From the NCBI GenBank assembly GCA_037501455.1, contig CM074864.1, forward strand, positions 33,878,001 to 33,942,000: a DNA stretch of 64,000 nucleotides, in the 5' to 3' direction. Origin of the DNA: Lantana camara (taxonomy: Eukaryota > Streptophyta > Magnoliopsida > Lamiales > Verbenaceae). Under the pieces are notes generated by a model. It was not told the DNA's origin and did not search any database. It saw only the letters and a program-made list of their open reading frames with translations. The stretch's first letter is position 1, and every line of letters starts with the position of its first letter. Below, piece by piece: positions 1 to 64,000 of the stretch. A program made the translations under genes and the position numbers.

Positions 1-286
1 ACCCTTCAGGTTATTTAAGTTATGCAGTTAAGGATATCAAGTTTGGAAAGTGATTACTTTAGTCCTCAAAGGTTTTCATGCAATTTGGTCCCTAAGTTTA
101 AAAGAATGGATATATAGGGCCAAGTTGACAATTAAATCATTTTCGGTAATTATTTCACGAAATAAACATTTTCAAGTTATGAGATAAATTATAAGTTTAA
201 TATGAATTTCATGAAAGTATTATAAAATAATTTTATAAATTATATTTTGACATAAGATATTAATAAATGAAAATCGGGGCGTTACA
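1..286 (-). mobile_element. LTR T, 5' tip of a minus-strand giant LTR (cut by window edge)
   Basis: On the minus strand the fragment begins TGTAACGCCCCGAT at 286, the start shared by the other Gypsy-type LTRs here. About 130 bases in, it has the family block with a CGTGAAATAATTACCG-like string that also follows the starts of LTRs G and K. The rest lies to the left of the window. No coding sequence. Confidence 0.75.
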
Positions 287-1273
287 ATAAATAAATTAAG
301 ACATGAATTAAAACATAAATTAAAACATAAATTAAACTAATTGAAACATAAAAAAAAATAAGAAAACTAACCTTATTAGGGAGAGAGAGGGGCGTGTGAT
401 TGTAGCTGGTGTGGGGAGAGAATGAGACCCCAACACACTTATTTATAGTTGTAGGGAAGGACTAGAGTGCAAATAATATTTATTTTAAGGACTTAAGGTG
501 GGGTATTTTATGAAATTTCCTAAAATAGGTTTCCTTCTTTACATAATTGTCACAGTAGGGGTATTCTGGTAATTTCACCTTTCTCCTGCGTATTTTTGGA
601 GTTGGAAAAGTGTCCAAGAGCTAGGAAATAAAATTAGCTTCGAAACAGTTACTCACGGGACGAAATCGGACGTACGGTTTAAAAGTTATAAGCTCCGGAA
701 GATAGGATTTTCTTGAATTTCGAAAATTAATTTAATTATGAAATAAATACTTAGAGTATGATTTGAAGGTCCAAAAAGCTTTCCAAAAGTGTAGGAAAAA
801 TTGAGGAACGTTATGGTGATGATCTCGAAGGAAATATATCCTACCGACGGAAACTTTTATTTGAAAATAAATTCTTAAATTGCTCTGGACACATAAACGA
901 AACCTCAAAGCATTGAAAAGAGAGTTGAAAAAATCTAAGAAAGTAGGTATAGGTTCTTTGAGGTCTCTCGAATAAAATGGCATAGTGCTGGTTCGGAAAA
1001 TGAATAGTACTTTTGACAAAAATTCCCAAAATACCCCTAATGATCAAGAAAGGATTTCGAAGCTTGGAAAACATGTTCATATGACTAGGAAACATGAGTT
1101 ATGAACCTCTAGGATTCCAATGAGATGCTAGGACAAGGTAGGCTCGGGAAATAAATAGTAAATTTGGTTCGTGGTAAGGAATTCCCCCTTAAAACACAAT
1201 ACGTCTGATGAATGCACATTGATCACATAAGAATGCAATGCATGAACATTTGTAAAGGTGAACCAAGGTATAT
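287..1273 (-). mobile_element. Fragment X, left part (unclassified retroelement piece)
   Basis: AT-rich sequence without a credible gene; the short ORFs here have no recognisable domain. Element A is inserted at its right end, and the sequence resumes at 12112. On the minus strand the resumed part starts TGTAACAGCCCATATC, a common Gypsy LTR start, so X is probably an old minus-strand LTR. I could not find its other terminus. Confidence 0.45.
1269..1273. repeat. Target-site duplication TATAT, left copy of element A
   Basis: TATAT just before the TG of the 5' LTR; its partner is at 12112-12116. The site is inside AT-rich sequence, so a chance match is possible, but both copies sit exactly at the LTR ends. 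Confidence 0.8.
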
Positions 1274-3096
1274 TGTAATGCCCCAGTTTTTCAGTTTTAA
1301 TAATGTGACGTATTTGTTTATAAATTGCGCAATTTAATTATTTAATTATATGATTAATTGTTTACAAATGTTTATATTTGATTCGAACTGTAAACTATTG
1401 TTATTATAATCTAGTTCATTTTATTTCAACTTGATATTCAGTGTTTAACTTCTTAATTTATGTTTCGTGTTACCTTAACTATTTCGGTAATTTCATTAAT
1501 TTAATTTCAATATGTTATTAGTTGGTTTTAATTTAATTAATATGGAAATTAAGTTTTAGTAATTCATTTATAACAATATAAATTCGTTCATGCGCATGAG
1601 TGCTCTATTTGCGCTTCGTTCATATATGTAATGATATCGGATTGGTATGGAATTTTAGTATGTCGTAAATATGTGTGTTATGAACGTGCCTCTATGCTCG
1701 GTTTATGTTTTCGGATTCAATTGACGTGTTTATGAATTTAATTTTGATTGTGGAACCAAAGCGGGGGCTAACGAGCAATTAGCGCACCCTTGGTTCCGTG
1801 CGTGATATCTTGAGCTCGGGAATTCGGATTCGAATTCCGACACCTCCGTTGCCTTCGAATCGACGATTCGGAGACAATGGAACAAGCCTCATACCTTTTT
1901 GAAATCATTAAGACCTCCGAAATCCAACCGTAACGGACAACTCGTGCAAGAAGAACTCCTTTTGTTGACTAGTCTCCTTGGTGGGACCCTTTTTACTTAA
2001 CCAAACCTAACCAAAGATTAACCATGACTTGTGTACCTTGGGTTAAGCCTTTTTCTTCCCCTTTAGCTCTGAAAAACCGAGAGAAATATCCCCCTTTTCT
2101 GCAACTACTGATCGAGAGAGAGAGATAGAGGAGAAGAGAGGAAAACTTGGCCAATCTTGTAATTTTGAGCTCAAATCACCTCCTTCTTTCGTCAAATCTA
2201 CAAGGTATGAATATTTATGTCTTCTCTACTCTATTATGCTTGATTTCATCTATTTACAACATGATTTGGATCAGATTTGGTTAGGGTTTGAGTGTTGGGT
2301 TTTGTATGAACTTTTAGGGATTTTTGCTCTTGTGACCTATTTGCTTATGTAGCTGATTTCCTTGCTTGTAAACGAGTATATGAGCTTGTTTCTTGGCTTA
2401 TTTCTTTCCTAACTGATGGTATATGATGTTAGGAGGATTTCTTCTCTTGCTCCTTTTATAAAATTTTGAGTGATGGAGCTCCAAACTTGATGTTCAAACT
2501 GTTTCCCCTGTTTTCGAACTGCTGTGTGAGATTTGGTGTTGTTGCATGATCATATGGCCTCCATTTCGTGTGAAAATGCATGGAGTTGATGTACACTCAT
2601 TGTTCTATATGTTAGCGTTCATGCTTTAAGTATTTGGTTCCATTTGAAGCCTCAAAACCGAAATACATGGCCTGTTTTATGCATGCTCCATGACAGATTT
2701 GTTGCTGTTGCCTATGTGTGGTTGTTGGTCACCCTAATGTGCTTTAAATTGTACCATTTTGCATATATATGAAGTATATTAGTTGTTTAGTATGTTAGCA
2801 TGCTTTCCCCAAAGTTTCAGATCCATATTCAAACCCTAAGTACTTGATCAAGGCATGATAGAATCATTAGGACTCATATGTCCGATTGTAGCGACCCAGT
2901 TTTGTTTCACGGTTTTGATGATCTTAACGTGTGATTTAGCTTTTTCACTCTAAATGAAAAATGTTCATAACATGCCAAATATGTTTCATATTAAGTTTCA
3001 GAGCATTTGGAGTTCATTTGGTATGCCTTTGGATTGAGTTTGTTTGAGTTCAGTTTTGCCGGTTAGGTCTTGCATGCGCCTCAAGTTCTGTACCGT

Positions 3097-3220
3097 GACA
3101 CCCCCGTGTCTCATTTACTCATAAGAGGGAGACACGGGCGTGTCACACCTTCTGGGCAGCTCTGTACTGAGCCACGCCCGTGGCTCAGTTGGGCTAGGGT
3201 TGGTGACACCCCCGTGTCAC
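3097..3220 (+). repeat. Dyad array in LTR A5 (arms GACAC/GTGTC)
   Basis: Four short inverted repeats with 4-base G/C cores: GACACCCCCGTGTC (3097-3110), GACACGGGCGTGTC (3131-3144), GAGCCACGCCCGTGGCTC (3169-3186), GTGACACCCCCGTGTCAC (3203-3220). They stand out as GC-rich in AT-rich DNA. They lie between the first donor-like and acceptor-like sites. Confidence 0.9.
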
Positions 3221-3756
3221 TTCCCATGTGCAGTCTTTGTTGCTTCCTTTTCGGTTTTTGATTTGTTTCACCTCTTGAATGACCTTATCTCCTTTTGTGT
3301 TGAACTATGAACTTGTTTTGCTTTATTTTGGGAGCATTATGGTGTAATTTCATGGCATTTGGATGTGTTATAGGCATGCTTTTCCTTAATGCCGTTTATG
3401 TGTGTTTATATGTCGTTTATGAATCGCATCACTTATTTTCTATATCATAAGACTTCTTCTTGTTGTCAAACCTTGGATATATGCTATGTTATGTAATATG
3501 AAGTATGTGATAGCATTATGGAAGAGCTTGAACATGTTCTATGCTCCTATTTGAATTCTTGAATTATTGGATTGGAAATATGAATTGAATGATAATGAAT
3601 GAATGAGTGAATGACTCGGATATATGAGTTAAATGCCTTAATAATGCACATGAACGTTTTCATGACATGATTTTATGAGTGAGCATTGCCGTGCGTCATA
3701 TATGGTTCATTAAGAGTCTTGAGTCTCACGAACACGTCTTGTGGTCTTTTGTACAG

Positions 3757-3828
3757 TTTGTCTCCAGGGTGGAGAGCTTTTGATCGTTCAGGCACTTAGT
3801 GCTCGATCCTTGTAACTTCACGGTTCAG
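3757..3828 (+). other. Exon-like block E2 in LTR A5 (72 nt)
   Basis: Flanked by pyrimidine-rich TTTTGTACAG on the left and TTCAG|GTGAGG on the right. It contains CTCCAGGGTGGAG, which can fold. The same layout recurs in eleven other LTRs with blocks of 65-91 nt. That it is a spliced exon is inferred. Confidence 0.5.
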
Positions 3829-4034
3829 GTGAGGGTGGTTTTTGTTTTAGCTATGTAACAAACCCTACAACCCTTATGTGAAAAGCTTTGGCCAAAACCT
3901 TATGATTATATATATATGATTTTCAAATGGAGTTATCGAGTAAACCCTTTTCAAATGGATAATGATGGATATGGTATGATTCTTATGAATCAAATGTTTT
4001 GGCTAGAAAAGATTGATTGATTGATTGCACTGAT

Positions 4035-4255
4035 TGGGGCCCAGGGGCTTGGTGTGAGTGGGGACCCGAGGAGGCAAGGGCTGACGGTAAACCCTCACAC
4101 TAGTCCCACTATTGAACAGCGGTGCCGGACCTCGTCAGGAGATTGGCGGGGAAAGGGAGCTGAGTGCCATCTGGGGAATCATGTAACCCCTTTTTGGCCA
4201 ATGATTGGGTGGTCGGGCCTTGCAAACCCACCACCAACCCGGAGGAAGAAGGTTG
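4035..4255 (+). other. Conserved hairpin module in LTR A5
   Basis: Hairpin P1: GTGTGAG (4052-4058) pairs with CTCACAC (4094-4100) around GGCAAGGGCTGACGG (4073-4087). Hairpin P2: CGTCA-GGAGAT-TGGCG (4133-4148). It ends at an ACCCGGAGGAAGAAGGTTGG block shared by all these LTRs. Arms differ between LTRs and loops are kept. Confidence 0.7.
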
Positions 4256-5132
4256 GAACTTATTTATGATTGAAATGATTGATTGACTGATTGATTATCG
4301 ATTGATAGGCACTGTGCGGGAAGGCCGGGAATCGGATTGCCCAAACAATATATTTAGGACATGATTTATGGTCTGTGTGTATTATGATATTGCATGATCG
4401 CTTAATCAATATATTAATGATATTTGTCGTACACGGTCGGAGTTTGGATGGAGATTGTGCACGCTCACTCGCCGAGCCTTATATTTATGTATGATTTATG
4501 AATGTAATGAATTTAATATGAGTTAGTCGTAAAAGTCGAGCATTGTTTATCTATTTTCTTGCCCCTTTTGGGAACTAAATTCAAATAAAACCTTGCTCGG
4601 GATTTATGACTTGCATGTGCATGTTTTATATATATGTATCGCTCCTGCTCACTCAGTCTTCTAGAGACTGACCCCTCTCCCTCCCCACTCTTTTAGTGTG
4701 CAGGTTTGATCTTTGGAGTTTCGGGCTAGGCGGAGGTGTTTGAAGTCTTTAAGTGGTCGAGTTAGTTAGGAGAGTCCCTGCACTCATTTATGTATTGAAA
4801 TTATGTATGATTCATTCTATTATATCATGAACTTGAATATTTATATAATTGTTATTGAACTGACTTTACTAGGTTTTGCTATGATTTAAAAGAGGCCTGA
4901 AGAGCCCAAATTCTACTTATAGTTGGTATGATTGAACTTTGGCTTTGCTGCATTATATTTTGTGGATTGGTAATCATTGCAGGGTCTAGCTCCGCCTGGC
5001 TTAGGAAGGTTTTTATGTTTGTCTCCCGTTCGCTAGGGTTTGATACGGGTGCGGATTTACTGTTTCGTTACTCGTGTTGAGCCTTAGTGCGGGGGATGTG
5101 GCGCCTCACGTGCGGGGTGCTACATCCTTAAG

Positions 5133-5160
5133 TGGTATCAGAGCCCGGTTGCAAAACCGG
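5133..5160 (+). promoter_or_regulatory. Primer-binding site (tRNA-iMet) and following hairpin, element A
   Basis: TGGTATCAGAGC (5133-5144) matches the usual plant initiator-Met tRNA 3'-end complement. It starts 8 bases after the LTR end; the bases between are TCCTTAAG. CCGGTTGCAAAACCGG (5145-5160) follows and can form a six-base-pair hairpin. Confidence 0.92.
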
Positions 5161-7017
5161 TGTTCTTGAGTCGTGTTTGAGTCAGTTTGGTCGCACGGCA
5201 TAGGAACAACGTGTTAATATGTGCATTGCATCGTTTTGGCCTGTATATTTGACACCAATTGTTGGAAATTGCTTAATACATGTATACAATCTACGCTTTC
5301 ATTTAGATGCTTTAAGTGTTGCAATTTGCATTCTATGTGCCTTGATTCATTTAACTACGTGTCATAAGCATACGCTAATCTTCATGCATCCATATTTGAG
5401 TTGATCTTTCTTATATAGGTTACTATCATGCAAACAAAGCTACCATTCACACCAACTACAATTAAGAAGGTAACTTGAATGCCGAGTGTTCAAATGCCGT
5501 GGCGTGCACGATGAAACCACCTATCATGGCTCGTATCATGGGAGGAAGCTTGGATCACGGGAAGGTTCATCAATCTGGCCCTACCTACAAACCTTGAAGG
5601 TTCTCAACATACAAGAATTGCAAAGACTCAAGTTTCGACTTAAGGGATGTGTGAGACAACAAGAGGGGTGTGGAACTCTTCACCACCCCGATTTTGGAGA
5701 CATCTAATACAAGAGTAAATGCCCCAAGGTTCACCGTTGAAGCTCCGAGTTTGGAATGGTTGAGTGATTAGAAGGCCAAATTGGGAAGCTTCAAGGAGTC
5801 GGATACATGATGTGTTAAAAAGGGATTCGACTCAACTCAGATGCAAGGATTGGGAGCCGTTAATCACAAGGCTCATTATGAGGTGAAATATGGAAGCTCA
5901 CTTGATGCGAATATAAGCGTGGGACAACGAATGGACGCAAGGCAAAAGGGACTTATAAGCATCGAGGAATACAAATTACGTCATCTTCTTGGAACCTTGG
6001 AACATGGAGACATCAAGAAGCAAGCAAGAATGGAAAGCGTTATTATGGGTGAATTATGCGTGTAGATCGGAAACAAAGGATAAGCTAAAGGAACTTTAAC
6101 CGGAGGGGACATCAAGATGAAGATTTGGACGACCTTTGGAGGTTGATGCTTGGAAGTACGTTGAGGGGTAAACTCCATTGACAAATAAGATCTTGAGTTC
6201 AAGAATAGTACGTTCGGGCCATGGGATATACGAATGGATGAAGAAGATTAGGGAGATTCGAAGACCATGGAAAGCTAAGGAATTATTGATGTCTTCAAAG
6301 GAAGTTACAATCATGGGAATGAGGAACACGTCAGCAAGCTAAAAGCTTACCACCTCAGTGACAGGTTCTGCATATTCATGGCATAAGCATCATGCATCAA
6401 TTTAAATTAATTGCTTTCTGTATCTATATGTACGTTTATGTTTAATTATTATAATTCCTTCAACGTGTTGCATTGTTGCATCTTTGACTGTTTACTAAGT
6501 GTATTGGCATGTTAATCCAACATGCATGGCTTAGTGTTTAATTGATAGGGAATGACTCCACCTTGTTCATCAAGCTATTCATTAATCAAGGCTTACTCGA
6601 ATCAAGATGAGAAGAATAGTTGGGTTATATTTTGGAGTTCCGGGCATATAGCTTAGCTAGCACAATCTACACCGAAGAAACTAAGTTGAAGAGTTTTGGA
6701 GAAACCTTAATCTCAGAGGCGAAGTAACGAATTCAACTGAAACTTTCAAATAAGGGAGCTTTGAGTAGGAAATAATGTAAGTCCTTTTTGACCCTTGAAA
6801 GGATTATCTTTAGTTGAAGAATGGAAATACAAGAGGGGATTAAATTGGTCTCGATTTCAAGAAGAGAAAGAAAGAGAAGAGTTGGTGATTAGAAGGGAGA
6901 AATTATTGAAGGGTTTGAATTAAACCTTAGGAGTGAATTAAAGAAGCAGAAGTGGCTCAGCAAAAATTTCAAGGAAAGAAGGATTCATGGAGTTAGACAT
7001 GTAAGAGCGAAAAATTC

Positions 7018-7030
7018 TAAGGGGGAGAGC
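7018..7030 (+). promoter_or_regulatory. Internal PPT-like tract
   Basis: TAAGGGGGAGAGC after AAAATTC. Equivalent tracts are at 23515-23527 (D), 17058-17070 (B, minus) and 59780-59793 (L, minus). It resembles the terminal PPT but has no LTR start behind it. Confidence 0.55.
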
Positions 7031-8083
7031 ACGACCGAGAGGTGAGTTGGAGGATGGGAAAGGTGCTCGAATGAATATGTTAGGAGTAATAACGAGGATG
7101 CAAATTAAGAAGAATCTGGGAGTCCTAAGGGTGGTGATTAGGAATGAATAAGATGGTGCTTATGGTTAAGTTATTAAGAGGGAAGCTACGTATGGAATTC
7201 TGGTCGGGAGATAATGGAATCATAAGAAGGTTTCTATAGATTTCTAAGCTAGTATTAACAAGGGGGAAAATCAAATCAAGCTATCACATACGGGGATGGT
7301 GTCGGTCAAGATTTATTCAACGAAGTATGAAGGGGTCCAAGATAATATCATCGAGTTATTAGTTATATCAACGGTAATCTACAAGGAAGCTTAAGTAGAG
7401 ACCAAATGGAAAAAGGATGATAATTGGAGTATTGGTCTCAAATTTCAAGAATCATCAAGAACCTTCTATCTTCGGTGAAGGAAATATGGGACCAATTATC
7501 AAATATAACGTTAAGGGGGATCAAAAGGGAATGAACGGATAATGGGAACGGAAGGTGGGAAAAGATTTGTGTTGAGAGAGACTATAAGAATAAATCGTAA
7601 GGTTGGGATTAAATCATCAAGTTTGCTTAAGAGTGGTGATCCTCGGGGATATGTTAAGCACCGATTTGGATAAGGATTGAAGAAGTTGGGTAGCAGTACA
7701 AGTTAGAAAGGATTTAAGGATATAATCCTTAAGGAATTTACCAATCGTTTCGCCGGGGAACCCTGAAGAGGTTCACGACAAGTTGGGCACCGAGTTACAT
7801 TCAGGACAGATCATACCTTGGACAACGACAACTCACAAATCTGAATTTTCGCAACTACGGTGAACGGTACTTATAGCATTCATGATACATGCACCCATGC
7901 AAATTTAACTTTTATAATTTTTATGTTAGGTACTTTGATCTGTAATGTGTTAAATTACTTGGTGTAATTGAATATCTTTGTGGGCGACGTTTCTTACTTA
8001 CTTTGGGTGATTTCCGTGATTATAATCTTGGTTTTGCGTGAGTTGCCTGGGAGTATTGGAGACTCCCTTGTTTATTTTCGGTT

Positions 8084-8216
8084 GAGAGACGGGGATTCTC
8101 TTATTTTTGTTTGAGAGACGGGGTACTCTCTTTACTTGAGAGAGACGGGGTTCTCTCATTGCTGCTCGAGAGACGGGGCTCTCTCCTTGTTGCTTGTGAG
8201 AGACGGGGAATCTCTC
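8084..8216 (+). repeat. GAGAGA-CGGGG-TCTCTC hairpin array beside the 3' LTR of A
   Basis: Five units at 8084-8100, 8113-8130, 8138-8157, 8168-8185 and 8198-8216. Each is GAGAGACGGGG plus one to three variable bases plus (T)CTCTC, about 28-30 bases apart. The arms pair and the cores keep CGGGG. Related arrays are at 15845-16002 and 58364-58439. Confidence 0.88.
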
Positions 8217-8239
8217 ATTGTTTGCTTTCAGGCGTGTGT

Positions 8240-8275
8240 GAATCCGAGGACGGATTCTTTTTAAGGGGGAGAGAT
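8240..8275 (+). promoter_or_regulatory. AGGA-loop hairpin and polypurine tract, element A
   Basis: GAATCCG-AGGA-CGGATTC (8240-8257) forms a perfect 7-bp stem. AAGGGGGAGAGA (8263-8274) is the PPT, one base before the 3' LTR. Confidence 0.85.
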
Positions 8276-10083
8276 TATAACGCCCCAGTTTTTCAGTTTT
8301 AATAATGTGACGTATTTGTTTATAAATTGCGCAATTTAATTATTTAATTATATGATTAATTGTTTACAAATGTTTATATTTGATTCGAACTGTAAACTAT
8401 TGTTATTATAATCTAGTTCATTTTATTTCAACTTGATATTCAGTGTTTAACTTCTTAATTTATGTTTCGTGTTACCTTAACTATTTCGGTAATTTCATTA
8501 ATTTAATTTCAATATGTTATTAGTTGGTTTTAATTTAATTAATATGGAAATTAAGTTTTAGTAATTCATTTATAACAATATAAATTCGTTCATGCGCATG
8601 AGTGCTCTATTTGCGCTTCGTTCATATATGTAATGATATCGGATTGGTATGGAATTTTAGTATGTCGTAAATATGTGTGTTATGAACGTGCCTCCATGCT
8701 CGGTTTATGTTTTCGGATTCAATTGACGTGTTTATGAATTTAATTTTGATTGTGGAACCAAAGCGGGGGCTAACGAGCAATTAGCGCACCCTTGGTTCCG
8801 TGCGTGATATCTTGAGCTCGGGAATTCGGATTCAAATTCCGACACCTCCGTTGCCTTCGCATCGACGATTCGGAGACAATGGAACAAGCCTCATACCTTT
8901 TTGAAATCATTAAGACCTCCGAAATCCAACCGTAACGGACAACTCGTGCAAGAAGAACTCCTTTTGTTGACTAGTCTCCTTGGTGGGACCCTTTTTACTT
9001 AACCAAACCTAACCAAAGATTAACCATGACTTGTGTACCTTGGGTTAAGCCTTTTTCTTCCCCTTTAGCTCTGAAAAACCGAGAGAAATATCCCCCTTTT
9101 CTGCAACTACTGATCGAGAGAGAGAGATAGAGGAGAAGAGAGGAAAACTTGGCCAATCTTGTAATTTTGAGCTCAAATCACCTCCTTCTTTCGTCAAATC
9201 TACAAGGTATGAATATTTATGTCTTCTGTACTCTATTATGCTTTATTTCATCTATTTACAACATGATTTGGATCAGATTTGGTTAGGGTTTGAGTGTTGG
9301 GTTTTGTATGAACTTTTAGGGATTTTTGCTCTTGTGACCTATTTGCTTATGTAGCTGATTTCCTTGCTTGTAAACGAGTATATGAGCTTGTTTCTTGGCT
9401 TATTTCTTTCCTAACTGATGGTATATGATGTTAGGAGGATTTCTTCTCTTGCTCCTTTTATAAAATTTTGAGTGATGGAGCTCCAAACTTGATGTTCAAA
9501 CTGTTTCCCCTGTTTTCGAACTGCTGTGTGAGATTTGGTGTTGTTGCATGATCATATGGCCTCCATTTCGTGTGAAAATGCATGGAGTTGATGTACACTC
9601 ATTGTTCTATATGTTAGCATTCATGCTTTAAGTATTTGGTTCCATTTGAAGCCTCAAAACCGAAATACATGGCCTGTTTTATGCATTCTCCATGACAGAT
9701 TTGTTGCTGTTGCCTATGTGTGGTTGTTGGTCACCCTAATGTGCTTTAAATTGTACCATTTTGCATATATATGAAGTATATTAGTTTTTTAGTATGTTAG
9801 CATGCTTTCCCCAAAGTTTCAGATCCATATTCAAACCCTAAGTACTTGATCAAGGCATGATAGAATCATTAGGACTCATATGTCCGATTGTAGCGACCCA
9901 GTTTTGTTTCACGGTTTTGATGATCTTAACGTGTGATTTAGCTTTTTCACTCTAAATGAAAAATGTTCATAACATGCCAAAGTTCCAGAGCATTTGGAGT
10001 TCATTTGGTATGCCTTTGGATTGAGTTTGTTTGAGTTCAGTTTTGCCGGTTAGGTCTTGCATGCGCCTCAAGTTCTGTACCGT

Positions 10084-10207
10084 GACACCCCCGTGTCTCA
10101 TTTACTCATAAGAGGGAGACACGGGCGTGTCACACCTTCTGGGCAGCTCTGTACTGAGCCACGCCCGTGGCTCAGTTGGGCTAGGGTTGGTGACACCCCC
10201 GTGTCAC
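10084..10207 (+). repeat. Dyad array in LTR A3'
   Basis: Units at 10084-10097, 10118-10131, 10156-10173 and 10190-10207, identical to those of the 5' LTR. Confidence 0.9.
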
Positions 10208-10743
10208 TTCCCAAGTGCAGTCTTTGTTGCTTCCTTTTCGGTTTTTGATTTGTTTCACCTCTTGAATGACCTTATCTCCTTTTGTGTTGAACTATGAACT
10301 TGTTTTGCTTTATGTTGGGAGCATTATGGTGTAATTTCATGGCATTTGGATGTGTTATAGGCATGCTTTTCCTTAATGCCGTTTATGTGTGTTTATATGT
10401 CGTTTATGAATCGCATCACTTATTTTCTATATCATAAGACTTCTTCTTGTTGTCAAACCTTGGATATATGCTATGTTATGTAATATGAAGTATGTGATAG
10501 CATTATGGAAGAGCTTGAACATGTTCTATGCTCCTATTTGAATTCTTGAATTATTGGATTGGAAATATGAATTGAATGATAATGAATGAATGAGTGAATG
10601 ACTCGGATATATGAGTTAAATGCCTTAATAATGCACATGAACGTTTTCATGACATGATTTTATGAGTGAGCATTGCCGTGCGTCATATATGGTTCATTAA
10701 GAGTCTTGAGTCTCACGAACACGTCCTGTGGTCTTTTGTACAG

Positions 10744-10815
10744 TTTGTCTCCAGGGTGGAGAGCTTTTGATCGTTCAGGCACTTGGTGCTCGATCCTTGT
10801 AACTTCACGGTTCAG
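10744..10815 (+). other. Exon-like block E2 in LTR A3' (72 nt)
   Basis: Follows TTTTGTACAG (AG 10742-10743) and precedes GTGAGG (GT 10816-10817). Confidence 0.5.
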
Positions 10816-11021
10816 GTGAGGGTGGTTTTTGTTTTAGCTATGTAACAAACCCTACAACCCTTATGTGAAAAGCTTTGGCCAAAACCTTATGATTATATAT
10901 ATATGATTTTCAAATGGAGTTATCGAGTAAACCCTTTTCAAATGGATAATGATGGATATGGTATGATTCTTATGAATCAAATGTTTTGGCGAGAAAAGAT
11001 TGATTGATTGATTGCACTGAT

Positions 11022-11243
11022 TGGGGCCCAGGGGCTTGGTGTGAGTGGGGACCCGAGGAGGCAAGGGCTGACGGTAAACCCTCACACTAGTCCCACTATT
11101 GAACAGCGGTACCGGACCTCGTCAGGAGATTGGCGGGGAAAGGGAGCTGAGTGCCATCTGGGGAATCATGTAACCCCTTTTTGGCCAATGATTGGGTGGT
11201 CGGGCCTTGCAAACCCACCACCAACCCGGAGGAAGAAGGTTGG
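11022..11243 (+). other. Conserved hairpin module in LTR A3'
   Basis: P1 arms 11041-11047 and 11083-11089 around GGCAAGGGCTGACGG (11062-11076). P2 is at 11120-11135. Confidence 0.7.
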
Positions 11244-12111
11244 AACTTATTTATGATTGAAATGATTGATTGACTGATTGATTATCGATTGATAGGTACT
11301 GTGCGGGAAGGCCGGGAATCGGATTGCCCAAACAATATATTTAGGACATGATTTATGGTCTGTGTGTATTATGATATTGCATGATCGCTTAATCAATATA
11401 TTAATGATATTTGTCGTACACGGTCGGAGTTTGGATGGAGATTGTGCACGCTCACTCGCCGAGCCTTATATTTATGTATGATTTATGAATGTAATGAATT
11501 TAATATGAGTTAGTCGTAAAAGTCGAGCATTGTTTATCTATTTTCTTGCCCCTTTTGGGAACTAAATTCAAATAAAACCTTGCTCGGGATTTATGACTTG
11601 CATGTGCATGTTTTATATATATGTATCGCTCCTGCTCACTCAGTCTTCTAGAGACTGACCCCTCTCCCTCCCCACTCTTTTAGTGTGCAGGTTTGATCTT
11701 TGGAGTTTCGGGCTAGGCGGAGGTGTTTGAAGTCTTTAAGTGGTCGAGTTAGTTAGGAGAGTCCCTGCACTCATTTATGTATTGAAATTATGTATGATTC
11801 ATTCTATTATATCATGAACTTGAATATTTATATAATTGTTATTGAACTGACTTTACTGGGTTTTGCTATGATTTAAAAGAGGCCTGAAGAGCCCAAATTC
11901 TACTTATAGTTGGTATGATTGAACTTTGGCTTTGCTGCATTATATTTTGTGGATTGGTAATCATTGCAGGGTCTAGCTCCGCCTGGCTTAGGAAGGTTTT
12001 TATGTTTGTCTCCCGTTCGCTAGGGTTTGATACGGGTGCGGATTTACTGTTTCGTTACTCGTGTTGAGCCTTAGTGCGGGGGATGTGGCGCCTCACGTGC
12101 GGGGTGCTACA

Positions 12112-12116
12112 TATAT
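12112..12116. repeat. Target-site duplication TATAT, right copy of element A
   Basis: Directly after the terminal CA of the 3' LTR. Matches 1269-1273. Confidence 0.8.
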
Positions 12117-12178
12117 AAATGCATTCTTGTCCTCTTTGATTTACTGTTTCCAGCTAGGTCCTGATATGGGCTGTTACA
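12112..12178 (-). mobile_element. Fragment X, right part
   Basis: Resumes the sequence interrupted by element A. Read on the minus strand it begins TGTAACAGCCCATATC at 12178, the likely 5' end of an LTR. It abuts the truncated end of LTR B. Confidence 0.5.
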
Positions 12179-12829
12179 TACACACTCGCTAAGTTAGGCG
12201 GGAGCTAACTTGCAACCAAAGAGACAAAACCATAGAACTGATACTAGTGCGGAAGTAAAGTACAATCATAAATGCAAGATAAGCAAAGAGTGACGGGTTC
12301 AACTAACATAAATACCTAGTCCCGAAGTTCATACATAAATCATAAATCAAAATTTCACAATTCACGGGTTCAACTATCCCTAGAAGCCTGTCCCGAATAT
12401 CACAAAGTATAATCCTAATATTTCATACATTCAATGCATAGCTTAATCAATTACAATATGCATGTAATGTGACTCAGACTTGACCACACGACATGACAGA
12501 CCCAAAATCCCGCCTAGCACTCCAAACCTGCAAAAGAACTGAAAACAAATCCGGGTTCAATCTATAGGAGACTGGTGGGTATAAAACAGGGTTTAATGTT
12601 ATAATATTACAAGAATTTAAACACTCACGCATGTAAGCTATAATCCCCGTGCGAGGTTTTTAAAATATTTCCCAAGTGGGTGAAAATAAAATAAAACAAC
12701 ACTCGGGATTACAACAATCAATATCATTCATTCAATCATTCATGAGGTCAATACGTGAGCACGGCGAGTGGGCGAATTCTCCAACCTCCACCTCATGTGT
12801 GCGTTTATTCATGTATTCGTTCATTAATG

Positions 12830-12930
12830 ATCACACAATCATTCATTCAGTCACAATCATTCGTTCATTTGTTCGTTCATTCATTCATTCATTCATACAT
12901 TCATGCATTCATTCAATCAATACACTTACA
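12830..12930. repeat. (CATT)n-like simple repeat
   Basis: Imperfect TCAT/CATTCATT tetramers inside LTR B. Overlapping ORFs from 12676 to 13003 translate this repeat and are not genes. Confidence 0.8.
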
Positions 12931-12939
12931 CATTCTTCC

Positions 12940-13170
12940 TCCGGGTGGTGGATGGGTTAGCAAGACCCGACAACCTCAATCATTTACCAAAGGGGTGTCA
13001 TGAGATCCCAAAAGGCGCACAACCCCCTTCTCTCGCTAATCTCCTAGCGAGTTCTGAAATCTGTAATTTGGTTGGGACTAGCACATAGGATCACCATTGG
13101 CCCTTGCCTCCCCAGATCGCCATATATACCAATCCCCGGGCCCCCATATGTGCAATCAATCAATACTGGC
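12940..13170 (-). other. Conserved hairpin module in LTR B
   Basis: P2 is a perfect hairpin: CTCGCTA, a hexamer loop (GGAGAT on the minus strand), TAGCGAG (13032-13051). P1 arms read TGGTATATA and TATGTGCTA in LTR sense, pairing with G-T wobbles around GGCAAGGGCCAATGG. Confidence 0.7.
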
Positions 13171-13331
13171 CAAAACATTAGGTAAGGTATTCATAAAAGA
13201 AAAAGGGGTTTTAACAATCAATATCATAGACTCCTTGAAAACGACTCAATATAAATATATACTTACTTTGGCTTAAAGCATACACATTGAGGGATATTGG
13301 TCATTATTTAGCTAGTAGAAAATAAACTCAC

Positions 13332-13405
13332 CTGCAGGACACAACCAAGGAAGAAAGAAGACTTGAGAATAACCTATGAACCCGGCATCTGCGCCCTGGA
13401 GAAAA
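13332..13405 (-). other. Exon-like block E2 in LTR B (74 nt)
   Basis: In LTR sense it follows CTTTGTACAG and precedes GTGAGT. It contains TCTCCAGGGCGCAG, like the A block. Confidence 0.5.
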
Positions 13406-13900
13406 CTGTACAAAGGACAATGGAATGAATTCATGAGACCCCAGACTCCAAATGAACCATATAAGACGCTCGGCAATGTAATGAACATGATAGGAATGCA
13501 TAAAAGATGATATTATGTCATGAACACGTTCATGTGCACTATTAATGCATTTAAATCATATAGAGACAAGTCATTCATTCGTTCAAGGAAGAGTTCATAA
13601 TATTTCAAGTTCATAACTTCATATTTCATAACAAATAAATCCAAGAATTCCATATAGAAATCATAACACGTACTATTTCACGTTTACAATTAGAAAATAG
13701 ACAAATAGAGGCATTCAAGTTATGAACGAAAATTAAATAATGCGAAATAGATAAAAATTAAATTCTATAATTTAAATAAAATAAATAATACATAATATAG
13801 ATATAATAAATCATGCAATTAAATAACATTTAATATCATAACAAAATATATATATAATATATAGATATATTCCTAACATATAATACATATATAATATGCA

Positions 13901-13903
<3 letters not shown>

Positions 13904-13958
<55 letters not shown>
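13904..13958. repeat. (AT)n microsatellite
   Basis: About 55 bases of alternating TA inside LTR B, between its first donor-like and acceptor-like sites. Confidence 0.95.
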
Positions 13959-13959
<1 letters not shown>

Positions 13960-14252
13960 GTATATACACGCACAAACACCACTAATGCATGCATTATCTA
14001 ATTAAACTCATGCATGCAATACACTATACAGAAAATACATATTTATATATATATATCATGCACACGTCCCATGCATACATCACATGAAATATATTATATA
14101 CACATATATATATGCATTACACACACATACACCTCATATATTTATATATATACACTTATTACAGCAGTTAATTAGCAACAAAAGAAGAATGCAGTAGTTC
14201 CAGGCAAAAAACAGAACATCACACACGCACAGAACAAGCTGAAGAAGAAGAA

Positions 14253-14378
14253 GGTAACGGGCGTTCATCTGAGCAAGAAAAAAATAGGTAACGGGCGTTA
14301 AGAGCCACAGGAGATCCTCACTCCATGGTAACGGGAGTTACCAAATGCACAAGGAATCGGGGTAACGGGCGTTACCCC
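14253..14378 (-). repeat. Dyad array in LTR B (arms GGTAAC/GTTACC)
   Basis: Units at 14253-14266 and 14287-14300 (right arm incomplete), GGTAACGGGAGTTACC (14327-14342), and a 20-base unit with arms GGGGTAAC/GTTACCCC and core GGGC (14359-14378). Confidence 0.88.
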
Positions 14379-15782
14379 GTGAATCTCCTAAATTTGCAGC
14401 AGTTCGGACTCCCCTGTTCCTAACCTCCATAGCAGCAGCAACATCAGCAGTTGAGGGGAAGGAAAAATGGGACAACAACAACAACACAAGCTCACAAAAA
14501 CTCAAGGAAAAGATGAACTAAAACTTCCCAAAATAAACCGGCAACAACACAGCAACACAACGAGGAAGGAAGAAGGAGAAAAGCTTGAAAATTCATAACC
14601 TCCATTAATGGAAACTCACCAAAATCTTAACCAACAACTAATGCATGTATACTCAGAAATAATTGAGGGAAAAGGATCACATATAAGTCATCAAATCAAG
14701 TTATATCTCAAAGGAATTCAAGAATTCAACAATTCTCCATTTAACCTAACTATTCATCATTTCTTCAAAACATCACGAATATAGCCTCAAAATTAGGGAT
14801 GCATAGATCAAAATGACCACAAATGAATGTATAACACAACCCTAAACTCACCTTGTGGATTAGATGAAGGTTGGAAGAGATTTGAGCTCCAAAATCTCCT
14901 AAAATGTCAAAGTGACGGGAAAACTGGAAAAACAGGGGTTTGTGGCTGAAATTCTTGCTTGTGTGAGGGTGGGTTCAGTTGGGAGAGAGTATGCGATGAA
15001 ATTGGGCTGAACTAGGGTTACAAGGACTCCAACCATAGTTAATTTGTTTAAGGTTTGAAAAAGTTATGGCCTTTTTAGTAAAGTGTGGCAGTTTTGGCAC
15101 CGTTTCGTTTTTCGGTTGGATTTCGGAGGTCCAAACGATTTTGGAAAAATATGAGGCTAAGCTCATTAAACCTGAATCTTCGATAGGAGTTCAAAAAAGT
15201 TGACGGAATTCGAATCCGAGTTTCCGAGCTCAAGATATCACAGACGGAACCAAAGGTGCGCTAATTGCTCGTTAGCCCCCGTTTTGAATTCCAAGATCAA
15301 AATAAATTCGTTACCATGTCAAACGAGATCAAAAACAAGAAACGAGCATATATACATGTTCATAACACATAAATGTAGAACATACTAAATTTTCACAAAA
15401 ATTCGAATCAAATCATATTAGAACGAAGCGCGTTTAAATCATGCAAGAACAATACATTGACAATTCATAACATTTCAAATTAAATAAACAAATTTAAATT
15501 CTATTTTTAAATTAAAACAAGGTCAACGATTAATGTTGTAATTAATTAGTATAATTAACGATATAATTAATTATCATTAACACTTAATTATCAAATTAAG
15601 CATTTTAATTAATGTAATAAAATAAAATAATAAAATGAAATAAAATAAACTAATAACAATTTATATTAAAATTAAATATTTAAAACACTTACAAACAATT
15701 AATCACATAATTAAATAATTTAATTGCACAATTTATAAACACATACGACATATTAGTACAAATGAAAAACCGGGGTGTTACA

Positions 15783-15818
15783 ACCTCTCCCCCTTTAAAC
15801 GAATCCGTCCTCGGATTC
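15783..15818 (-). promoter_or_regulatory. PPT and AGGA-loop hairpin of element B
   Basis: On the minus strand, GAATCCGAGGACGGATTC (15801-15818) and then a TTTAAAGGGGGAGAGGT tract reaching the LTR start at 15782. Same order as in element A. Confidence 0.82.
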
Positions 15819-15844
15819 ACTACTCGACCGAAAAAAAAAACAAA

Positions 15845-16002
15845 GAGAGACTCCCCGTCTCTCACAAGCAACAAGGAGAGAGCCCCATCTCTCGAGCAAT
15901 AATGAGAGAACCCCATCTCTCACAAGCAAAGAGAGCACCCCGTCTCTCAACCAAAGATAAGAGAGTCCCCGTCTCTTATAAACAACGAGCACCCCGTCTC
16001 TC
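15845..16002 (-). repeat. GAGAGA-CGGGG-TCTCTC hairpin array of element B
   Basis: Six units at 15845-15863, 15876-15893, 15904-15921, 15931-15948, 15961-15977 and 15987-16002. On the + strand they read GAGAGA plus CCCCGTCTCTC or CCCCATCTCTC. Spacing 26-31 bases. The last two are slightly shortened. Confidence 0.87.
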
Positions 16003-19000
16003 AACGAAAAATAAAGCAAGGAAGTATCCAATTCTCCTGAGCAACACCACGCAAAACCATAATTAAAATCATGTTCATCATCAATTACTCCAAGTAAGTT
16101 AACATGATAAGGAATCAAAGCACATAGCAGAAAAATTATTTGACTTAAATTCGCATGGATGCATGTATCATGGATGCTTCATGTACCGTTCACCGTAGTT
16201 GCATAATTTAGAATTTTAAGTTTGGTTGTCCAATGCATGACCCGTCCCGAAAGTGAGCTCAGTGCTTGACTTGTCCTTAAGTTCTTCAGAGTACCCCGGT
16301 GAAGCATTGATAGATTCTCTAAGGATTTTATTCTTTATTCCCTTCTGACTTGTACTGCTTCCAGTCTTCTTCGATCCTTCACCATTTCCCATAATCTTCA
16401 TTCGACCAACCAACTCTTTTTAATTAACCGAGCTTAACCTCCCCGAATACCCTTAAATCGTCCGTCCCGAAATCGGATCTATAGTTACTATCTTTACCCA
16501 TATCGGAGTCTAACATATCCTGGAGGATAACTACTCTTGACAACCTTGACGATTCAACCCCGACCTTGAGATATATATCATTATGATCTATCTTAACACG
16601 AATCCTTTCCCATCTTCCGTTCACGTTATCCATTCATTCTCTTTAACCCCTTAAGGTTATATTCGGCATTTGGCCCTACATTTCTTGAATCGAAGATAGA
16701 ACCTTCTTGATGATTCTTGAAGTTTCATGTAAATCCTCCAATTATCATCCTTTTCGATTTGGTCTCTTCTTAAGTTTCCTTTTAGATTACCGTTGATATA
16801 ATCGATAACTCGATAATATTGTCCTTGTTGGACCCCTTTGTACCTCATTGAATTAATCTTGATTGAAACTATCCATTATGTACTAACTTGATTCGACTTC
16901 CTATTTTCAACTCTGACTTAGGAGTTCACAGAAACTCCCTTATAACTCCATCATCTCCATTGAAACTTCCAGGTCTTCCTTAATTTGGAATTCTGTTGTT
17001 CCTACTAAAATATTTCTTCGGCCACAACTTCAATCTTCCAATTTATCTCTTAGTCATGCTCTCCCCCTTAAATTTTATGCCCTTACACGTCCAACTCCAT
17101 TAATTCCTCTTTCATTCAAATTCTTGATGAGCAACTTCCATTAGGGAGGGTCTTAATCAAAAAACCGCCCCAAAGGTTTTGCCTTTCAACTTCCCTTCCA
17201 ATCCGATTGATGTCCGAAACCCTTTTCCTATTCTTGTCCGATTCGAAAACCCCGAAGCTAACTCTAGTCTCGCTTCTCTTTTTGAATTCCCATTTCTATC
17301 AACCTATCCCTTACTTGAAATTCATTATTTCTCCGAAATCATCTTCCTTATAATGTACCATCCCATTCTTTCCTTTCCTCTTAACTCAGATGTGGCTCGG
17401 TTGAAATGATGCTTGATAGTGAGACGAAAGAACTTCCTATTAAATAAACACTAGAATGCATGTCGGGTTGAAATGACGATGCACGTGGCACACTTGCGAC
17501 AATTAAGTATGCAGCACATTAGAGCAATGAAATCAATAGAAATACGTGCACGAACATAAGTAAAGAAAAATAAATAATTTGACGCGAAGTATGATGCACG
17601 TGCCATGAATGTTCTGGAACCTATCACCAATATAGTAAGCTATTAGCTTGGTAGCTTTTCCTTGTTCCTCAAATCCCAAGGTTATTTTGACTTGCTAATC
17701 ATGCTTCGTCTTTCCCACGGTCTTCAAGTTTCCATGAATCTTTGTAATCACCTGTATCTTCCACGGTCCGGAATTGAAATTTCGCGATCCCTAATTTCTT
17801 CTACATCCATTGAGTTAGTATCTGAATTTCTCCCCGAGAATCATCCTTCAACATTTCCTAAACTCTCTTATAAAATTACCCCGACTGTGTTTCTGGATCC
17901 TACTTCAAATCATCACCGTGATCAAGATTCCCATGCGTATCCTTTATGAGTTTAGATTAGGGAAATTGAACTTGTTTTCCAGTTTGTTACACTGAAGCAC
18001 ATGATCTCCTCCAACCAGTCTTCGCCTTTCTTTATCGTTTCCATTTTTTACTCCATATCTTCCAATTCAACCTCACAACACGATAATTCAACTTGGATTT
18101 GGAAAAACAAACTCAAATCGCGTCCTCAATATCGCCACCTTCCCTAAATTTGTATTTACCCAGTTACTTGTTCTTATATGTAATGATATCGGATTGGCGT
18201 GAAAATTTAATATGTCGTAAATATGTGTGTTATGAACATGCCTATATGCTCGGTTTATGTTTTCGGATTTATTTGACGTGTTTACGGATTTATATTGATT
18301 TGTGGAACCAAGTCGGGGGCTAACGAGCAATTAGCGCACCCTTGGTTCCGTATGTGATATCTTGAGCTCGGGAATTCGGATTCGAATTCCGACACCTCCG
18401 TTGCCTTCGTATCGATGATTCGGAGACAATGGAACAAGCCTCATACCTTTTTGAAATCATTAAGACCTCCGAAATCCAACCGTAACGGACAACTCGTGCA
18501 AGAAGAGCTCTTTATGTTGACTAGTCTTCATGGTGGGACCCCATGACACCTCTTAACCTAACCGTACCTTAACCATGACTTATCTACCTTGAGTTAAACC
18601 CTTTCTCTCCTCTTTAGCTCTGAAAACCGAACCACATATCCCCATTTCCAGCTGCAACTGAAACGAGAGAGGGAAGAAGAGGAGAAGGAAGAAACCCTTG
18701 GCCATCCTTTGTGATTTTGAGCTCAAATTACCATTTTTCTTCACCAAATCTTTAAGGTATGAATATTTATGTCTTCTCTACTCTATTATACTTGATTTAA
18801 TCTCCTTAAAACATGATTTGGATCAGATTTGATTAGGGTTTGAATTATGAGTTTGGTATGAACTTTTAGGGATTTTTGTTCTAGTGACTTATTTGCTTGT
18901 GTGGCTGATTTCCTTGCTTGTAGATGAGTATATGAGCTTGTTTCTTGGCTTATTTCTTTCCTAACTGATAGTATATGATGTTATGAGGATTTCATCTCTT

Positions 19001-19650
19001 GCTCCTTTTATGAAATTATGAGATATGGAGCTCCAAACTTGATGATCAAACTGCTTCCCCTGTTTTCCGGACTGCTGCTGTTCATTTTGCCTTGTACCTT
19101 GATCAAATGGCCTTCATTTCGTGTGAAAATGCATGGAGTTGATGTACACTTATTTCTCTATATGTTAACATTCATGCTTTAAGTATTTGGATCCATTTGA
19201 AGCCTCAAAACCGAAATACATGGCCTGTTTTTATGCATGCTCCATGACAGATTTGTTGCTGTTGCCTATGTGTGGTTGTTGGTCACCCTAATGTGCTTTA
19301 AATTCTGCCATTTTGCATATATATGAAGTATATTAGTTGTTTAGTATGTTAGCATGCTTTCCCCAAAGTTTCAGATCCAAATTCAAGCCCTAAGTACTTG
19401 ATCAAGGCATGATAGAATCATTAGGGTTCATATGTGCGATTTTGGCGACCCAGTTTTGTTGCATGGATTCGATGATCTTAACGTGGGATTTAGCCTTTGA
19501 ACTCTAAATGAAAAATGTTCATAACATGCTAGATATGTTGTATATTAAGTTTTAGAGTATTTGGAGTTCATTTGGTATGCCTTTGGACTGAGTTTGTCTG
19601 GGTTCAGTTTTTGCCAGAAAATTTTTAAGTGTGAATAAGTTCTGTACCGT

Positions 19651-19772
19651 GACACCCCCGTGTCTCATTTACTCATAAGAGTGAGACACGGGCGTGTCAC
19701 ACCTTCTGGGCAGCTCTGTACTGAGCCACGCCCGTGGCTCAGTTTGGCTAAGGAAGGTGACACCCCCGTGTC
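19651..19772 (+). repeat. Dyad array in LTR C (arms GACAC/GTGTC)
   Basis: Units at 19651-19664, 19685-19698, 19723-19740 and 19759-19772. They stay intact while the flanks have diverged from A. Confidence 0.9.
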
Positions 19773-20311
19773 CCTTCCCCTGTGCAGTCCGTGTTGCTTC
19801 CTTTTCGGTTTTTGATTCGTTTCACCTCTTGAATGGCTTTATCTCCTTTTGTGTTGAACTATGAACTTGTTTTACTATATGTTAGGAGTATTATGGTGTA
19901 ATTTCATGGCTTTTGGATGTGTTATAGGCATGCTTTTACGTAATTCCGTTTATGTGTGTTTATATGTCGCTTATGAATCGCATCACTTATTTTCTCTATC
20001 ATATGACTTCTTCTTGTTGTCAAACCTTGGATATATGCTATGTTATGTAATATGAAGTATGTGGTAGCATTATGGAAGAGCTTGAACATGTTCTATGCTC
20101 CTATTTGAGTTCTTGAAATAAATTGATAGGACTTATGAATTGAAGAATTTGAATGATTTATGATCGAACAAGTGAATGAATTGGTTATATGATTTTCATG
20201 ACTTAATATGATCTTTATGCCTTCATATCATGCTTATTCATTGCCGTGCGTCATATATGGTTCATTTAGAGTCTTGAGTCTCACGAACACGTCTTGTGGT
20301 CTTTTGTACAG

Positions 20312-20383
20312 TTTGTCTCCAGGGTGGAGAGCTTTTGATCGTTCAGGCACTTGGTGCTCGATCCTTGTTTCTTCACGGTTAAG
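20312..20383 (+). other. Exon-like block E2 in LTR C (72 nt)
   Basis: Between TTTTGTACAG (AG 20310-20311) and TTAAG|GTGAGG (GT 20384). Confidence 0.5.
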
Positions 20384-20723
20384 GTGAGGGTGGTTTTTGT
20401 TCTAGCTATGTAACAAACCCTACAACCTTTATGTGAAAAGCTTTGGCCAAAACCTTATGATTATATATATATATGATTTTCAAATGAAGTTATCGAGTAA
20501 ATTCTTCTGAATTATATGTATGAGCGTTTATAAGCTTAAAAATGGTTTTGCAACGAGGCTATGCTCCAAACCGTGTGTCTTCATGCTAGCTACGGATTAG
20601 GATGACACGGAGAGGTACGTGTATAGCATATGCCAAGTTGCACGGTAAGGTATGTTTTCTTATAATATGTATCCTAAGTATGAAAGTAAATGTTTTGGCG
20701 AGAGTATGCAAATTGATATGTTC

Positions 20724-20942
20724 ACGGGCCCCGGGACTTAGTATATGTGGCTAACCGAGGAAGCAAGGGCTGACGGGGATCTCATATACTAGTCCCAACC
20801 AAACTACGGTGATACCGGCCCTCGCTAGGAGGTTTAGCGGGGAATGGGAGCTGAGTGCCCTTGGGGGAGTCATGAAACCCCATTGGCCTATGTATGAGGT
20901 GGTCGGGTCTTGCTAACCCTTCCACCACCCGGAGGAAGAAGG
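20724..20942 (+). other. Conserved hairpin module in LTR C
   Basis: P1 arms are GTATATG (20741-20747) and CATATAC (20783-20789), where A has GTGTGAG/CTCACAC. The loop AGCAAGGGCTGACGG (20762-20776) is kept. P2: CGCTA-GGAGGTT-TAGCG (20823-20839). Confidence 0.75.
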
Positions 20943-21810
20943 TTGGTTATGATTTACGCCTTTTCTTGTATGTATGTTATGTTATGATTATGCACCGTGC
21001 GGGAAGGCCGGGAAACGGATTGCCCAAACGATTATGATTTATGATATATGGTCTGCATGTATTATGATATATCGCATGAACACCTACTTAACATATTAAT
21101 GATATTTGTCGTACACGGTCGGAGTTTGGTTGGAGATTGTGCACGCTCACTCGTCGAGCTTTATATTTATGTATGATTTATGAAAGTAATGAATTTAATA
21201 TGAATTAGTCATAAAATCCGAGCATTGACTAACCATTCTCTTGCCCTTTTAGGGAACTAATCCCAAACAAAACCTTGTTCGGAATTTATGACTTGCATGT
21301 GCATGTTTTGTATATGTATATCGCTCCTGCTCACTCAGTCTTCTAGAGACTGACCCCTCTCCCTCCCCAAATCTTTTTAGTGTGCAGGGTTGATCTTTGG
21401 AGTTTCGGGCTAGGCGGAGGTGTTGGAGTTTTAAGTTGGTCGAGTTAGGTTAGGAGAGTCTTTGCACTCACTCATGTATTGAATTTATGTCTGTATCGAT
21501 TCTATGGTATTATGAACTTGAATACTTATGTAATCATAATTGAATTGTTTTATTGGACTGTAATTATGAGTTTAAAAGAGGCCTGAAGAGCCAAATTCCG
21601 TTTATGGTTAGTATGATTGAACTCTGGCTTTGCTATGCTTTTACTTTGTGGATTGGTATTCGTTGCAGGGTCTAGCTCCGCCTGGCTTAGGAAGGTTTTT
21701 ATGTTTGTCTCCCGTTCGCTAGGGTTTGATACGGGTGCGGATTTACAATTTCGTTACTTGTGTTGAGCCTTAGTGCGGGGGATGTGGTGCCTCACGTGCG
21801 GGGTGCTACA

Positions 21811-22438
21811 TCTTCAAATAAATATGAACACCCAATATTGATATTGTTGTAGTATTTTCCTATTATCGGCTATGTATACTGATTTCTCATTACTCTCAAA
21901 ATTATTACTTCATTCTTATTCAATTACTATTAAAGATCCTTCCAAATAAAAGTTTCTTGGTAAAAATCCTAAAGTTTTATAGTCTCACTCAACCACCCCT
22001 CACTTAGTCACTTTGAATAACCCCTCGGTCCTTTCAAATTCATGATTTTAGGTATTGCCATCGCTCATTAGTTGGTATCTTGAAACATAGAGAGTCTATT
22101 ATCTTGTGCATGTTAGATCAGGTTCTCAACATGGCCAAGTTAGACTATAATCTCTTATAGTTACTATATTACTCTAGTATCATACTCTTAGATTGTGAAC
22201 GACTTTACCCCTGCAATATCGCTTCTAAGTTTTCATGAGTTTTAAATTATTCCAATTCCTCTATGTACTGCCCCAAACATAAGCTGTTGTTTCAAAGTTT
22301 CAAATTCCGCTGCCATGTTTTCTTACTCTGATCTCGTATAGCATCTTCTGTTCGCCGGCGTGCCACTCGGGTGCGAGGTCTCACGTCCGCCTGGGAAGTA
22401 CGACGGTGTGGTGTTTTAGCGTATTTGGGGGCGCTACA
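21811..22438. mobile_element. Fragment U, LTR-like terminus of unknown family
   Basis: Ends GGGGGCGCTACA at 22438, which is either the 3' end of a plus-strand LTR or the start of a minus-strand LTR (TGTAGCGCCCCC). No coding sequence, no dyad array and no clear relation to the other LTRs. It abuts LTR C on the left and an internal domain on the right. Confidence 0.4.
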
Positions 22439-23801
22439 TTAATCATGGAGAAGTTTGTCAATCTCATCCTCTCAACAAATCTTGAAGATTATCAACATAG
22501 GAACATCGTGGGGACCTGAAGCCCCAGTTTAAAAGATATGTGAGGTAACGGGATGAGCAAGGAATTCATGTTCATCCGAGTGTGAAGATATTCAATGCAA
22601 GACTGAATCATTCAAGGTTCACCACCGAGACTTCGAAGATTGAAGGAGGTGATCAAAATGTAAAGATGGAATGGAGAGACACCAACCTTGTGGATTCACA
22701 ACGGAACCTTGCAAGCGAGCATAATCGACATACTAACTATCATGAATCAACAAGTGGACATAAAGCAGGGGTACGAAGAGGAATTGGAAGAATTGGAGCT
22801 ATATCAACTTCTTGGGACTTCAAGACATGCGGTGATACGAGGAAGAGAAGAGTGCAAGGATCAAAAAGCATCATCAATGACAGAGTAAGGCTCAACCTTA
22901 CAACTTAAGCTCACAACATCGAGATCAAACGACAAGATATCGTGTTAAAGCCGCCACTACGGTGACAGGTTCAATACATTCATATCACGTGCATCATACA
23001 TTGTATTTAATTATTTAAATTCTTACTTTATACGTTTTAATATTGTAATTAATTATTAGATGTTGCATCTTCCATGTTGAAAATATGTGCTACACACATT
23101 GGACATCTTAACCCAACATGTATTGTTTGAGTGTTTACTTGTTAGGACACTTTCTCCGTTTAATGCTTCAACTACTAATTCAACCGAAGCTCTACCGAAC
23201 CGAGTTAGAAAGGAAATTTTGGGTGATAGGGTTAAAACGGAGATGAAAACCAAATTCTAGAGATTAAGGGTTGGAGTTGACTTCAAGTGGTTCGGATCAA
23301 ACGAGGAAGGAGAATGGGATTTTGGATTTCAAGAGGATTAAAAGAGGGAATTCAGGGAGTAACACACAAGGGGTGCTATTTCAAATCAATCAACTCGAAA
23401 TAAATGTGGGTAGTACACCGAACCATTTTCTAGCTAGAATTGCTCGGTCAAGGAAGATCAGGAATTTTGGTTAAAAGATGAGGGATAAAGTTCAACCTGA
23501 GAAGGCAAAATTCTTAAGGGGGAGAGCATAACCGAGTGACAAATTTAAATGTGGGGTTGCGTTCGGAGAAGCCTTTTAGTAGGAACAACGGGAATGCAAG
23601 TCTTGGTAGGCATGGAAATCCTAATGACAGTGATGGAAAAGAATGAGATGGTCTATCAGTCTAAGACCTTCAAAGTGGAGATAAGTTTTGCTGAGGACAC
23701 ACTAAGACATAAAATGCTGCCGATCTCTTGTTAGGGGACACGTACAAGCTCAATCTTCCAAGCTCGAAATGATTGGTTCTCTACAAAATCGTATCTCAGG
23801 T
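22439..23801 (+). other. Internal-domain fragment D, related to element A interior
   Basis: Aligns by eye with A from about 5540 to 7170: the TCAATCT...CCTTGAAG stretch, CTACGGTGACAGGTTC (near 22957), AACCCAACATGTATT, TTTACTTGTTAGG, and the internal PPT-like tract (23515-23527). The 108- and 66-aa ORFs (22582-22908) are not conserved in A. Element EH is inserted at 23801; the sequence resumes at 37639. Confidence 0.65.
23797..23801. repeat. Target-site duplication CAGGT of element EH (left)
   Basis: Partner at 37634-37638. Confidence 0.9.
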
Positions 23802-24639
23802 TGTAGCACCCGAGCGTAAGGTACCACATCCCCCGCACCGAGACTCGACCCAAATATGAAACGGACACTCCATACCCAAGCTAAATCACGGCGAACGGGG
23901 ACATACACACACTCTATGCTAGGCGGGACTAACTGTAGCACGCTTAACAAAAAGGCACTACATCCCCCGCACTATAGTTCAATCCACATATGGAACGGGC
24001 ACCCATACATGAACCAAGCCTATAGTGAACGGGAGACAATAAAACACTACCCTAGCTAGGCGGGATACCCTCAAATAATACAACAATCCAAAATAAACCG
24101 GAAGCATAAAGATATACATTCACTCCATTATTGGTTTTCATCCTTCCATTACATATTTACATCACAATCCGTCAGTTATCAAATATAGGTCATGATATAT
24201 ATATACTAGTCAAGTTCACCAAAAGTTCCAAATGCTCATAACATGTATCAAAATACAAAAGACCAAAGCTAGACTCCCAAAAGCATAAAATGGACTTAAA
24301 TCCTGCCTAGCACTCGATCTTCATGACCTGAAAATTGTGAGGTGTCAGTGTTTGAAAGACTGAGTGAGGGGTTATAATTTAAAAGCGTAAATACTATGCA
24401 AATTGTAAACTCGGGTAAGATTTTCATAAACAATATTAGTTTAATAAATAAACAAGGCTCGCCCGAGGTTACAATCATTCCATTTTCAATTCAGTTATTT
24501 CAATACAATTCAATAATCATTGGCTCGGCGAGTGAGGGAAAATCTCCAACCAATCTCCGACAGTGTACATTAATTCCATTTTATCAATTAAGTGATCAGG
24601 CAATCAATTCAGTGCACAAATAGACAGTTTCAATCAATC

Positions 24640-24860
24640 CATCCTTCTTCCTCCGGGTGATGCGGGATTGCAAGGCCCCGCCATCCAATCTCATTGAGTA
24701 TAGGGTTCATGATTCCCTATACCCGGAACTCCTTCCTCCACTAATCTCCTAGTGGATTCAGGGGTCATCCCGCAATTTGGTGAGGATAGTGCAAGAGTTG
24801 CCCGTTTGCCCTTGCCTTCCCGGTTGGCTCAATACACTACCCTCGGGCCCTCTGTGAACA
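24640..24860 (-). other. Conserved hairpin module in solo LTR F
   Basis: P2 is perfect: CCACTA, loop GGAGAT on the minus strand, TAGTGG (24738-24755). The AGCAAGGGC...GACGGGC-like P1 loop lies near 24805-24825, partly altered. Confidence 0.65.
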
Positions 24861-25039
24861 TGTTTTACTCGCCAAAACAATCAATCAATTTAATTTAATT
24901 TCAATTCAATAATTCGATACAATACCAATCAATCAATAAAGGAATAATTCAATTTTTGGAAAACTATAGATATAATTATTTATTTTGGTCTAAAATCACA
25001 TAGGGTTGTAGGGTTCTTTGTAAATAGAATTAACCTCAC

Positions 25040-25104
25040 CTTTACCAACACAAGAAGAAAGGATACACCTTATGGAGCGTGTTCCTCATCTCCCGGACCG
25101 TGAT
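25040..25104 (-). other. Exon-like block E2 in solo LTR F (65 nt)
   Basis: In LTR sense between TTTGTTACACAG and AAAG|GTGAGG. It starts ATCACGGTCCGGGAGATGAG, nearly the same as in LTR M. Confidence 0.5.
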
Positions 25105-25541
25105 CTGTGTAACAAAGGTACAAGTGTACATAAGACTCTACTCTTAGGAACCAACGAAGACGAACGACATGATCCAATAATGTTACTTATACAATTTCAA
25201 TCAATAATGATCATGACATGTTCAATTTAGCAATTTAAGATAAAAATGATCAAATAGGGCATAAAAGTCATATAATTCACATATGGGAGCCAAGAAAGTG
25301 AAAGGAATGCAATATGAAAGATTTTGGTGAAGTTTAGGAACACTTGACAATTTTGGGAAAATGCACATGTTGTGGGGAAACTGTAATATCATAAATTTTA
25401 GAAGTGGGAATTGAGTTTTTCTTCTTGGAAATGAAAGTAGACACATAGACCTTTCCAACGCTATATGGCACGTTTTCTAATTCAAACCGAGGTGAAAATA
25501 ACGTAGGTTCGAAGTTGGACAAAATGCAGTTTGTGGAGGGA

Positions 25542-25700
25542 GGTCGTGGACGCGACCAAAATCCTTCACAAAATGGTCGCGGCGGCGACCAAGTATTTTT
25601 CTGAATTTTTGTCCAATTTTTTCAAAAGTCTAAAGTTGGCCAAAATGGGCTGGTCGCGGGCGCGACCATTTTTACACTAAAACAGGTCGCGGGCGTGACC
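25542..25700 (-). repeat. Dyad array in solo LTR F (arms GGTCGC/GCGACC)
   Basis: GGTCGTGGACGCGACC (25542-25557), GGTCGCGGCGGCGACC (25575-25590), GGTCGCGGGCGCGACC (25652-25667), GGTCGCGGGCGTGACC (25685-25700). Confidence 0.9.
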
Positions 25701-26707
25701 ATATACGCAGCAGTAACAAAACAGGGGAAAACAGGGCATTTTCATGCCAAAAATCGCCAAAACATCCACAAATTCATGATCACTTCATAACAAATATCAA
25801 AACATATCAAATATACATTATACTACACTTATTCACTCAAACAACCAAGAAATACACATCAAGACATCAAGATTTCATTATTAAAACCCCATAGGTATGA
25901 TCATGCTTCCAACCTTCAAGAATTTCAAGATTTTCATGCAATTTTCACTCTAATTCATCATCATCATATCCTCTACTTCAATCATGCAAGAATTCATCAC
26001 TAAATCCCTACTTTCCTACTTGATCAATTATGCAAGGATTTCAAGAAATCTCTAATTCCTACCTTGAATCAAAAAGATGGTTGATGAGATGATGATATGT
26101 TGTTGATGATGCTCCTACTTCACACTTTCCTTCAATCCTAGCTTGAATTTTGGATGATATCTTCTTCCTCTTCTCAAGGTGCAAAAACCGACATTTGCTA
26201 GGTGTATGTGTGTGTTTTCTTTGTTCTTTGATCACAATGGAATGTAATGGAAGTATTTAGATGAATTAAGGGATATATCCTAAAGTCATGTGTGGAAATA
26301 TGTGATTCCTCCCTATTTGCATAAAAGTCCCTTATTTATTTAAATTGATGCACATAAGTATAATCTCTAACTATTGATGCAATTAACTTGAAGTCATGAT
26401 ATACACTCATTACACAATTTCACATAAGGGAACAATTAAGGATCATATAATACAAGTATGGCACTTATTTCACTTATTTCATATAATTCATATAAATGAT
26501 ATTTCATATAAATGTATGGGAACATATGGCAAGTAATATGATGAAACTTGTAATTAAATGAACAAACAGGTAATTTTAACCTCCCAACTCCCGAAGACCC
26601 GCTCGTGGAGTGCTTACCTGAACTTCCGGAAATTGGGGCGTTACACTAACCCTTAAACCATAAGAACCAGAGTTAAACACTAAAGCGGAAACAATAAATG
26701 AACATAT

Positions 26708-26710
<3 letters not shown>

Positions 26711-26749
<39 letters not shown>
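26711..26749. repeat. (AT)n microsatellite
   Basis: About 39 bases of alternating AT in LTR E; LTR H has a shorter one at 34230-34252. Confidence 0.95.
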
Positions 26750-26751
<2 letters not shown>

Positions 26752-28110
26752 ATGAGCATCAAAGCTCCAAAAATAGATCATATACACCATTCACATGCCG
26801 TCACGGCCCAAAACAAAGTACGCTCCATAACAATATTCATATACAATAATCATAAACAAAAGTATGCATGTGTAAGACCCCAAAATACAAGAGCTAAAAA
26901 CGAATGCAAAACCTAATGACTTGAATTCCCGCCTAGCTCCCTGACACCTACATAAAATAACTGAAAACCAAACGGGTTCAGTCCAAAAGAGACTGGTGGG
27001 TATAAAAACAGGGCATAAATATAATAAGCGACGGTATTTAAAAAATCACATGCAAGCTATATTCCCAAGTGAGGTTTTCAAAGAATTTCCTAAGTGGGTG
27101 AAATAGAGAAATCATCAAATGGGATTATAACTGTAACGCCCTGGTTCCGGATGAACAGGTAAGCACGCCACGTGTGAGTTTGAGCGTAGGGTTTTATTTT
27201 ATTTCTTTAATTTTATAACATATTCCTACGTGGCATTCATATTTTTATAAACTTCACGAAACATTATCTATGTGAATTATATGAATTCATATCATTGAAA
27301 ACATTATTTCACGACACGGAAATTATTTATTGCATGAAACAATTACCGAGAGTATTTTAAAATTACCAAATTGTCCTTAAATATTCAATTTAAAACTTTG
27401 GGGACCTGATTGCATCATCTTCCAAGGACTTAATTGAACAAATTTCAAATTGTAGCATACTTGATTGCATAAATTGACAAATTAAGGGATTAGTTGGCAA
27501 TTAGCATATTTCACAAAAATCAAGAATGGAATGTAACGGTATAAGCTTCTTCAAGCTTCCTTGATCAATTCTATCCAAAATTTTCCAACATATTCATCTC
27601 TCCCTCACTCTCGGTTTCTCCAAGGAAAGAAAAGGAAAGAAGTTTTTCAATCAATCATCAAGATTTCAAGAAATATTTCAAGGAATTGGAAGTTCATCAT
27701 CATCATCTTCTTCTTCATCCGTTTCTTAGTTAAGGTTGGTATTTGGATGAATTCATGACCTCTTGAGCATGTTTGAGATAGCTAGGGTTAAGGATTATAT
27801 GCTAGATGAATTGTTAGTTGTGCAAAACATGATTGAATGATCATAACATGAACTATGACATGATTTGTAACTTGAAATTTTGGATATTTGGCATGAATGA
27901 TCAAGTGTGATCATGAACTTGAAATCATGAATTCTTGAGGATATTTTGTGCTTTAAGTGTTTAGGTGTTATGGTATCATTTCTTGAGCATATATGCATGT
28001 ATATTTCAAGAAAATTATAATTTTTGGATTGAAAATGGAATTTTTGTTGCTTTGTTGCTCATTCCCGTGAGCATGCTCTGTTTTTGCTCTGTTCTTCAAA
28101 GTTGCAGGAA

Positions 28111-28338
28111 CTGGGAACGACCGTTCCCAGCCTCAAGGCATTGTGGGAACGGGCGTTCCCATCTTTTCAAATAAATAGGCGGCCGACCACGGGAACGGCC
28201 GTTCCTATTTTGGCCTTGGAGCCGGAAGGGCCGTTCCCAGCTAGGCGCGTTTCTGAAAAAGGAATCGTTGGTGCGCTTTTGGGGATCACGGGAACGACCG
28301 TTCCCATTTTTCAAAAGGGGACCGAAACGGCTGTTCCC
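28111..28338 (+). repeat. Dyad array in solo LTR G (arms GGGAAC/GTTCCC)
   Basis: GGGAACGACCGTTCCC (28113-28128), GGGAACGGGCGTTCCC (28145-28160), GGGAACGGCCGTTCCT (28191-28206), a weaker GGAAGGGCCGTTCC near 28224, GGGAACGACCGTTCCC (28290-28305) and a degraded unit at 28324-28338. ORFs of 86 and 113 aa across it (28084-28425) are by-products of the palindromes. Confidence 0.9.
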
Positions 28339-28562
28339 ACCTGGAATGCAGAACAAAATTCACTGCATAAAATTACGAAAATAGCCCCTCGATCCGACGA
28401 TTTCTTTGACCCCGAATTGCTATAATATGTGCTAATATGATGTGAAACGACATGTTATCATACTACATTGCATTCTCATGGTCGTCTCGACATATTTCCG
28501 CCGTTCGTCACATTTTGTCCATTTTAGGTCATGTCTCACGTATGCACGTCGTGTTTACACAG

Positions 28563-28628
28563 GTCATGAGGTTGCAGACGAGGAGCCAGCTCCTTGAAGT
28601 ATATTCTTACTATATTTTACAAGATAAG
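28563..28628 (+). other. Exon-like block E2 in solo LTR G (66 nt)
   Basis: Between GTTTACACAG and ATAAG|GTGAGG. It contains GGAGCCAGCTCC, a foldable core. Confidence 0.5.
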
Positions 28629-28774
28629 GTGAGGTTTTGTTTTGGTAAAACGAACCCTATAACCCTTATGTGCTAGTTTTCGGCCAAAACGTATTATACT
28701 TATGAATGATTTCAAAACCATGAACATTTCAAGCAAGCAATTCATGATTTCAAGTATGTTTGGCGAGTACATGA

Positions 28775-28990
28775 TTGCACGTTGGCCCGAGGGTAATTCT
28801 TGAGCCAACCGGGAAAGCAAGGGCTGACGGGTAACTCCTGAATTATCGTCACATTGTTGGGATCACCCCCGAAGCCACTAGGAGATTAGTGGTGGAAGGA
28901 GTTTCGTGTCTAGAGGGTCATGTCCTCTACACACACCATGTCGTGGATAGTCGAGCCTTGCAAACTCGCTATCACCCGGAGGAAGAAGGA
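28775..28990 (+). other. Conserved hairpin module in solo LTR G
   Basis: P1 arms TAATTC (28794-28799) and GAATTA (28840-28845) around AGCAAGGGCTGACGG (28816-28830). P2: CCACTA-GGAGAT-TAGTGG (28875-28892). Confidence 0.75.
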
Positions 28991-29944
28991 GACTGGGGAT
29001 TAATCCGGCATGTCGGGTTAACCTCGGGTTATTGCATGATTTCAAGCATGAAATTGTTTATGTGAGCACTAAAGGAATTGCATGACCACGTATTTATCAA
29101 GCAAGCACGCATGATCACGTATTGCTCACGATTGGGAGTTCGGTTGGAGATTTGCCCTTGCTCGCCAGGGCCACATGTTCATGACATTGACAAGCATGAA
29201 TAAATAAACGTGTTAAAATGATTGGTTGTAATCTCGGGCAAAGATTAAACTTCTTGAATTATATATCTATTTTATTCTAAAGTCTTCACCCGAGACTACA
29301 ACTTGCATGTGGCGTGTGATATATATACTATTGCCCCTCACTCAGTCTTCTGTAGACTGATACTTCACTTTTCAGGTACCCTTTGAGCGTGGTCGTGCTA
29401 GGCGGGAGTTGTTCGAGTCTTGCATTTCCACGGGTCTAGTTTCATACCCCTTTTTGTGTAGTCTTATGCTAGTTTCATGTTATGATTAGTATTGCCACGT
29501 TTTGGATACTTGAATATGTATATTATCAAGAGATGATAATGTATTGATAGTTAAATTGGTATCTATAAGTATCTATTCGGTAAATATGGTACCTATATGT
29601 ATGAATGATTTAATTTCTTCCGCTTTCATTATCATGTTTGCTTTGGTGTTGTTGGGGAGAGTGTCCCGCCTAGCTCGTCATTTTTATTGTCACCGGTTCG
29701 CTATAGTTTTGGTTTATGTATGGACTTTCCATTTCATACGTGGATCGAGGCTATAGTGCGGGGGATGTGGTGCCCAGGGGGTTAGGGTGCTACAATAACG
29801 ATTCATTTACATTAGGTCATTCTTGGCCCGGCGAGTGGGCGTGCATTATCTCCAACCAACACCTTGTGTAGTTCATTGAACATTCATTCTTTCTTTTCAT
29901 GAATAACATTCTTTTGTGCACATTCATTAACATTTACACCTTCT

Positions 29945-30170
29945 TCCTCCGGGTTGGTGGTGGGTTTGCAAGGCCCGACCACCCATTTATTGACCAAAAG
30001 GGGTTACATGACTCCCCTAGTAGCACTCAGCGCCCATTCCTCGCTAACTCCTAATGAGGTCCGGTTACGCCGTTAATTGGTGGAACTAGTATGAGGGATC
30101 ACCGTCGGCCCATGCCTCCCCGGATAGCCACTCACACTAAGTCCCTGGGCCCCATTCGTGCATTCATTCA
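29945..30170 (-). other. Conserved hairpin module in LTR E
   Basis: P2 at 30040-30058 is weakened in this copy (CTCATTA against TAGCGAG on the minus strand). The changes look like C-to-T decay. Confidence 0.6.
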
Positions 30171-30332
30171 TTTCTCGCCAAAACATTTGGTAGGATTTCT
30201 AAAAATAAGGGCTTTACGTTGCACACATTTACTCTTTAAAATGACTCTATATATATATATTCATTTTGGTCGAAAACTTTTCACATTGAAGGTAAATATA
30301 GGGTCATATAACTAAATAGAAGAGAAACCCAC

Positions 30333-30398
30333 CTTAAACGGCGAAAAGGAGAACACAAGAGCCTCACGGACCGGCCTCCTCCCCAACAGGACCAAAAT
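30333..30398 (-). other. Exon-like block E2 in LTR E (66 nt)
   Basis: In LTR sense between CTTTCTTGCACAG and TTTAAG|GTGGGT. Matches the LTR H block. Confidence 0.5.
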
Positions 30399-30771
30399 CT
30401 GTGCAAGAAAGGTGAAGTGAGAATCAAAATGACCAATTAAGACGCTCGACAATGAAATGATCATGATATGAATGCATAAAAGAATATATTATGCAATGAA
30501 CACGTTCATGTGCACTATTAATGTCTTAAAGACATTTAAACATTCATTTCATTCCTTTCATGAAGCATTTAAATTTGTTAAAGTTCATCTCTTCCATATT
30601 TCATACCAAATTAATCCAAGGAATTTAAATAACGATCATGACACGTAGTAGCGTAACATGTTCACACTTGGCAAATAGGCAAATAGAAACATTCAAGTCA
30701 TATTCGGAAATTATATAACACAAATTAAAATAACAATTGAATTCTAAGATTTAAATAAATTAAACCATAAT

Positions 30772-30774
<3 letters not shown>

Positions 30775-30814
<40 letters not shown>

Positions 30815-30959
30815 CATTAAACATGCATTAAATAAATAATGTATATATATATATATATACGTAGCATGCATAAATTAAACAAAACACATTAAAATCATAA
30901 CATGCATGCATGCAATTTACAACAAACAATTTAATGAATACTCATGCATGCATGCAAAG

Positions 30960-31010
<51 letters not shown>
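30775..31010. repeat. (AT)n microsatellites
   Basis: Alternating AT at 30775-30813 and 30966-31010, with a shorter one near 30842-30859. LTR H has counterparts at 35617-35650 and 35683-35721 with different lengths. Confidence 0.92.
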
Positions 31011-31014
<4 letters not shown>

Positions 31015-31286
31015 CATGATCATGCATGCATATAAAGATAGGAATAAATAGCAATTAGGATTCAAACATAAGAGCAAAGTCCATGCATGCACACATTACG
31101 AGCAAAGAAGACACGTTGAAGCATATCTCGGAAAATATTCCACGAAAAATCATAAAATTTCATAACACCCAAGATAATACATGCTAGCATAGCATAGAAG
31201 TCATAAAAGAGGTGGAGAAAGATCAAACAAGCGAAGAAAAACAAGAAAAAACGAAACCGGAGTAACAAAAAAAAAAAACAGGACAG

Positions 31287-31414
31287 AATCCACCCTCATG
31301 GATTTTTCCAAAGGGAAAAATCCACCCCCATGGATCTGGTCCAGAAGCCTACTGACTCAAATCCAACCCCGCGGATTTTTCCAAAGGAAAAATCCACCCC
31401 CGTGGATTTGAGTC
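31287..31414 (-). repeat. Dyad array in LTR E (arms AATCCA/TGGATT) with long palindrome
   Basis: Units AATCCACCCTCATGGATT (31287-31304), AATCCACCCCCATGGATC (31319-31336), one at 31359-31378 and one at 31390-31409. The last two are also arranged as a single 61-base inverted repeat (31354-31414) centred on AAA, with stems GACTCAAATCC and GGATTTTTCC. Confidence 0.88.
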
Positions 31415-31993
31415 TGTAGCCAAAAAAATAAAGGTACGTAGCAGAAAAACAGAGCAACACCATTCAATCTCCAACCAACATACTCAGGTAGGTTAAGATC
31501 ACCAATATGCAAGAAAACCACTCCACAACAACACACAAACATGCTCCCAAAACATTAAAACGTGAAATGGAGGGTGAGGTGATCAATTCATGATATATCT
31601 CCAACATTTCATTAATGATATCTCATGAATGCTTCAACTACCAGCTAAAACTTCACCATAAATGCAAATAAGAGATCAAGACAATCATATTCATGCTTGG
31701 AATCAATCAAATTCATCAAGAAATGGATGAGATCAACATATGTGCTCAAACCTAACTCTTTAACCAAGTCAGCCATAAACTCATGAAAACATGATCAAAA
31801 TTGGGGATGAATGGATTAAAATGACTCATGATGAATGTATAATACAATCCTATGCTTACCTTATGAAGTAATGGAGGTTTGGAAGAGATTTGAGCTTAAA
31901 TCTCAAAGGATTGGCTTGAGCTACGGGATTTTTTTGGAATAGAGGAAGAATGGCTGAATTTCTCCATGTGAAGAGGGTTATCTCGGTTTGGAA

Positions 31994-33068
31994 AACGGGT
32001 ACTTATTCTCGAATAAATTCCTGAACCTTGCAGCATATCAAATAGATCCTCGATGTGGGGCAACGGGTACTTATTCTTGATAGTCATCCGATTAAGCTCC
32101 CAGTAATCTATACACATCCTCAATGTTCCATCTTTCTTCTTGACAAAGAGAACCGGAGCACCCCTCGAAGACGAACTCGATCGAATATACCCAATCTTAA
32201 GTAATTCCTCGAGTTGATTCTTTAACTCCTTCAACTCTGCCAGCGCCATTCTATAAGGAGTCTTAGAATACAGTTCTGATTCCGTATATAAATCAATAAC
32301 AAACTCAATCTCCCGATCCGGCGGTAGAGAACCCCAATTTTTAGGAAATACGTCGGGATATTCCTTTACCACGGCCGTCTCCTCAAAACTTGATTGATCC
32401 TTTGGTTTGTTAAGGAGATAGGCAATAAATCTCATGGCTCCATCCTTTACTAACTTGTAAGCTTCCATAAACGATAAGAGAGGTACATTCTTCAACCCAA
32501 CTTCTCCAATCAACACTTTACCTAACTTAATCTTCTTCTTAAAACAATCAACTTCGGCCCGATGTCGGTATAACCAATCCATACCAAAGATTACCCCATA
32601 CTTCTTCGTAGGCATCACAATAAAATCTGCCGGATAATCTTTCCCTTCTATCAAAACTGAACAACCCCGAACAATCCGATTTGTCTGCAAACTACCTCCA
32701 AGAGGAGAACTCACAAAATAGCAAGAATTTGAACAAGTAACAGGTAGGCATAGAGAGGCACATAGATCACAAGATATAAAAGTATGCGTGGCACCCAGAT
32801 CGAATAATGCATGGATGCTCGTGTTATGAATGCAAACGGTACCTTCCACCATGGCGTTTGGATCAACCTCGACATTCTGCTCCTCGCCCTCAAGGGCATA
32901 AGCTCGTGCCTGAATCATTGGTCTCTGAGCTCCAGCTTGATATCCTGGAGTCTTGTCTGGGCATGCAAAAGCCATATGATCCCCTTTCCCACAAATCAAA
33001 CACAATCTCAATCTCTTTCGGCAATTGTTGTAAGAATGGGTTGGCCATCCACAATAAGTACATGGGGG
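31994..33068 (-). pseudogene. pol relic of EH: zinc knuckles, protease, N-terminal RT
   Basis: Reads on from gag in the same frame after a TAG stop. On the minus strand it encodes two CCHC knuckles; the second is [15 protein letters not shown] retropepsin domain follows with [11 protein letters not shown] near 32801; the active site is normally DSG, so DLG is probably inactive. The RT N-terminus follows ([39 protein letters not shown]) up to [14 protein letters not shown], ending at 32004. Fingers and part of the palm are present; the catalytic YxDD motif, RNase H and integrase are absent. After RT, a 16-base repeat of upstream RT sequence (31994-32009) leads into LTR E, and the frame runs on through LTR sequence to 31896. 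Confidence 0.93.
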
Positions 33069-33869
33069 CTAATCGTTGCGGGATCCCTTGTTAAATTCCG
33101 AGCTGGATCCTGACCCTTGTTCTTGGCAATAAACTAGCCTCCTAGCATTCACAGAATCTTCAACCTTTAAGGCTTTCGAAGTAGCCTTCGCCCAAGTGCT
33201 CGTATTGACTGCCTCAAGAGCTGCCTGGATATCCGGTCGAAGCCCCTGAACAAACTGCATAGCCTTATGAAAGTCATCACCCGCTATATTAGGTGCATAG
33301 CGGGATAACCTCTCATACTCCGAAATATACTCGGCCACAGACCTCGATCCCTGCTTCAATTTGGTGAATTCCCTCAGTCTTCGAGTACGTGATGAAGGAG
33401 GGATGAATTTATTCTTAAACTCCCTGGTAAAGACTTCCCAATTTATCTCTTCTCCAGCTGCTTCCAAGACAATCCGGGTACTCTCCCACCAAGAGTAAGC
33501 CTCCCCTTGTATCAAAGTGATAGTACATCGAGCCTTTTCTTGGGAATCACATGGAATGAGCTCCCAGACCCTCTCTACTTCTTTCAGCCACACTTCCGCC
33601 CGCATATCATTTCCCTTGAAAAACTTAGGAGGTATTCGGTTCTGAAACTCCCTAAGTATAACTGAAATTGGTGCCTCGGGTTGTACAGCAGGTGCAGGTG
33701 GTGCTGGAGGGGCCGGTGGTACGTAATCCCGGAGCCTCTGATCTATGATGTTGATAACAGAATTTACAAAAGCCCCTGTCGGCGGTGGTTGTGGAGGTGG
33801 AGGTGTAGGAGTACGATCACGATGATGATGTCGTCCTGGAGATCTATCACGATGTCTACGTGGAGGCAT
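33069..33869 (-). pseudogene. gag: gag of element EH (Ty3/Gypsy), ended by TAG before the zinc knuckles
   Basis: About 266 residues from the MPPRRH start at 33869; an upstream ATG at 33884 adds five residues. The N-terminus is Arg/His/Pro-rich, followed by a Pro/Ala stretch. The capsid domain (retrotransposon gag family) shows AEVWLKEVERVWELI, ARCTITLIQGEAYSWWES, FTREFKNKFIP, FTKLKQGSRSVAEYISEYERL and FVQGLRPDIQAAL. It forms the particle in autonomous elements. The frame stops at a TAG (33069-33071) and then continues into the zinc knuckles. One nonsense change (for example CAG to TAG) explains this better than programmed readthrough, since the knuckle normally belongs to gag. Capsid folding looks intact. 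Confidence 0.93.
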
Positions 33870-33884
33870 CCTGTCAATAAACAC

Positions 33885-34061
33885 CGAAGATGCGTGCTAG
33901 GTTTAGTTTATGCATGATAATGCAATTAATTCAATGAAAATTCGAAATTTAAAGCAATTAAGCACAAAAGAGATGCATATACAACACATTGTCAATTAGT
34001 TCCTAAGCCGAACGACCTAAACTGACTCACACGACACGAGAGCCGAGTTTTGCAACCCTAA
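33885..34061 (-). other. 5' leader of element EH
   Basis: Short leader between PBS and gag. No conserved ORF. Near the PBS it has GGGTTGCAAAACTCGG on the minus strand, a weaker form of the post-PBS hairpin in elements A and I. Confidence 0.6.
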
Positions 34062-34073
34062 GCTCTGATACCA
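34062..34073 (-). promoter_or_regulatory. Primer-binding site (tRNA-iMet) of EH
   Basis: TGGTATCAGAGC on the minus strand, 8 bases after the end of LTR H, with the same TCCTTAAG spacer as element A. Confidence 0.92.
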
Positions 34074-34784
34074 CTTAAGGATGTAGCACCCGAGCGCAAG
34101 GTACCACATCCCCGAGCTAAATCACGGCGAACGGGGATATACACACACTCTATGCTAGGCGGGACTAACCCTTAGACCATAAAAATCAAAGTTAAACACT
34201 AAAGCGGAAACAATAAATGAACATACATCATATATATATATATATATATATACCATGAGCATCAAAGCTCCAAAAATAGATCATACACACCTTTCACATG
34301 CCGTCAAGGCCCAAAACAAGTACGCTCCATAACAATATTAATATACAATAATCATAAACAAAAGTATACAAGTGTAAGACCCCAAAATACAAGAGCTAAA
34401 AACGAATGCAAGACCTAATGACTTGAATTCCCGCCTAGCTCCCTGACACCTGCATAAAATAACTAAAAACCAAACGGGTTCAGTCCAAAAGGGACTGGTG
34501 GGTATAAAAATAGGGTATAAATATAATATACAATGGTATTTAAACATTCACATGCAAGCTATAATCCCAAGTGAGGTTTTTAAAGAATTTCCCAAGTGGG
34601 TGAAATAGAGAAATCATCAAATGGGATTATAACGATTCATTTACATTAGGTCATTCTTGGCCCGGCGAGTGGGCGTGCATTATCTCCAACCAACACCTTG
34701 TGTAGTTCATTAAACATTCATTCTTTCTTTTCATGCATAACATTCTTTCGTTCACATTCATTAACATTTACACCTTCTTCCTCC

Positions 34785-35010
34785 GGGTTGGTGGTAGGTT
34801 TGCAAGGCCCAACCACCCATTCATTGACCAAAAGGGGTTACATGACTCCCCTAGTGGCACTCAGCGTCCATTTCTCGCTAACTCCTAACGAGGTCCGGTT
34901 ACGCCGTTAATTGGTAGAACTAGTATGAGGGATCACCGTCGACCAATGCCTCCCCGGATAGCCACTCACACTAATTCCCTGGGCCCCATTCGTGCATTCA
35001 TTCATTTCTC
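34785..35010 (-). other. Conserved hairpin module in LTR H
   Basis: P2 at 34874-34892: CTCGTTA/TAGCGAG on the minus strand with one wobble, loop GGAGT. P1 arms TAGTGTGAG and CTCATACTA in LTR sense. Confidence 0.68.
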
Positions 35011-35166
35011 GCCAAAACATTTGGTAGGATTTCTAAAAATAAGGGCTTTACGTTGCACACATTTACTCTTTAAAATGAATCTATATATATATATTCATTT
35101 TGGTCGAAAACTTCTCACATTGAAGGTATATATAGGGTCATATAACTAAATAGAAGAGAAACCCAC

Positions 35167-35232
35167 CTTAAACGGCAAAAAGGAGAACACAAGAGCCTCA
35201 CGGACCGGCCTCGTCCCCAACAGAACCAAAAT
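35167..35232 (-). other. Exon-like block E2 in LTR H (66 nt)
   Basis: Between TTCTTGCACAG and TTTAAG|GTGGGT on the minus strand. Core GGGGACGAGG. Confidence 0.5.
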
Positions 35233-35610
35233 CTGTGCAAGAAATGTGAAGTGAGACTCAAAATGACCAATTAAGACGCTCGGCAATGAAATGATCATGA
35301 CATGAATGCATAAAAGAATATATTATTTAATGAACACGTTCATGTGCACTATTAATGTCTTAAAGACATTTAAACATTCATTTCATTCCTTTCATTCCTT
35401 TCATGAAGCATTTAAATTTGTTAAAGTTCATCTCTTCCATATTTCATACCAAATTAATCCAAGGAATTTAAATAACGATCATGACATGTAGTAGCATAAC
35501 ATGTTCACACTTGGCAAATAGGTAAATAGAAACATTCAAGTCATATTCGGAAATTATATAACACAAATTAAAATAACAATTAAATTCTAAGGTTTAAATA
35601 AATTAAACCA

Positions 35611-35651
<41 letters not shown>

Positions 35652-35678
35652 CATTAAACATGCATTAAACAAATAATG

Positions 35679-35723
<45 letters not shown>

Positions 35724-36100
35724 GTAGCATGCATAAATTAAACAAAACACATTAAAATCATAACATGCGTGCATGCAATTTACAACAAACAATTTAATGA
35801 ATACTCATGCATACATGCAAAGATATATATATATATATATATATAATTACATTATCATGCATGCATGCAAAGATAAGGAATAAATAGCAATTAGGGTTCA
35901 AACTTAAGAGCAAAGTCCATGCATGCACACATTAGGAGCAAAGAAGACACGTTGAAGCGTATCTCGGAAAATATTCCGCGAAAAATCATAAAATTTCATA
36001 ACGCCCAAGATAATACATGTTAGCATAGCATAGAAGACATAAAAGAGGTGGAGGAAGATCAAACAAGTGAAGAAAAACAAGAAAAAACGAAACTGTAGTT

Positions 36101-36127
36101 AAAAAAAAAAAAAAAAAAAAAAAAAAA
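36101..36127. repeat. Poly-A run (27 A) in LTR H
   Basis: LTR E has only about 12 A at the matching place (near 31268), so the run has expanded. It is poly-T in LTR sense. Confidence 0.95.
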
Positions 36128-36135
36128 CAGGACAG

Positions 36136-36260
36136 AATCCACCCACATGGATTTTTCCAAAAGGAAAAATCCACCCCCATGGATCTGGTCCAGAAGCCTA
36201 CTGACTCAAATCCACCCCGGGGATTTTTCCAAAGGAAAAATCTACCCCCGTGGATTTGAG
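36136..36260 (-). repeat. Dyad array in LTR H (arms AATCCA/TGGATT)
   Basis: First unit AATCCACCCACATGGATT (36136-36153), last unit AATCTACCCCCGTGGATT (36239-36256). Same order and long palindrome as LTR E. Confidence 0.88.
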
Positions 36261-37633
36261 TCTGTAGCCAAAAAAATTAAGGTACGCAGCAGAAAAACAG
36301 AGCAACACCATTCAATCTCCAACCAACATACTCAGGTAGGTTAAGATCACCAATATGCAAGAAAACCACTCCACAACAACACACAAACATGCTCCCAAAA
36401 CATTAAAACGTGAAATGGAGGGTGAGATGATCAATTCATGATATATATCCAACATTTCATTAATGATATCTCATGAATGCTTCAACTACCAGCTAAAACT
36501 TCACTATAAATGCAAATAAGAGATCAAGATAATCATATTCATGCTTGGAATCAATCAAATTCATCAAGAAATGGATGAGATCACATATGTGCTCAAACCT
36601 AACTCTTTAACCAAGTCAGCCATAAACTCATGAAAACATGATCAAAATTGGGGATGAATGGATTAAAATGACTCATGATGAATGTATAATACAATCCTAA
36701 GCTTACCTTGTGGATTAATGGAGGTTTGGAAGAGATTTGAGCTTGAATCTCCAAGGATTGGCTTGAGCTACGGGATTTTTTTGGAACAGAGGAAGAATGG
36801 CTGAATTTCTCCAAGTGAAGAGGGTTATCTAGGTTTGGGGTGGTTAAGGCTGGTTAGAGGGTTGAGTTAGGGTTCCAAGGAATTAAACCATGGTTAATTT
36901 GGTCAAGGTTTGAATAAGATATGGTCATTTTAGTAAACTGTGGCAGATTTGGCTTCCGTTACATGTTTCGGTTGAATTTCGGAGGTTCAAATAATTTTAG
37001 AAAAATATAAGGCTAATTTCATCAATCTAAAATTTTCAATACGAGTTCAACGAAGTCGACAAAACTCGAATTCGAGTTTCCTAGCTCAAGATATCAAATA
37101 AGGAACCAATGGTGCGCTAATTGCTCGTTAGCCCCCGAATTGGATTCCAAAATCAAAATAAATTCGTAACTCATGCAAATGAACCCGAAAATATGAAACG
37201 AACATATATTCATATTCAAGACACGCATACCCCCGACATATTAAATTTGCACGAAATTTTGGTATCAAATCATATAAAAACGAAGGACGTTTATAACACT
37301 CATGAGCAATGCATAAATATATTCAAAGTATTTCACAAAATATAACAAAAATCAAATCCATATTTAAATTAACAACCAAGTGCATGAAATAAAATAAACT
37401 TTTAATATTAAATTGTACAAATTAATTTAATTAAAGACAAAGGCACGTTTTTACTATAGTTTAAATTTAAAGTGTACAATTTAATTGTGTTTTAATATTA
37501 ATAAAGGTAAAATATATTTAATTAACATTTAATATATAAAATTAAATATATAAAACACGTATAAGCAAATATTTCGCGCAATTTGGTAAACATATACGTC
37601 ATACATGTACGGCCGAAATATCGGGGCGTCACA

Positions 37634-37761
37634 CAGGTTCTGAGGATGATGGAATTATGAGGGAACTTCTGATGGACTTTCATGTCAATTCTGGGGAAAG
37701 AAGGTTGAATCAAATCATCATGTCTCTTGATGGCGTCCGTGGAAGCTATTTCAACTAAGGA
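37634..37761. other. Flank between EH and LTR O
   Basis: Starts with the second CAGGT (37634-37638) and continues the sequence interrupted at 23801. Ends AACTAAGGA before LTR O. A TCCTTA spacer next to the LTR end, as in A and EH, suggests that O is a 5' LTR with a degraded PBS. No coding sequence. Confidence 0.5.
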
Positions 37762-38173
37762 TGTAGCACCCTAGACGAAGGATACCACATCCCCCGCACT
37801 AGGACCCAGACCCGGTCATGAAATAGGAAGTCTATGCCCGAATCCAAATCATAGCAACGGGAGACCAACACATGCACTAGGCTAGGCGGATCTAACTCGA
37901 CCAACTCAGAGCGCGGAAGCAATTTAGAACATTCATCAACAAATAACGGAAGCAATTAAAACAACATGCAGAACAAGTGACGGCTTCAACTACCTAGTCC
38001 CGAATATCAACATACATAACAGGTGACGGGTTCAACTAGAATAGATACCTAGTCCCGAATATCAATTCACAATCCAACATAATAAACTACATAAGTATCA
38101 TCATATTATCTAATAACATCCAAGTACTAGCTTACTAACCCCACATGGGTTTAAGTCTAAGTAGAACATAAAC
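37762..38173 (-). mobile_element. LTR O, part 1
   Basis: On the minus strand this is the 3' end of an LTR (terminal GGGTGCTACA at 37762) of a family like B and Q. Solo LTR P interrupts it; it resumes at 41248. Confidence 0.8.
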
Positions 38174-38386
38174 TGTAACACCCCGGAGCGAAGGGTGCCA
38201 CATCCCCCGTACCAAGGTCTAACACGAGTAACGAAATGAAGAGTTCGCACCCCGTATCAAACCCTAGTGAATGGGAGACACACAAAATACACACGCTAAG
38301 AACTGCGCAAATTAAAATCAGAGTAGCGGAAGCAATACACATAATAAGCATAATTCCCAAGATCAAACATATATACATCATCAAAA

Positions 38387-38401
38387 GGGGGGGGGGGGGG
38401 G
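38387..38401. repeat. G homopolymer (15 G)
   Basis: Uninterrupted G run inside solo LTR P, in AT-rich surroundings. Confidence 0.95.
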
Positions 38402-39475
38402 TCAAGTAATCAGGCTAACTAAACTGGATCATATACAATACGTACAATGCCCATCGAGGCCAAAAGAATAACATAAGTATTCATAATACATAATCCCAAA
38501 AGTGCAGAAATAAAACCACTACGATGCATGAAGATTCAAGCTACACTACAAATAAACCCAAAAGACACTTGCCAGGTAGCTTAACTCGGGAGTACCTGCA
38601 AACTCAAAAGAAGGGGAAAAAAAAGGAAAACAACAACGAGGGTTAGTCCTGGTGACTAGTGAGGGGATTAACTCACACACTCGATGTATATATATAGACC
38701 AAAGCAATTAATCAAATCGAAAAGATCCTTGAATCGAGAGTGGTTTTTACAAGCCAAAGTAATTCCCGTGATATAGATATACATAGGTTTAAATAGAAGA
38801 GAAAGGCTAGGGTCAAAAGCCAAACCACAAGTTTTAAGCATTTAAGTCCACTCTCGTTTCCTAGATCATACACACTTAATCAACTCGGCGAGTACGAGTC
38901 ACATCTCCCAACTTCCATATACGAAGATACATATCAAAACAAAACAAAAGTCATAATCCATCCGCACACCGGGTGATAGAAGGGTTGATCGGCCCTAACT
39001 ATCCATATACACACGAGACAAGGTTTAATCACGACCTTGAAACCTTCGACGGTTAACTCCGTCGGCTCAAGAGAAACACCCTTCCTCGATCCTCCCAAGG
39101 TTGGATGAGACTCTCAAATGGAGGTGTTGATGGAAGAGCTCGGCGACCCCTCGGCCGTCCCGAGATTACCATACCACACTCCATGGCCCAAACATATCAC
39201 GGAAATCACACATACATATCACAAAGCTTATCTTTCAAAGCCATATCTCGCTTACACACACAGATTTGCACAAAGCTAATGTTTTCCAAACAAAAGCAAA
39301 ATAGCTTACATACTTACACAAAGCGTTTTCAAAATCATATGACAAGCGGGGCAATCCCTCAATATACGTATCAAACACTTATTTAACATATATTATACAT
39401 AATCGCATGCGAGGTTAAAAATCAAGTAGGGTTTTAGTCAATTAGCTAAAAGAACAAAACCTCACCTTAACAACG

Positions 39476-39543
39476 ACCTTAGTGGAGACAATAAGGGAAA
39501 CCGCACACCTAAGGAGCAAGCTCGTCCACAACAAGAACATCCT
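39476..39543 (-). other. Exon-like block E2 in solo LTR P (68 nt)
   Basis: Between CCTTTGTTCAG and TTAAG|GTGAGG on the minus strand. Core GGACGAGCTTGCTCC. Confidence 0.5.
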
Positions 39544-39885
39544 CTGAACAAAGGAAACAATAAGAGACACTCTTAGACTTAATATGAACCACATTGACGC
39601 TCGGTACATGCGTATGTATGCTTATGATGCAAATGATATGATATGAATCCACATTTAGATCATATAAAAAATATTTAACGCATCTAAAAGCATATCACAC
39701 AAACGAGGGCATAAAACAAATCACCAATTCACAACATGAAGCTTAACACATAATATAACAAGTTAATCATGCACACACATCATTAACGATGCAAGAAAGA
39801 TCAACAAAATGCCACGGAACGATGAAAGAAACTCCCCCGGGCCAATACCTACATAGTGGACATAGCCTCGTCCAAAATATACAGG

Positions 39886-39990
39886 AATCGGACACGGCTG
39901 TGTCCGATTTAAATTAATTCAGCAGCCCAAAGTCGAGAGCTTGACACGGCCGTGTCCATTTCCAATTATATCATGACATGGCCGTGTCAT
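39886..39990 (-). repeat. Dyad array in solo LTR P (arms GACAC/GTGTC)
   Basis: A 24-base perfect-armed unit (39886-39909, arms AATCGGACAC and GTGTCCGATT), GACACGGCCGTGTC (39943-39956) and ATGACATGGCCGTGTCAT (39973-39990). The arm word is as in element A though the LTRs are otherwise very different; cores here are GGCT/GGCC. Confidence 0.9.
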
Positions 39991-41247
39991 GCATTCGGAC
40001 TGAAAATATTTTGGCACAGCAAGTCCGAATTTTGAAGGCAAAACAGGGCATTTCGGTTCTTGGCCTTATGGAGTCTCTTAGGCCATCCCAAGCACATAAA
40101 CCAAGCATAAAATACACACTAATTCATCATATATTCAAGCCATAACAAGGATCAACAACTTCAGCTCCAAAAATTGCAAGAAACAGGGCAAGAAAGGGAG
40201 GGAATGAATCAAGATATATCATCCCATTCTCAAGAACTCATTAATGGCCAATCAATCCTATCTCAACTACCATAAGAGAATATACAATAAATGCTAAGAA
40301 TCAAGTCTTAGGAGCATCATATAACCATCAAAACTCAGGAAATTCAAGTATGGTAGCAAGAGTCAACAAATCCCTCCAACTTCTACTATTCACACCCTAG
40401 CCATAACTCATGAATCCTCCATGGAAATAAGCTCAAGAGCACATAAAAGAGATAGAAGAGAGTGAAGATTACAATCATAAACTTACCTTTCAAATTTGAG
40501 AAGCTAAGGATGTGATTTGAGCTCCAAAATCATCAAAATGGCCAAAGGGGTTTTCTTCCTTCCTTTCTTGCTTCAATCTAATCGATATTGAGGGAGAGAG
40601 AGGAATGGATCGGTTCTCTTGGGTTAAGGGGCTGAGATAATGGTTAACTCAAGGAACAAGTCATGGTTTGGGGTTTGGTTAAGTTTAAGTGGGGTCCACA
40701 AAGCTTAGTTAGGTTAAAAGATAGCTCTTAGGTATAAAGGGCTCGTTTCAGTTAAATTTCGAGGGTCTTAATGAACTTAGAAAAATGTGAGGCTTGTCCC
40801 ATTGAACCCGAATCTTCGAAACGAGTTCAACGGAGGTGACGAAATTCAAATCTGAATTCCCGAGCTCAAGATACGTGACCCGAAACCCAAGGTGCGCTAA
40901 ATGCTCTTTAGCCTCCTTTAGGCCCTGTCAACAAAATGAACCCAAAAAGGCAAGGAAAAGAAATACCAAAACATAAAACGAGCACATAAACGAGTCCATA
41001 AGGCACATAATTAACACATATCTCAAATTCACGGAAATCAGAATTTAATTCGGATTCAAAACGAGCAAAATACGAGGCAAGGAAAGGTAAACGTTCAAAA
41101 TTAATCAAATTCATAATAAAGCAAATAAGTTCAAAACATTTAAATTATTCCACGTTAGAAATTAAATATCACGTAATCACATAAGAGAAATAATTAAATA
41201 GTGCACATATTAGATTACCTGAAGATCTGATCAGACGGGATGTTACA

Positions 41248-41444
41248 TAAACATAACCTTCAAGTGTGAAACATAAATACATAACAAAAGTAGAGTATGC
41301 GGCAAATGCATCCTAACACCAACTAGACTGACAAGTGTGACTCAGAAGACTCACTTCCGCCTAGCTCAAGCCAAAAGAACCTGCAACTAAAAGATAAAAT
41401 AAGGTGTCAGTCAACTGACTGAGTGAGGGGGCTAACGCACACCC

Positions 41445-41488
<44 letters not shown>
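41248..41488 (-). mobile_element. LTR O, part 2, ending in (AT)n
   Basis: Resumes O after P. It includes the TTGCAG acceptor-like site (41381-41382) and a perfect CAGTCA-AC-TGACTG hairpin (41408-41421). It ends in alternating AT (41449-41488), where the orientation switches. Confidence 0.78.
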
Positions 41489-41490
<2 letters not shown>

Positions 41491-42489
41491 CTATCCAGGG
41501 AGGCAAGGGCCGACGGTGATCCCTAGTACTAGTCCTAAAACAATAACGGCGATACTGGCCCTCGCTAGGAGATTAGCCAGGAATGGGAGCTGAGTGTCAA
41601 TTGGGGGATTCATGTAACCCCATTTGTCCATGAATGAGGTGGTTGGGTCTTGCTAACCAGTCCACCACCCGGAGGAAAAAGTTGTAAGTGTTTATGATTA
41701 TGAATGTTAATGATTATGAACGATTATGTATGAATTTGTATGATCGCTAATGTAAAGATTAAATTGATATGCACAAACGAGGAGTAGGTTGGAGATATTC
41801 GCCCACCCGCCAGGGCTCATGTAATGACCGCATGATTGTAACAAATAAATAAACTTAATGATAGTAATCCCGAGCGTTGTTTTCTTTATTTTCACCCACT
41901 TGGGAAATATTTTAAAAACCTCATACGGGATTATGACTCGCATGTGTGTGTGCTTTTAATTCTCGTAACATTATGATATTAAACCATGTTTTATACCCAC
42001 CAGTCTCCTATAGATAGAAGCCGGTTTTGTTTTCAGGGTCTTGCAGGTTTTGGAGCGCTAGGCGGGAAGTCGAGTCTATCGAGTCTCTTGATCGAGTTGG
42101 AGTCTGTTCATATGCATATTGTAAATTGATTAAGTTACCATGAATTTTTAAGATTTTATGTTATTGATTCGGGACAGACTTCTAAGGATGGATTGAACCC
42201 GTATTTTTTATTATGATTTATGTTTATGTATGAATTTTTGGGACCAGGTACCTATGTTAGTCGAACCCGTAATTTGATGCTTGTATTGGTAATTGTTTTC
42301 ATGCTCTGCTTCCATCGTATGATTTCTCTTTGTATATAGTTATTTGGTTTTGAAGGTTTAGTTCTCGCCTAGCATAGTGAATGAGTGAGTCCCTGTTCGC
42401 TCTGATCTGGCATGTGTATGGATTTTCCGTTTCATATATGGGTCGGGTCTAAGTGCGGGGAATGTGTAGCCTTCCGTTTGGGGTATTAC
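41489..42489 (+). mobile_element. LTR Q, plus strand, 5'-truncated
   Basis: Begins inside the hairpin module (GGCAAGGGCCGACGG) right after the (AT)n, with P2 at 41561-41580. Runs to GGGGTATTACA at 42489. Includes TTTTCAG/TTGCAG acceptor-like sites (42035-42046), GCTAGGCGGG and the GATTCGGGACAG...GAACCCGT block shared with LTR B. Confidence 0.82.
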
Positions 42490-43563
42490 AAACCCTCTAG
42501 GTTTAATTTCACTTAGCAGTGAGCCTAATTAATTAATACACATTATTAATTAATTACCTCACAGATCAGACGACCATAGTCTAGCAACAAGTGTGTGACC
42601 CCCACCCGAAATGTGAATGTGTATTCGAAAGAACCTTTCGGTCAATGACATCATGTGGGATACAATCCTCCCACTATCCTATCTCTCGATTAAGACCTAG
42701 GGCATGGGAATATGGAGAGCCCTACTAATCTTAATCTTAAAACAAAGTTCTCTTCATATTCCATTTGATCTCAATCCAAGAAAACCCCATTTTCTTGATG
42801 TCTTGATCTAACCACCTTCCACAAGGATTTTAGGATGGAACATGAATGACTTGTGTAATAAGAGATCATCTTGCCTACAAGAAGTGTAGGTCCTTTATTG
42901 ATTCCAGCAATTCTCATATGCCACTTGTGTAATCCCAACATAGCCCGTGGTTCAGGTGTCTAATTGGCGACACCCTTTTGAGCCTATATCAAAGATTACA
43001 GAGTTAGCTCATATGAGACAATGTGGAATCTCAAGTCTAAGGTTTAATTCCTCACGTCATTGAAATGTGAGATATTTCATAATCTGGAAGTTCTAGTAAC
43101 GTCCTTTCCCATTTAGGAATCTTCTCACGCGGGGCACTCTCAGTGAACTTGTTCTTACAACAAGCATCTTTGTGTATTATGTACACATCAATTTATGCAC
43201 TTTACACCCCATGAAGCAGGATGATCCTTCTCAAGGACACAACTACACAAGCAAGTCTCAACAGAGGCAAAGTCGACACTCCCACTGTCTGTCGGCCTCA
43301 CTGACTTGGAGAAGTTTCTAATCCTCACTTCTGGTGTTAAGAACTTATTTCATGTGTCATTCCCATAATGATAAAGTTCTTAATGGCCTTATCGGATTAG
43401 GGGAGTTCTAGACATGCACAGGTAATGGAAACATAGAAAACACATATTGGAACATAAGAAGTGTTCGCCTGTGATTACAATCATTCTTATATTATTCAAA
43501 GATTATCTGTGATATAGGAAATGTCCCAAAGCATAAAAGCTTTCTAGGGCACTATTCCCAACA
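42490..43563 (-). mobile_element. Copia LTR fragment R1
   Basis: On the minus strand it starts TGTTGGGAATAGTGCCC at 43563 and matches the first ~1070 bases of Copia LTR J. It is cut at 42490, next to LTR Q. No coding sequence. Confidence 0.8.
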
Positions 43564-43887
43564 GTGATCACACGAGCAAGCCTCAAACGAGTCAAGTCGA
43601 CACTCCCACTGTCTTTAGGACTCATCGGCTTGGAGTGATTTCTAATAATGACTTATGTGATATAGGGGTCGTTCCATGGACCATTTCACCTAAATGATTG
43701 AGTCCTATAAGTCATATTGATTAGGGGAGTTCTTATACATGTGCAGTTAAAGTAATCACACAATCAAACAAGAGCATATAAAGAAGTGTTGCCAAAGTTC
43801 GTTTATTATTCAAAGATTGTCTGTGATTTACAAAAGGAAAGTACTAAAGCGGATATACAATCGGCTTTAAGGGCACTATTCCTAACA
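43564..43887 (-). mobile_element. Copia LTR fragment R2
   Basis: On the minus strand it starts TGTTAGGAATAGTGCCC at 43887 and repeats about 320 bases of the R1 sequence with many differences. R1 lies directly inside or beside it. Confidence 0.75.
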
Positions 43888-44977
43888 ATTTAGTGTTAGA
43901 ACGTGTTATATGTTCTTAAATGACTAAGTGCCACTATAAGCATTTCGATTGGCCTTATTTGTACATGAACATGCCTTAATGTGTTTTAAGCATATGTTGA
44001 GTTATGAAATGCATTTCTTTGCACGAAATGAGTTTGAATATGAACTTTGTCTATGTTTTTGCATCTCTGAAGTGCCTATGCATACGTCTTGCGAACTATA
44101 ACCTTAAGTATAAGAAAATATGAACAAAATATGTAATTTTATGCCTTTGTTAAGCCTTTGCAAGTATGACACACCATGTACGAGCTTATGTACGCTTGTT
44201 CCGATTTGGTATGGTTGTTATGTTTTGCAACATTAAACTATGCTTCAAACCTTGTGCCTCTTATGAGCCGAGTGCTACAAGCTATGGATGTGTTATGGAT
44301 TTGACACGGAGAGGTATGTAAAGCATAGTTGTTGCAAGGTAAGGTTTGTTATGTAAGTTTTGATACGTTAAGTTCTGTAGCGGGTTATGATATGCTCTGG
44401 TATGAATTGTTTTGTTAGGACGGGCCCCGGGGACTTTGGGTTAGGAATCCCGGGTGGCATCAGGCCGTCGGGATTGGCCTAGATATAGTCTCCAAGTTGG
44501 ATAGGACTAACCCGGAACCTCCAGGAGGTTTGGTAGGGGGATGGGAACCTGAGGGTCTGAGTGTTCGCGCTCTCCTCGTCTATATGGATGGTTAGGATCG
44601 CGCAACCCTTCTATCACCGGAGAAGGAGGTATGTATGATATGTTTGATTTGATTTTATTATTATAATTCATTTGAGGAGCCCGGGATTGGATTTGTTACT
44701 CGTACCCACCGAGTTTTGTATATATGCTCTGATAAGTTCGTGAAACTGGGATAAACTCATAATTAAATTTAAATATGGATCTTTTGGAAGTATAAGCTAA
44801 AATATGAAATTTTTTGATAAGATTTGGTATGATTTGATATGTTTGTTATGTAAGAGTTTGTTAAGTTATGATTTGTTCCGTTTTGATAAGAATCCCTATA
44901 TGTGTGTATCACGGGCAAAGTTTGGTATGCAAAAACTATCCCTGAGTTCACGAACCGTGTGACTTGAATGTGCTTTG

Positions 44978-45043
<66 letters not shown>

Positions 45044-45580
45044 CGTGTGTGGGTAGCCTCTCACTCAATCCGTGTGACTGATCCCTCTCTCCATTGTTTT
45101 TAGTGTGGAGGTGTTGTTGGTGTTCAAGCTAGGTGGCGTGTCGAATCCTTGGAGTCTGTCTTGTCTCTTGTTCTTTCGGGTCTATTGCATTTCTTACGAT
45201 TTGAATTTCGTTTAAGTATGATAATTTATTTATATACGCATTGTTTGGTTTATGTAATATGATTTCAGGACAGGCTTCTAGGAATCAGTTTGAACCCGTT
45301 TGTATTTACGATTATATTATATTCGGGATTAGGAAGTTATGTTAGTTGAACCCTTCTCCTGCTGCTTGTGCCTTTGAGTTTGAATGTATGATTCGCTTCC
45401 ACATATGCACTTGTTTTTTTATTTTGTTCTGTGTTAGAGTGTCTCTGTTCCGCCTAGCTTAGGTGTGACTCTGTCAGTCTCTCGTTTGCCTCAGCTTGGT
45501 TCATGTACGGGTTTCCCATCTCGTATATGGATTGGGCTTAGGTGCGGGGCATGTGGTGACCTACCGTGCGGGGTGCTACA
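43888..45580 (+). mobile_element. LTR I, 5'-truncated 5' LTR of a Gypsy element
   Basis: Ends CGTGCGGGGTGCTACA at 45580, followed by a PBS. It has a GGGCCCCGG/GGCATCAGGCCGTCGGG variant of the hairpin module (44420-44620) with CCTCCAGGAGGTTTGG, and a CT-AT microsatellite (44978-45041). The start and any dyad array are lost at 43887. Confidence 0.82.
44978..45041. repeat. (CT)n(AT)n microsatellite
   Basis: CT repeat to about 44994, then alternating TA to 45041. Confidence 0.95.
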
Positions 45581-45588
45581 TCCTAAAG

Positions 45589-45600
45589 TGGTATCAGAGC
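45589..45600 (+). promoter_or_regulatory. Primer-binding site (tRNA-iMet) of element I
   Basis: TGGTATCAGAGC 8 bases after the LTR, spacer TCCTAAAG. AGGTTGCAAAACCT follows (hairpin). Confidence 0.92.
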
Positions 45601-45861
45601 TCTAGGTTGCAAAACCTGAGTTCGGAGTCGTATTGTGTCGGTCTAAGTCGAACGGCATAAGATAATGTGGCTTTCTGTGTGCATTTGCATCGTCATTCGG
45701 TGTGATAGGAGTTTGAATTCTTATCACTTTTTTATATTACCTTTCGTGATGCATTGCATTTTTATAATTGCTCTTACTTGAGTTACCTATGTGGCATTCT
45801 CACGTACTAACTGGCATGCACATATCTATCTTGTAGTTGTTGAGATTTTCAAGATAGCACC

Positions 45862-46779
45862 ATGTCGACAAGATTTTGGCTAACCATTACATGGACATCA
45901 TTATAATCAAGAGCAAGATTACGCCGAGATCAACCTATGATTCTTATGGAAACATTGTATCGTAACTTTAAGGCATTTGATCCTCCCCAATTTAGTGAAG
46001 GTGATGATATTCGGGCCGATGAGAGTATTTCAAAGATAGAGAGTATCTTTGAAGTGTGGCTGTGCAACTCTCAAGATATGGCTCGCCATGCCATATTACT
46101 CCTATAAGGACAAGCATGACAATGGTGGAAAAGAGTTGCCTAACAAATTGAAGCAACGAGCGAAGGATTGACGTGGAATGCGTTCGTTCGAGAGTTTAGA
46201 AAGCGGTACACATCGGCCATTTTACAAAACTAAAGGTTTAAAGAGTTCCTTACCTTAAAACAAGGAGACGAAACAGTCATAGAGTACATCGAAGAATTCG
46301 AGAGGCTACGCACTTACATGCCTCACATTATGAGCAATGATGAAATGAAAACTTGGTACTTTATGGAAGGACTTCGGGATGAGTTCAAGGAGGCCTTAAT
46401 TGCGGAGAATACGAGCATATGGGATAAAGCTACAACGTAAGCTATAAGGGTTGAGAATCGAAGATTAACAAGAGTCGATGAAGGAGAGAATTCGGGACCG
46501 AGAGGTGAGTTGGGATTTTGCACGAATCTACAAGCGGAAGAGAGATTCCAACATCCCGGTACTCAAGCCAAGAAGAAGATACGTACAAAGAAGCATAAGG
46601 ACGGAAATCCTTCAAAACCAAGGAAAGAACCTCATCCATGTGCCTATTGTGGAGGAACCAACCACGCTTACAATACGTGCTGGGATCGGTTGAAGAAGTG
46701 TTATGCGTTCGGATCAAGGGAACATATGGTTTCCAACTGCGATCAATCAAAGGCTAACAAACAATGGAAGTGCGAATAA
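45862..46779 (+). pseudogene. gag: gag relic of element I (Ty3/Gypsy), several in-frame stops
   Basis: One frame from ATG at 45862 to 46779 holds the whole gag plan with about six stop codons (TAA or TGA) and no frameshift that I can see. Capsid motifs: RNFKAFDPPQFSEG, QWWKRVAQQIEA-like, FVREFRKRYTSA, EFLTLKQGDETVIEYIEEFERL, WYFMEGLRDEFKEAL. It ends with two zinc knuckles: CAYCGGTNHAYNTC (complete CCHC) and CYAFGSREHMVSNC (second Cys replaced by Phe). The product would be a nucleocapsid-capsid protein, but this copy cannot make it. No protease or RT follows. Confidence 0.9.
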
Positions 46780-47171
46780 AGGCTTCAATTTGGAAGCCAA
46801 CATGAATCCGAAAAAGGAGGTATTTGCATCCATGACAAGTCCATCCATACCACATTTAAATTGTTGCAATTATCTATTCTTCGTGCCCTAATTGCTTTTG
46901 TTAATCGTGTTACTACATGTTTGGGTGGTAACTATGTGATTCATTCCATTTACACTATAACCCGGCATGCATATTTAGTGTTTACTTGATAGGTTGTCGC
47001 TTTTTTCAACCTCCAAGTTTGTGTTCTATGAAGTTGGAAGAGATGGTTAGAGTAAGGGTCAGAATTAAGAAACCTCTTTTTAGATCGGGTTGAAGAGTGT
47101 AGGGTGACGCGAAGACGGTGTTGAAGAAGATTGGTTTGGAAAGTCTACAACCAAGATAGAAGATTTAAGGA
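46780..47171 (+). other. Internal sequence after gag, element I
   Basis: Noncoding. It carries a block with TACATGTTTG, AACCCGGCATGCATATTTAGTG and TTTACTTGATAGG that also occurs in the A (about 6480-6550) and D (about 23090-23145) interiors. This links the gag-less elements to a gag-bearing relative. Ends at LTR S. Confidence 0.6.
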
Positions 47172-48760
47172 TGTAGCATCCAAACGGTGGGTACCACACC
47201 CCCGCACTATAGCCTGACACGTGTAACGAAACCAGTCCTCCGCACACGTGCTGAGCCATAGAGAATGGTGACAAACAAAACCAACCTAAGCTAGGTGGAA
47301 CGTAGACCCTATACGAAACGGTACTTAACAGCATATACGGAAGCATGAACATGCCAAACAAAAATCAAAACCATGCAAACAGGTGGCGGGTGCAAACCAG
47401 CATAATCCTAATCTCGAAATCAATTCACAACATAAATCATAAATACAAATGGGTTCAATTCTGTCCCTAGAGGCCTGTCCCGAATTCAAAACATAATTAA
47501 ACAAATCATATATATATAAACATGCGATCATATCATACAAACATAATTCGAATACGAAATACAAAATGAGAAAAATACGGACTTAACAAAGACACGACTC
47601 GAACGGACTCCACAAACGAAAGACTCCGCCTACTTCGAACTCCACAACAAACCTGTAAATCCGAAAACGTAAAGAGGGAGGGGTCAGTCACACTTGACTG
47701 AGCGAGGGGTTAACACAAGCACGCTATACATATATATGCATAGCAAAGCACGTTCAAAGTTAAATGTTCGTGAATTCGGGATTAGTTTTTACGCACCAAA
47801 ACATTTGCCCGTGATAATATATATAGGGTGACTTAGCAAAATTGAAGAAACGAAACTTAACTTACTTATATCAAAGATTACGTTCAAAATTCATGCAAAC
47901 TTAGCAAACTTATCAAAGCATATTTTATTAAGTTAAAAGTATACCAAAATTTTATCTTAATTTAATGAATCTACCCCTGTTTCACAAACTTAAGACAAAC
48001 GTAACAAAACTCGGCGGGCACGAGTGCAAACCTCTCAAATTAAATTTGAAAAACAACGAAATAAACAAAACATTACATACCAATAGGTGCAGACATGTCA
48101 AACCTTGAATCAAAGTGATGGAAGGGTTGTGCCACCCTAGCCATACAAAAATGGACGAGGGGAGTGCTCAATGCTCCTCAAACCCTCAAGACTCCATCCC
48201 CCAACCTACTCCCAAGTGGGTTCCAGTATATCCTTAGCAAATCACGTACGTTGGGGTCCCATCAAACAAATCATAACACGCACAAAGCATATCAAATCCT
48301 AATCCCGCTACAAACGTGCATACCAAAACATATAGTGCGTGCCACAAACATACGTATCATATACACACACAGATACATACATATTCCATGCATACATACT
48401 ATACATACATACGAACTTGCATACACACACAAACGTACCAAATCCAACACAAGCATACATAGGCTCATATATAGCATTCTTACGTTCAAATGTATAATAA
48501 AACCATCAACATATGTATTCCGCACATATTTACATATACATAGGGCTTATAACTCGCATGCATTCAAAATGAGCATGTTGCATTAGGGTATAACTATATC
48601 CTAACCTCACCTTTTGCCAAAAGAAGCCGAAGACCAAGCACTTGATTCACCCCAAAATCAACTTGACCGACAAAACACCACCTCGGATGCACCTGAACAA
48701 ACTGGAGATAAAATATAAAACTTAGACTCAAGAATGAACCACATAGACGCAAGGCAAATG
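47172..48760 (-). mobile_element. LTR S, minus strand, cut by Copia element J
   Basis: On the minus strand this is the 3' part of a giant LTR ending in GGATGCTACA at 47172. It has exon-like and hairpin parts (CAGTCACACTTGACTG at 47685-47700) and acceptor TTTACAG (47653-47654). It stops where the Copia LTR begins. The 140-aa ORF at 48164-48586 is low-complexity translation of LTR DNA. Confidence 0.8.
48611..48701 (-). other. Exon-like block E2 in LTR S (about 91 nt)
   Basis: In LTR sense between TTTTATCTCCAG and CAAAAG|GTGAGG (GT at 48609-48610). A second acceptor-like TTTGTTCAG inside would shorten it. Confidence 0.4.
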
Positions 48761-49917
48761 TGTTGGGAATAGTACCCTTAAAGATGCTGTTTGGCTTTAC
48801 TATTTCCTTATAATATCATAAAGTCATAGTCATTCACTTCTTTATGTGCTTATTAGGTCTGTATGGGTTGATTGTGTGTTTGCATGTATTGAACTCCCCT
48901 AATCCGATGAGGTTGTTAAGAACTTTATCATTATGGGAACGACACATGAAACAAGTTCTTAACTCCATATGCGAGGATTAGAAACTTCTCCAAGTCAAGA
49001 GTCCGACAGACAGTAGGAGTGTCAACCTGGACTCTGTAGAGACTTGCTTGTGTGATTATGTCCTTTTGAAGGATCAGTCAGTTTTATGGAGTGATAAGTG
49101 CATACGATGATGCGTTCATAATACATTGGGGGGATTGTTATAAGAACTTCATCACTGAGATGTCCCGCATGAGAACATTCCTAAATGGAAAGGAAGTTTC
49201 CAGAAACTTCCAGATTAGGAAATATCTCACAGGTCAATAACGTGGTTCATTAATCCTTAGACTTGAGATTCTATAATGTCTCATATGAGCTAACTCTGTA
49301 ACCTTTGATATAGGTTCAAAAGGGTTTCAACATACTGAAACCTGAACCACGGCCTATGTTGGGATTACACAAGTGGCATATGTAGAATTAGCAGAATCAA
49401 CAAAGGACCTACACTTGTTGCAAGAACAAGAATAATCTCTTACTGGTTGAGTTGTTCGTAGTCTATTGAACATAAACCCTTGGCCAAGGTGGATAAAAGA
49501 TCAAGACATCTAGAAAATGGGGTTTTCTAGGATTGAGATCGAAATGGATATGAAACGAACTTAACTTTAAAGATCAAGAATACTTGGGCTCTAAGAATAT
49601 TCCCATGCCTTAGTTCTTGATTGAGAGATGGAGTTGTAGGAGGATCATATTTCACTGTACGTTATTGACTGAAAGATTCTTCGTTTTATTTCATTATTCA
49701 GCTAGGGGTCACACATCCATTGCTAGATTACGATAGTGTGATCTGTGAAGTGATTAATTAATTAGTGAATTAATTAATTAATGTCACTGCTAATCGAATA
49801 ATGAACCTAAAGGGTCACACACAAATGCCAGGACACGAGGGTTATGGTAGGATGTTAATATGATTAACGAAGGATCAAATTGTTGATCGAAACGGAACAA
49901 GGATGGCGTGAGTAGCT

Positions 49918-49978
49918 GCCACGTGTCGAGCACACATGGCTGCCACGTGTCACGCAGTCCATGTGGCTGCCACGTGTC
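49918..49978 (+). promoter_or_regulatory. Three G-box/ABRE-like sites in the Copia LTR
   Basis: GCCACGTGTC at 49918-49927, 49942-49951 and 49969-49978, each after GGCT or AGCT and followed by CACATGG-like text. It is a 24-27-base tandem repeat. ACGTGTC is the core bound by bZIP factors of the ABA and light response. Confidence 0.75.
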
Positions 49979-50366
49979 ATGTACACATGGCATGTAGGTG
50001 TCTCCTGACGTATAATTTTATTACACGTGAATTCTTTTCTAGAATTAATTAATTAAATTGTAATTAATTAATTTAATTCTTTTAATTAATTTTGAATTAA
50101 TTATTACAATTTTATTTCTCAAGCCTAACCCGATAAATAATTAATTGAGAATTAAATTATTTATTGAATCTTGACTTTTAGCTTTAGGAAAGTTGAAGAG
50201 TCTAACTTCCTACTGTAGGAGAGAGAAAGTTGATTCTTGCAAGACCTGGAGAATAAGTTAGGAACTTATTATTCCAATTAAATAATTAATTAAACTAGTT
50301 AATTAGTGAGTAAGAAAACTAATCCCATTGGTTCTTGGAAACCCTAGGGGGTTCGAACCACATGAG

Positions 50367-50374
50367 TATAAATA
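50367..50374 (+). promoter_or_regulatory. TATA box of the Copia LTR
   Basis: TATAAATA about 390 bases downstream of the G-boxes and 385 bases before the LTR end. Start of transcription would be near 50400. Confidence 0.65.
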
Positions 50375-50760
50375 ACGGGATTGGGGCTTTCTTATTCTTT
50401 AGACCAACACTCACGAAGTGTTAAGTTTTTGAGAAAATTAAAAGAAAAGTTTTCAAAGCAAAACCCTAGCCATTAACACATGCTCTAGAACTAGCATTCT
50501 GACATGCTTGATTGTGTTTTAGGACTGGTGTGGATACGCTTTAGAGGCCTTCTACTTTGAAGTCTAATTCGAAGGACCTTTCGAGGGACTTTCCTCTTGA
50601 ATGGTGTTTCTTAGGCGGTAACAACATCACAAGAAAGCTTCAATTAAAGTGAGTTTCTTGTTATTCCCAACGTTACAGTACGAAAATTGGAAGACAATGA
50701 TTAAACTTGTGGGAAAATTTTAAACTTCCGCTGCTCAACTCTTTCGTGTTTCCCAACAAG

Positions 50761-50772
50761 TGGTATCAGAGC
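50761..50772 (+). promoter_or_regulatory. Primer-binding site (tRNA-iMet) of Copia element J
   Basis: TGGTATCAGAGC two bases after the LTR. Confidence 0.93.
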
Positions 50773-51039
50773 CACCTTGGAACGTTCGTATTGTATCTTT
50801 ATTGCTTTATGAATTTTGATGAAAATTCTTGAATTTGAGTATATATTGTGTATTCATGGTTTTTGTTTGAAATACGAAGGTGCCGGATCAAAACTGTTTC
50901 TTGAAAATTTTGCGAAAATTGTTTCCCGATTAAATCTGGTTTTAAACTGTTTTAACTTAGATTGATTTGAACTGTTTTAATTCGAAATTGGTTTACTTGA
51001 ATTTGCTGAATTTACGAGATGAGAGCAACGGGGAATAGG

Positions 51040-51385
51040 TTTACTCACGCGCGGGATAGCGCGCAACACGTACACGTATGGGGCAGTAACTCGCTACCCC
51101 ACCTTATCGACAGCTGCGCGCGGTAGACGCCGGGCTCGCCTAGGCACGCCTAGGCGCTGCTGCTGCTCTGTTCCCCTCTTTGCCCGACAACGGGCTGCGC
51201 ATGCCGCGCGGCCAGCGAGCGAGGCGCGCGTGCGTGCATGCTCGTAGGCCTCCACGCGGTTGTGCGCGGCTGTTTCCGGTCCGTCCCGGACTTTGCCGGG
51301 CTGTGTGCGCCAGCGATTGCCTGCTCGCCCGCGCGTCGTGCACGTGCTTGCGGGCGTTCCCCGCTCTCCTAGTGCCGTTTGTCTC
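51040..51385. other. CpG-rich island in the Copia leader
   Basis: Dense GCGC, CGCG and GGCGCGCG text between AT-rich flanks, with many intact CpGs. Contains CGCCTAGGCACGCCTAGGCG (inverted). Confidence 0.85.
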
Positions 51386-52508
51386 GGGGATTTCGTTTTC
51401 TTTTCGTGTTTTCCAAGTTTTGTTAAAATCCTGTTGTGGAAAATCTGATTTTATTTAAAAATATAATTTTAATTTTATAAAATTATTTATTTGAAATAAT
51501 TATAAAATTTGGGATTTTAGTGAATTAATTTCAAGTTCTTATTTTTCCAGAAAATAATAAATATCACTTTGAATGATATTTTAGACAAAAATTTAATTTT
51601 GAATTAATTGTTGTTTTGTCTAGCATCCGGTAATTCGATTTTGAATAAATTCTTGAATAATGAACTATATTCAAATTACTTAAGTTAATTGTAGCTTGAA
51701 GTCAAGGGAATTTTAAATTTAATTGGTAAATTTAAATTCAAGCAGAAGTATGCTAGTTTAGGTGATCATGGGTTGGTCTTATGTATGGTTTTAAATTCTT
51801 TAGATGGATGATTTCAATTGTGGTCGGAGCCCCATAGTTGCCTGGTTTCAATTGGGGTTGGAGCCCTACTTATGTGCATACTGTTATGTGTTTATTATGT
51901 GGCTTTCCTTATTATTGTTTTTGGACCAGGGTATGCCCCGTGTACTTATCTATGGTCAATATGAAAATTGAACCACATTACTCTATGTAAAGAGAGTAGA
52001 ACTTAGGAAGTGAAGTTTTTATTTTCATTTTGGAGACAAGCACCCATGGAATAAGAAGGATCCACATGAAGCACTTGAAGAACAGTGGCCATAAGAAGAT
52101 CCCTCAAAATGTTTAGGAGGGTTTCTTTTAATGTAATAGATAGGGCGTTTTATCCATTAAATTTTGTACCTCTATGTGATATGAATTGTCTTATGTGGCA
52201 TGAATGTTAGAACTAGTGATTTTGGAGTGGCTCCCAAATTCACATATAAGATAGGATACCCATGATCATCACATAATTAGTATCATGCTAGGACATATTA
52301 TTTGCTAACTGCTTCTGTGATGCACTTTATGTGAAACTGCATTAACAGGACAATTAAAATTTGGATAACACTATATGTTGGTGAGGTCATTCGAAAATCC
52401 CATTTACATATTAAGCAAAATTTGAATAAATAGGTATTTAATCACGATAATAAAACTCCTAGCATTCCATCAATAGGATTTAGGACTTAGTAAGTGAAAC
52501 TAATTGCT

Positions 52509-52717
52509 GTCTCACGAGTCATGGGGTAATTAGTGTAGCTTATTAACTCTTAGTTTCCTGATTAATTATTTTAAATAATTAATATTTATTGTCTATTTTA
52601 GAATGGGCGATGTCTCACGAGTCGTGGGTCGTTCCGAACTAAGCTTGGTTGAGATCTTATGATTGATGGGTCCTGCTCAACACTAAAGTAGATATAGATG
52701 TCTCATGAGTCGTGGGT
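52509..52717 (+). repeat. Three TGTCTCACGAGTCGTGGG repeats
   Basis: At about 52509, 52611 and 52699. The core CACGA-G-TCGTG is itself a dyad. It lies just upstream of gag. Confidence 0.7.
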
Positions 52718-52907
52718 CCAAAACTTAGATTACTTGGGATCCTAGTACCCACTGAGAAAATAAGTTTCTTCTAAAGCCGTTGGGATTTCTAGACTTTCTA
52801 AAAACAGTGGGAGAACATATTTCTATAGACCTTGATAATATGTATAATCATTATTATTCAGCATGCTCACGATTTCTTTGTTGTTCTGTGATTCTCTACA
52901 AACTGAA

Positions 52908-53690
52908 ATGGCAACCAAAAACCCTTTGGTATCTATCCTCGAATCAAACAAGTTGACGGGGCCCAATTACTCTGATTGGCTTCGGAATCCAAAGATAGTT
53001 TTAGATTCTGAGAAGAGAAGATATGTTCTCTTCGAGGGAGAGCTTACCCCTGAAGGTGAGGCTCTGACTCGGGCCGAAAGAGACGCGATTGCGAAATGGT
53101 CTAAAGATAATCTTTAAGCCCGTTGCCTCATGTTGGCTAACATGTCTCCGGAATGCAAAGGCAACATGAGTCTATGGAATACGATTGGGAGATTTATGAC
53201 CATCTCGAGCAATTGTATCGCCCCAAATAGTGTGTCCTAAGGTACAACACCTCTAAGGAGCTCTTTCAACTCAGAATGAAAGGAGGTACAATTGTCCACG
53301 AACATGGACTTAAGTTCCTCGCTTTGAACGAGAAGCTTACTTCCATGGAGATGCCTCTAAGCGAAGGACCTCGCCGTGGATTTGTTGCACGCATCGCTTC
53401 CACCATCATTCAATCCTTTCGTGCTGAACTTCAACATGAATCATGCTCATGCTACTGTCACTGAGCTGATTAGTCAACTTGTGACTGTTGAAGTCACGAT
53501 AAAGAAGGATGACAAAGTAATGATGGTCACTTCCTCTTCTAGGCCTTCTAAGAAGAAGGGGTTAAGAAGAGAAAGGCGAAGAAGAAAAGGTATCAGAGAG
53601 AGGACGTTTGTCACCACTTTGGCAAGAAAGGGCATTGGAAGAGGAACTGCCAAGAGTACAAGGATACTCTAAAGAAAGGTGTGTTTATTG
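52908..53690 (+). pseudogene. gag: gag relic of Copia element J
   Basis: Starts MATKNPLVSILESNKLTGPN at 52908, the usual Ty1/Copia gag opening (SxLTGPNYxDWLRN). A stop at 53115 and several frame changes follow. Recognisable pieces continue: LYRPK, KELFQLRMKGGTIVHEHGLK (53261 on), LHASLPPSFNPFVLNFNMNH (53382 on). The zinc knuckle near 53610 reads CHHFGKKGHWKRNC, so one of the three Cys is Phe. The role in an intact element is particle formation and RNA packaging; this copy is dead. Confidence 0.9.
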
Positions 53691-53990
53691 TTGAAGTAAA
53701 TATATCTATTGATTCCAATTCTTGGGTACTTCATACCAGCTGTGGAGCTCATATCTGTAATGATGTACAGATGCTAAATGAGGTTCGGCAGCTCGAAGAA
53801 GGAGAATGTGTCTTGAAAGTTGGGAATGGATCAAGGGTTCAAGCCTAAGCCATTGGGACGTGTAGATTAGATTTAGGTGTCTTTACTTTAGTTTTGAATA
53901 AAGTCCTTTATGCACCTTCTATTATTCGTAATATAATTTCCATTCCAATATTAAATTGTGAAGGATGTGAGACTTTCTCCAGAAATGGAA
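53691..53990 (+). pseudogene. Protease relic of Copia element J, cut off at LTR K
   Basis: Continues the zinc-knuckle frame: NSWVLHTSCGAHICND, where the family has WxLDTGCxxHICN, so the catalytic DTG reads HTS. Then VGNGSRVQA, a stop, and KVLYAPSIIRNIISI. Sequence ends abruptly at 53990. Integrase, RT and RNase H are not in the window. Confidence 0.88.
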
Positions 53991-55288
53991 TGTAACGTCC
54001 CGGTTCCGAATGAATAGGTAAGCATCTCTAAATTATTATTTTCTACTTGTCATCATAATTTTATTAAATTGCATATCATTATATTTATGCGAATTATGTG
54101 AATTTATATCATTTGAGAATTTATTTCATGACTTGGAAAATGAGTGTTACGTGAAATAATTGCTGGAAATGAGTTAATTGCCAATTTGTCCCTACTTGCT
54201 CATTCTTTTAAATTTAAGGGCTAAATTGCATAACTTTTCCATGGACTTAATTGATCATTTGGCAAACTATTTGTACTTGATTGCATGACTGACTAAGTGG
54301 GAGGATTGAGTTGCAATTTGTGCATTTCACACATTTGAAAATGGTGAATCACGGTATATCACCTCCTCCATGCTTCCAAGATCATTTTCATGAAAATTCA
54401 CCTACATATTTGCTTCTTTCTTGTTCTCGGTTCATCTGAGGAAAAAGGGAAAGAGAGTTCAAGCTTTGAAGCTTAATCATCATCTCCATCTTCTTCTTCC
54501 ATTTCTTTTCTTTCAAGGTGGGTATATGCATGGATTATCGGTTTGTGATGATTTATGGGATAGATAGGGTTTCAGATTTCTTGAAGTAAATGGATTAATT
54601 GTTGTGTGTTACATGGATATATGATTTTTCCTTGGATTAATGCATGAATTCATGGAAAATTTGAGCTTAAATGATTAATGTGTGCATGAATTTGAAACTC
54701 TTGATTCCTGGTGATTTTTTATGTTTTAAGTGTTTATATGGAATATTATTGTACCTTGAACATATATACATCTTATTTCCCAGAAAAACTTGCATTTGAT
54801 GATTGAAACTTGATTTTTGAGTTGCTTTCTTGTTGTTGTCGAGAGCTTCCCCTGCTTCTGCTCTGTTTTTTCAAGTTGCAGTAGCTGGGAACGACCCTTC
54901 CCGCTTCAAGTATATTATGGGAACGGCCGTTCCCACGCTTTTGAATCAGAGCTGGCGAGCGAACATGGGAACGGCCGTTCCCATTTTGGCCTGCGAGCCG
55001 GAAGGGCCGTTCCCAGCTAAACGCGCCTTTTAATTTTATAAAATGCAGGGATGTTTTTGGGAGGCATGGGAATGGCCCTTCCCATTTTACACTAAGGGCC
55101 AGAACGGCCGTTCCCAGGCCTACGACAGAACAAAAGCTACTGCGTAAAAATTGGATTTTGAGATTTTTATCCAATGATTTCTTTGATCCCAAATTGCTAT
55201 TATATGATTGATTACATGCTAAAACAAGATATTTTCATGCCACATTGTACATTGCTTGTCATCTCGTTGCATTTTCGCCGTTCGTCAT
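53991..55288 (+). mobile_element. LTR K, 3'-truncated, same family as solo LTR G
   Basis: Starts TGTAACGTCCCGGTTCC. Donor TCAAG|GTGGGT (GT 54518), dyad array, then CGCCGTTCGTC as in G before LTR L replaces it. ORFs of 67 and 139 aa (54773-55192) arise from the palindromic array. Confidence 0.85.
54885..55113 (+). repeat. Dyad array in LTR K (arms GGGAAC/GTTCCC)
   Basis: 54885-54900, GGGAACGGCCGTTCCC at 54917-54932 and 54967-54982, GGAAGGGCCGTTCC (55000-55013), GGGAATGGCCCTTCCC (55068-55083), GAACGGCCGTTC (55102-55113). The same five- or six-unit order as in G, including the aberrant GGAAGGG unit. Confidence 0.9.
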
Positions 55289-56019
55289 TGTAGCACCCGG
55301 AACACCGAGATGCCACACCCCCGTACTATAGCTCAGTCCACATACGAAATGGATGATCCGTACATGAACCAAAACTATAGCGAACGGGTGACAATGCAAG
55401 AAACAATCTAGCTAGGCGGGACTAGACCCCAATTCAATTAAATCCAATACATGAAAATTCGAAAGCGGAAGTATAAACACTAACATTTCAATATCATATA
55501 CTAAATATCCAAAAGCTCATCCTACTCTAGCTCATATATCAACACATTATCATCTCCAACCTATTACACATCCAAAAGTCTCCAAAACTAACAGGAACCC
55601 TAACATGATAAAGGCGAAAATACCAAGAACATGAAAATGCGATGCTAGACTTAGCTGAACAAAAGACACAACTCGGACTCCCGCCTAGCACACGACCGTG
55701 AGTACCTGAAAAGTGAGGGTGTCAGTCTACAGAAGACTGAGTGAGGGGTTTAAATAAATATAAGCGCAATTACCATCCAAGCTATAATCTCGGGTAAGTT
55801 TTCATAAAAGAAACAATATAAGTTCAAATATTAAAGTAATTCTCGCCCGAGATTACAACTAAGCAATTTAATAATTCAATCATAATCAATTCAATATGTG
55901 GCCCGGCGAGTGAGGGCAATTCTCCAACCTTTCTCCAAAAGTGTACAATCATGAGGGTTTCAATTTATTGGTTATCATGCAAGTAATTACGTGCGATCAA
56001 TTAGCAATTTCATGAACTC

Positions 56020-56235
56020 CTTCTTCCTCCGGGTGATGGTGGGCTTGTAAGACCCAACCATCCAATCATGGTGTACGTCGGGAACATGACTCCCACGCAC
56101 AGGATTTCTTCCTCCACCAACCTCCTGGTGGATTCAGAGGTGATCCCACATGGTGAGGATAGTGCAAGAGTTACCCGTCAGCCCTTGCTTTCCCGGTTGG
56201 CTTAATACACTACCCTCGGGGCCCAATGTGAACAT
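56020..56235 (-). other. Conserved hairpin module in LTR L
   Basis: P2: CCACCA, loop GGAGGT on the minus strand, TGGTGG (56114-56131). P1 arms at 56161-56170 and 56201-56211 around AGCAAGGGCTGACGG (minus). Confidence 0.75.
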
Positions 56236-56409
56236 TCTTACTCGCCAAATCAATCAATAAATCAATAACATGGCTTGCTTGATTCAATACAATAACATGG
56301 CTTGCTTGTAATAGTTTTAGATTGGAAAACTATAGATATAAATATACATTTTGGTCGAAAACGTCACATAGGGTTATATGGTTCTGTATATCTAGAAATT
56401 AAACCTCAC

Positions 56410-56483
56410 CTGACGAGTGACAGAACAAGACAAGGATACAAGAAAGTGCCCAAACGATCCATGATCTCCGCCCTAGAGAAAAA
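56410..56483 (-). other. Exon-like block E2 in LTR L (74 nt)
   Basis: Between TTTCTTGTCTAG and GTCAG|GTGAGG on the minus strand. Starts TTTTTCTCTAGGGCGGAG, clearly related to the A, B and C blocks. Confidence 0.5.
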
Positions 56484-57190
56484 CTAGACAAGAAAGGGAA
56501 TAGTGGAAACCCGTGAGACGAGACTCAATATGAGACCAAGTATGACGAACGGCCATGCTCATTTAAATAAATAAAATAACCAATGAAGTGACACTTAGCA
56601 TGTATGAAAACCAATTAACACCTAAGAGGTGAAATTAATATCAAGAAATCATATATTCATATTATTCAATTATATCAAGTTCAATTCATGTAAGGCATGG
56701 AGTCACACAATCATGTTTGAGCAATTAAGTACCAAGAAGTGTCAATTAGGAGCACACTTATCAATTAATCAAGTATATGTATCATATAATTCACATATGA
56801 GAGCCAAGAGAGGGAAAGGAATGCAATAAGAAAGGTTTTGGTGAAGTTTGGCGAAAATGGACAATTTTAGGAAACGCACACGCTGTAGGAAAACTGGAAT
56901 ATCTTTAATTTTATAAGTGGGAATTGAGTTGTGATTGTTTTTTATGAAACTAGACGCAAATAACTTTCCGATGATATATGGCTCGTTTTCTAGTTCAAAG
57001 TGAGGAGAAAATGGCATAAGCTTGAAGTTAGGCGAGTGCAGTTTGTCGGGAAAGTGGTGACACCTAAAAGAATTGATTATATCTCACAAACTAGAAAAGA
57101 TATTGTGGTGATTCCAATTGGAGAGTGTTCTACACTTCAAGATGTTTCCAACGGCTCACACTTCAAGTCAATCGAAGTTCGGATGAGGGG

Positions 57191-57313
57191 GTACCCAGCT
57201 GGGTAAATTTCAAGTGAAAAATCCCCCGGCCGGGTAAAGTGGTCCAGAAACTTTTCGGGATAAAAGTAGCCGCCCGGGTACTTTTTATGCACAAAAAGTA
57301 CCCGCCCGGGTAC
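57191..57313 (-). repeat. Dyad array in LTR L (arms GTACCC/GGGTAC)
   Basis: GTACCCAGCTGGGTA (57191-57205), CCCCCGGCCGGGT (57223-57235), GTAGCCGCCCGGGTAC (57266-57281), GTACCCGCCCGGGTAC (57298-57313). The last two are joined by a perfect GTACTTTTT/AAAAAGTAC stem around ATGCAC (57278-57301). Confidence 0.88.
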
Positions 57314-58295
57314 CCTTCCAGGGCTGGAAAAAGGGGCAAAATAGGGGGTTCACGGAAAATGGCTCCCAAGCCATTTAAACACCAAATCAATGCAAGAAAT
57401 CAACTCAAAACTATCATATAACATGTATATAACTTAAATACTTCATTTAGACATCAAACAAACCATCAAATATGCATCAATCATCAAGGAATCATCATTC
57501 AAAACTCCATATATTTTCATGTCTTCCAACCTCCATATAGTTCAAGGATTCATGCAAGCCACCAATTCTCTTGAACGTAATCATGCTTCTAACCTCAAAT
57601 AAACAAGGAATCACATCCAACTCATCAAACCCTACTCAACTATATCTCAAGAGATGCATATAATTAATCCATCTATACCTCAAAGAAATGAAGAAGATGA
57701 GCAGGGATGATATGATGATGCTTCACTTATGCAAATCCTCCTTGAATTCTGGCTTGGGAGATGATGAAATCCCTCTCCTCCTTCCTTGGTGTAAATACCG
57801 TGTATTAGTGTGTGTGTGTGTGTGAGAGAGAGATTTCTTGATGAAATGAAATGTATAGAATGAGAGAGAAGAGATGCATATAAGGTATATTATATCTCCC
57901 ACTAAATGAATGAATCATCATTATTTGCACTTAAGTCCTTGAATTGTTTGAGTGGATGCAATCAAGTTTCATTCCAAGAAAATTGATCAAATAGCTTCAA
58001 CTCATGTTATGCAATTAAGTCCATATAATTAGGAAGTGATCAAGTAAAGTCATGTAGAAGCATTTAATCACTGATCAAGTATATAATGCATATAATATCA
58101 TGAAAGTTATAAATAAATAATTAAAATAATTCTCAAGTTAGGGAAAATGATCAATTAAAGACAATTAATCAAATAAGACATGTTCGGCAGTTATTTCACA
58201 TAATTTCGCACGTTAACAATAATTTCATGGAAACAATTAGTAATATAATATCACATAATATCATGTAATGTATAATTGAAAATTGGGGCGTTACA

Positions 58296-58332
58296 ACTCT
58301 CTCCCCCTTATGAGGACCTGGTCCTCAGGTCC
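58296..58332 (-). promoter_or_regulatory. PPT and AGGAC-loop hairpin of element L
   Basis: On the minus strand GGACCTG-AGGAC-CAGGTCC (58314-58332), then TAAGGGGGAGAGAGT up to the LTR start. The stem sequence differs from A and B; the loop is kept. Confidence 0.82.
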
Positions 58333-58363
58333 ATTCTCGAGTTCTAACTCTAAAACAAGCGGC

Positions 58364-58439
58364 GAGAGAGCCCCGTCTCTCGATCAAGCAAAGAGAGAAC
58401 CCCGTCTCTCAAACAAGCAAAGAGAGAACCCCATCTCTC
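58364..58439 (-). repeat. GAGAGA-CGGGG-TCTCTC hairpin array of element L
   Basis: Three 18-base units at 58364-58381, 58393-58410 and 58422-58439, exactly 29 bases apart. Confidence 0.88.
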
Positions 58440-61190
58440 AAACAAGTAACACACAACCTAGGTTCAAATGAATAAACATCACACAAACCGTCACATGAGG
58501 AAAAGGTAACAGAAATTAGATACACTAATTAATTATACAAAATACAATGAATACGATCAACCATCAAAGAACTTAGTATCATAAAATTCTTTAAATTTGA
58601 GTTACGTATATGCATATGCCATGAATGTTCGATGTACCGTTCACCGTGCTTCGGGAATCTTCCATGGTAGTGATCCGTCCAACACTTGATTTGAGGTTGA
58701 AGATTTCCTTACCCAAAATATCAAGCATTGGATCCCCGATATCCCAATACTTAACTGATAATTCAATCCTGCCTCCATAATCGATCATCTTATCCTAAGC
58801 ACCAAGGTCGAATTTCCCTATCTTAAGTGATATTAGTTCTATTCCCCATTCTTCACCACGAACTGTGCTTGGACTTCTTGAATACTCGAATTAGTCTTTG
58901 GTAGCTTAGATTCAACCTCTAATCCAATAAGTATTCTCTGTTCATCACATAAACAACTGACGAGTCTGTAACCTGTTTTGTTCATGTGAGGGGTTATCCC
59001 CTAAATCCTTCACTTCTCCAAATCACTCCTAATTTCCTTGGATGCTCGGCCTATCCTTCAGTAGCTCAAATCTTCGTATTCAATTTTTCATCATACCTAT
59101 TTGATCCTGGAAAAATGACTGACAACCCGGTAACTCATCTTGTTCATCTAACACATTTTCAACTAAGTATTCCATTTCCAAAATTATTTGAATTAACTAC
59201 CATGTGATCCCTTGCAATATATGATGATCCCGTCAAGCCACAGTTATCTCGCACCCTTATAATAGTGCAGCACCTTTTTGATCCTTTCGCGTAGATCTTG
59301 AATGACAATTGCTTTTCGTGTAGAATTCTCATTTATGATCAAAGTATGTTCACTCTACTTGTAGAAACCATTAACTCTCCCATTTCTCATCAAATTTCTT
59401 TTCGTTTTAGCTCGGCTTAAGATATGCCTCCTTGTGGCTTTAGAAATCTCTATTTGAGAACTTTAGGCGCATGAGATTTAAGATATTGAAGACTTCGTTC
59501 ACATAGTTCCTAAGTTGGAAATCGAGACAAGCACTAAATCTACCATTCTATCCCAAATACTCACCTCCGGTTCTTGGAGCACCTAGCCTTCTCTGAAATT
59601 ATTCTCACAAAATTTTTATTCAAATCTTGAAGGTCATCAGGTGTCAAAGTCTTCTAATCCTTTCCGTTCTCCATTTCCAAGAAATCCCGTTGTTGATAAC
59701 TCTTGCATATTTTTTTTTTCCTTCTATTGAAAGTAACCCATTTGGGCCCATCAATAACTTTATAGTCATTTCCTTGGTCGACTCTCCCCCTTAAGAATGC
59801 CTATTCTTACCCGTTGGCTTGTAACATCACTTCTTAAATTGAAAGTTCTCAATTCCCTAAAGTTAGCTTCCTTGGTATAAGTGATTCTGACCACGCCACT
59901 TAGCCGAAAATTTTCTCACATTACTTTTGCAACTATCGGTAGGAACAACAACCCACTTCTACCAATCTAACTCTCGGCTATTTCTTTGGCCTCTAAATTG
60001 CTCTTCCTCTTTTATTCTTTTCCAACCCCATTAATTTCTTGTCATAATTTGGTTATGTCTCGGTTGAAGTAATGCTTGATACATGAATTGGGGAGAGTTC
60101 CTATCAAGATAACACTTAACAATGCATGTTGGGTTAAGAGGCCAATGCATGTGTCACACTTGTAAATAATAAATACACAAGTTGGAAAAATTACGCTCAA
60201 TTAAGAATGCATATATAATTAAAGAAATTTAAATAATTTAAACAATGTATTATGCACGTTGTAATGCCCTAATTTCCAGAAGTTCAGGTAAGCACTCCAC
60301 GAGCGGGTCTTCGGGAGTTGGGAGGTTAAAATTACCTGTTTGTTTATTTAATTGCAAATTTCATCATATTACTTGCCTTATGTTCCCATACATTTATATG
60401 AAATGCCTTTATATGAATTATATGAAATAAGTGAAATAAGTGATATACTTATATTATATGAGCCTTAATTGCTTCCTTATGTGAAATTGTGTAATTAAAT
60501 ATATATCATGACTTGGAGATAATTGCATTATTTGTTAGAGATTATATCTAAGTGCATTAATTTAAATAAGCAAGGGACTTTTATGCAAATAGGGATGAAT
60601 CACATATTTCCATAGAAGACTTTAGAATATATCACTTAATTCATTTTAGTTCTTCAATTGTGTTCCAAGAACAAAGAATACACACACATACACCTAGCAA
60701 ATGTCGGTTTTTACACCTTGAGAAGACGAAGAAGATATCAACCATAATTCAAGCTAGAATTGAAGGGAATTGTGAAGTAGGAGCATCATCAACCTCATAT
60801 CATCATCTCATCACCATCCCTTTTTTATTCAAGGTAGGAATTGGAAAATTTCATGAAATTCTTGAATATGTGATCAAGTATGAATTTAGGGATTTGTTGA
60901 TGAATTCTTGCATGATTGAAGTTGAGAGCATGATCTTGATCATAAGGAGTAAGGATTGCATGAAAATCTTAAAATTATTGAGGGTTGGAAGCATGTTCAT
61001 ACATGAGGGTTTCATGATTTTTACCACTTTGATGCTTATTTCTTGGTTGAATTGATGAATACTTGAAGTATGATGTATATTTGATGATATGAAGCATTTG
61101 TTATTGTTGGAATTTGATGTCTTAATTGTTTGGATTGATTTTTGCATGAAAACCCCTATTTTCTCCCCTGCCTTCTGCTGCTACACGTGC

Positions 61191-61460
61191 GGTCGCGCCC
61201 GTGACCTGTTTTACATATAAAAAAGATCGCGGCCGCTACCTCATTTTGGCCCAGTTTTGAGATTTTGCAAAAATGGAAGAAAAATTCGGCCAAAATAGGG
61301 TGGTCACACCCGCGACCCCTTTTCCAAAGAAAATGGTTGTGCCCGCGACCCATTTTTTGGCAAGTTTCGAGATTTGAAAAAATTGGATGAAAATTCGGGC
61401 AAAAATACCCAGCCGCGACCGCGACCCATTTTATGCATGATTTTGGTCGCGACCGCGACC
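61191..61460 (+). repeat. Dyad array in solo LTR M (arms GGTCGC/GCGACC)
   Basis: GGTCGCGCCCGTGACC (61191-61206), GATCGCGGCCGCTACC (61225-61240), GGTCACACCCGCGACC (61302-61317), GGTTGTGCCCGCGACC (61335-61350), AGCCGCGACCGCGACC (61411-61426), GGTCGCGACCGCGACC (61445-61460). Six units, several with C-to-T type decay. Same arm word as solo LTR F. Confidence 0.88.
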
Positions 61461-61807
61461 CTGTTTACTTCTGCATGAAAATTGAATTTTCAACTTCTCG
61501 TGCATGGTTTTATTGGTTCGTTTCTAGCATGAATACTTCATTATGACGGCATGCAATATATTATGTTATATGTATCGTTCATATTGTGTAATTTCATCGA
61601 TTAAGTCTATAGGGGAGGTTTGTGTAATATTTGAATACTTTGATTTACATCCCAAATACTTGATCATTGTTATTTTAAACGCTAAATTAAGCATGTTATG
61701 ATTACTATTGATTGAAATTGCATGAGTGACATTAGTGGATCAAGTCGTTCGTCTTCATTGGTTCATAAGGGTAGAGTTTTATGTACACTTGTCCCATTGT
61801 TACACAG

Positions 61808-61872
61808 ATCACGGTCCGGGAGACGAGGAACACGCTCCATAAGGTGTATCCTTTCTTCTTGTATTGGTAAAG
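61808..61872 (+). other. Exon-like block E2 in solo LTR M (65 nt)
   Basis: Between TTGTTACACAG and TAAAG|GTGAGG. Core GGGAGACGAGGAACACGCTCC. Confidence 0.5.
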
Positions 61873-62049
61873 GTGAGGTTATTTCTATTTATAAAAGAAC
61901 CCTACAACCCTATGTGATTTTGGACCAAAACAAATAATTATATCTATAATTTTTCCCGAAAATTGAATTGTTCCTTTATTGATCGATTGATATTATACCA
62001 AGTTATTGTTATTGGTATTAAATTGAACTGATTGATTGTTTTGGCGAGT

Positions 62050-62275
62050 AAAGCATGTTCACATTGGGCCCGAGGGTAGTGTACTGAGCCAACCGAGTAA
62101 GCAAGGGCTGACGGGTAACTCTTGCGCTATCCTCACAACTTTGGGATGCCCCCTGAATCCACTAGGAGATTAGTGGAGGAAGGAGTTCCGGGTATAGGGA
62201 ATCATGAACCCTATACTCAATGAGATTGGATGGGGGGGCCTTGCAATCCCCCATCACTCGGAGGAAGAAGGATGG
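62050..62275 (+). other. Conserved hairpin module in solo LTR M
   Basis: P2 CCACTA-GGAGAT-TAGTGG (62159-62176). P1 arms TAGTGTACTGAG (62077 on) and CTCTTGCGCTA (62119 on), with wobble pairs, around AGCAAGGGCTGACGG. Confidence 0.72.
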
Positions 62276-62982
62276 ATTGATTGAAACTGTCTAATTGTGC
62301 ACCGAATTGATTGCTTGATCACTCAAATTGAATTATTGTACACTGTCGGAGAAAGGTTGGAGATTTACCCTCACTCGCCGGGCCACTGACTGATTGTACT
62401 AAATTGTATTGAAATGGTTGAATTGAAAATGGAATTGTTGTAATCTCGGGCGAGTACTATATTGTTTTAGAATTAATACCGTTTTACCAAAATCTTACCC
62501 GAGTTTACAATTTGTATAGTATTTGCGCTTTTAATTTATAACCCCTCACTCAGTCTTTCATAGACTGACGCCTCACAATTTTCAGGTTGTAAAGATCGAG
62601 TGCTAGGCGGGATTTGAGTCCATTTTACAGCTTTTGGGAAGTCTAGCATTGGTTTTTCGTATTTCGATACATGTTGTGGATATTTGGAACTTTTGGTGAA
62701 CTTGACTATTATGTATATATTATGACCTATGCTTGGTAACTGACAGTTGGTGATGTAAATACGTATTTGAAATATGAAAACAAGTAATGAAATGCATGTG
62801 TATCTTTATGCTTCCGCTTTTATTTTGTACAGTTGTATTATTTGAGGGTATCCCGCCTAGCTAGGGTAGTGTTTTATTGTCTCCCGTTCGCTATAGGCTT
62901 GATTCATGTATGGGTGCCCGTTCCATATGTGGATTGAATTATAGGGCGGGGGATGTAGTGCCTTTGCGTTAAGGGTGCTACA

Positions 62983-64000
62983 CGCGAGCTCATGAATGTG
63001 TTAAACCTGTCACCGTAGTTGCATCTTTTAGCTTTAAACTTTTCCTTGTTTGTTGATTTACGAGCTTGCCTTGAATTGGTTGGCCATTTCTTGTTACCCA
63101 CGGTCTTCCAATTTCTTCAAAATCCCCAACATCAACTCGTGCATTTCCATCACTCGAGAATCGAAATTTCTGGAACTCGATTCTGTCCCCAAGTATTCCT
63201 TCCAATTTATCAATTCTAAGTGTGGCTCGAGCCTTCACCTTAAACATCTTCTTGACCAAAGTTTCTTATAGCAACTCGCATAACTTTGTAATCAAAATTA
63301 TGATTCTTGAACTCAAATGCTTCTACTTCCATGATGCCTTGCCTGCTTAATCGATTCCCTTGTTGCTCCATATCTTCCAATTCAACCGCCCAACCCGACA
63401 ATTCGGCGTGGATATGGAGAATAGACTCAATCCGACCGAACATAGAATCTTTAGTACTCTAATTTACCACGAGCTTGCAATCACCATATTAGTCGTTCTC
63501 TTCACTTTCCCCATCTGACTTCTTTCTGAACCCAAAATCCAAAATATTTCAATTCTTGTAGATCCACATCCATTACCTCGTTGTTCAATCCTTCCCATTT
63601 GGTATTTCCATAGGCCCAAAATCGGTCAATTTAATAATTTTCCAAGTTGATCCAAATCCTATCCCAAGGCCCGAAGGATCTCGACTCATCCTGAACTTAG
63701 TTCCCAAAATTCTGCCTCGACCCGAATTGCTTGAGTTACCTTCTTCGCCCACTTTGATTCTAGTTCCAGCAAGTAGAATATCCTTAATTTAATTACAAAT
63801 CTAAACCTTCAGTTATTATCTTCACCTCTTCCTTACGTTGAATAAATCTCCCGAACCGGGTTGATCCACCTCTTTTATAATGTAACCCACGTGTCTATCT
63901 TACAATCTGTAAGCATCACCTTCCTTAATTTCCCCTAACCTCACTAGATCTTGTAAGTTACTCCAACCGCGGATCCTTCTTCTTATCACTTGTTTTAAAA
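62983..64000 (-). other. Noncoding internal region of element L, part 2
   Basis: Continues the interior after LTR M. On the minus strand CAACTACGGTGACAGGTTTAAC (near 63003-63024) is the internal boundary motif, and 63040-63470 matches B interior 17650-18150. ORFs of 89 and 67 aa (62990-63259, 63240-63443) have no recognisable domain. The element runs past the window edge. Confidence 0.68.

Follow-up and report, generated by a model that had tools for sequence, protein, structure and literature searches.

Paired palindromes with word-linked spacing in LTRs of Ty3/gypsy-type retrotransposons of Lantana camara: putative arrays of doublet binding sites

The U3 repeat boxes of plant copia elements such as Tnt1 and Retrolyc are subfamily-variable cis-regulatory arrays that are not known to have a palindrome-doublet design. 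Bousios et al. reportedly observed in 2016 that palindrome-rich cis-regions in maize Sirevirus LTRs are small-RNA hotspots, and the VANDALs, which we return to below, are DNA transposons. The closest described system is the RM box of the Sireviruses (Ty1/copia, SIRE/Maximus; Bousios et al. 2010, PMC2829016), which the RM section of that paper terms Sirevirus-specific, as against classic Ty1/copia elements. Passages of PMC10760457 describe arrays of sometimes palindromic cis-repeats in plant copia elements. An earlier note on a window of the 1.27-Gb Lantana camara genome (the whole 64,000-nucleotide stretch analysed here) had reported GC-cored dyads in giant LTRs and knew of no named LTR feature with such a form; RM boxes, as presented in the RM section of PMC2829016, do have it. 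Here we report that these dyads are arranged as doublets, the main rule, which was absent from that note.

We take the LTRs that carry the dyads to be Ty3/gypsy, of the Tekay/Del chromovirus type. Open frames for gag and for protease with the start of RT (31896-33896, minus strand), lying between LTRs H and E, gave Retrotrans_gag, Ty3_capsid and RVP_2, which places that element, truncated early in its RT domain, in Ty3/gypsy; the remaining LTRs are linked to it by LTR similarity only. Traits of Tekay/Del-type LTRs were found, namely a Met-tRNA primer-binding site (TGGTATCAGAGC at 5133, after LTR A1, with further sites at 34073 on the minus strand after H and after an LTR piece ending at 45580), TG..CA-type termini (TGTAACGCCC..GGTGCTACA-like) and 5-bp target duplications (CTAAC at F, ATAAC at G, TAAAC at J). 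Apart from gag-pol, no open frame in the window exceeded 161 amino acids, no complete pol frame was found in any of its elements, and Pfam gave no match for five smaller open frames. Searches of viral_contigs returned no Gag relatives, and none of the 25 pattern matches there could be aligned with the window by BLAST at 1e-5; one 21-base pattern had no match in genome_contigs.

Dyads were present at all 12 LTR positions previously listed, a few units being decayed, although the count per LTR was 4 or 6 rather than the 3-6 claimed. Two doublets of the word TGACAC, with centre gaps of 34/40/34 bp, lie in LTR A1 (1274-5124; cluster 3096-3219, plus strand), in its 99% copy A2 (8276-12111; 10083-10206, plus) and in C (18170-21810, 5' end lost; 19650-19773, plus). 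LTR B (about 12121-15782, 3' end uncertain; 14253-14376, minus), whose left arm has decayed in two units, differs from A in its word, GGTAAC, and has identical gaps (34/40/34); in a direct A-B alignment the dyads were not in register, so that their one-to-one descent rests on the equal spacing. GGTCGC marks the solo LTR F (23934-26645; 25542-25700, minus; 33/77/33) and, in three doublets, M (60260-62982; 61191-61460, plus; 34/77/33/76/34), while GGGAAC forms three doublets each in the solo LTR G (27132-29794; 28113-28338, plus; 32/46/32/67/33) and in K (53991-55288, 3' part lost; 54887-55115, plus; 32/48/32/69/32). ATCCAC is the word of E (31288-31407, minus; 31/41/32), an LTR interrupted by F and G and lacking its 5' end (pieces 26646-27131 and 29795-31991, with 23802-23933 inferred), and of H (34082 to roughly 37755, its 5' end being uncertain; 36137-36255, minus; 30/41/32). 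The word is GGACAC in J (38174-41247; 39858-39989, minus; 32/52/32), where the fourth unit (39865) is decayed, and GTACCC in L (55289-58295; 57191-57313, minus; 32/44/31). Further GC-cored dyads (GAGAGACGGGG..TCTC, period about 28 bp; 8084-8220, plus) make up a second array in the internal linker directly upstream of a purine tract and the 3' LTR A2, and the word of this array recurs in front of B and L.

Within a doublet the centres of the two mates are separated by 30-35 bp, and doublets lie 37-77 bp from each other. In nine LTR lineages the spacing was 32.7 bp within pairs (sd 1.0, n=21), with one further value of 30 from LTR H, and 56.4 bp between pairs (sd 15.5, n=12), the latter without helical phasing. 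Among 28 clusters (27 places, L029 being the same place as L028) the unit number was even in 26 and three in the remaining two, one of which, window L, has a fourth unit in another listing; clusters held 3-10 units, or 4-8 per LTR, the 10 occurring at L053, whose LTR termini could not be located. The pitch went with the word: in these clusters, near copies included, it was 34 in 15 of 15 cases for GGTAAC and 7 of 7 for TGACAC, 31-33 in 26 of 26 for GGGAAC (21 of them at 32) and 30-32 in 9 of 9 for ATCCAC. For GGTAAC the sample is biased, the six clusters of this word outside the window having been found by word search. A pitch of 35 also occurs (L027, L032 and the genome listing); L027, with an extra weak unit, and L032, with one unit missing, failed the cluster rule and lie outside the 28, and both show gaps of 34-35. 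Of 73 gaps of 25-38 bp, four (37, 37, 38 and 38) fall between doublets and five connect units called as different words, with a weakly matching unit involved every time. Missing units account for the non-alternating gaps in L033 (107, 47, 34) and window L (75, 32). Spacers within doublets were self-complementary at 54 of 155 positions, compared with a permuted mean of 42.0 (reached in 25 of 2000; A2 dropped); spacer symmetry was rejected as a design principle, since E, H, F, M and L contribute most of the excess and A, B, C, G and K show none.

The dyads far exceeded chance expectation: against 50 dinucleotide shuffles, the window contained 46 whose 5-bp arms match perfectly around a GC-rich core of 4 nt (mean 14.7, max 23) and 27 whose arms are 6 bp long (mean 3.84, max 9). 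A word-free scan for adjacent same-word dyads found 60 pairs, compared with a mean of 3.5 (max 7) in 30 local shuffles; they were located in the 12 clusters, apart from one in the linker array (8148/8176) and a scattered minority that were themselves mostly AT-rich. Twenty-four additional genomic stretches of 10 kb, picked by position and in 20 cases taken from the initial 25 Mb of five contigs, contained 58 same-word pairs, whereas 20 shuffles gave 0-2. Other tandem repeats make up a small part of the 58 (L038, L051 near 5200, L055), and in L036 tandem repeats occupy the expected cluster position. Doublets were present in 12 of 12 window LTRs that keep the relevant region; at least four LTR pieces with 3' parts only (41.4-42.5, 43.9-45.6, 47.2-48.7 and 37.76-38.17 kb) and the piece at 1-286, an LTR 5' end only, were unscorable. 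That every giant LTR carries the dyads does not hold elsewhere in the genome. A search for duplication-flanked LTRs found five, of which J, F and G in the window have doublets and two intact-looking ones in the sampled stretches have none, so that some families do without the module. LTRs O and Q were discarded as counterexamples, their 5' halves reading as copia LTR sequence with ends that we take to be copia-like.

The two arms of a dyad have changed together, as had been proposed: the covariation score was 0.702 versus 0.200 when shuffled (0 of 500 reached 0.702) and at most 0.186 when partners were slid. Nine LTRs supplied the 42 units of this table, with A2, C and H left out as near copies, and the cells of the table are not independent because the units of one LTR have a common word. 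Coarser measures did not discriminate (two-sided-change pairs, 5 vs 5.2; further pair types, 14 vs 13.2). Genome-wide, one core variant of each of two words occurred 15,128 and 4,421 times (reversed controls 0), whereas the half-and-half word, differing from each by a single base, occurred 163 times with any core (control 86), which again indicates that both arms change together; in 304 kb, same-word units outnumbered chimeric ones 57 to 2. Arms were 83% identical among units of one LTR and 47% between LTRs, and the 8-bp flanks of units in one LTR were 40% identical (shuffled flanks 31%). Between G and K, dyads were 91% identical compared with 60% for spacers and 59% for flanks (Fisher 1.4e-7 and 1.8e-10), and dyads were also conserved above spacers between F and M. 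E and H showed no extra dyad conservation (dyads, spacers and flanks 95%, 98% and 96%), which is what one would predict for the pair of LTRs belonging to a single element. The arms had been called family-specific, which does not hold strictly: the word follows clades and is reused across lineages, and two-word clusters exist. An element-specific code is too strong a description, since words recur across LTR lineages and mix at one locus. Two fetched loci carry two-word arrays: L034 is a mosaic LTR, with two lineages joined inside the cluster, and L053 shares its two-word module, with no other alignment of at least 150 bp between their searched parts.

In our preferred reading, which we consider about as likely as not, the clusters are arrays of doublet binding sites for a dimeric DNA-binding factor and belong to the control region of the Tekay/Del-type LTRs. 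A single dyad would comprise two inverted 6-bp half-sites 10 bp apart, leaving room for a protein dimer, and the 30-35 bp pitch, approximately three turns of B-DNA, would put two dimers nearly on one face for cooperative binding, two or more doublets making up a control module. The half-site word would select the binding protein, which could be a transcription factor of the host or a factor carried by the element, with the pitch going with the word, and the likely benefit would be element transcription or shelter from silencing. Of the element-specific recognition code suggested earlier, the notion that the word is read in trans gains support, arms being alike and flanks not, and among the candidates named there a DNA-binding site fits best. 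New words may arrive as whole arrays when co-packaged LTR RNAs recombine within the cluster, the old array being lost afterwards. Self-complementary spacers, which E, H, F, L and M show in some of their doublets, would be superfluous under a pure protein-site model. A promoter adjoining the cluster was sought and no conserved TATA was found: six of the 11 LTRs (A1, C, J, F, M, G) had no TATA[AT]A in the 400 bp downstream, B, E and H had nothing but TA-rich runs, and K and L had single distant sites, that of K falling in the neighbouring LTR L. The position of the clusters in U3 upstream of the promoter is therefore an assumption.

The dyads might instead serve host silencing, their transcript hairpins feeding small-RNA production, as has been suggested for the palindromes of maize Sireviruses; the palindromes would then perhaps be costly and retained only for a cis-function. 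The clusters fold far better than shuffles (z from -2.9 to -11.2 for 12 sense segments and from -3.1 to -12.5 for seven of them in antisense), the doublets of E, F and M and the first doublet of A are each predicted to form a single longer hairpin, and parts of PMC5311732 and PMC10760457 describe Sirevirus palindrome regions as small-RNA hotspots. A silencing target would be expected to be lost, yet the dyads are conserved in G versus K, and a fixed, word-linked pitch is not predicted, making this reading unlikely. It is quite unlikely that the dyads act at the RNA level, as genomic-RNA hairpins for dimerisation, packaging or strand transfer, even though GC-cored palindromes can form stems and kissing contacts, a common word would permit kissing between copies and one word per array would follow naturally. 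Core orientation is mixed both within and between LTRs, Rfam returned no family at gathering score, and one-sided arm changes gave 12 G-U vs 11 A-C among 300 arm pairs in 50 units (A2 dropped). The equal folding of both strands and the lack of a G-U excess point to a site in double-stranded DNA rather than to an RNA element and speak against the kissing or dimer signal raised before.

Origin without function, as by-products of snap-back copying, inverted duplication or template switching in reverse transcription that recombination homogenises, would account for the inverted-duplicate doublets in K, the duplicated blocks of M (flank identity 0.49) and E (0.59) and the mosaic L034. We nevertheless consider it very unlikely, as arms match within an LTR while flanks are nearly unrelated, the G-K and F-M comparisons show dyads better conserved than spacers, and the pitch stays constant while inter-doublet spacing drifts. 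Least probable in our estimation is a DNA-structure signal, in which cruciform-prone sites are preferred template-switch or crossover points selected for LTR shuffling. The lineage junction inside the L034 cluster and the presence of that locus's module at L053 fit this, but the evidence amounts to two loci, and complementarity alone should then count, yet the word is kept across units and the pitch is word-linked.

The doublet-site reading bears closest comparison with RM boxes. As in the RM section of PMC2829016, we found short palindromes repeated in the upper LTR half, with a CG-rich core, CpG richness in most clusters and linker-domain copies, and one sequence per element in highly similar copies that differs among elements; the RM definition, a palindromic motif repeated in the LTR with one consensus per element, describes the Lantana clusters. 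CpG observed/expected, a simple ratio calculated with no island caller, exceeded 0.9 in 6 of 9 clusters and was 0.44-0.80 in A, E and L. RM boxes number at least 8 copies per element, counted as one LTR plus linker (PMC2829016); the 4 or 6 units of the window LTRs would give at least 8 if both LTRs of a two-LTR element are counted. Unlike RM boxes, the arrays here have Ty3/gypsy carriers, a Sirevirus origin being ruled out by Gag for the sole element with a readable Gag, and show strict doublets and word-linked pitch, which the RM section of PMC2829016 does not describe. Where that paper gives a CGG-CCG core, the core here is mostly C-NNNN-G (31 of 42 units; CGNNCG 22), with CGGCCG itself in 7 of the 42; no conserved TATA was found close downstream, and two-word arrays and a mosaic are present. 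The maize Sirevirus cis-regions, as far as the cited passages describe them, are likewise fast-changing, hairpin-capable palindromic LTR regions, in copia rather than gypsy elements. Like the VANC targets of Arabidopsis VANDAL elements in the portions of PMC5735166 that treat them, our clusters are arrays that diverge strongly between related elements and would have matched-protein readers; there, however, VANC is element-encoded and the targets are described as tandem repeats, and no such protein was seen in our window. Searches of open-licence PMC papers brought up no account of arrays like these in gypsy/Tekay LTRs, and a similar feature is known from Sireviruses and apparently not from this plant Ty3/gypsy group.

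If the doublets are binding sites, they offer a direct handle on the proteins that activate or shield elements counted among the most numerous in this large plant genome, word and pitch together predicting a footprint, and palindromic LTR arrays would not be peculiar to Sireviruses. The two-word loci suggest a route by which a parasite could swap its control word without a broken intermediate. Possible, though more tentative, is a modular address system of doublet operators, with few words each having its own pitch, lineage-specific matched proteins and cassette exchange on LTR recombination, two-word loci being switching intermediates, in a design that would have arisen separately in Sireviruses and Ty3/gypsy.

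Long LTRs nested in one another make up the window (C10:33,878,001-33,942,000 of a 1.27-Gb genome, which the relatives of its Gag-Pol mark as that of a plant), and the twelve that bear dyad clusters fall by LTR similarity into two groups, one comprising A1/A2, B, C, E, H and J and the other F, G, K, L and M, with TGTAACGCCC..GGTGCTACA as the common end type. The Gag and protease between LTRs H and E are of Ty3/gypsy type, the remaining LTRs being linked to this element by LTR similarity alone, and a Met-tRNA primer site lies directly after A1 and H. The clade is putatively Tekay/Del, a name that goes by the primer site, the ends and the length of the LTRs rather than by a tree. LTRs F, G and J are bordered by 5-bp target duplications; F (23934-26645) and G (27132-29794) are solo LTRs inserted into E, an older LTR, and at the site of F's insertion LTR H keeps uninterrupted sequence. 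At 42491-43887 and 48761-49815, two copies of an apparently copia-type LTR occupy the places where two gypsy LTRs would be expected to have their 5' halves. The 3' halves of LTRs (e.g. 4200-5124, 24000-25200, 28500-29794) contain long conserved non-coding blocks with a hairpin-like word, CAGTCT..AGACTGA, present in both LTR groups.

Dyads were present in 12 of 12 LTRs and far outnumbered those of shuffled sequence; the three to six per LTR given in the earlier note resolved into four or six, a few of them decayed. Each dyad has two inverted 6-bp arms flanking a 4-nt core, which was G/C at three or more of its four bases in 41 of 42 units. The dyads are paired into doublets, with centre gaps within a doublet (the pitch) of 31-34 bp (mean 32.7, sd 1.0, nine lineages; H adds a single 30) compared to 40-77 bp (sd 15.5) between doublets in the window LTRs. 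LTRs A and B share identical 34/40/34 gaps despite different words (arm sequences), and their dyads are not in register in a direct alignment. We scored 28 clusters, 12 from the window, 6 from a GGTAAC search and 10 in 24 sampled stretches, which held four units (13 clusters), six (11), eight (one), ten (one) or three (two). Short and long gaps alternated in 26 of the 28, with units missing in both of the others (L033, outside the window, and, in that run, window LTR L). The doublets are a genuine feature of these LTRs, highly abundant and precise in construction. Inverted doublets were seen in K alone, where doublets one and two together make a 54-nt inverted repeat (81%) at 54882-55019; K has a unit-1 change that is mirrored in unit 4, and G carries the unit-4 change without that in unit 1.

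Across these 28 clusters, pitch is linked to word. In counts that take in near copies, the pitch was 34 at all 15 GGTAAC and all 7 TGACAC gaps, 33-34 at 5 of 5 GGTCGC gaps, 31-33 at 26 of 26 GGGAAC gaps (two between-doublet gaps of 37 set aside) and 30-32 at 9 of 9 ATCCAC gaps (two gaps of 38 set aside). A GGTAAC pitch of 35 also occurred in L027 and L032, loci dropped from the 28 clusters. The first 100 exact GGTAACGGGCGTTACC matches in the genome listing gave 28 neighbour gaps of 200 bp or less, which fell at 34-35 (10), 79-83 (9), 113-115 (5) and 49, 95, 160 or 163 (4), the main classes being the sums expected from 34 and ~46.

Comparison of LTR pairs showed dyads 91% identical between G and K, compared to 60% for spacers and 59% for flanks (Fisher 1.4e-7 and 1.8e-10). 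The corresponding identities were 81/65/54% for F and M, an alignment left imperfect by one extra doublet in M, and 98/92/89% for A1 and C (p 0.014 against flank); between E and H (95/98/96%) the dyads were not conserved in excess. Within one LTR, arms were 0.83 identical, unit flanks 0.40 and shuffled flanks 0.31. Since arms agree and flanks do not, recent block duplication does not account for the shared word, except in part in E and M. The proposal that both arms change together held up, with a covariation score over 42 units of 0.702 compared to 0.200 after shuffling; units made of two known 5-base words in 304 kb carried the same word in 57 cases and were chimeric in 2. Genome-wide, GGGAACGGCCGTTCCC occurred at 15,128 or more places and GGTAACGGGCGTTACC at 4,421 or more, reversed controls giving 0, and the chimera GGGAACNNNNGTTACC, with any core, at 163 compared to 86 for its control. 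In each arm the GGGAACGGCCGTTCCC and GGTAACGGGCGTTACC words are a single base apart, so the asymmetric step between them was not seen in amplified form; chance together with the decay of symmetric sites could account for the 163 places.

Folding beat shuffles in 12 of 12 sense segments and in all 7 of those refolded antisense, with similar z-scores. One-sided changes among 300 arm pairs comprised 12 G-U and 11 A-C, and cores were found in both orientations. As both strands fold alike, G-U about equals A-C and core orientation is mixed, a double-stranded DNA site is favoured, on small numbers and a signal diluted by post-insertion decay. With 10 bp between half-site centres and some three helix turns between dyads, such a site would fit two dimers on one face. 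A putative word-reading protein would impose one word on all units, joint change of arms and a word-linked pitch, and is the simplest cause of all three; the function of the doublets is inferred.

The earlier note had described the arms as family-specific and present in every giant LTR. Words and LTR clades do go together in general, but close relatives can differ: B (GGTAAC) and H (ATCCAC) are 63% (3' part) and 70% (5' part) identical with wholly different words, and F (GGTCGC) and L (GTACCC) differ in word beside a 267-bp stretch at 80% identity adjoining the cluster. Clusters of these words occurred in 7 of 24 sampled stretches. Searching for LTRs of this type with flanking duplications gave five: doublets were present in J, F and G, all three of those in the window, and neither L039 48-4017 nor L035 1020-3206, both in the sampled stretches and of the same end type, has one, so "every" was too broad. 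Two loci outside the window mix words: in L034 two doublets of GGGAAC precede two of ATCCAC, and L053 has two GGGAAC and three ATCCAC doublets. The LTR that holds the L034 cluster has its two ends (5192-7783); a search for LTR ends at L053 found none. Alignment shows the L034 LTR to be mosaic: the GGGAAC lineage (G, K, L050, L051; 61-64%) matches parts of 5591-6149, LTR E matches 6197-6425 (64%), and 6381-7783 matches both J (60%) and another LTR in L054 (65%), the lineage junction falling within the dyad cluster. The two-word module is common to L053 and L034 at 66.6%, with no further alignment of 150 bp or more in the parts searched. These two loci suggest that a word may be replaced in one step, a second array being gained and the first lost.

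A tandem array of GAGAGACGGGG..TCTC (period ~28-29 bp), whose repeat is itself a GC-cored dyad, lies immediately 5' of the purine tract and 3' LTR at 8084-8220 (plus strand), ~15790-15970 and ~58290-58450 (both minus strand), and at ~925-1060 and 6885-7005 of L055, a stretch outside the window. Its word is the same in elements with different LTR words, and the array is reminiscent of Sirevirus linker motifs and multiple PPTs. Palindromic LTR arrays were already known; the gypsy carrier, doublets, word-linked pitch and two-word loci appear to be new here. The nearest known feature is the Sirevirus RM boxes (PMC2829016), reported there to be located for the most part in the LTR's upper half and to be followed by a TATA box; their regulatory role is said in the same paper to need experimental confirmation. 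VANC targets (PMC5735166) offer a precedent for arrays that change along with their reader.
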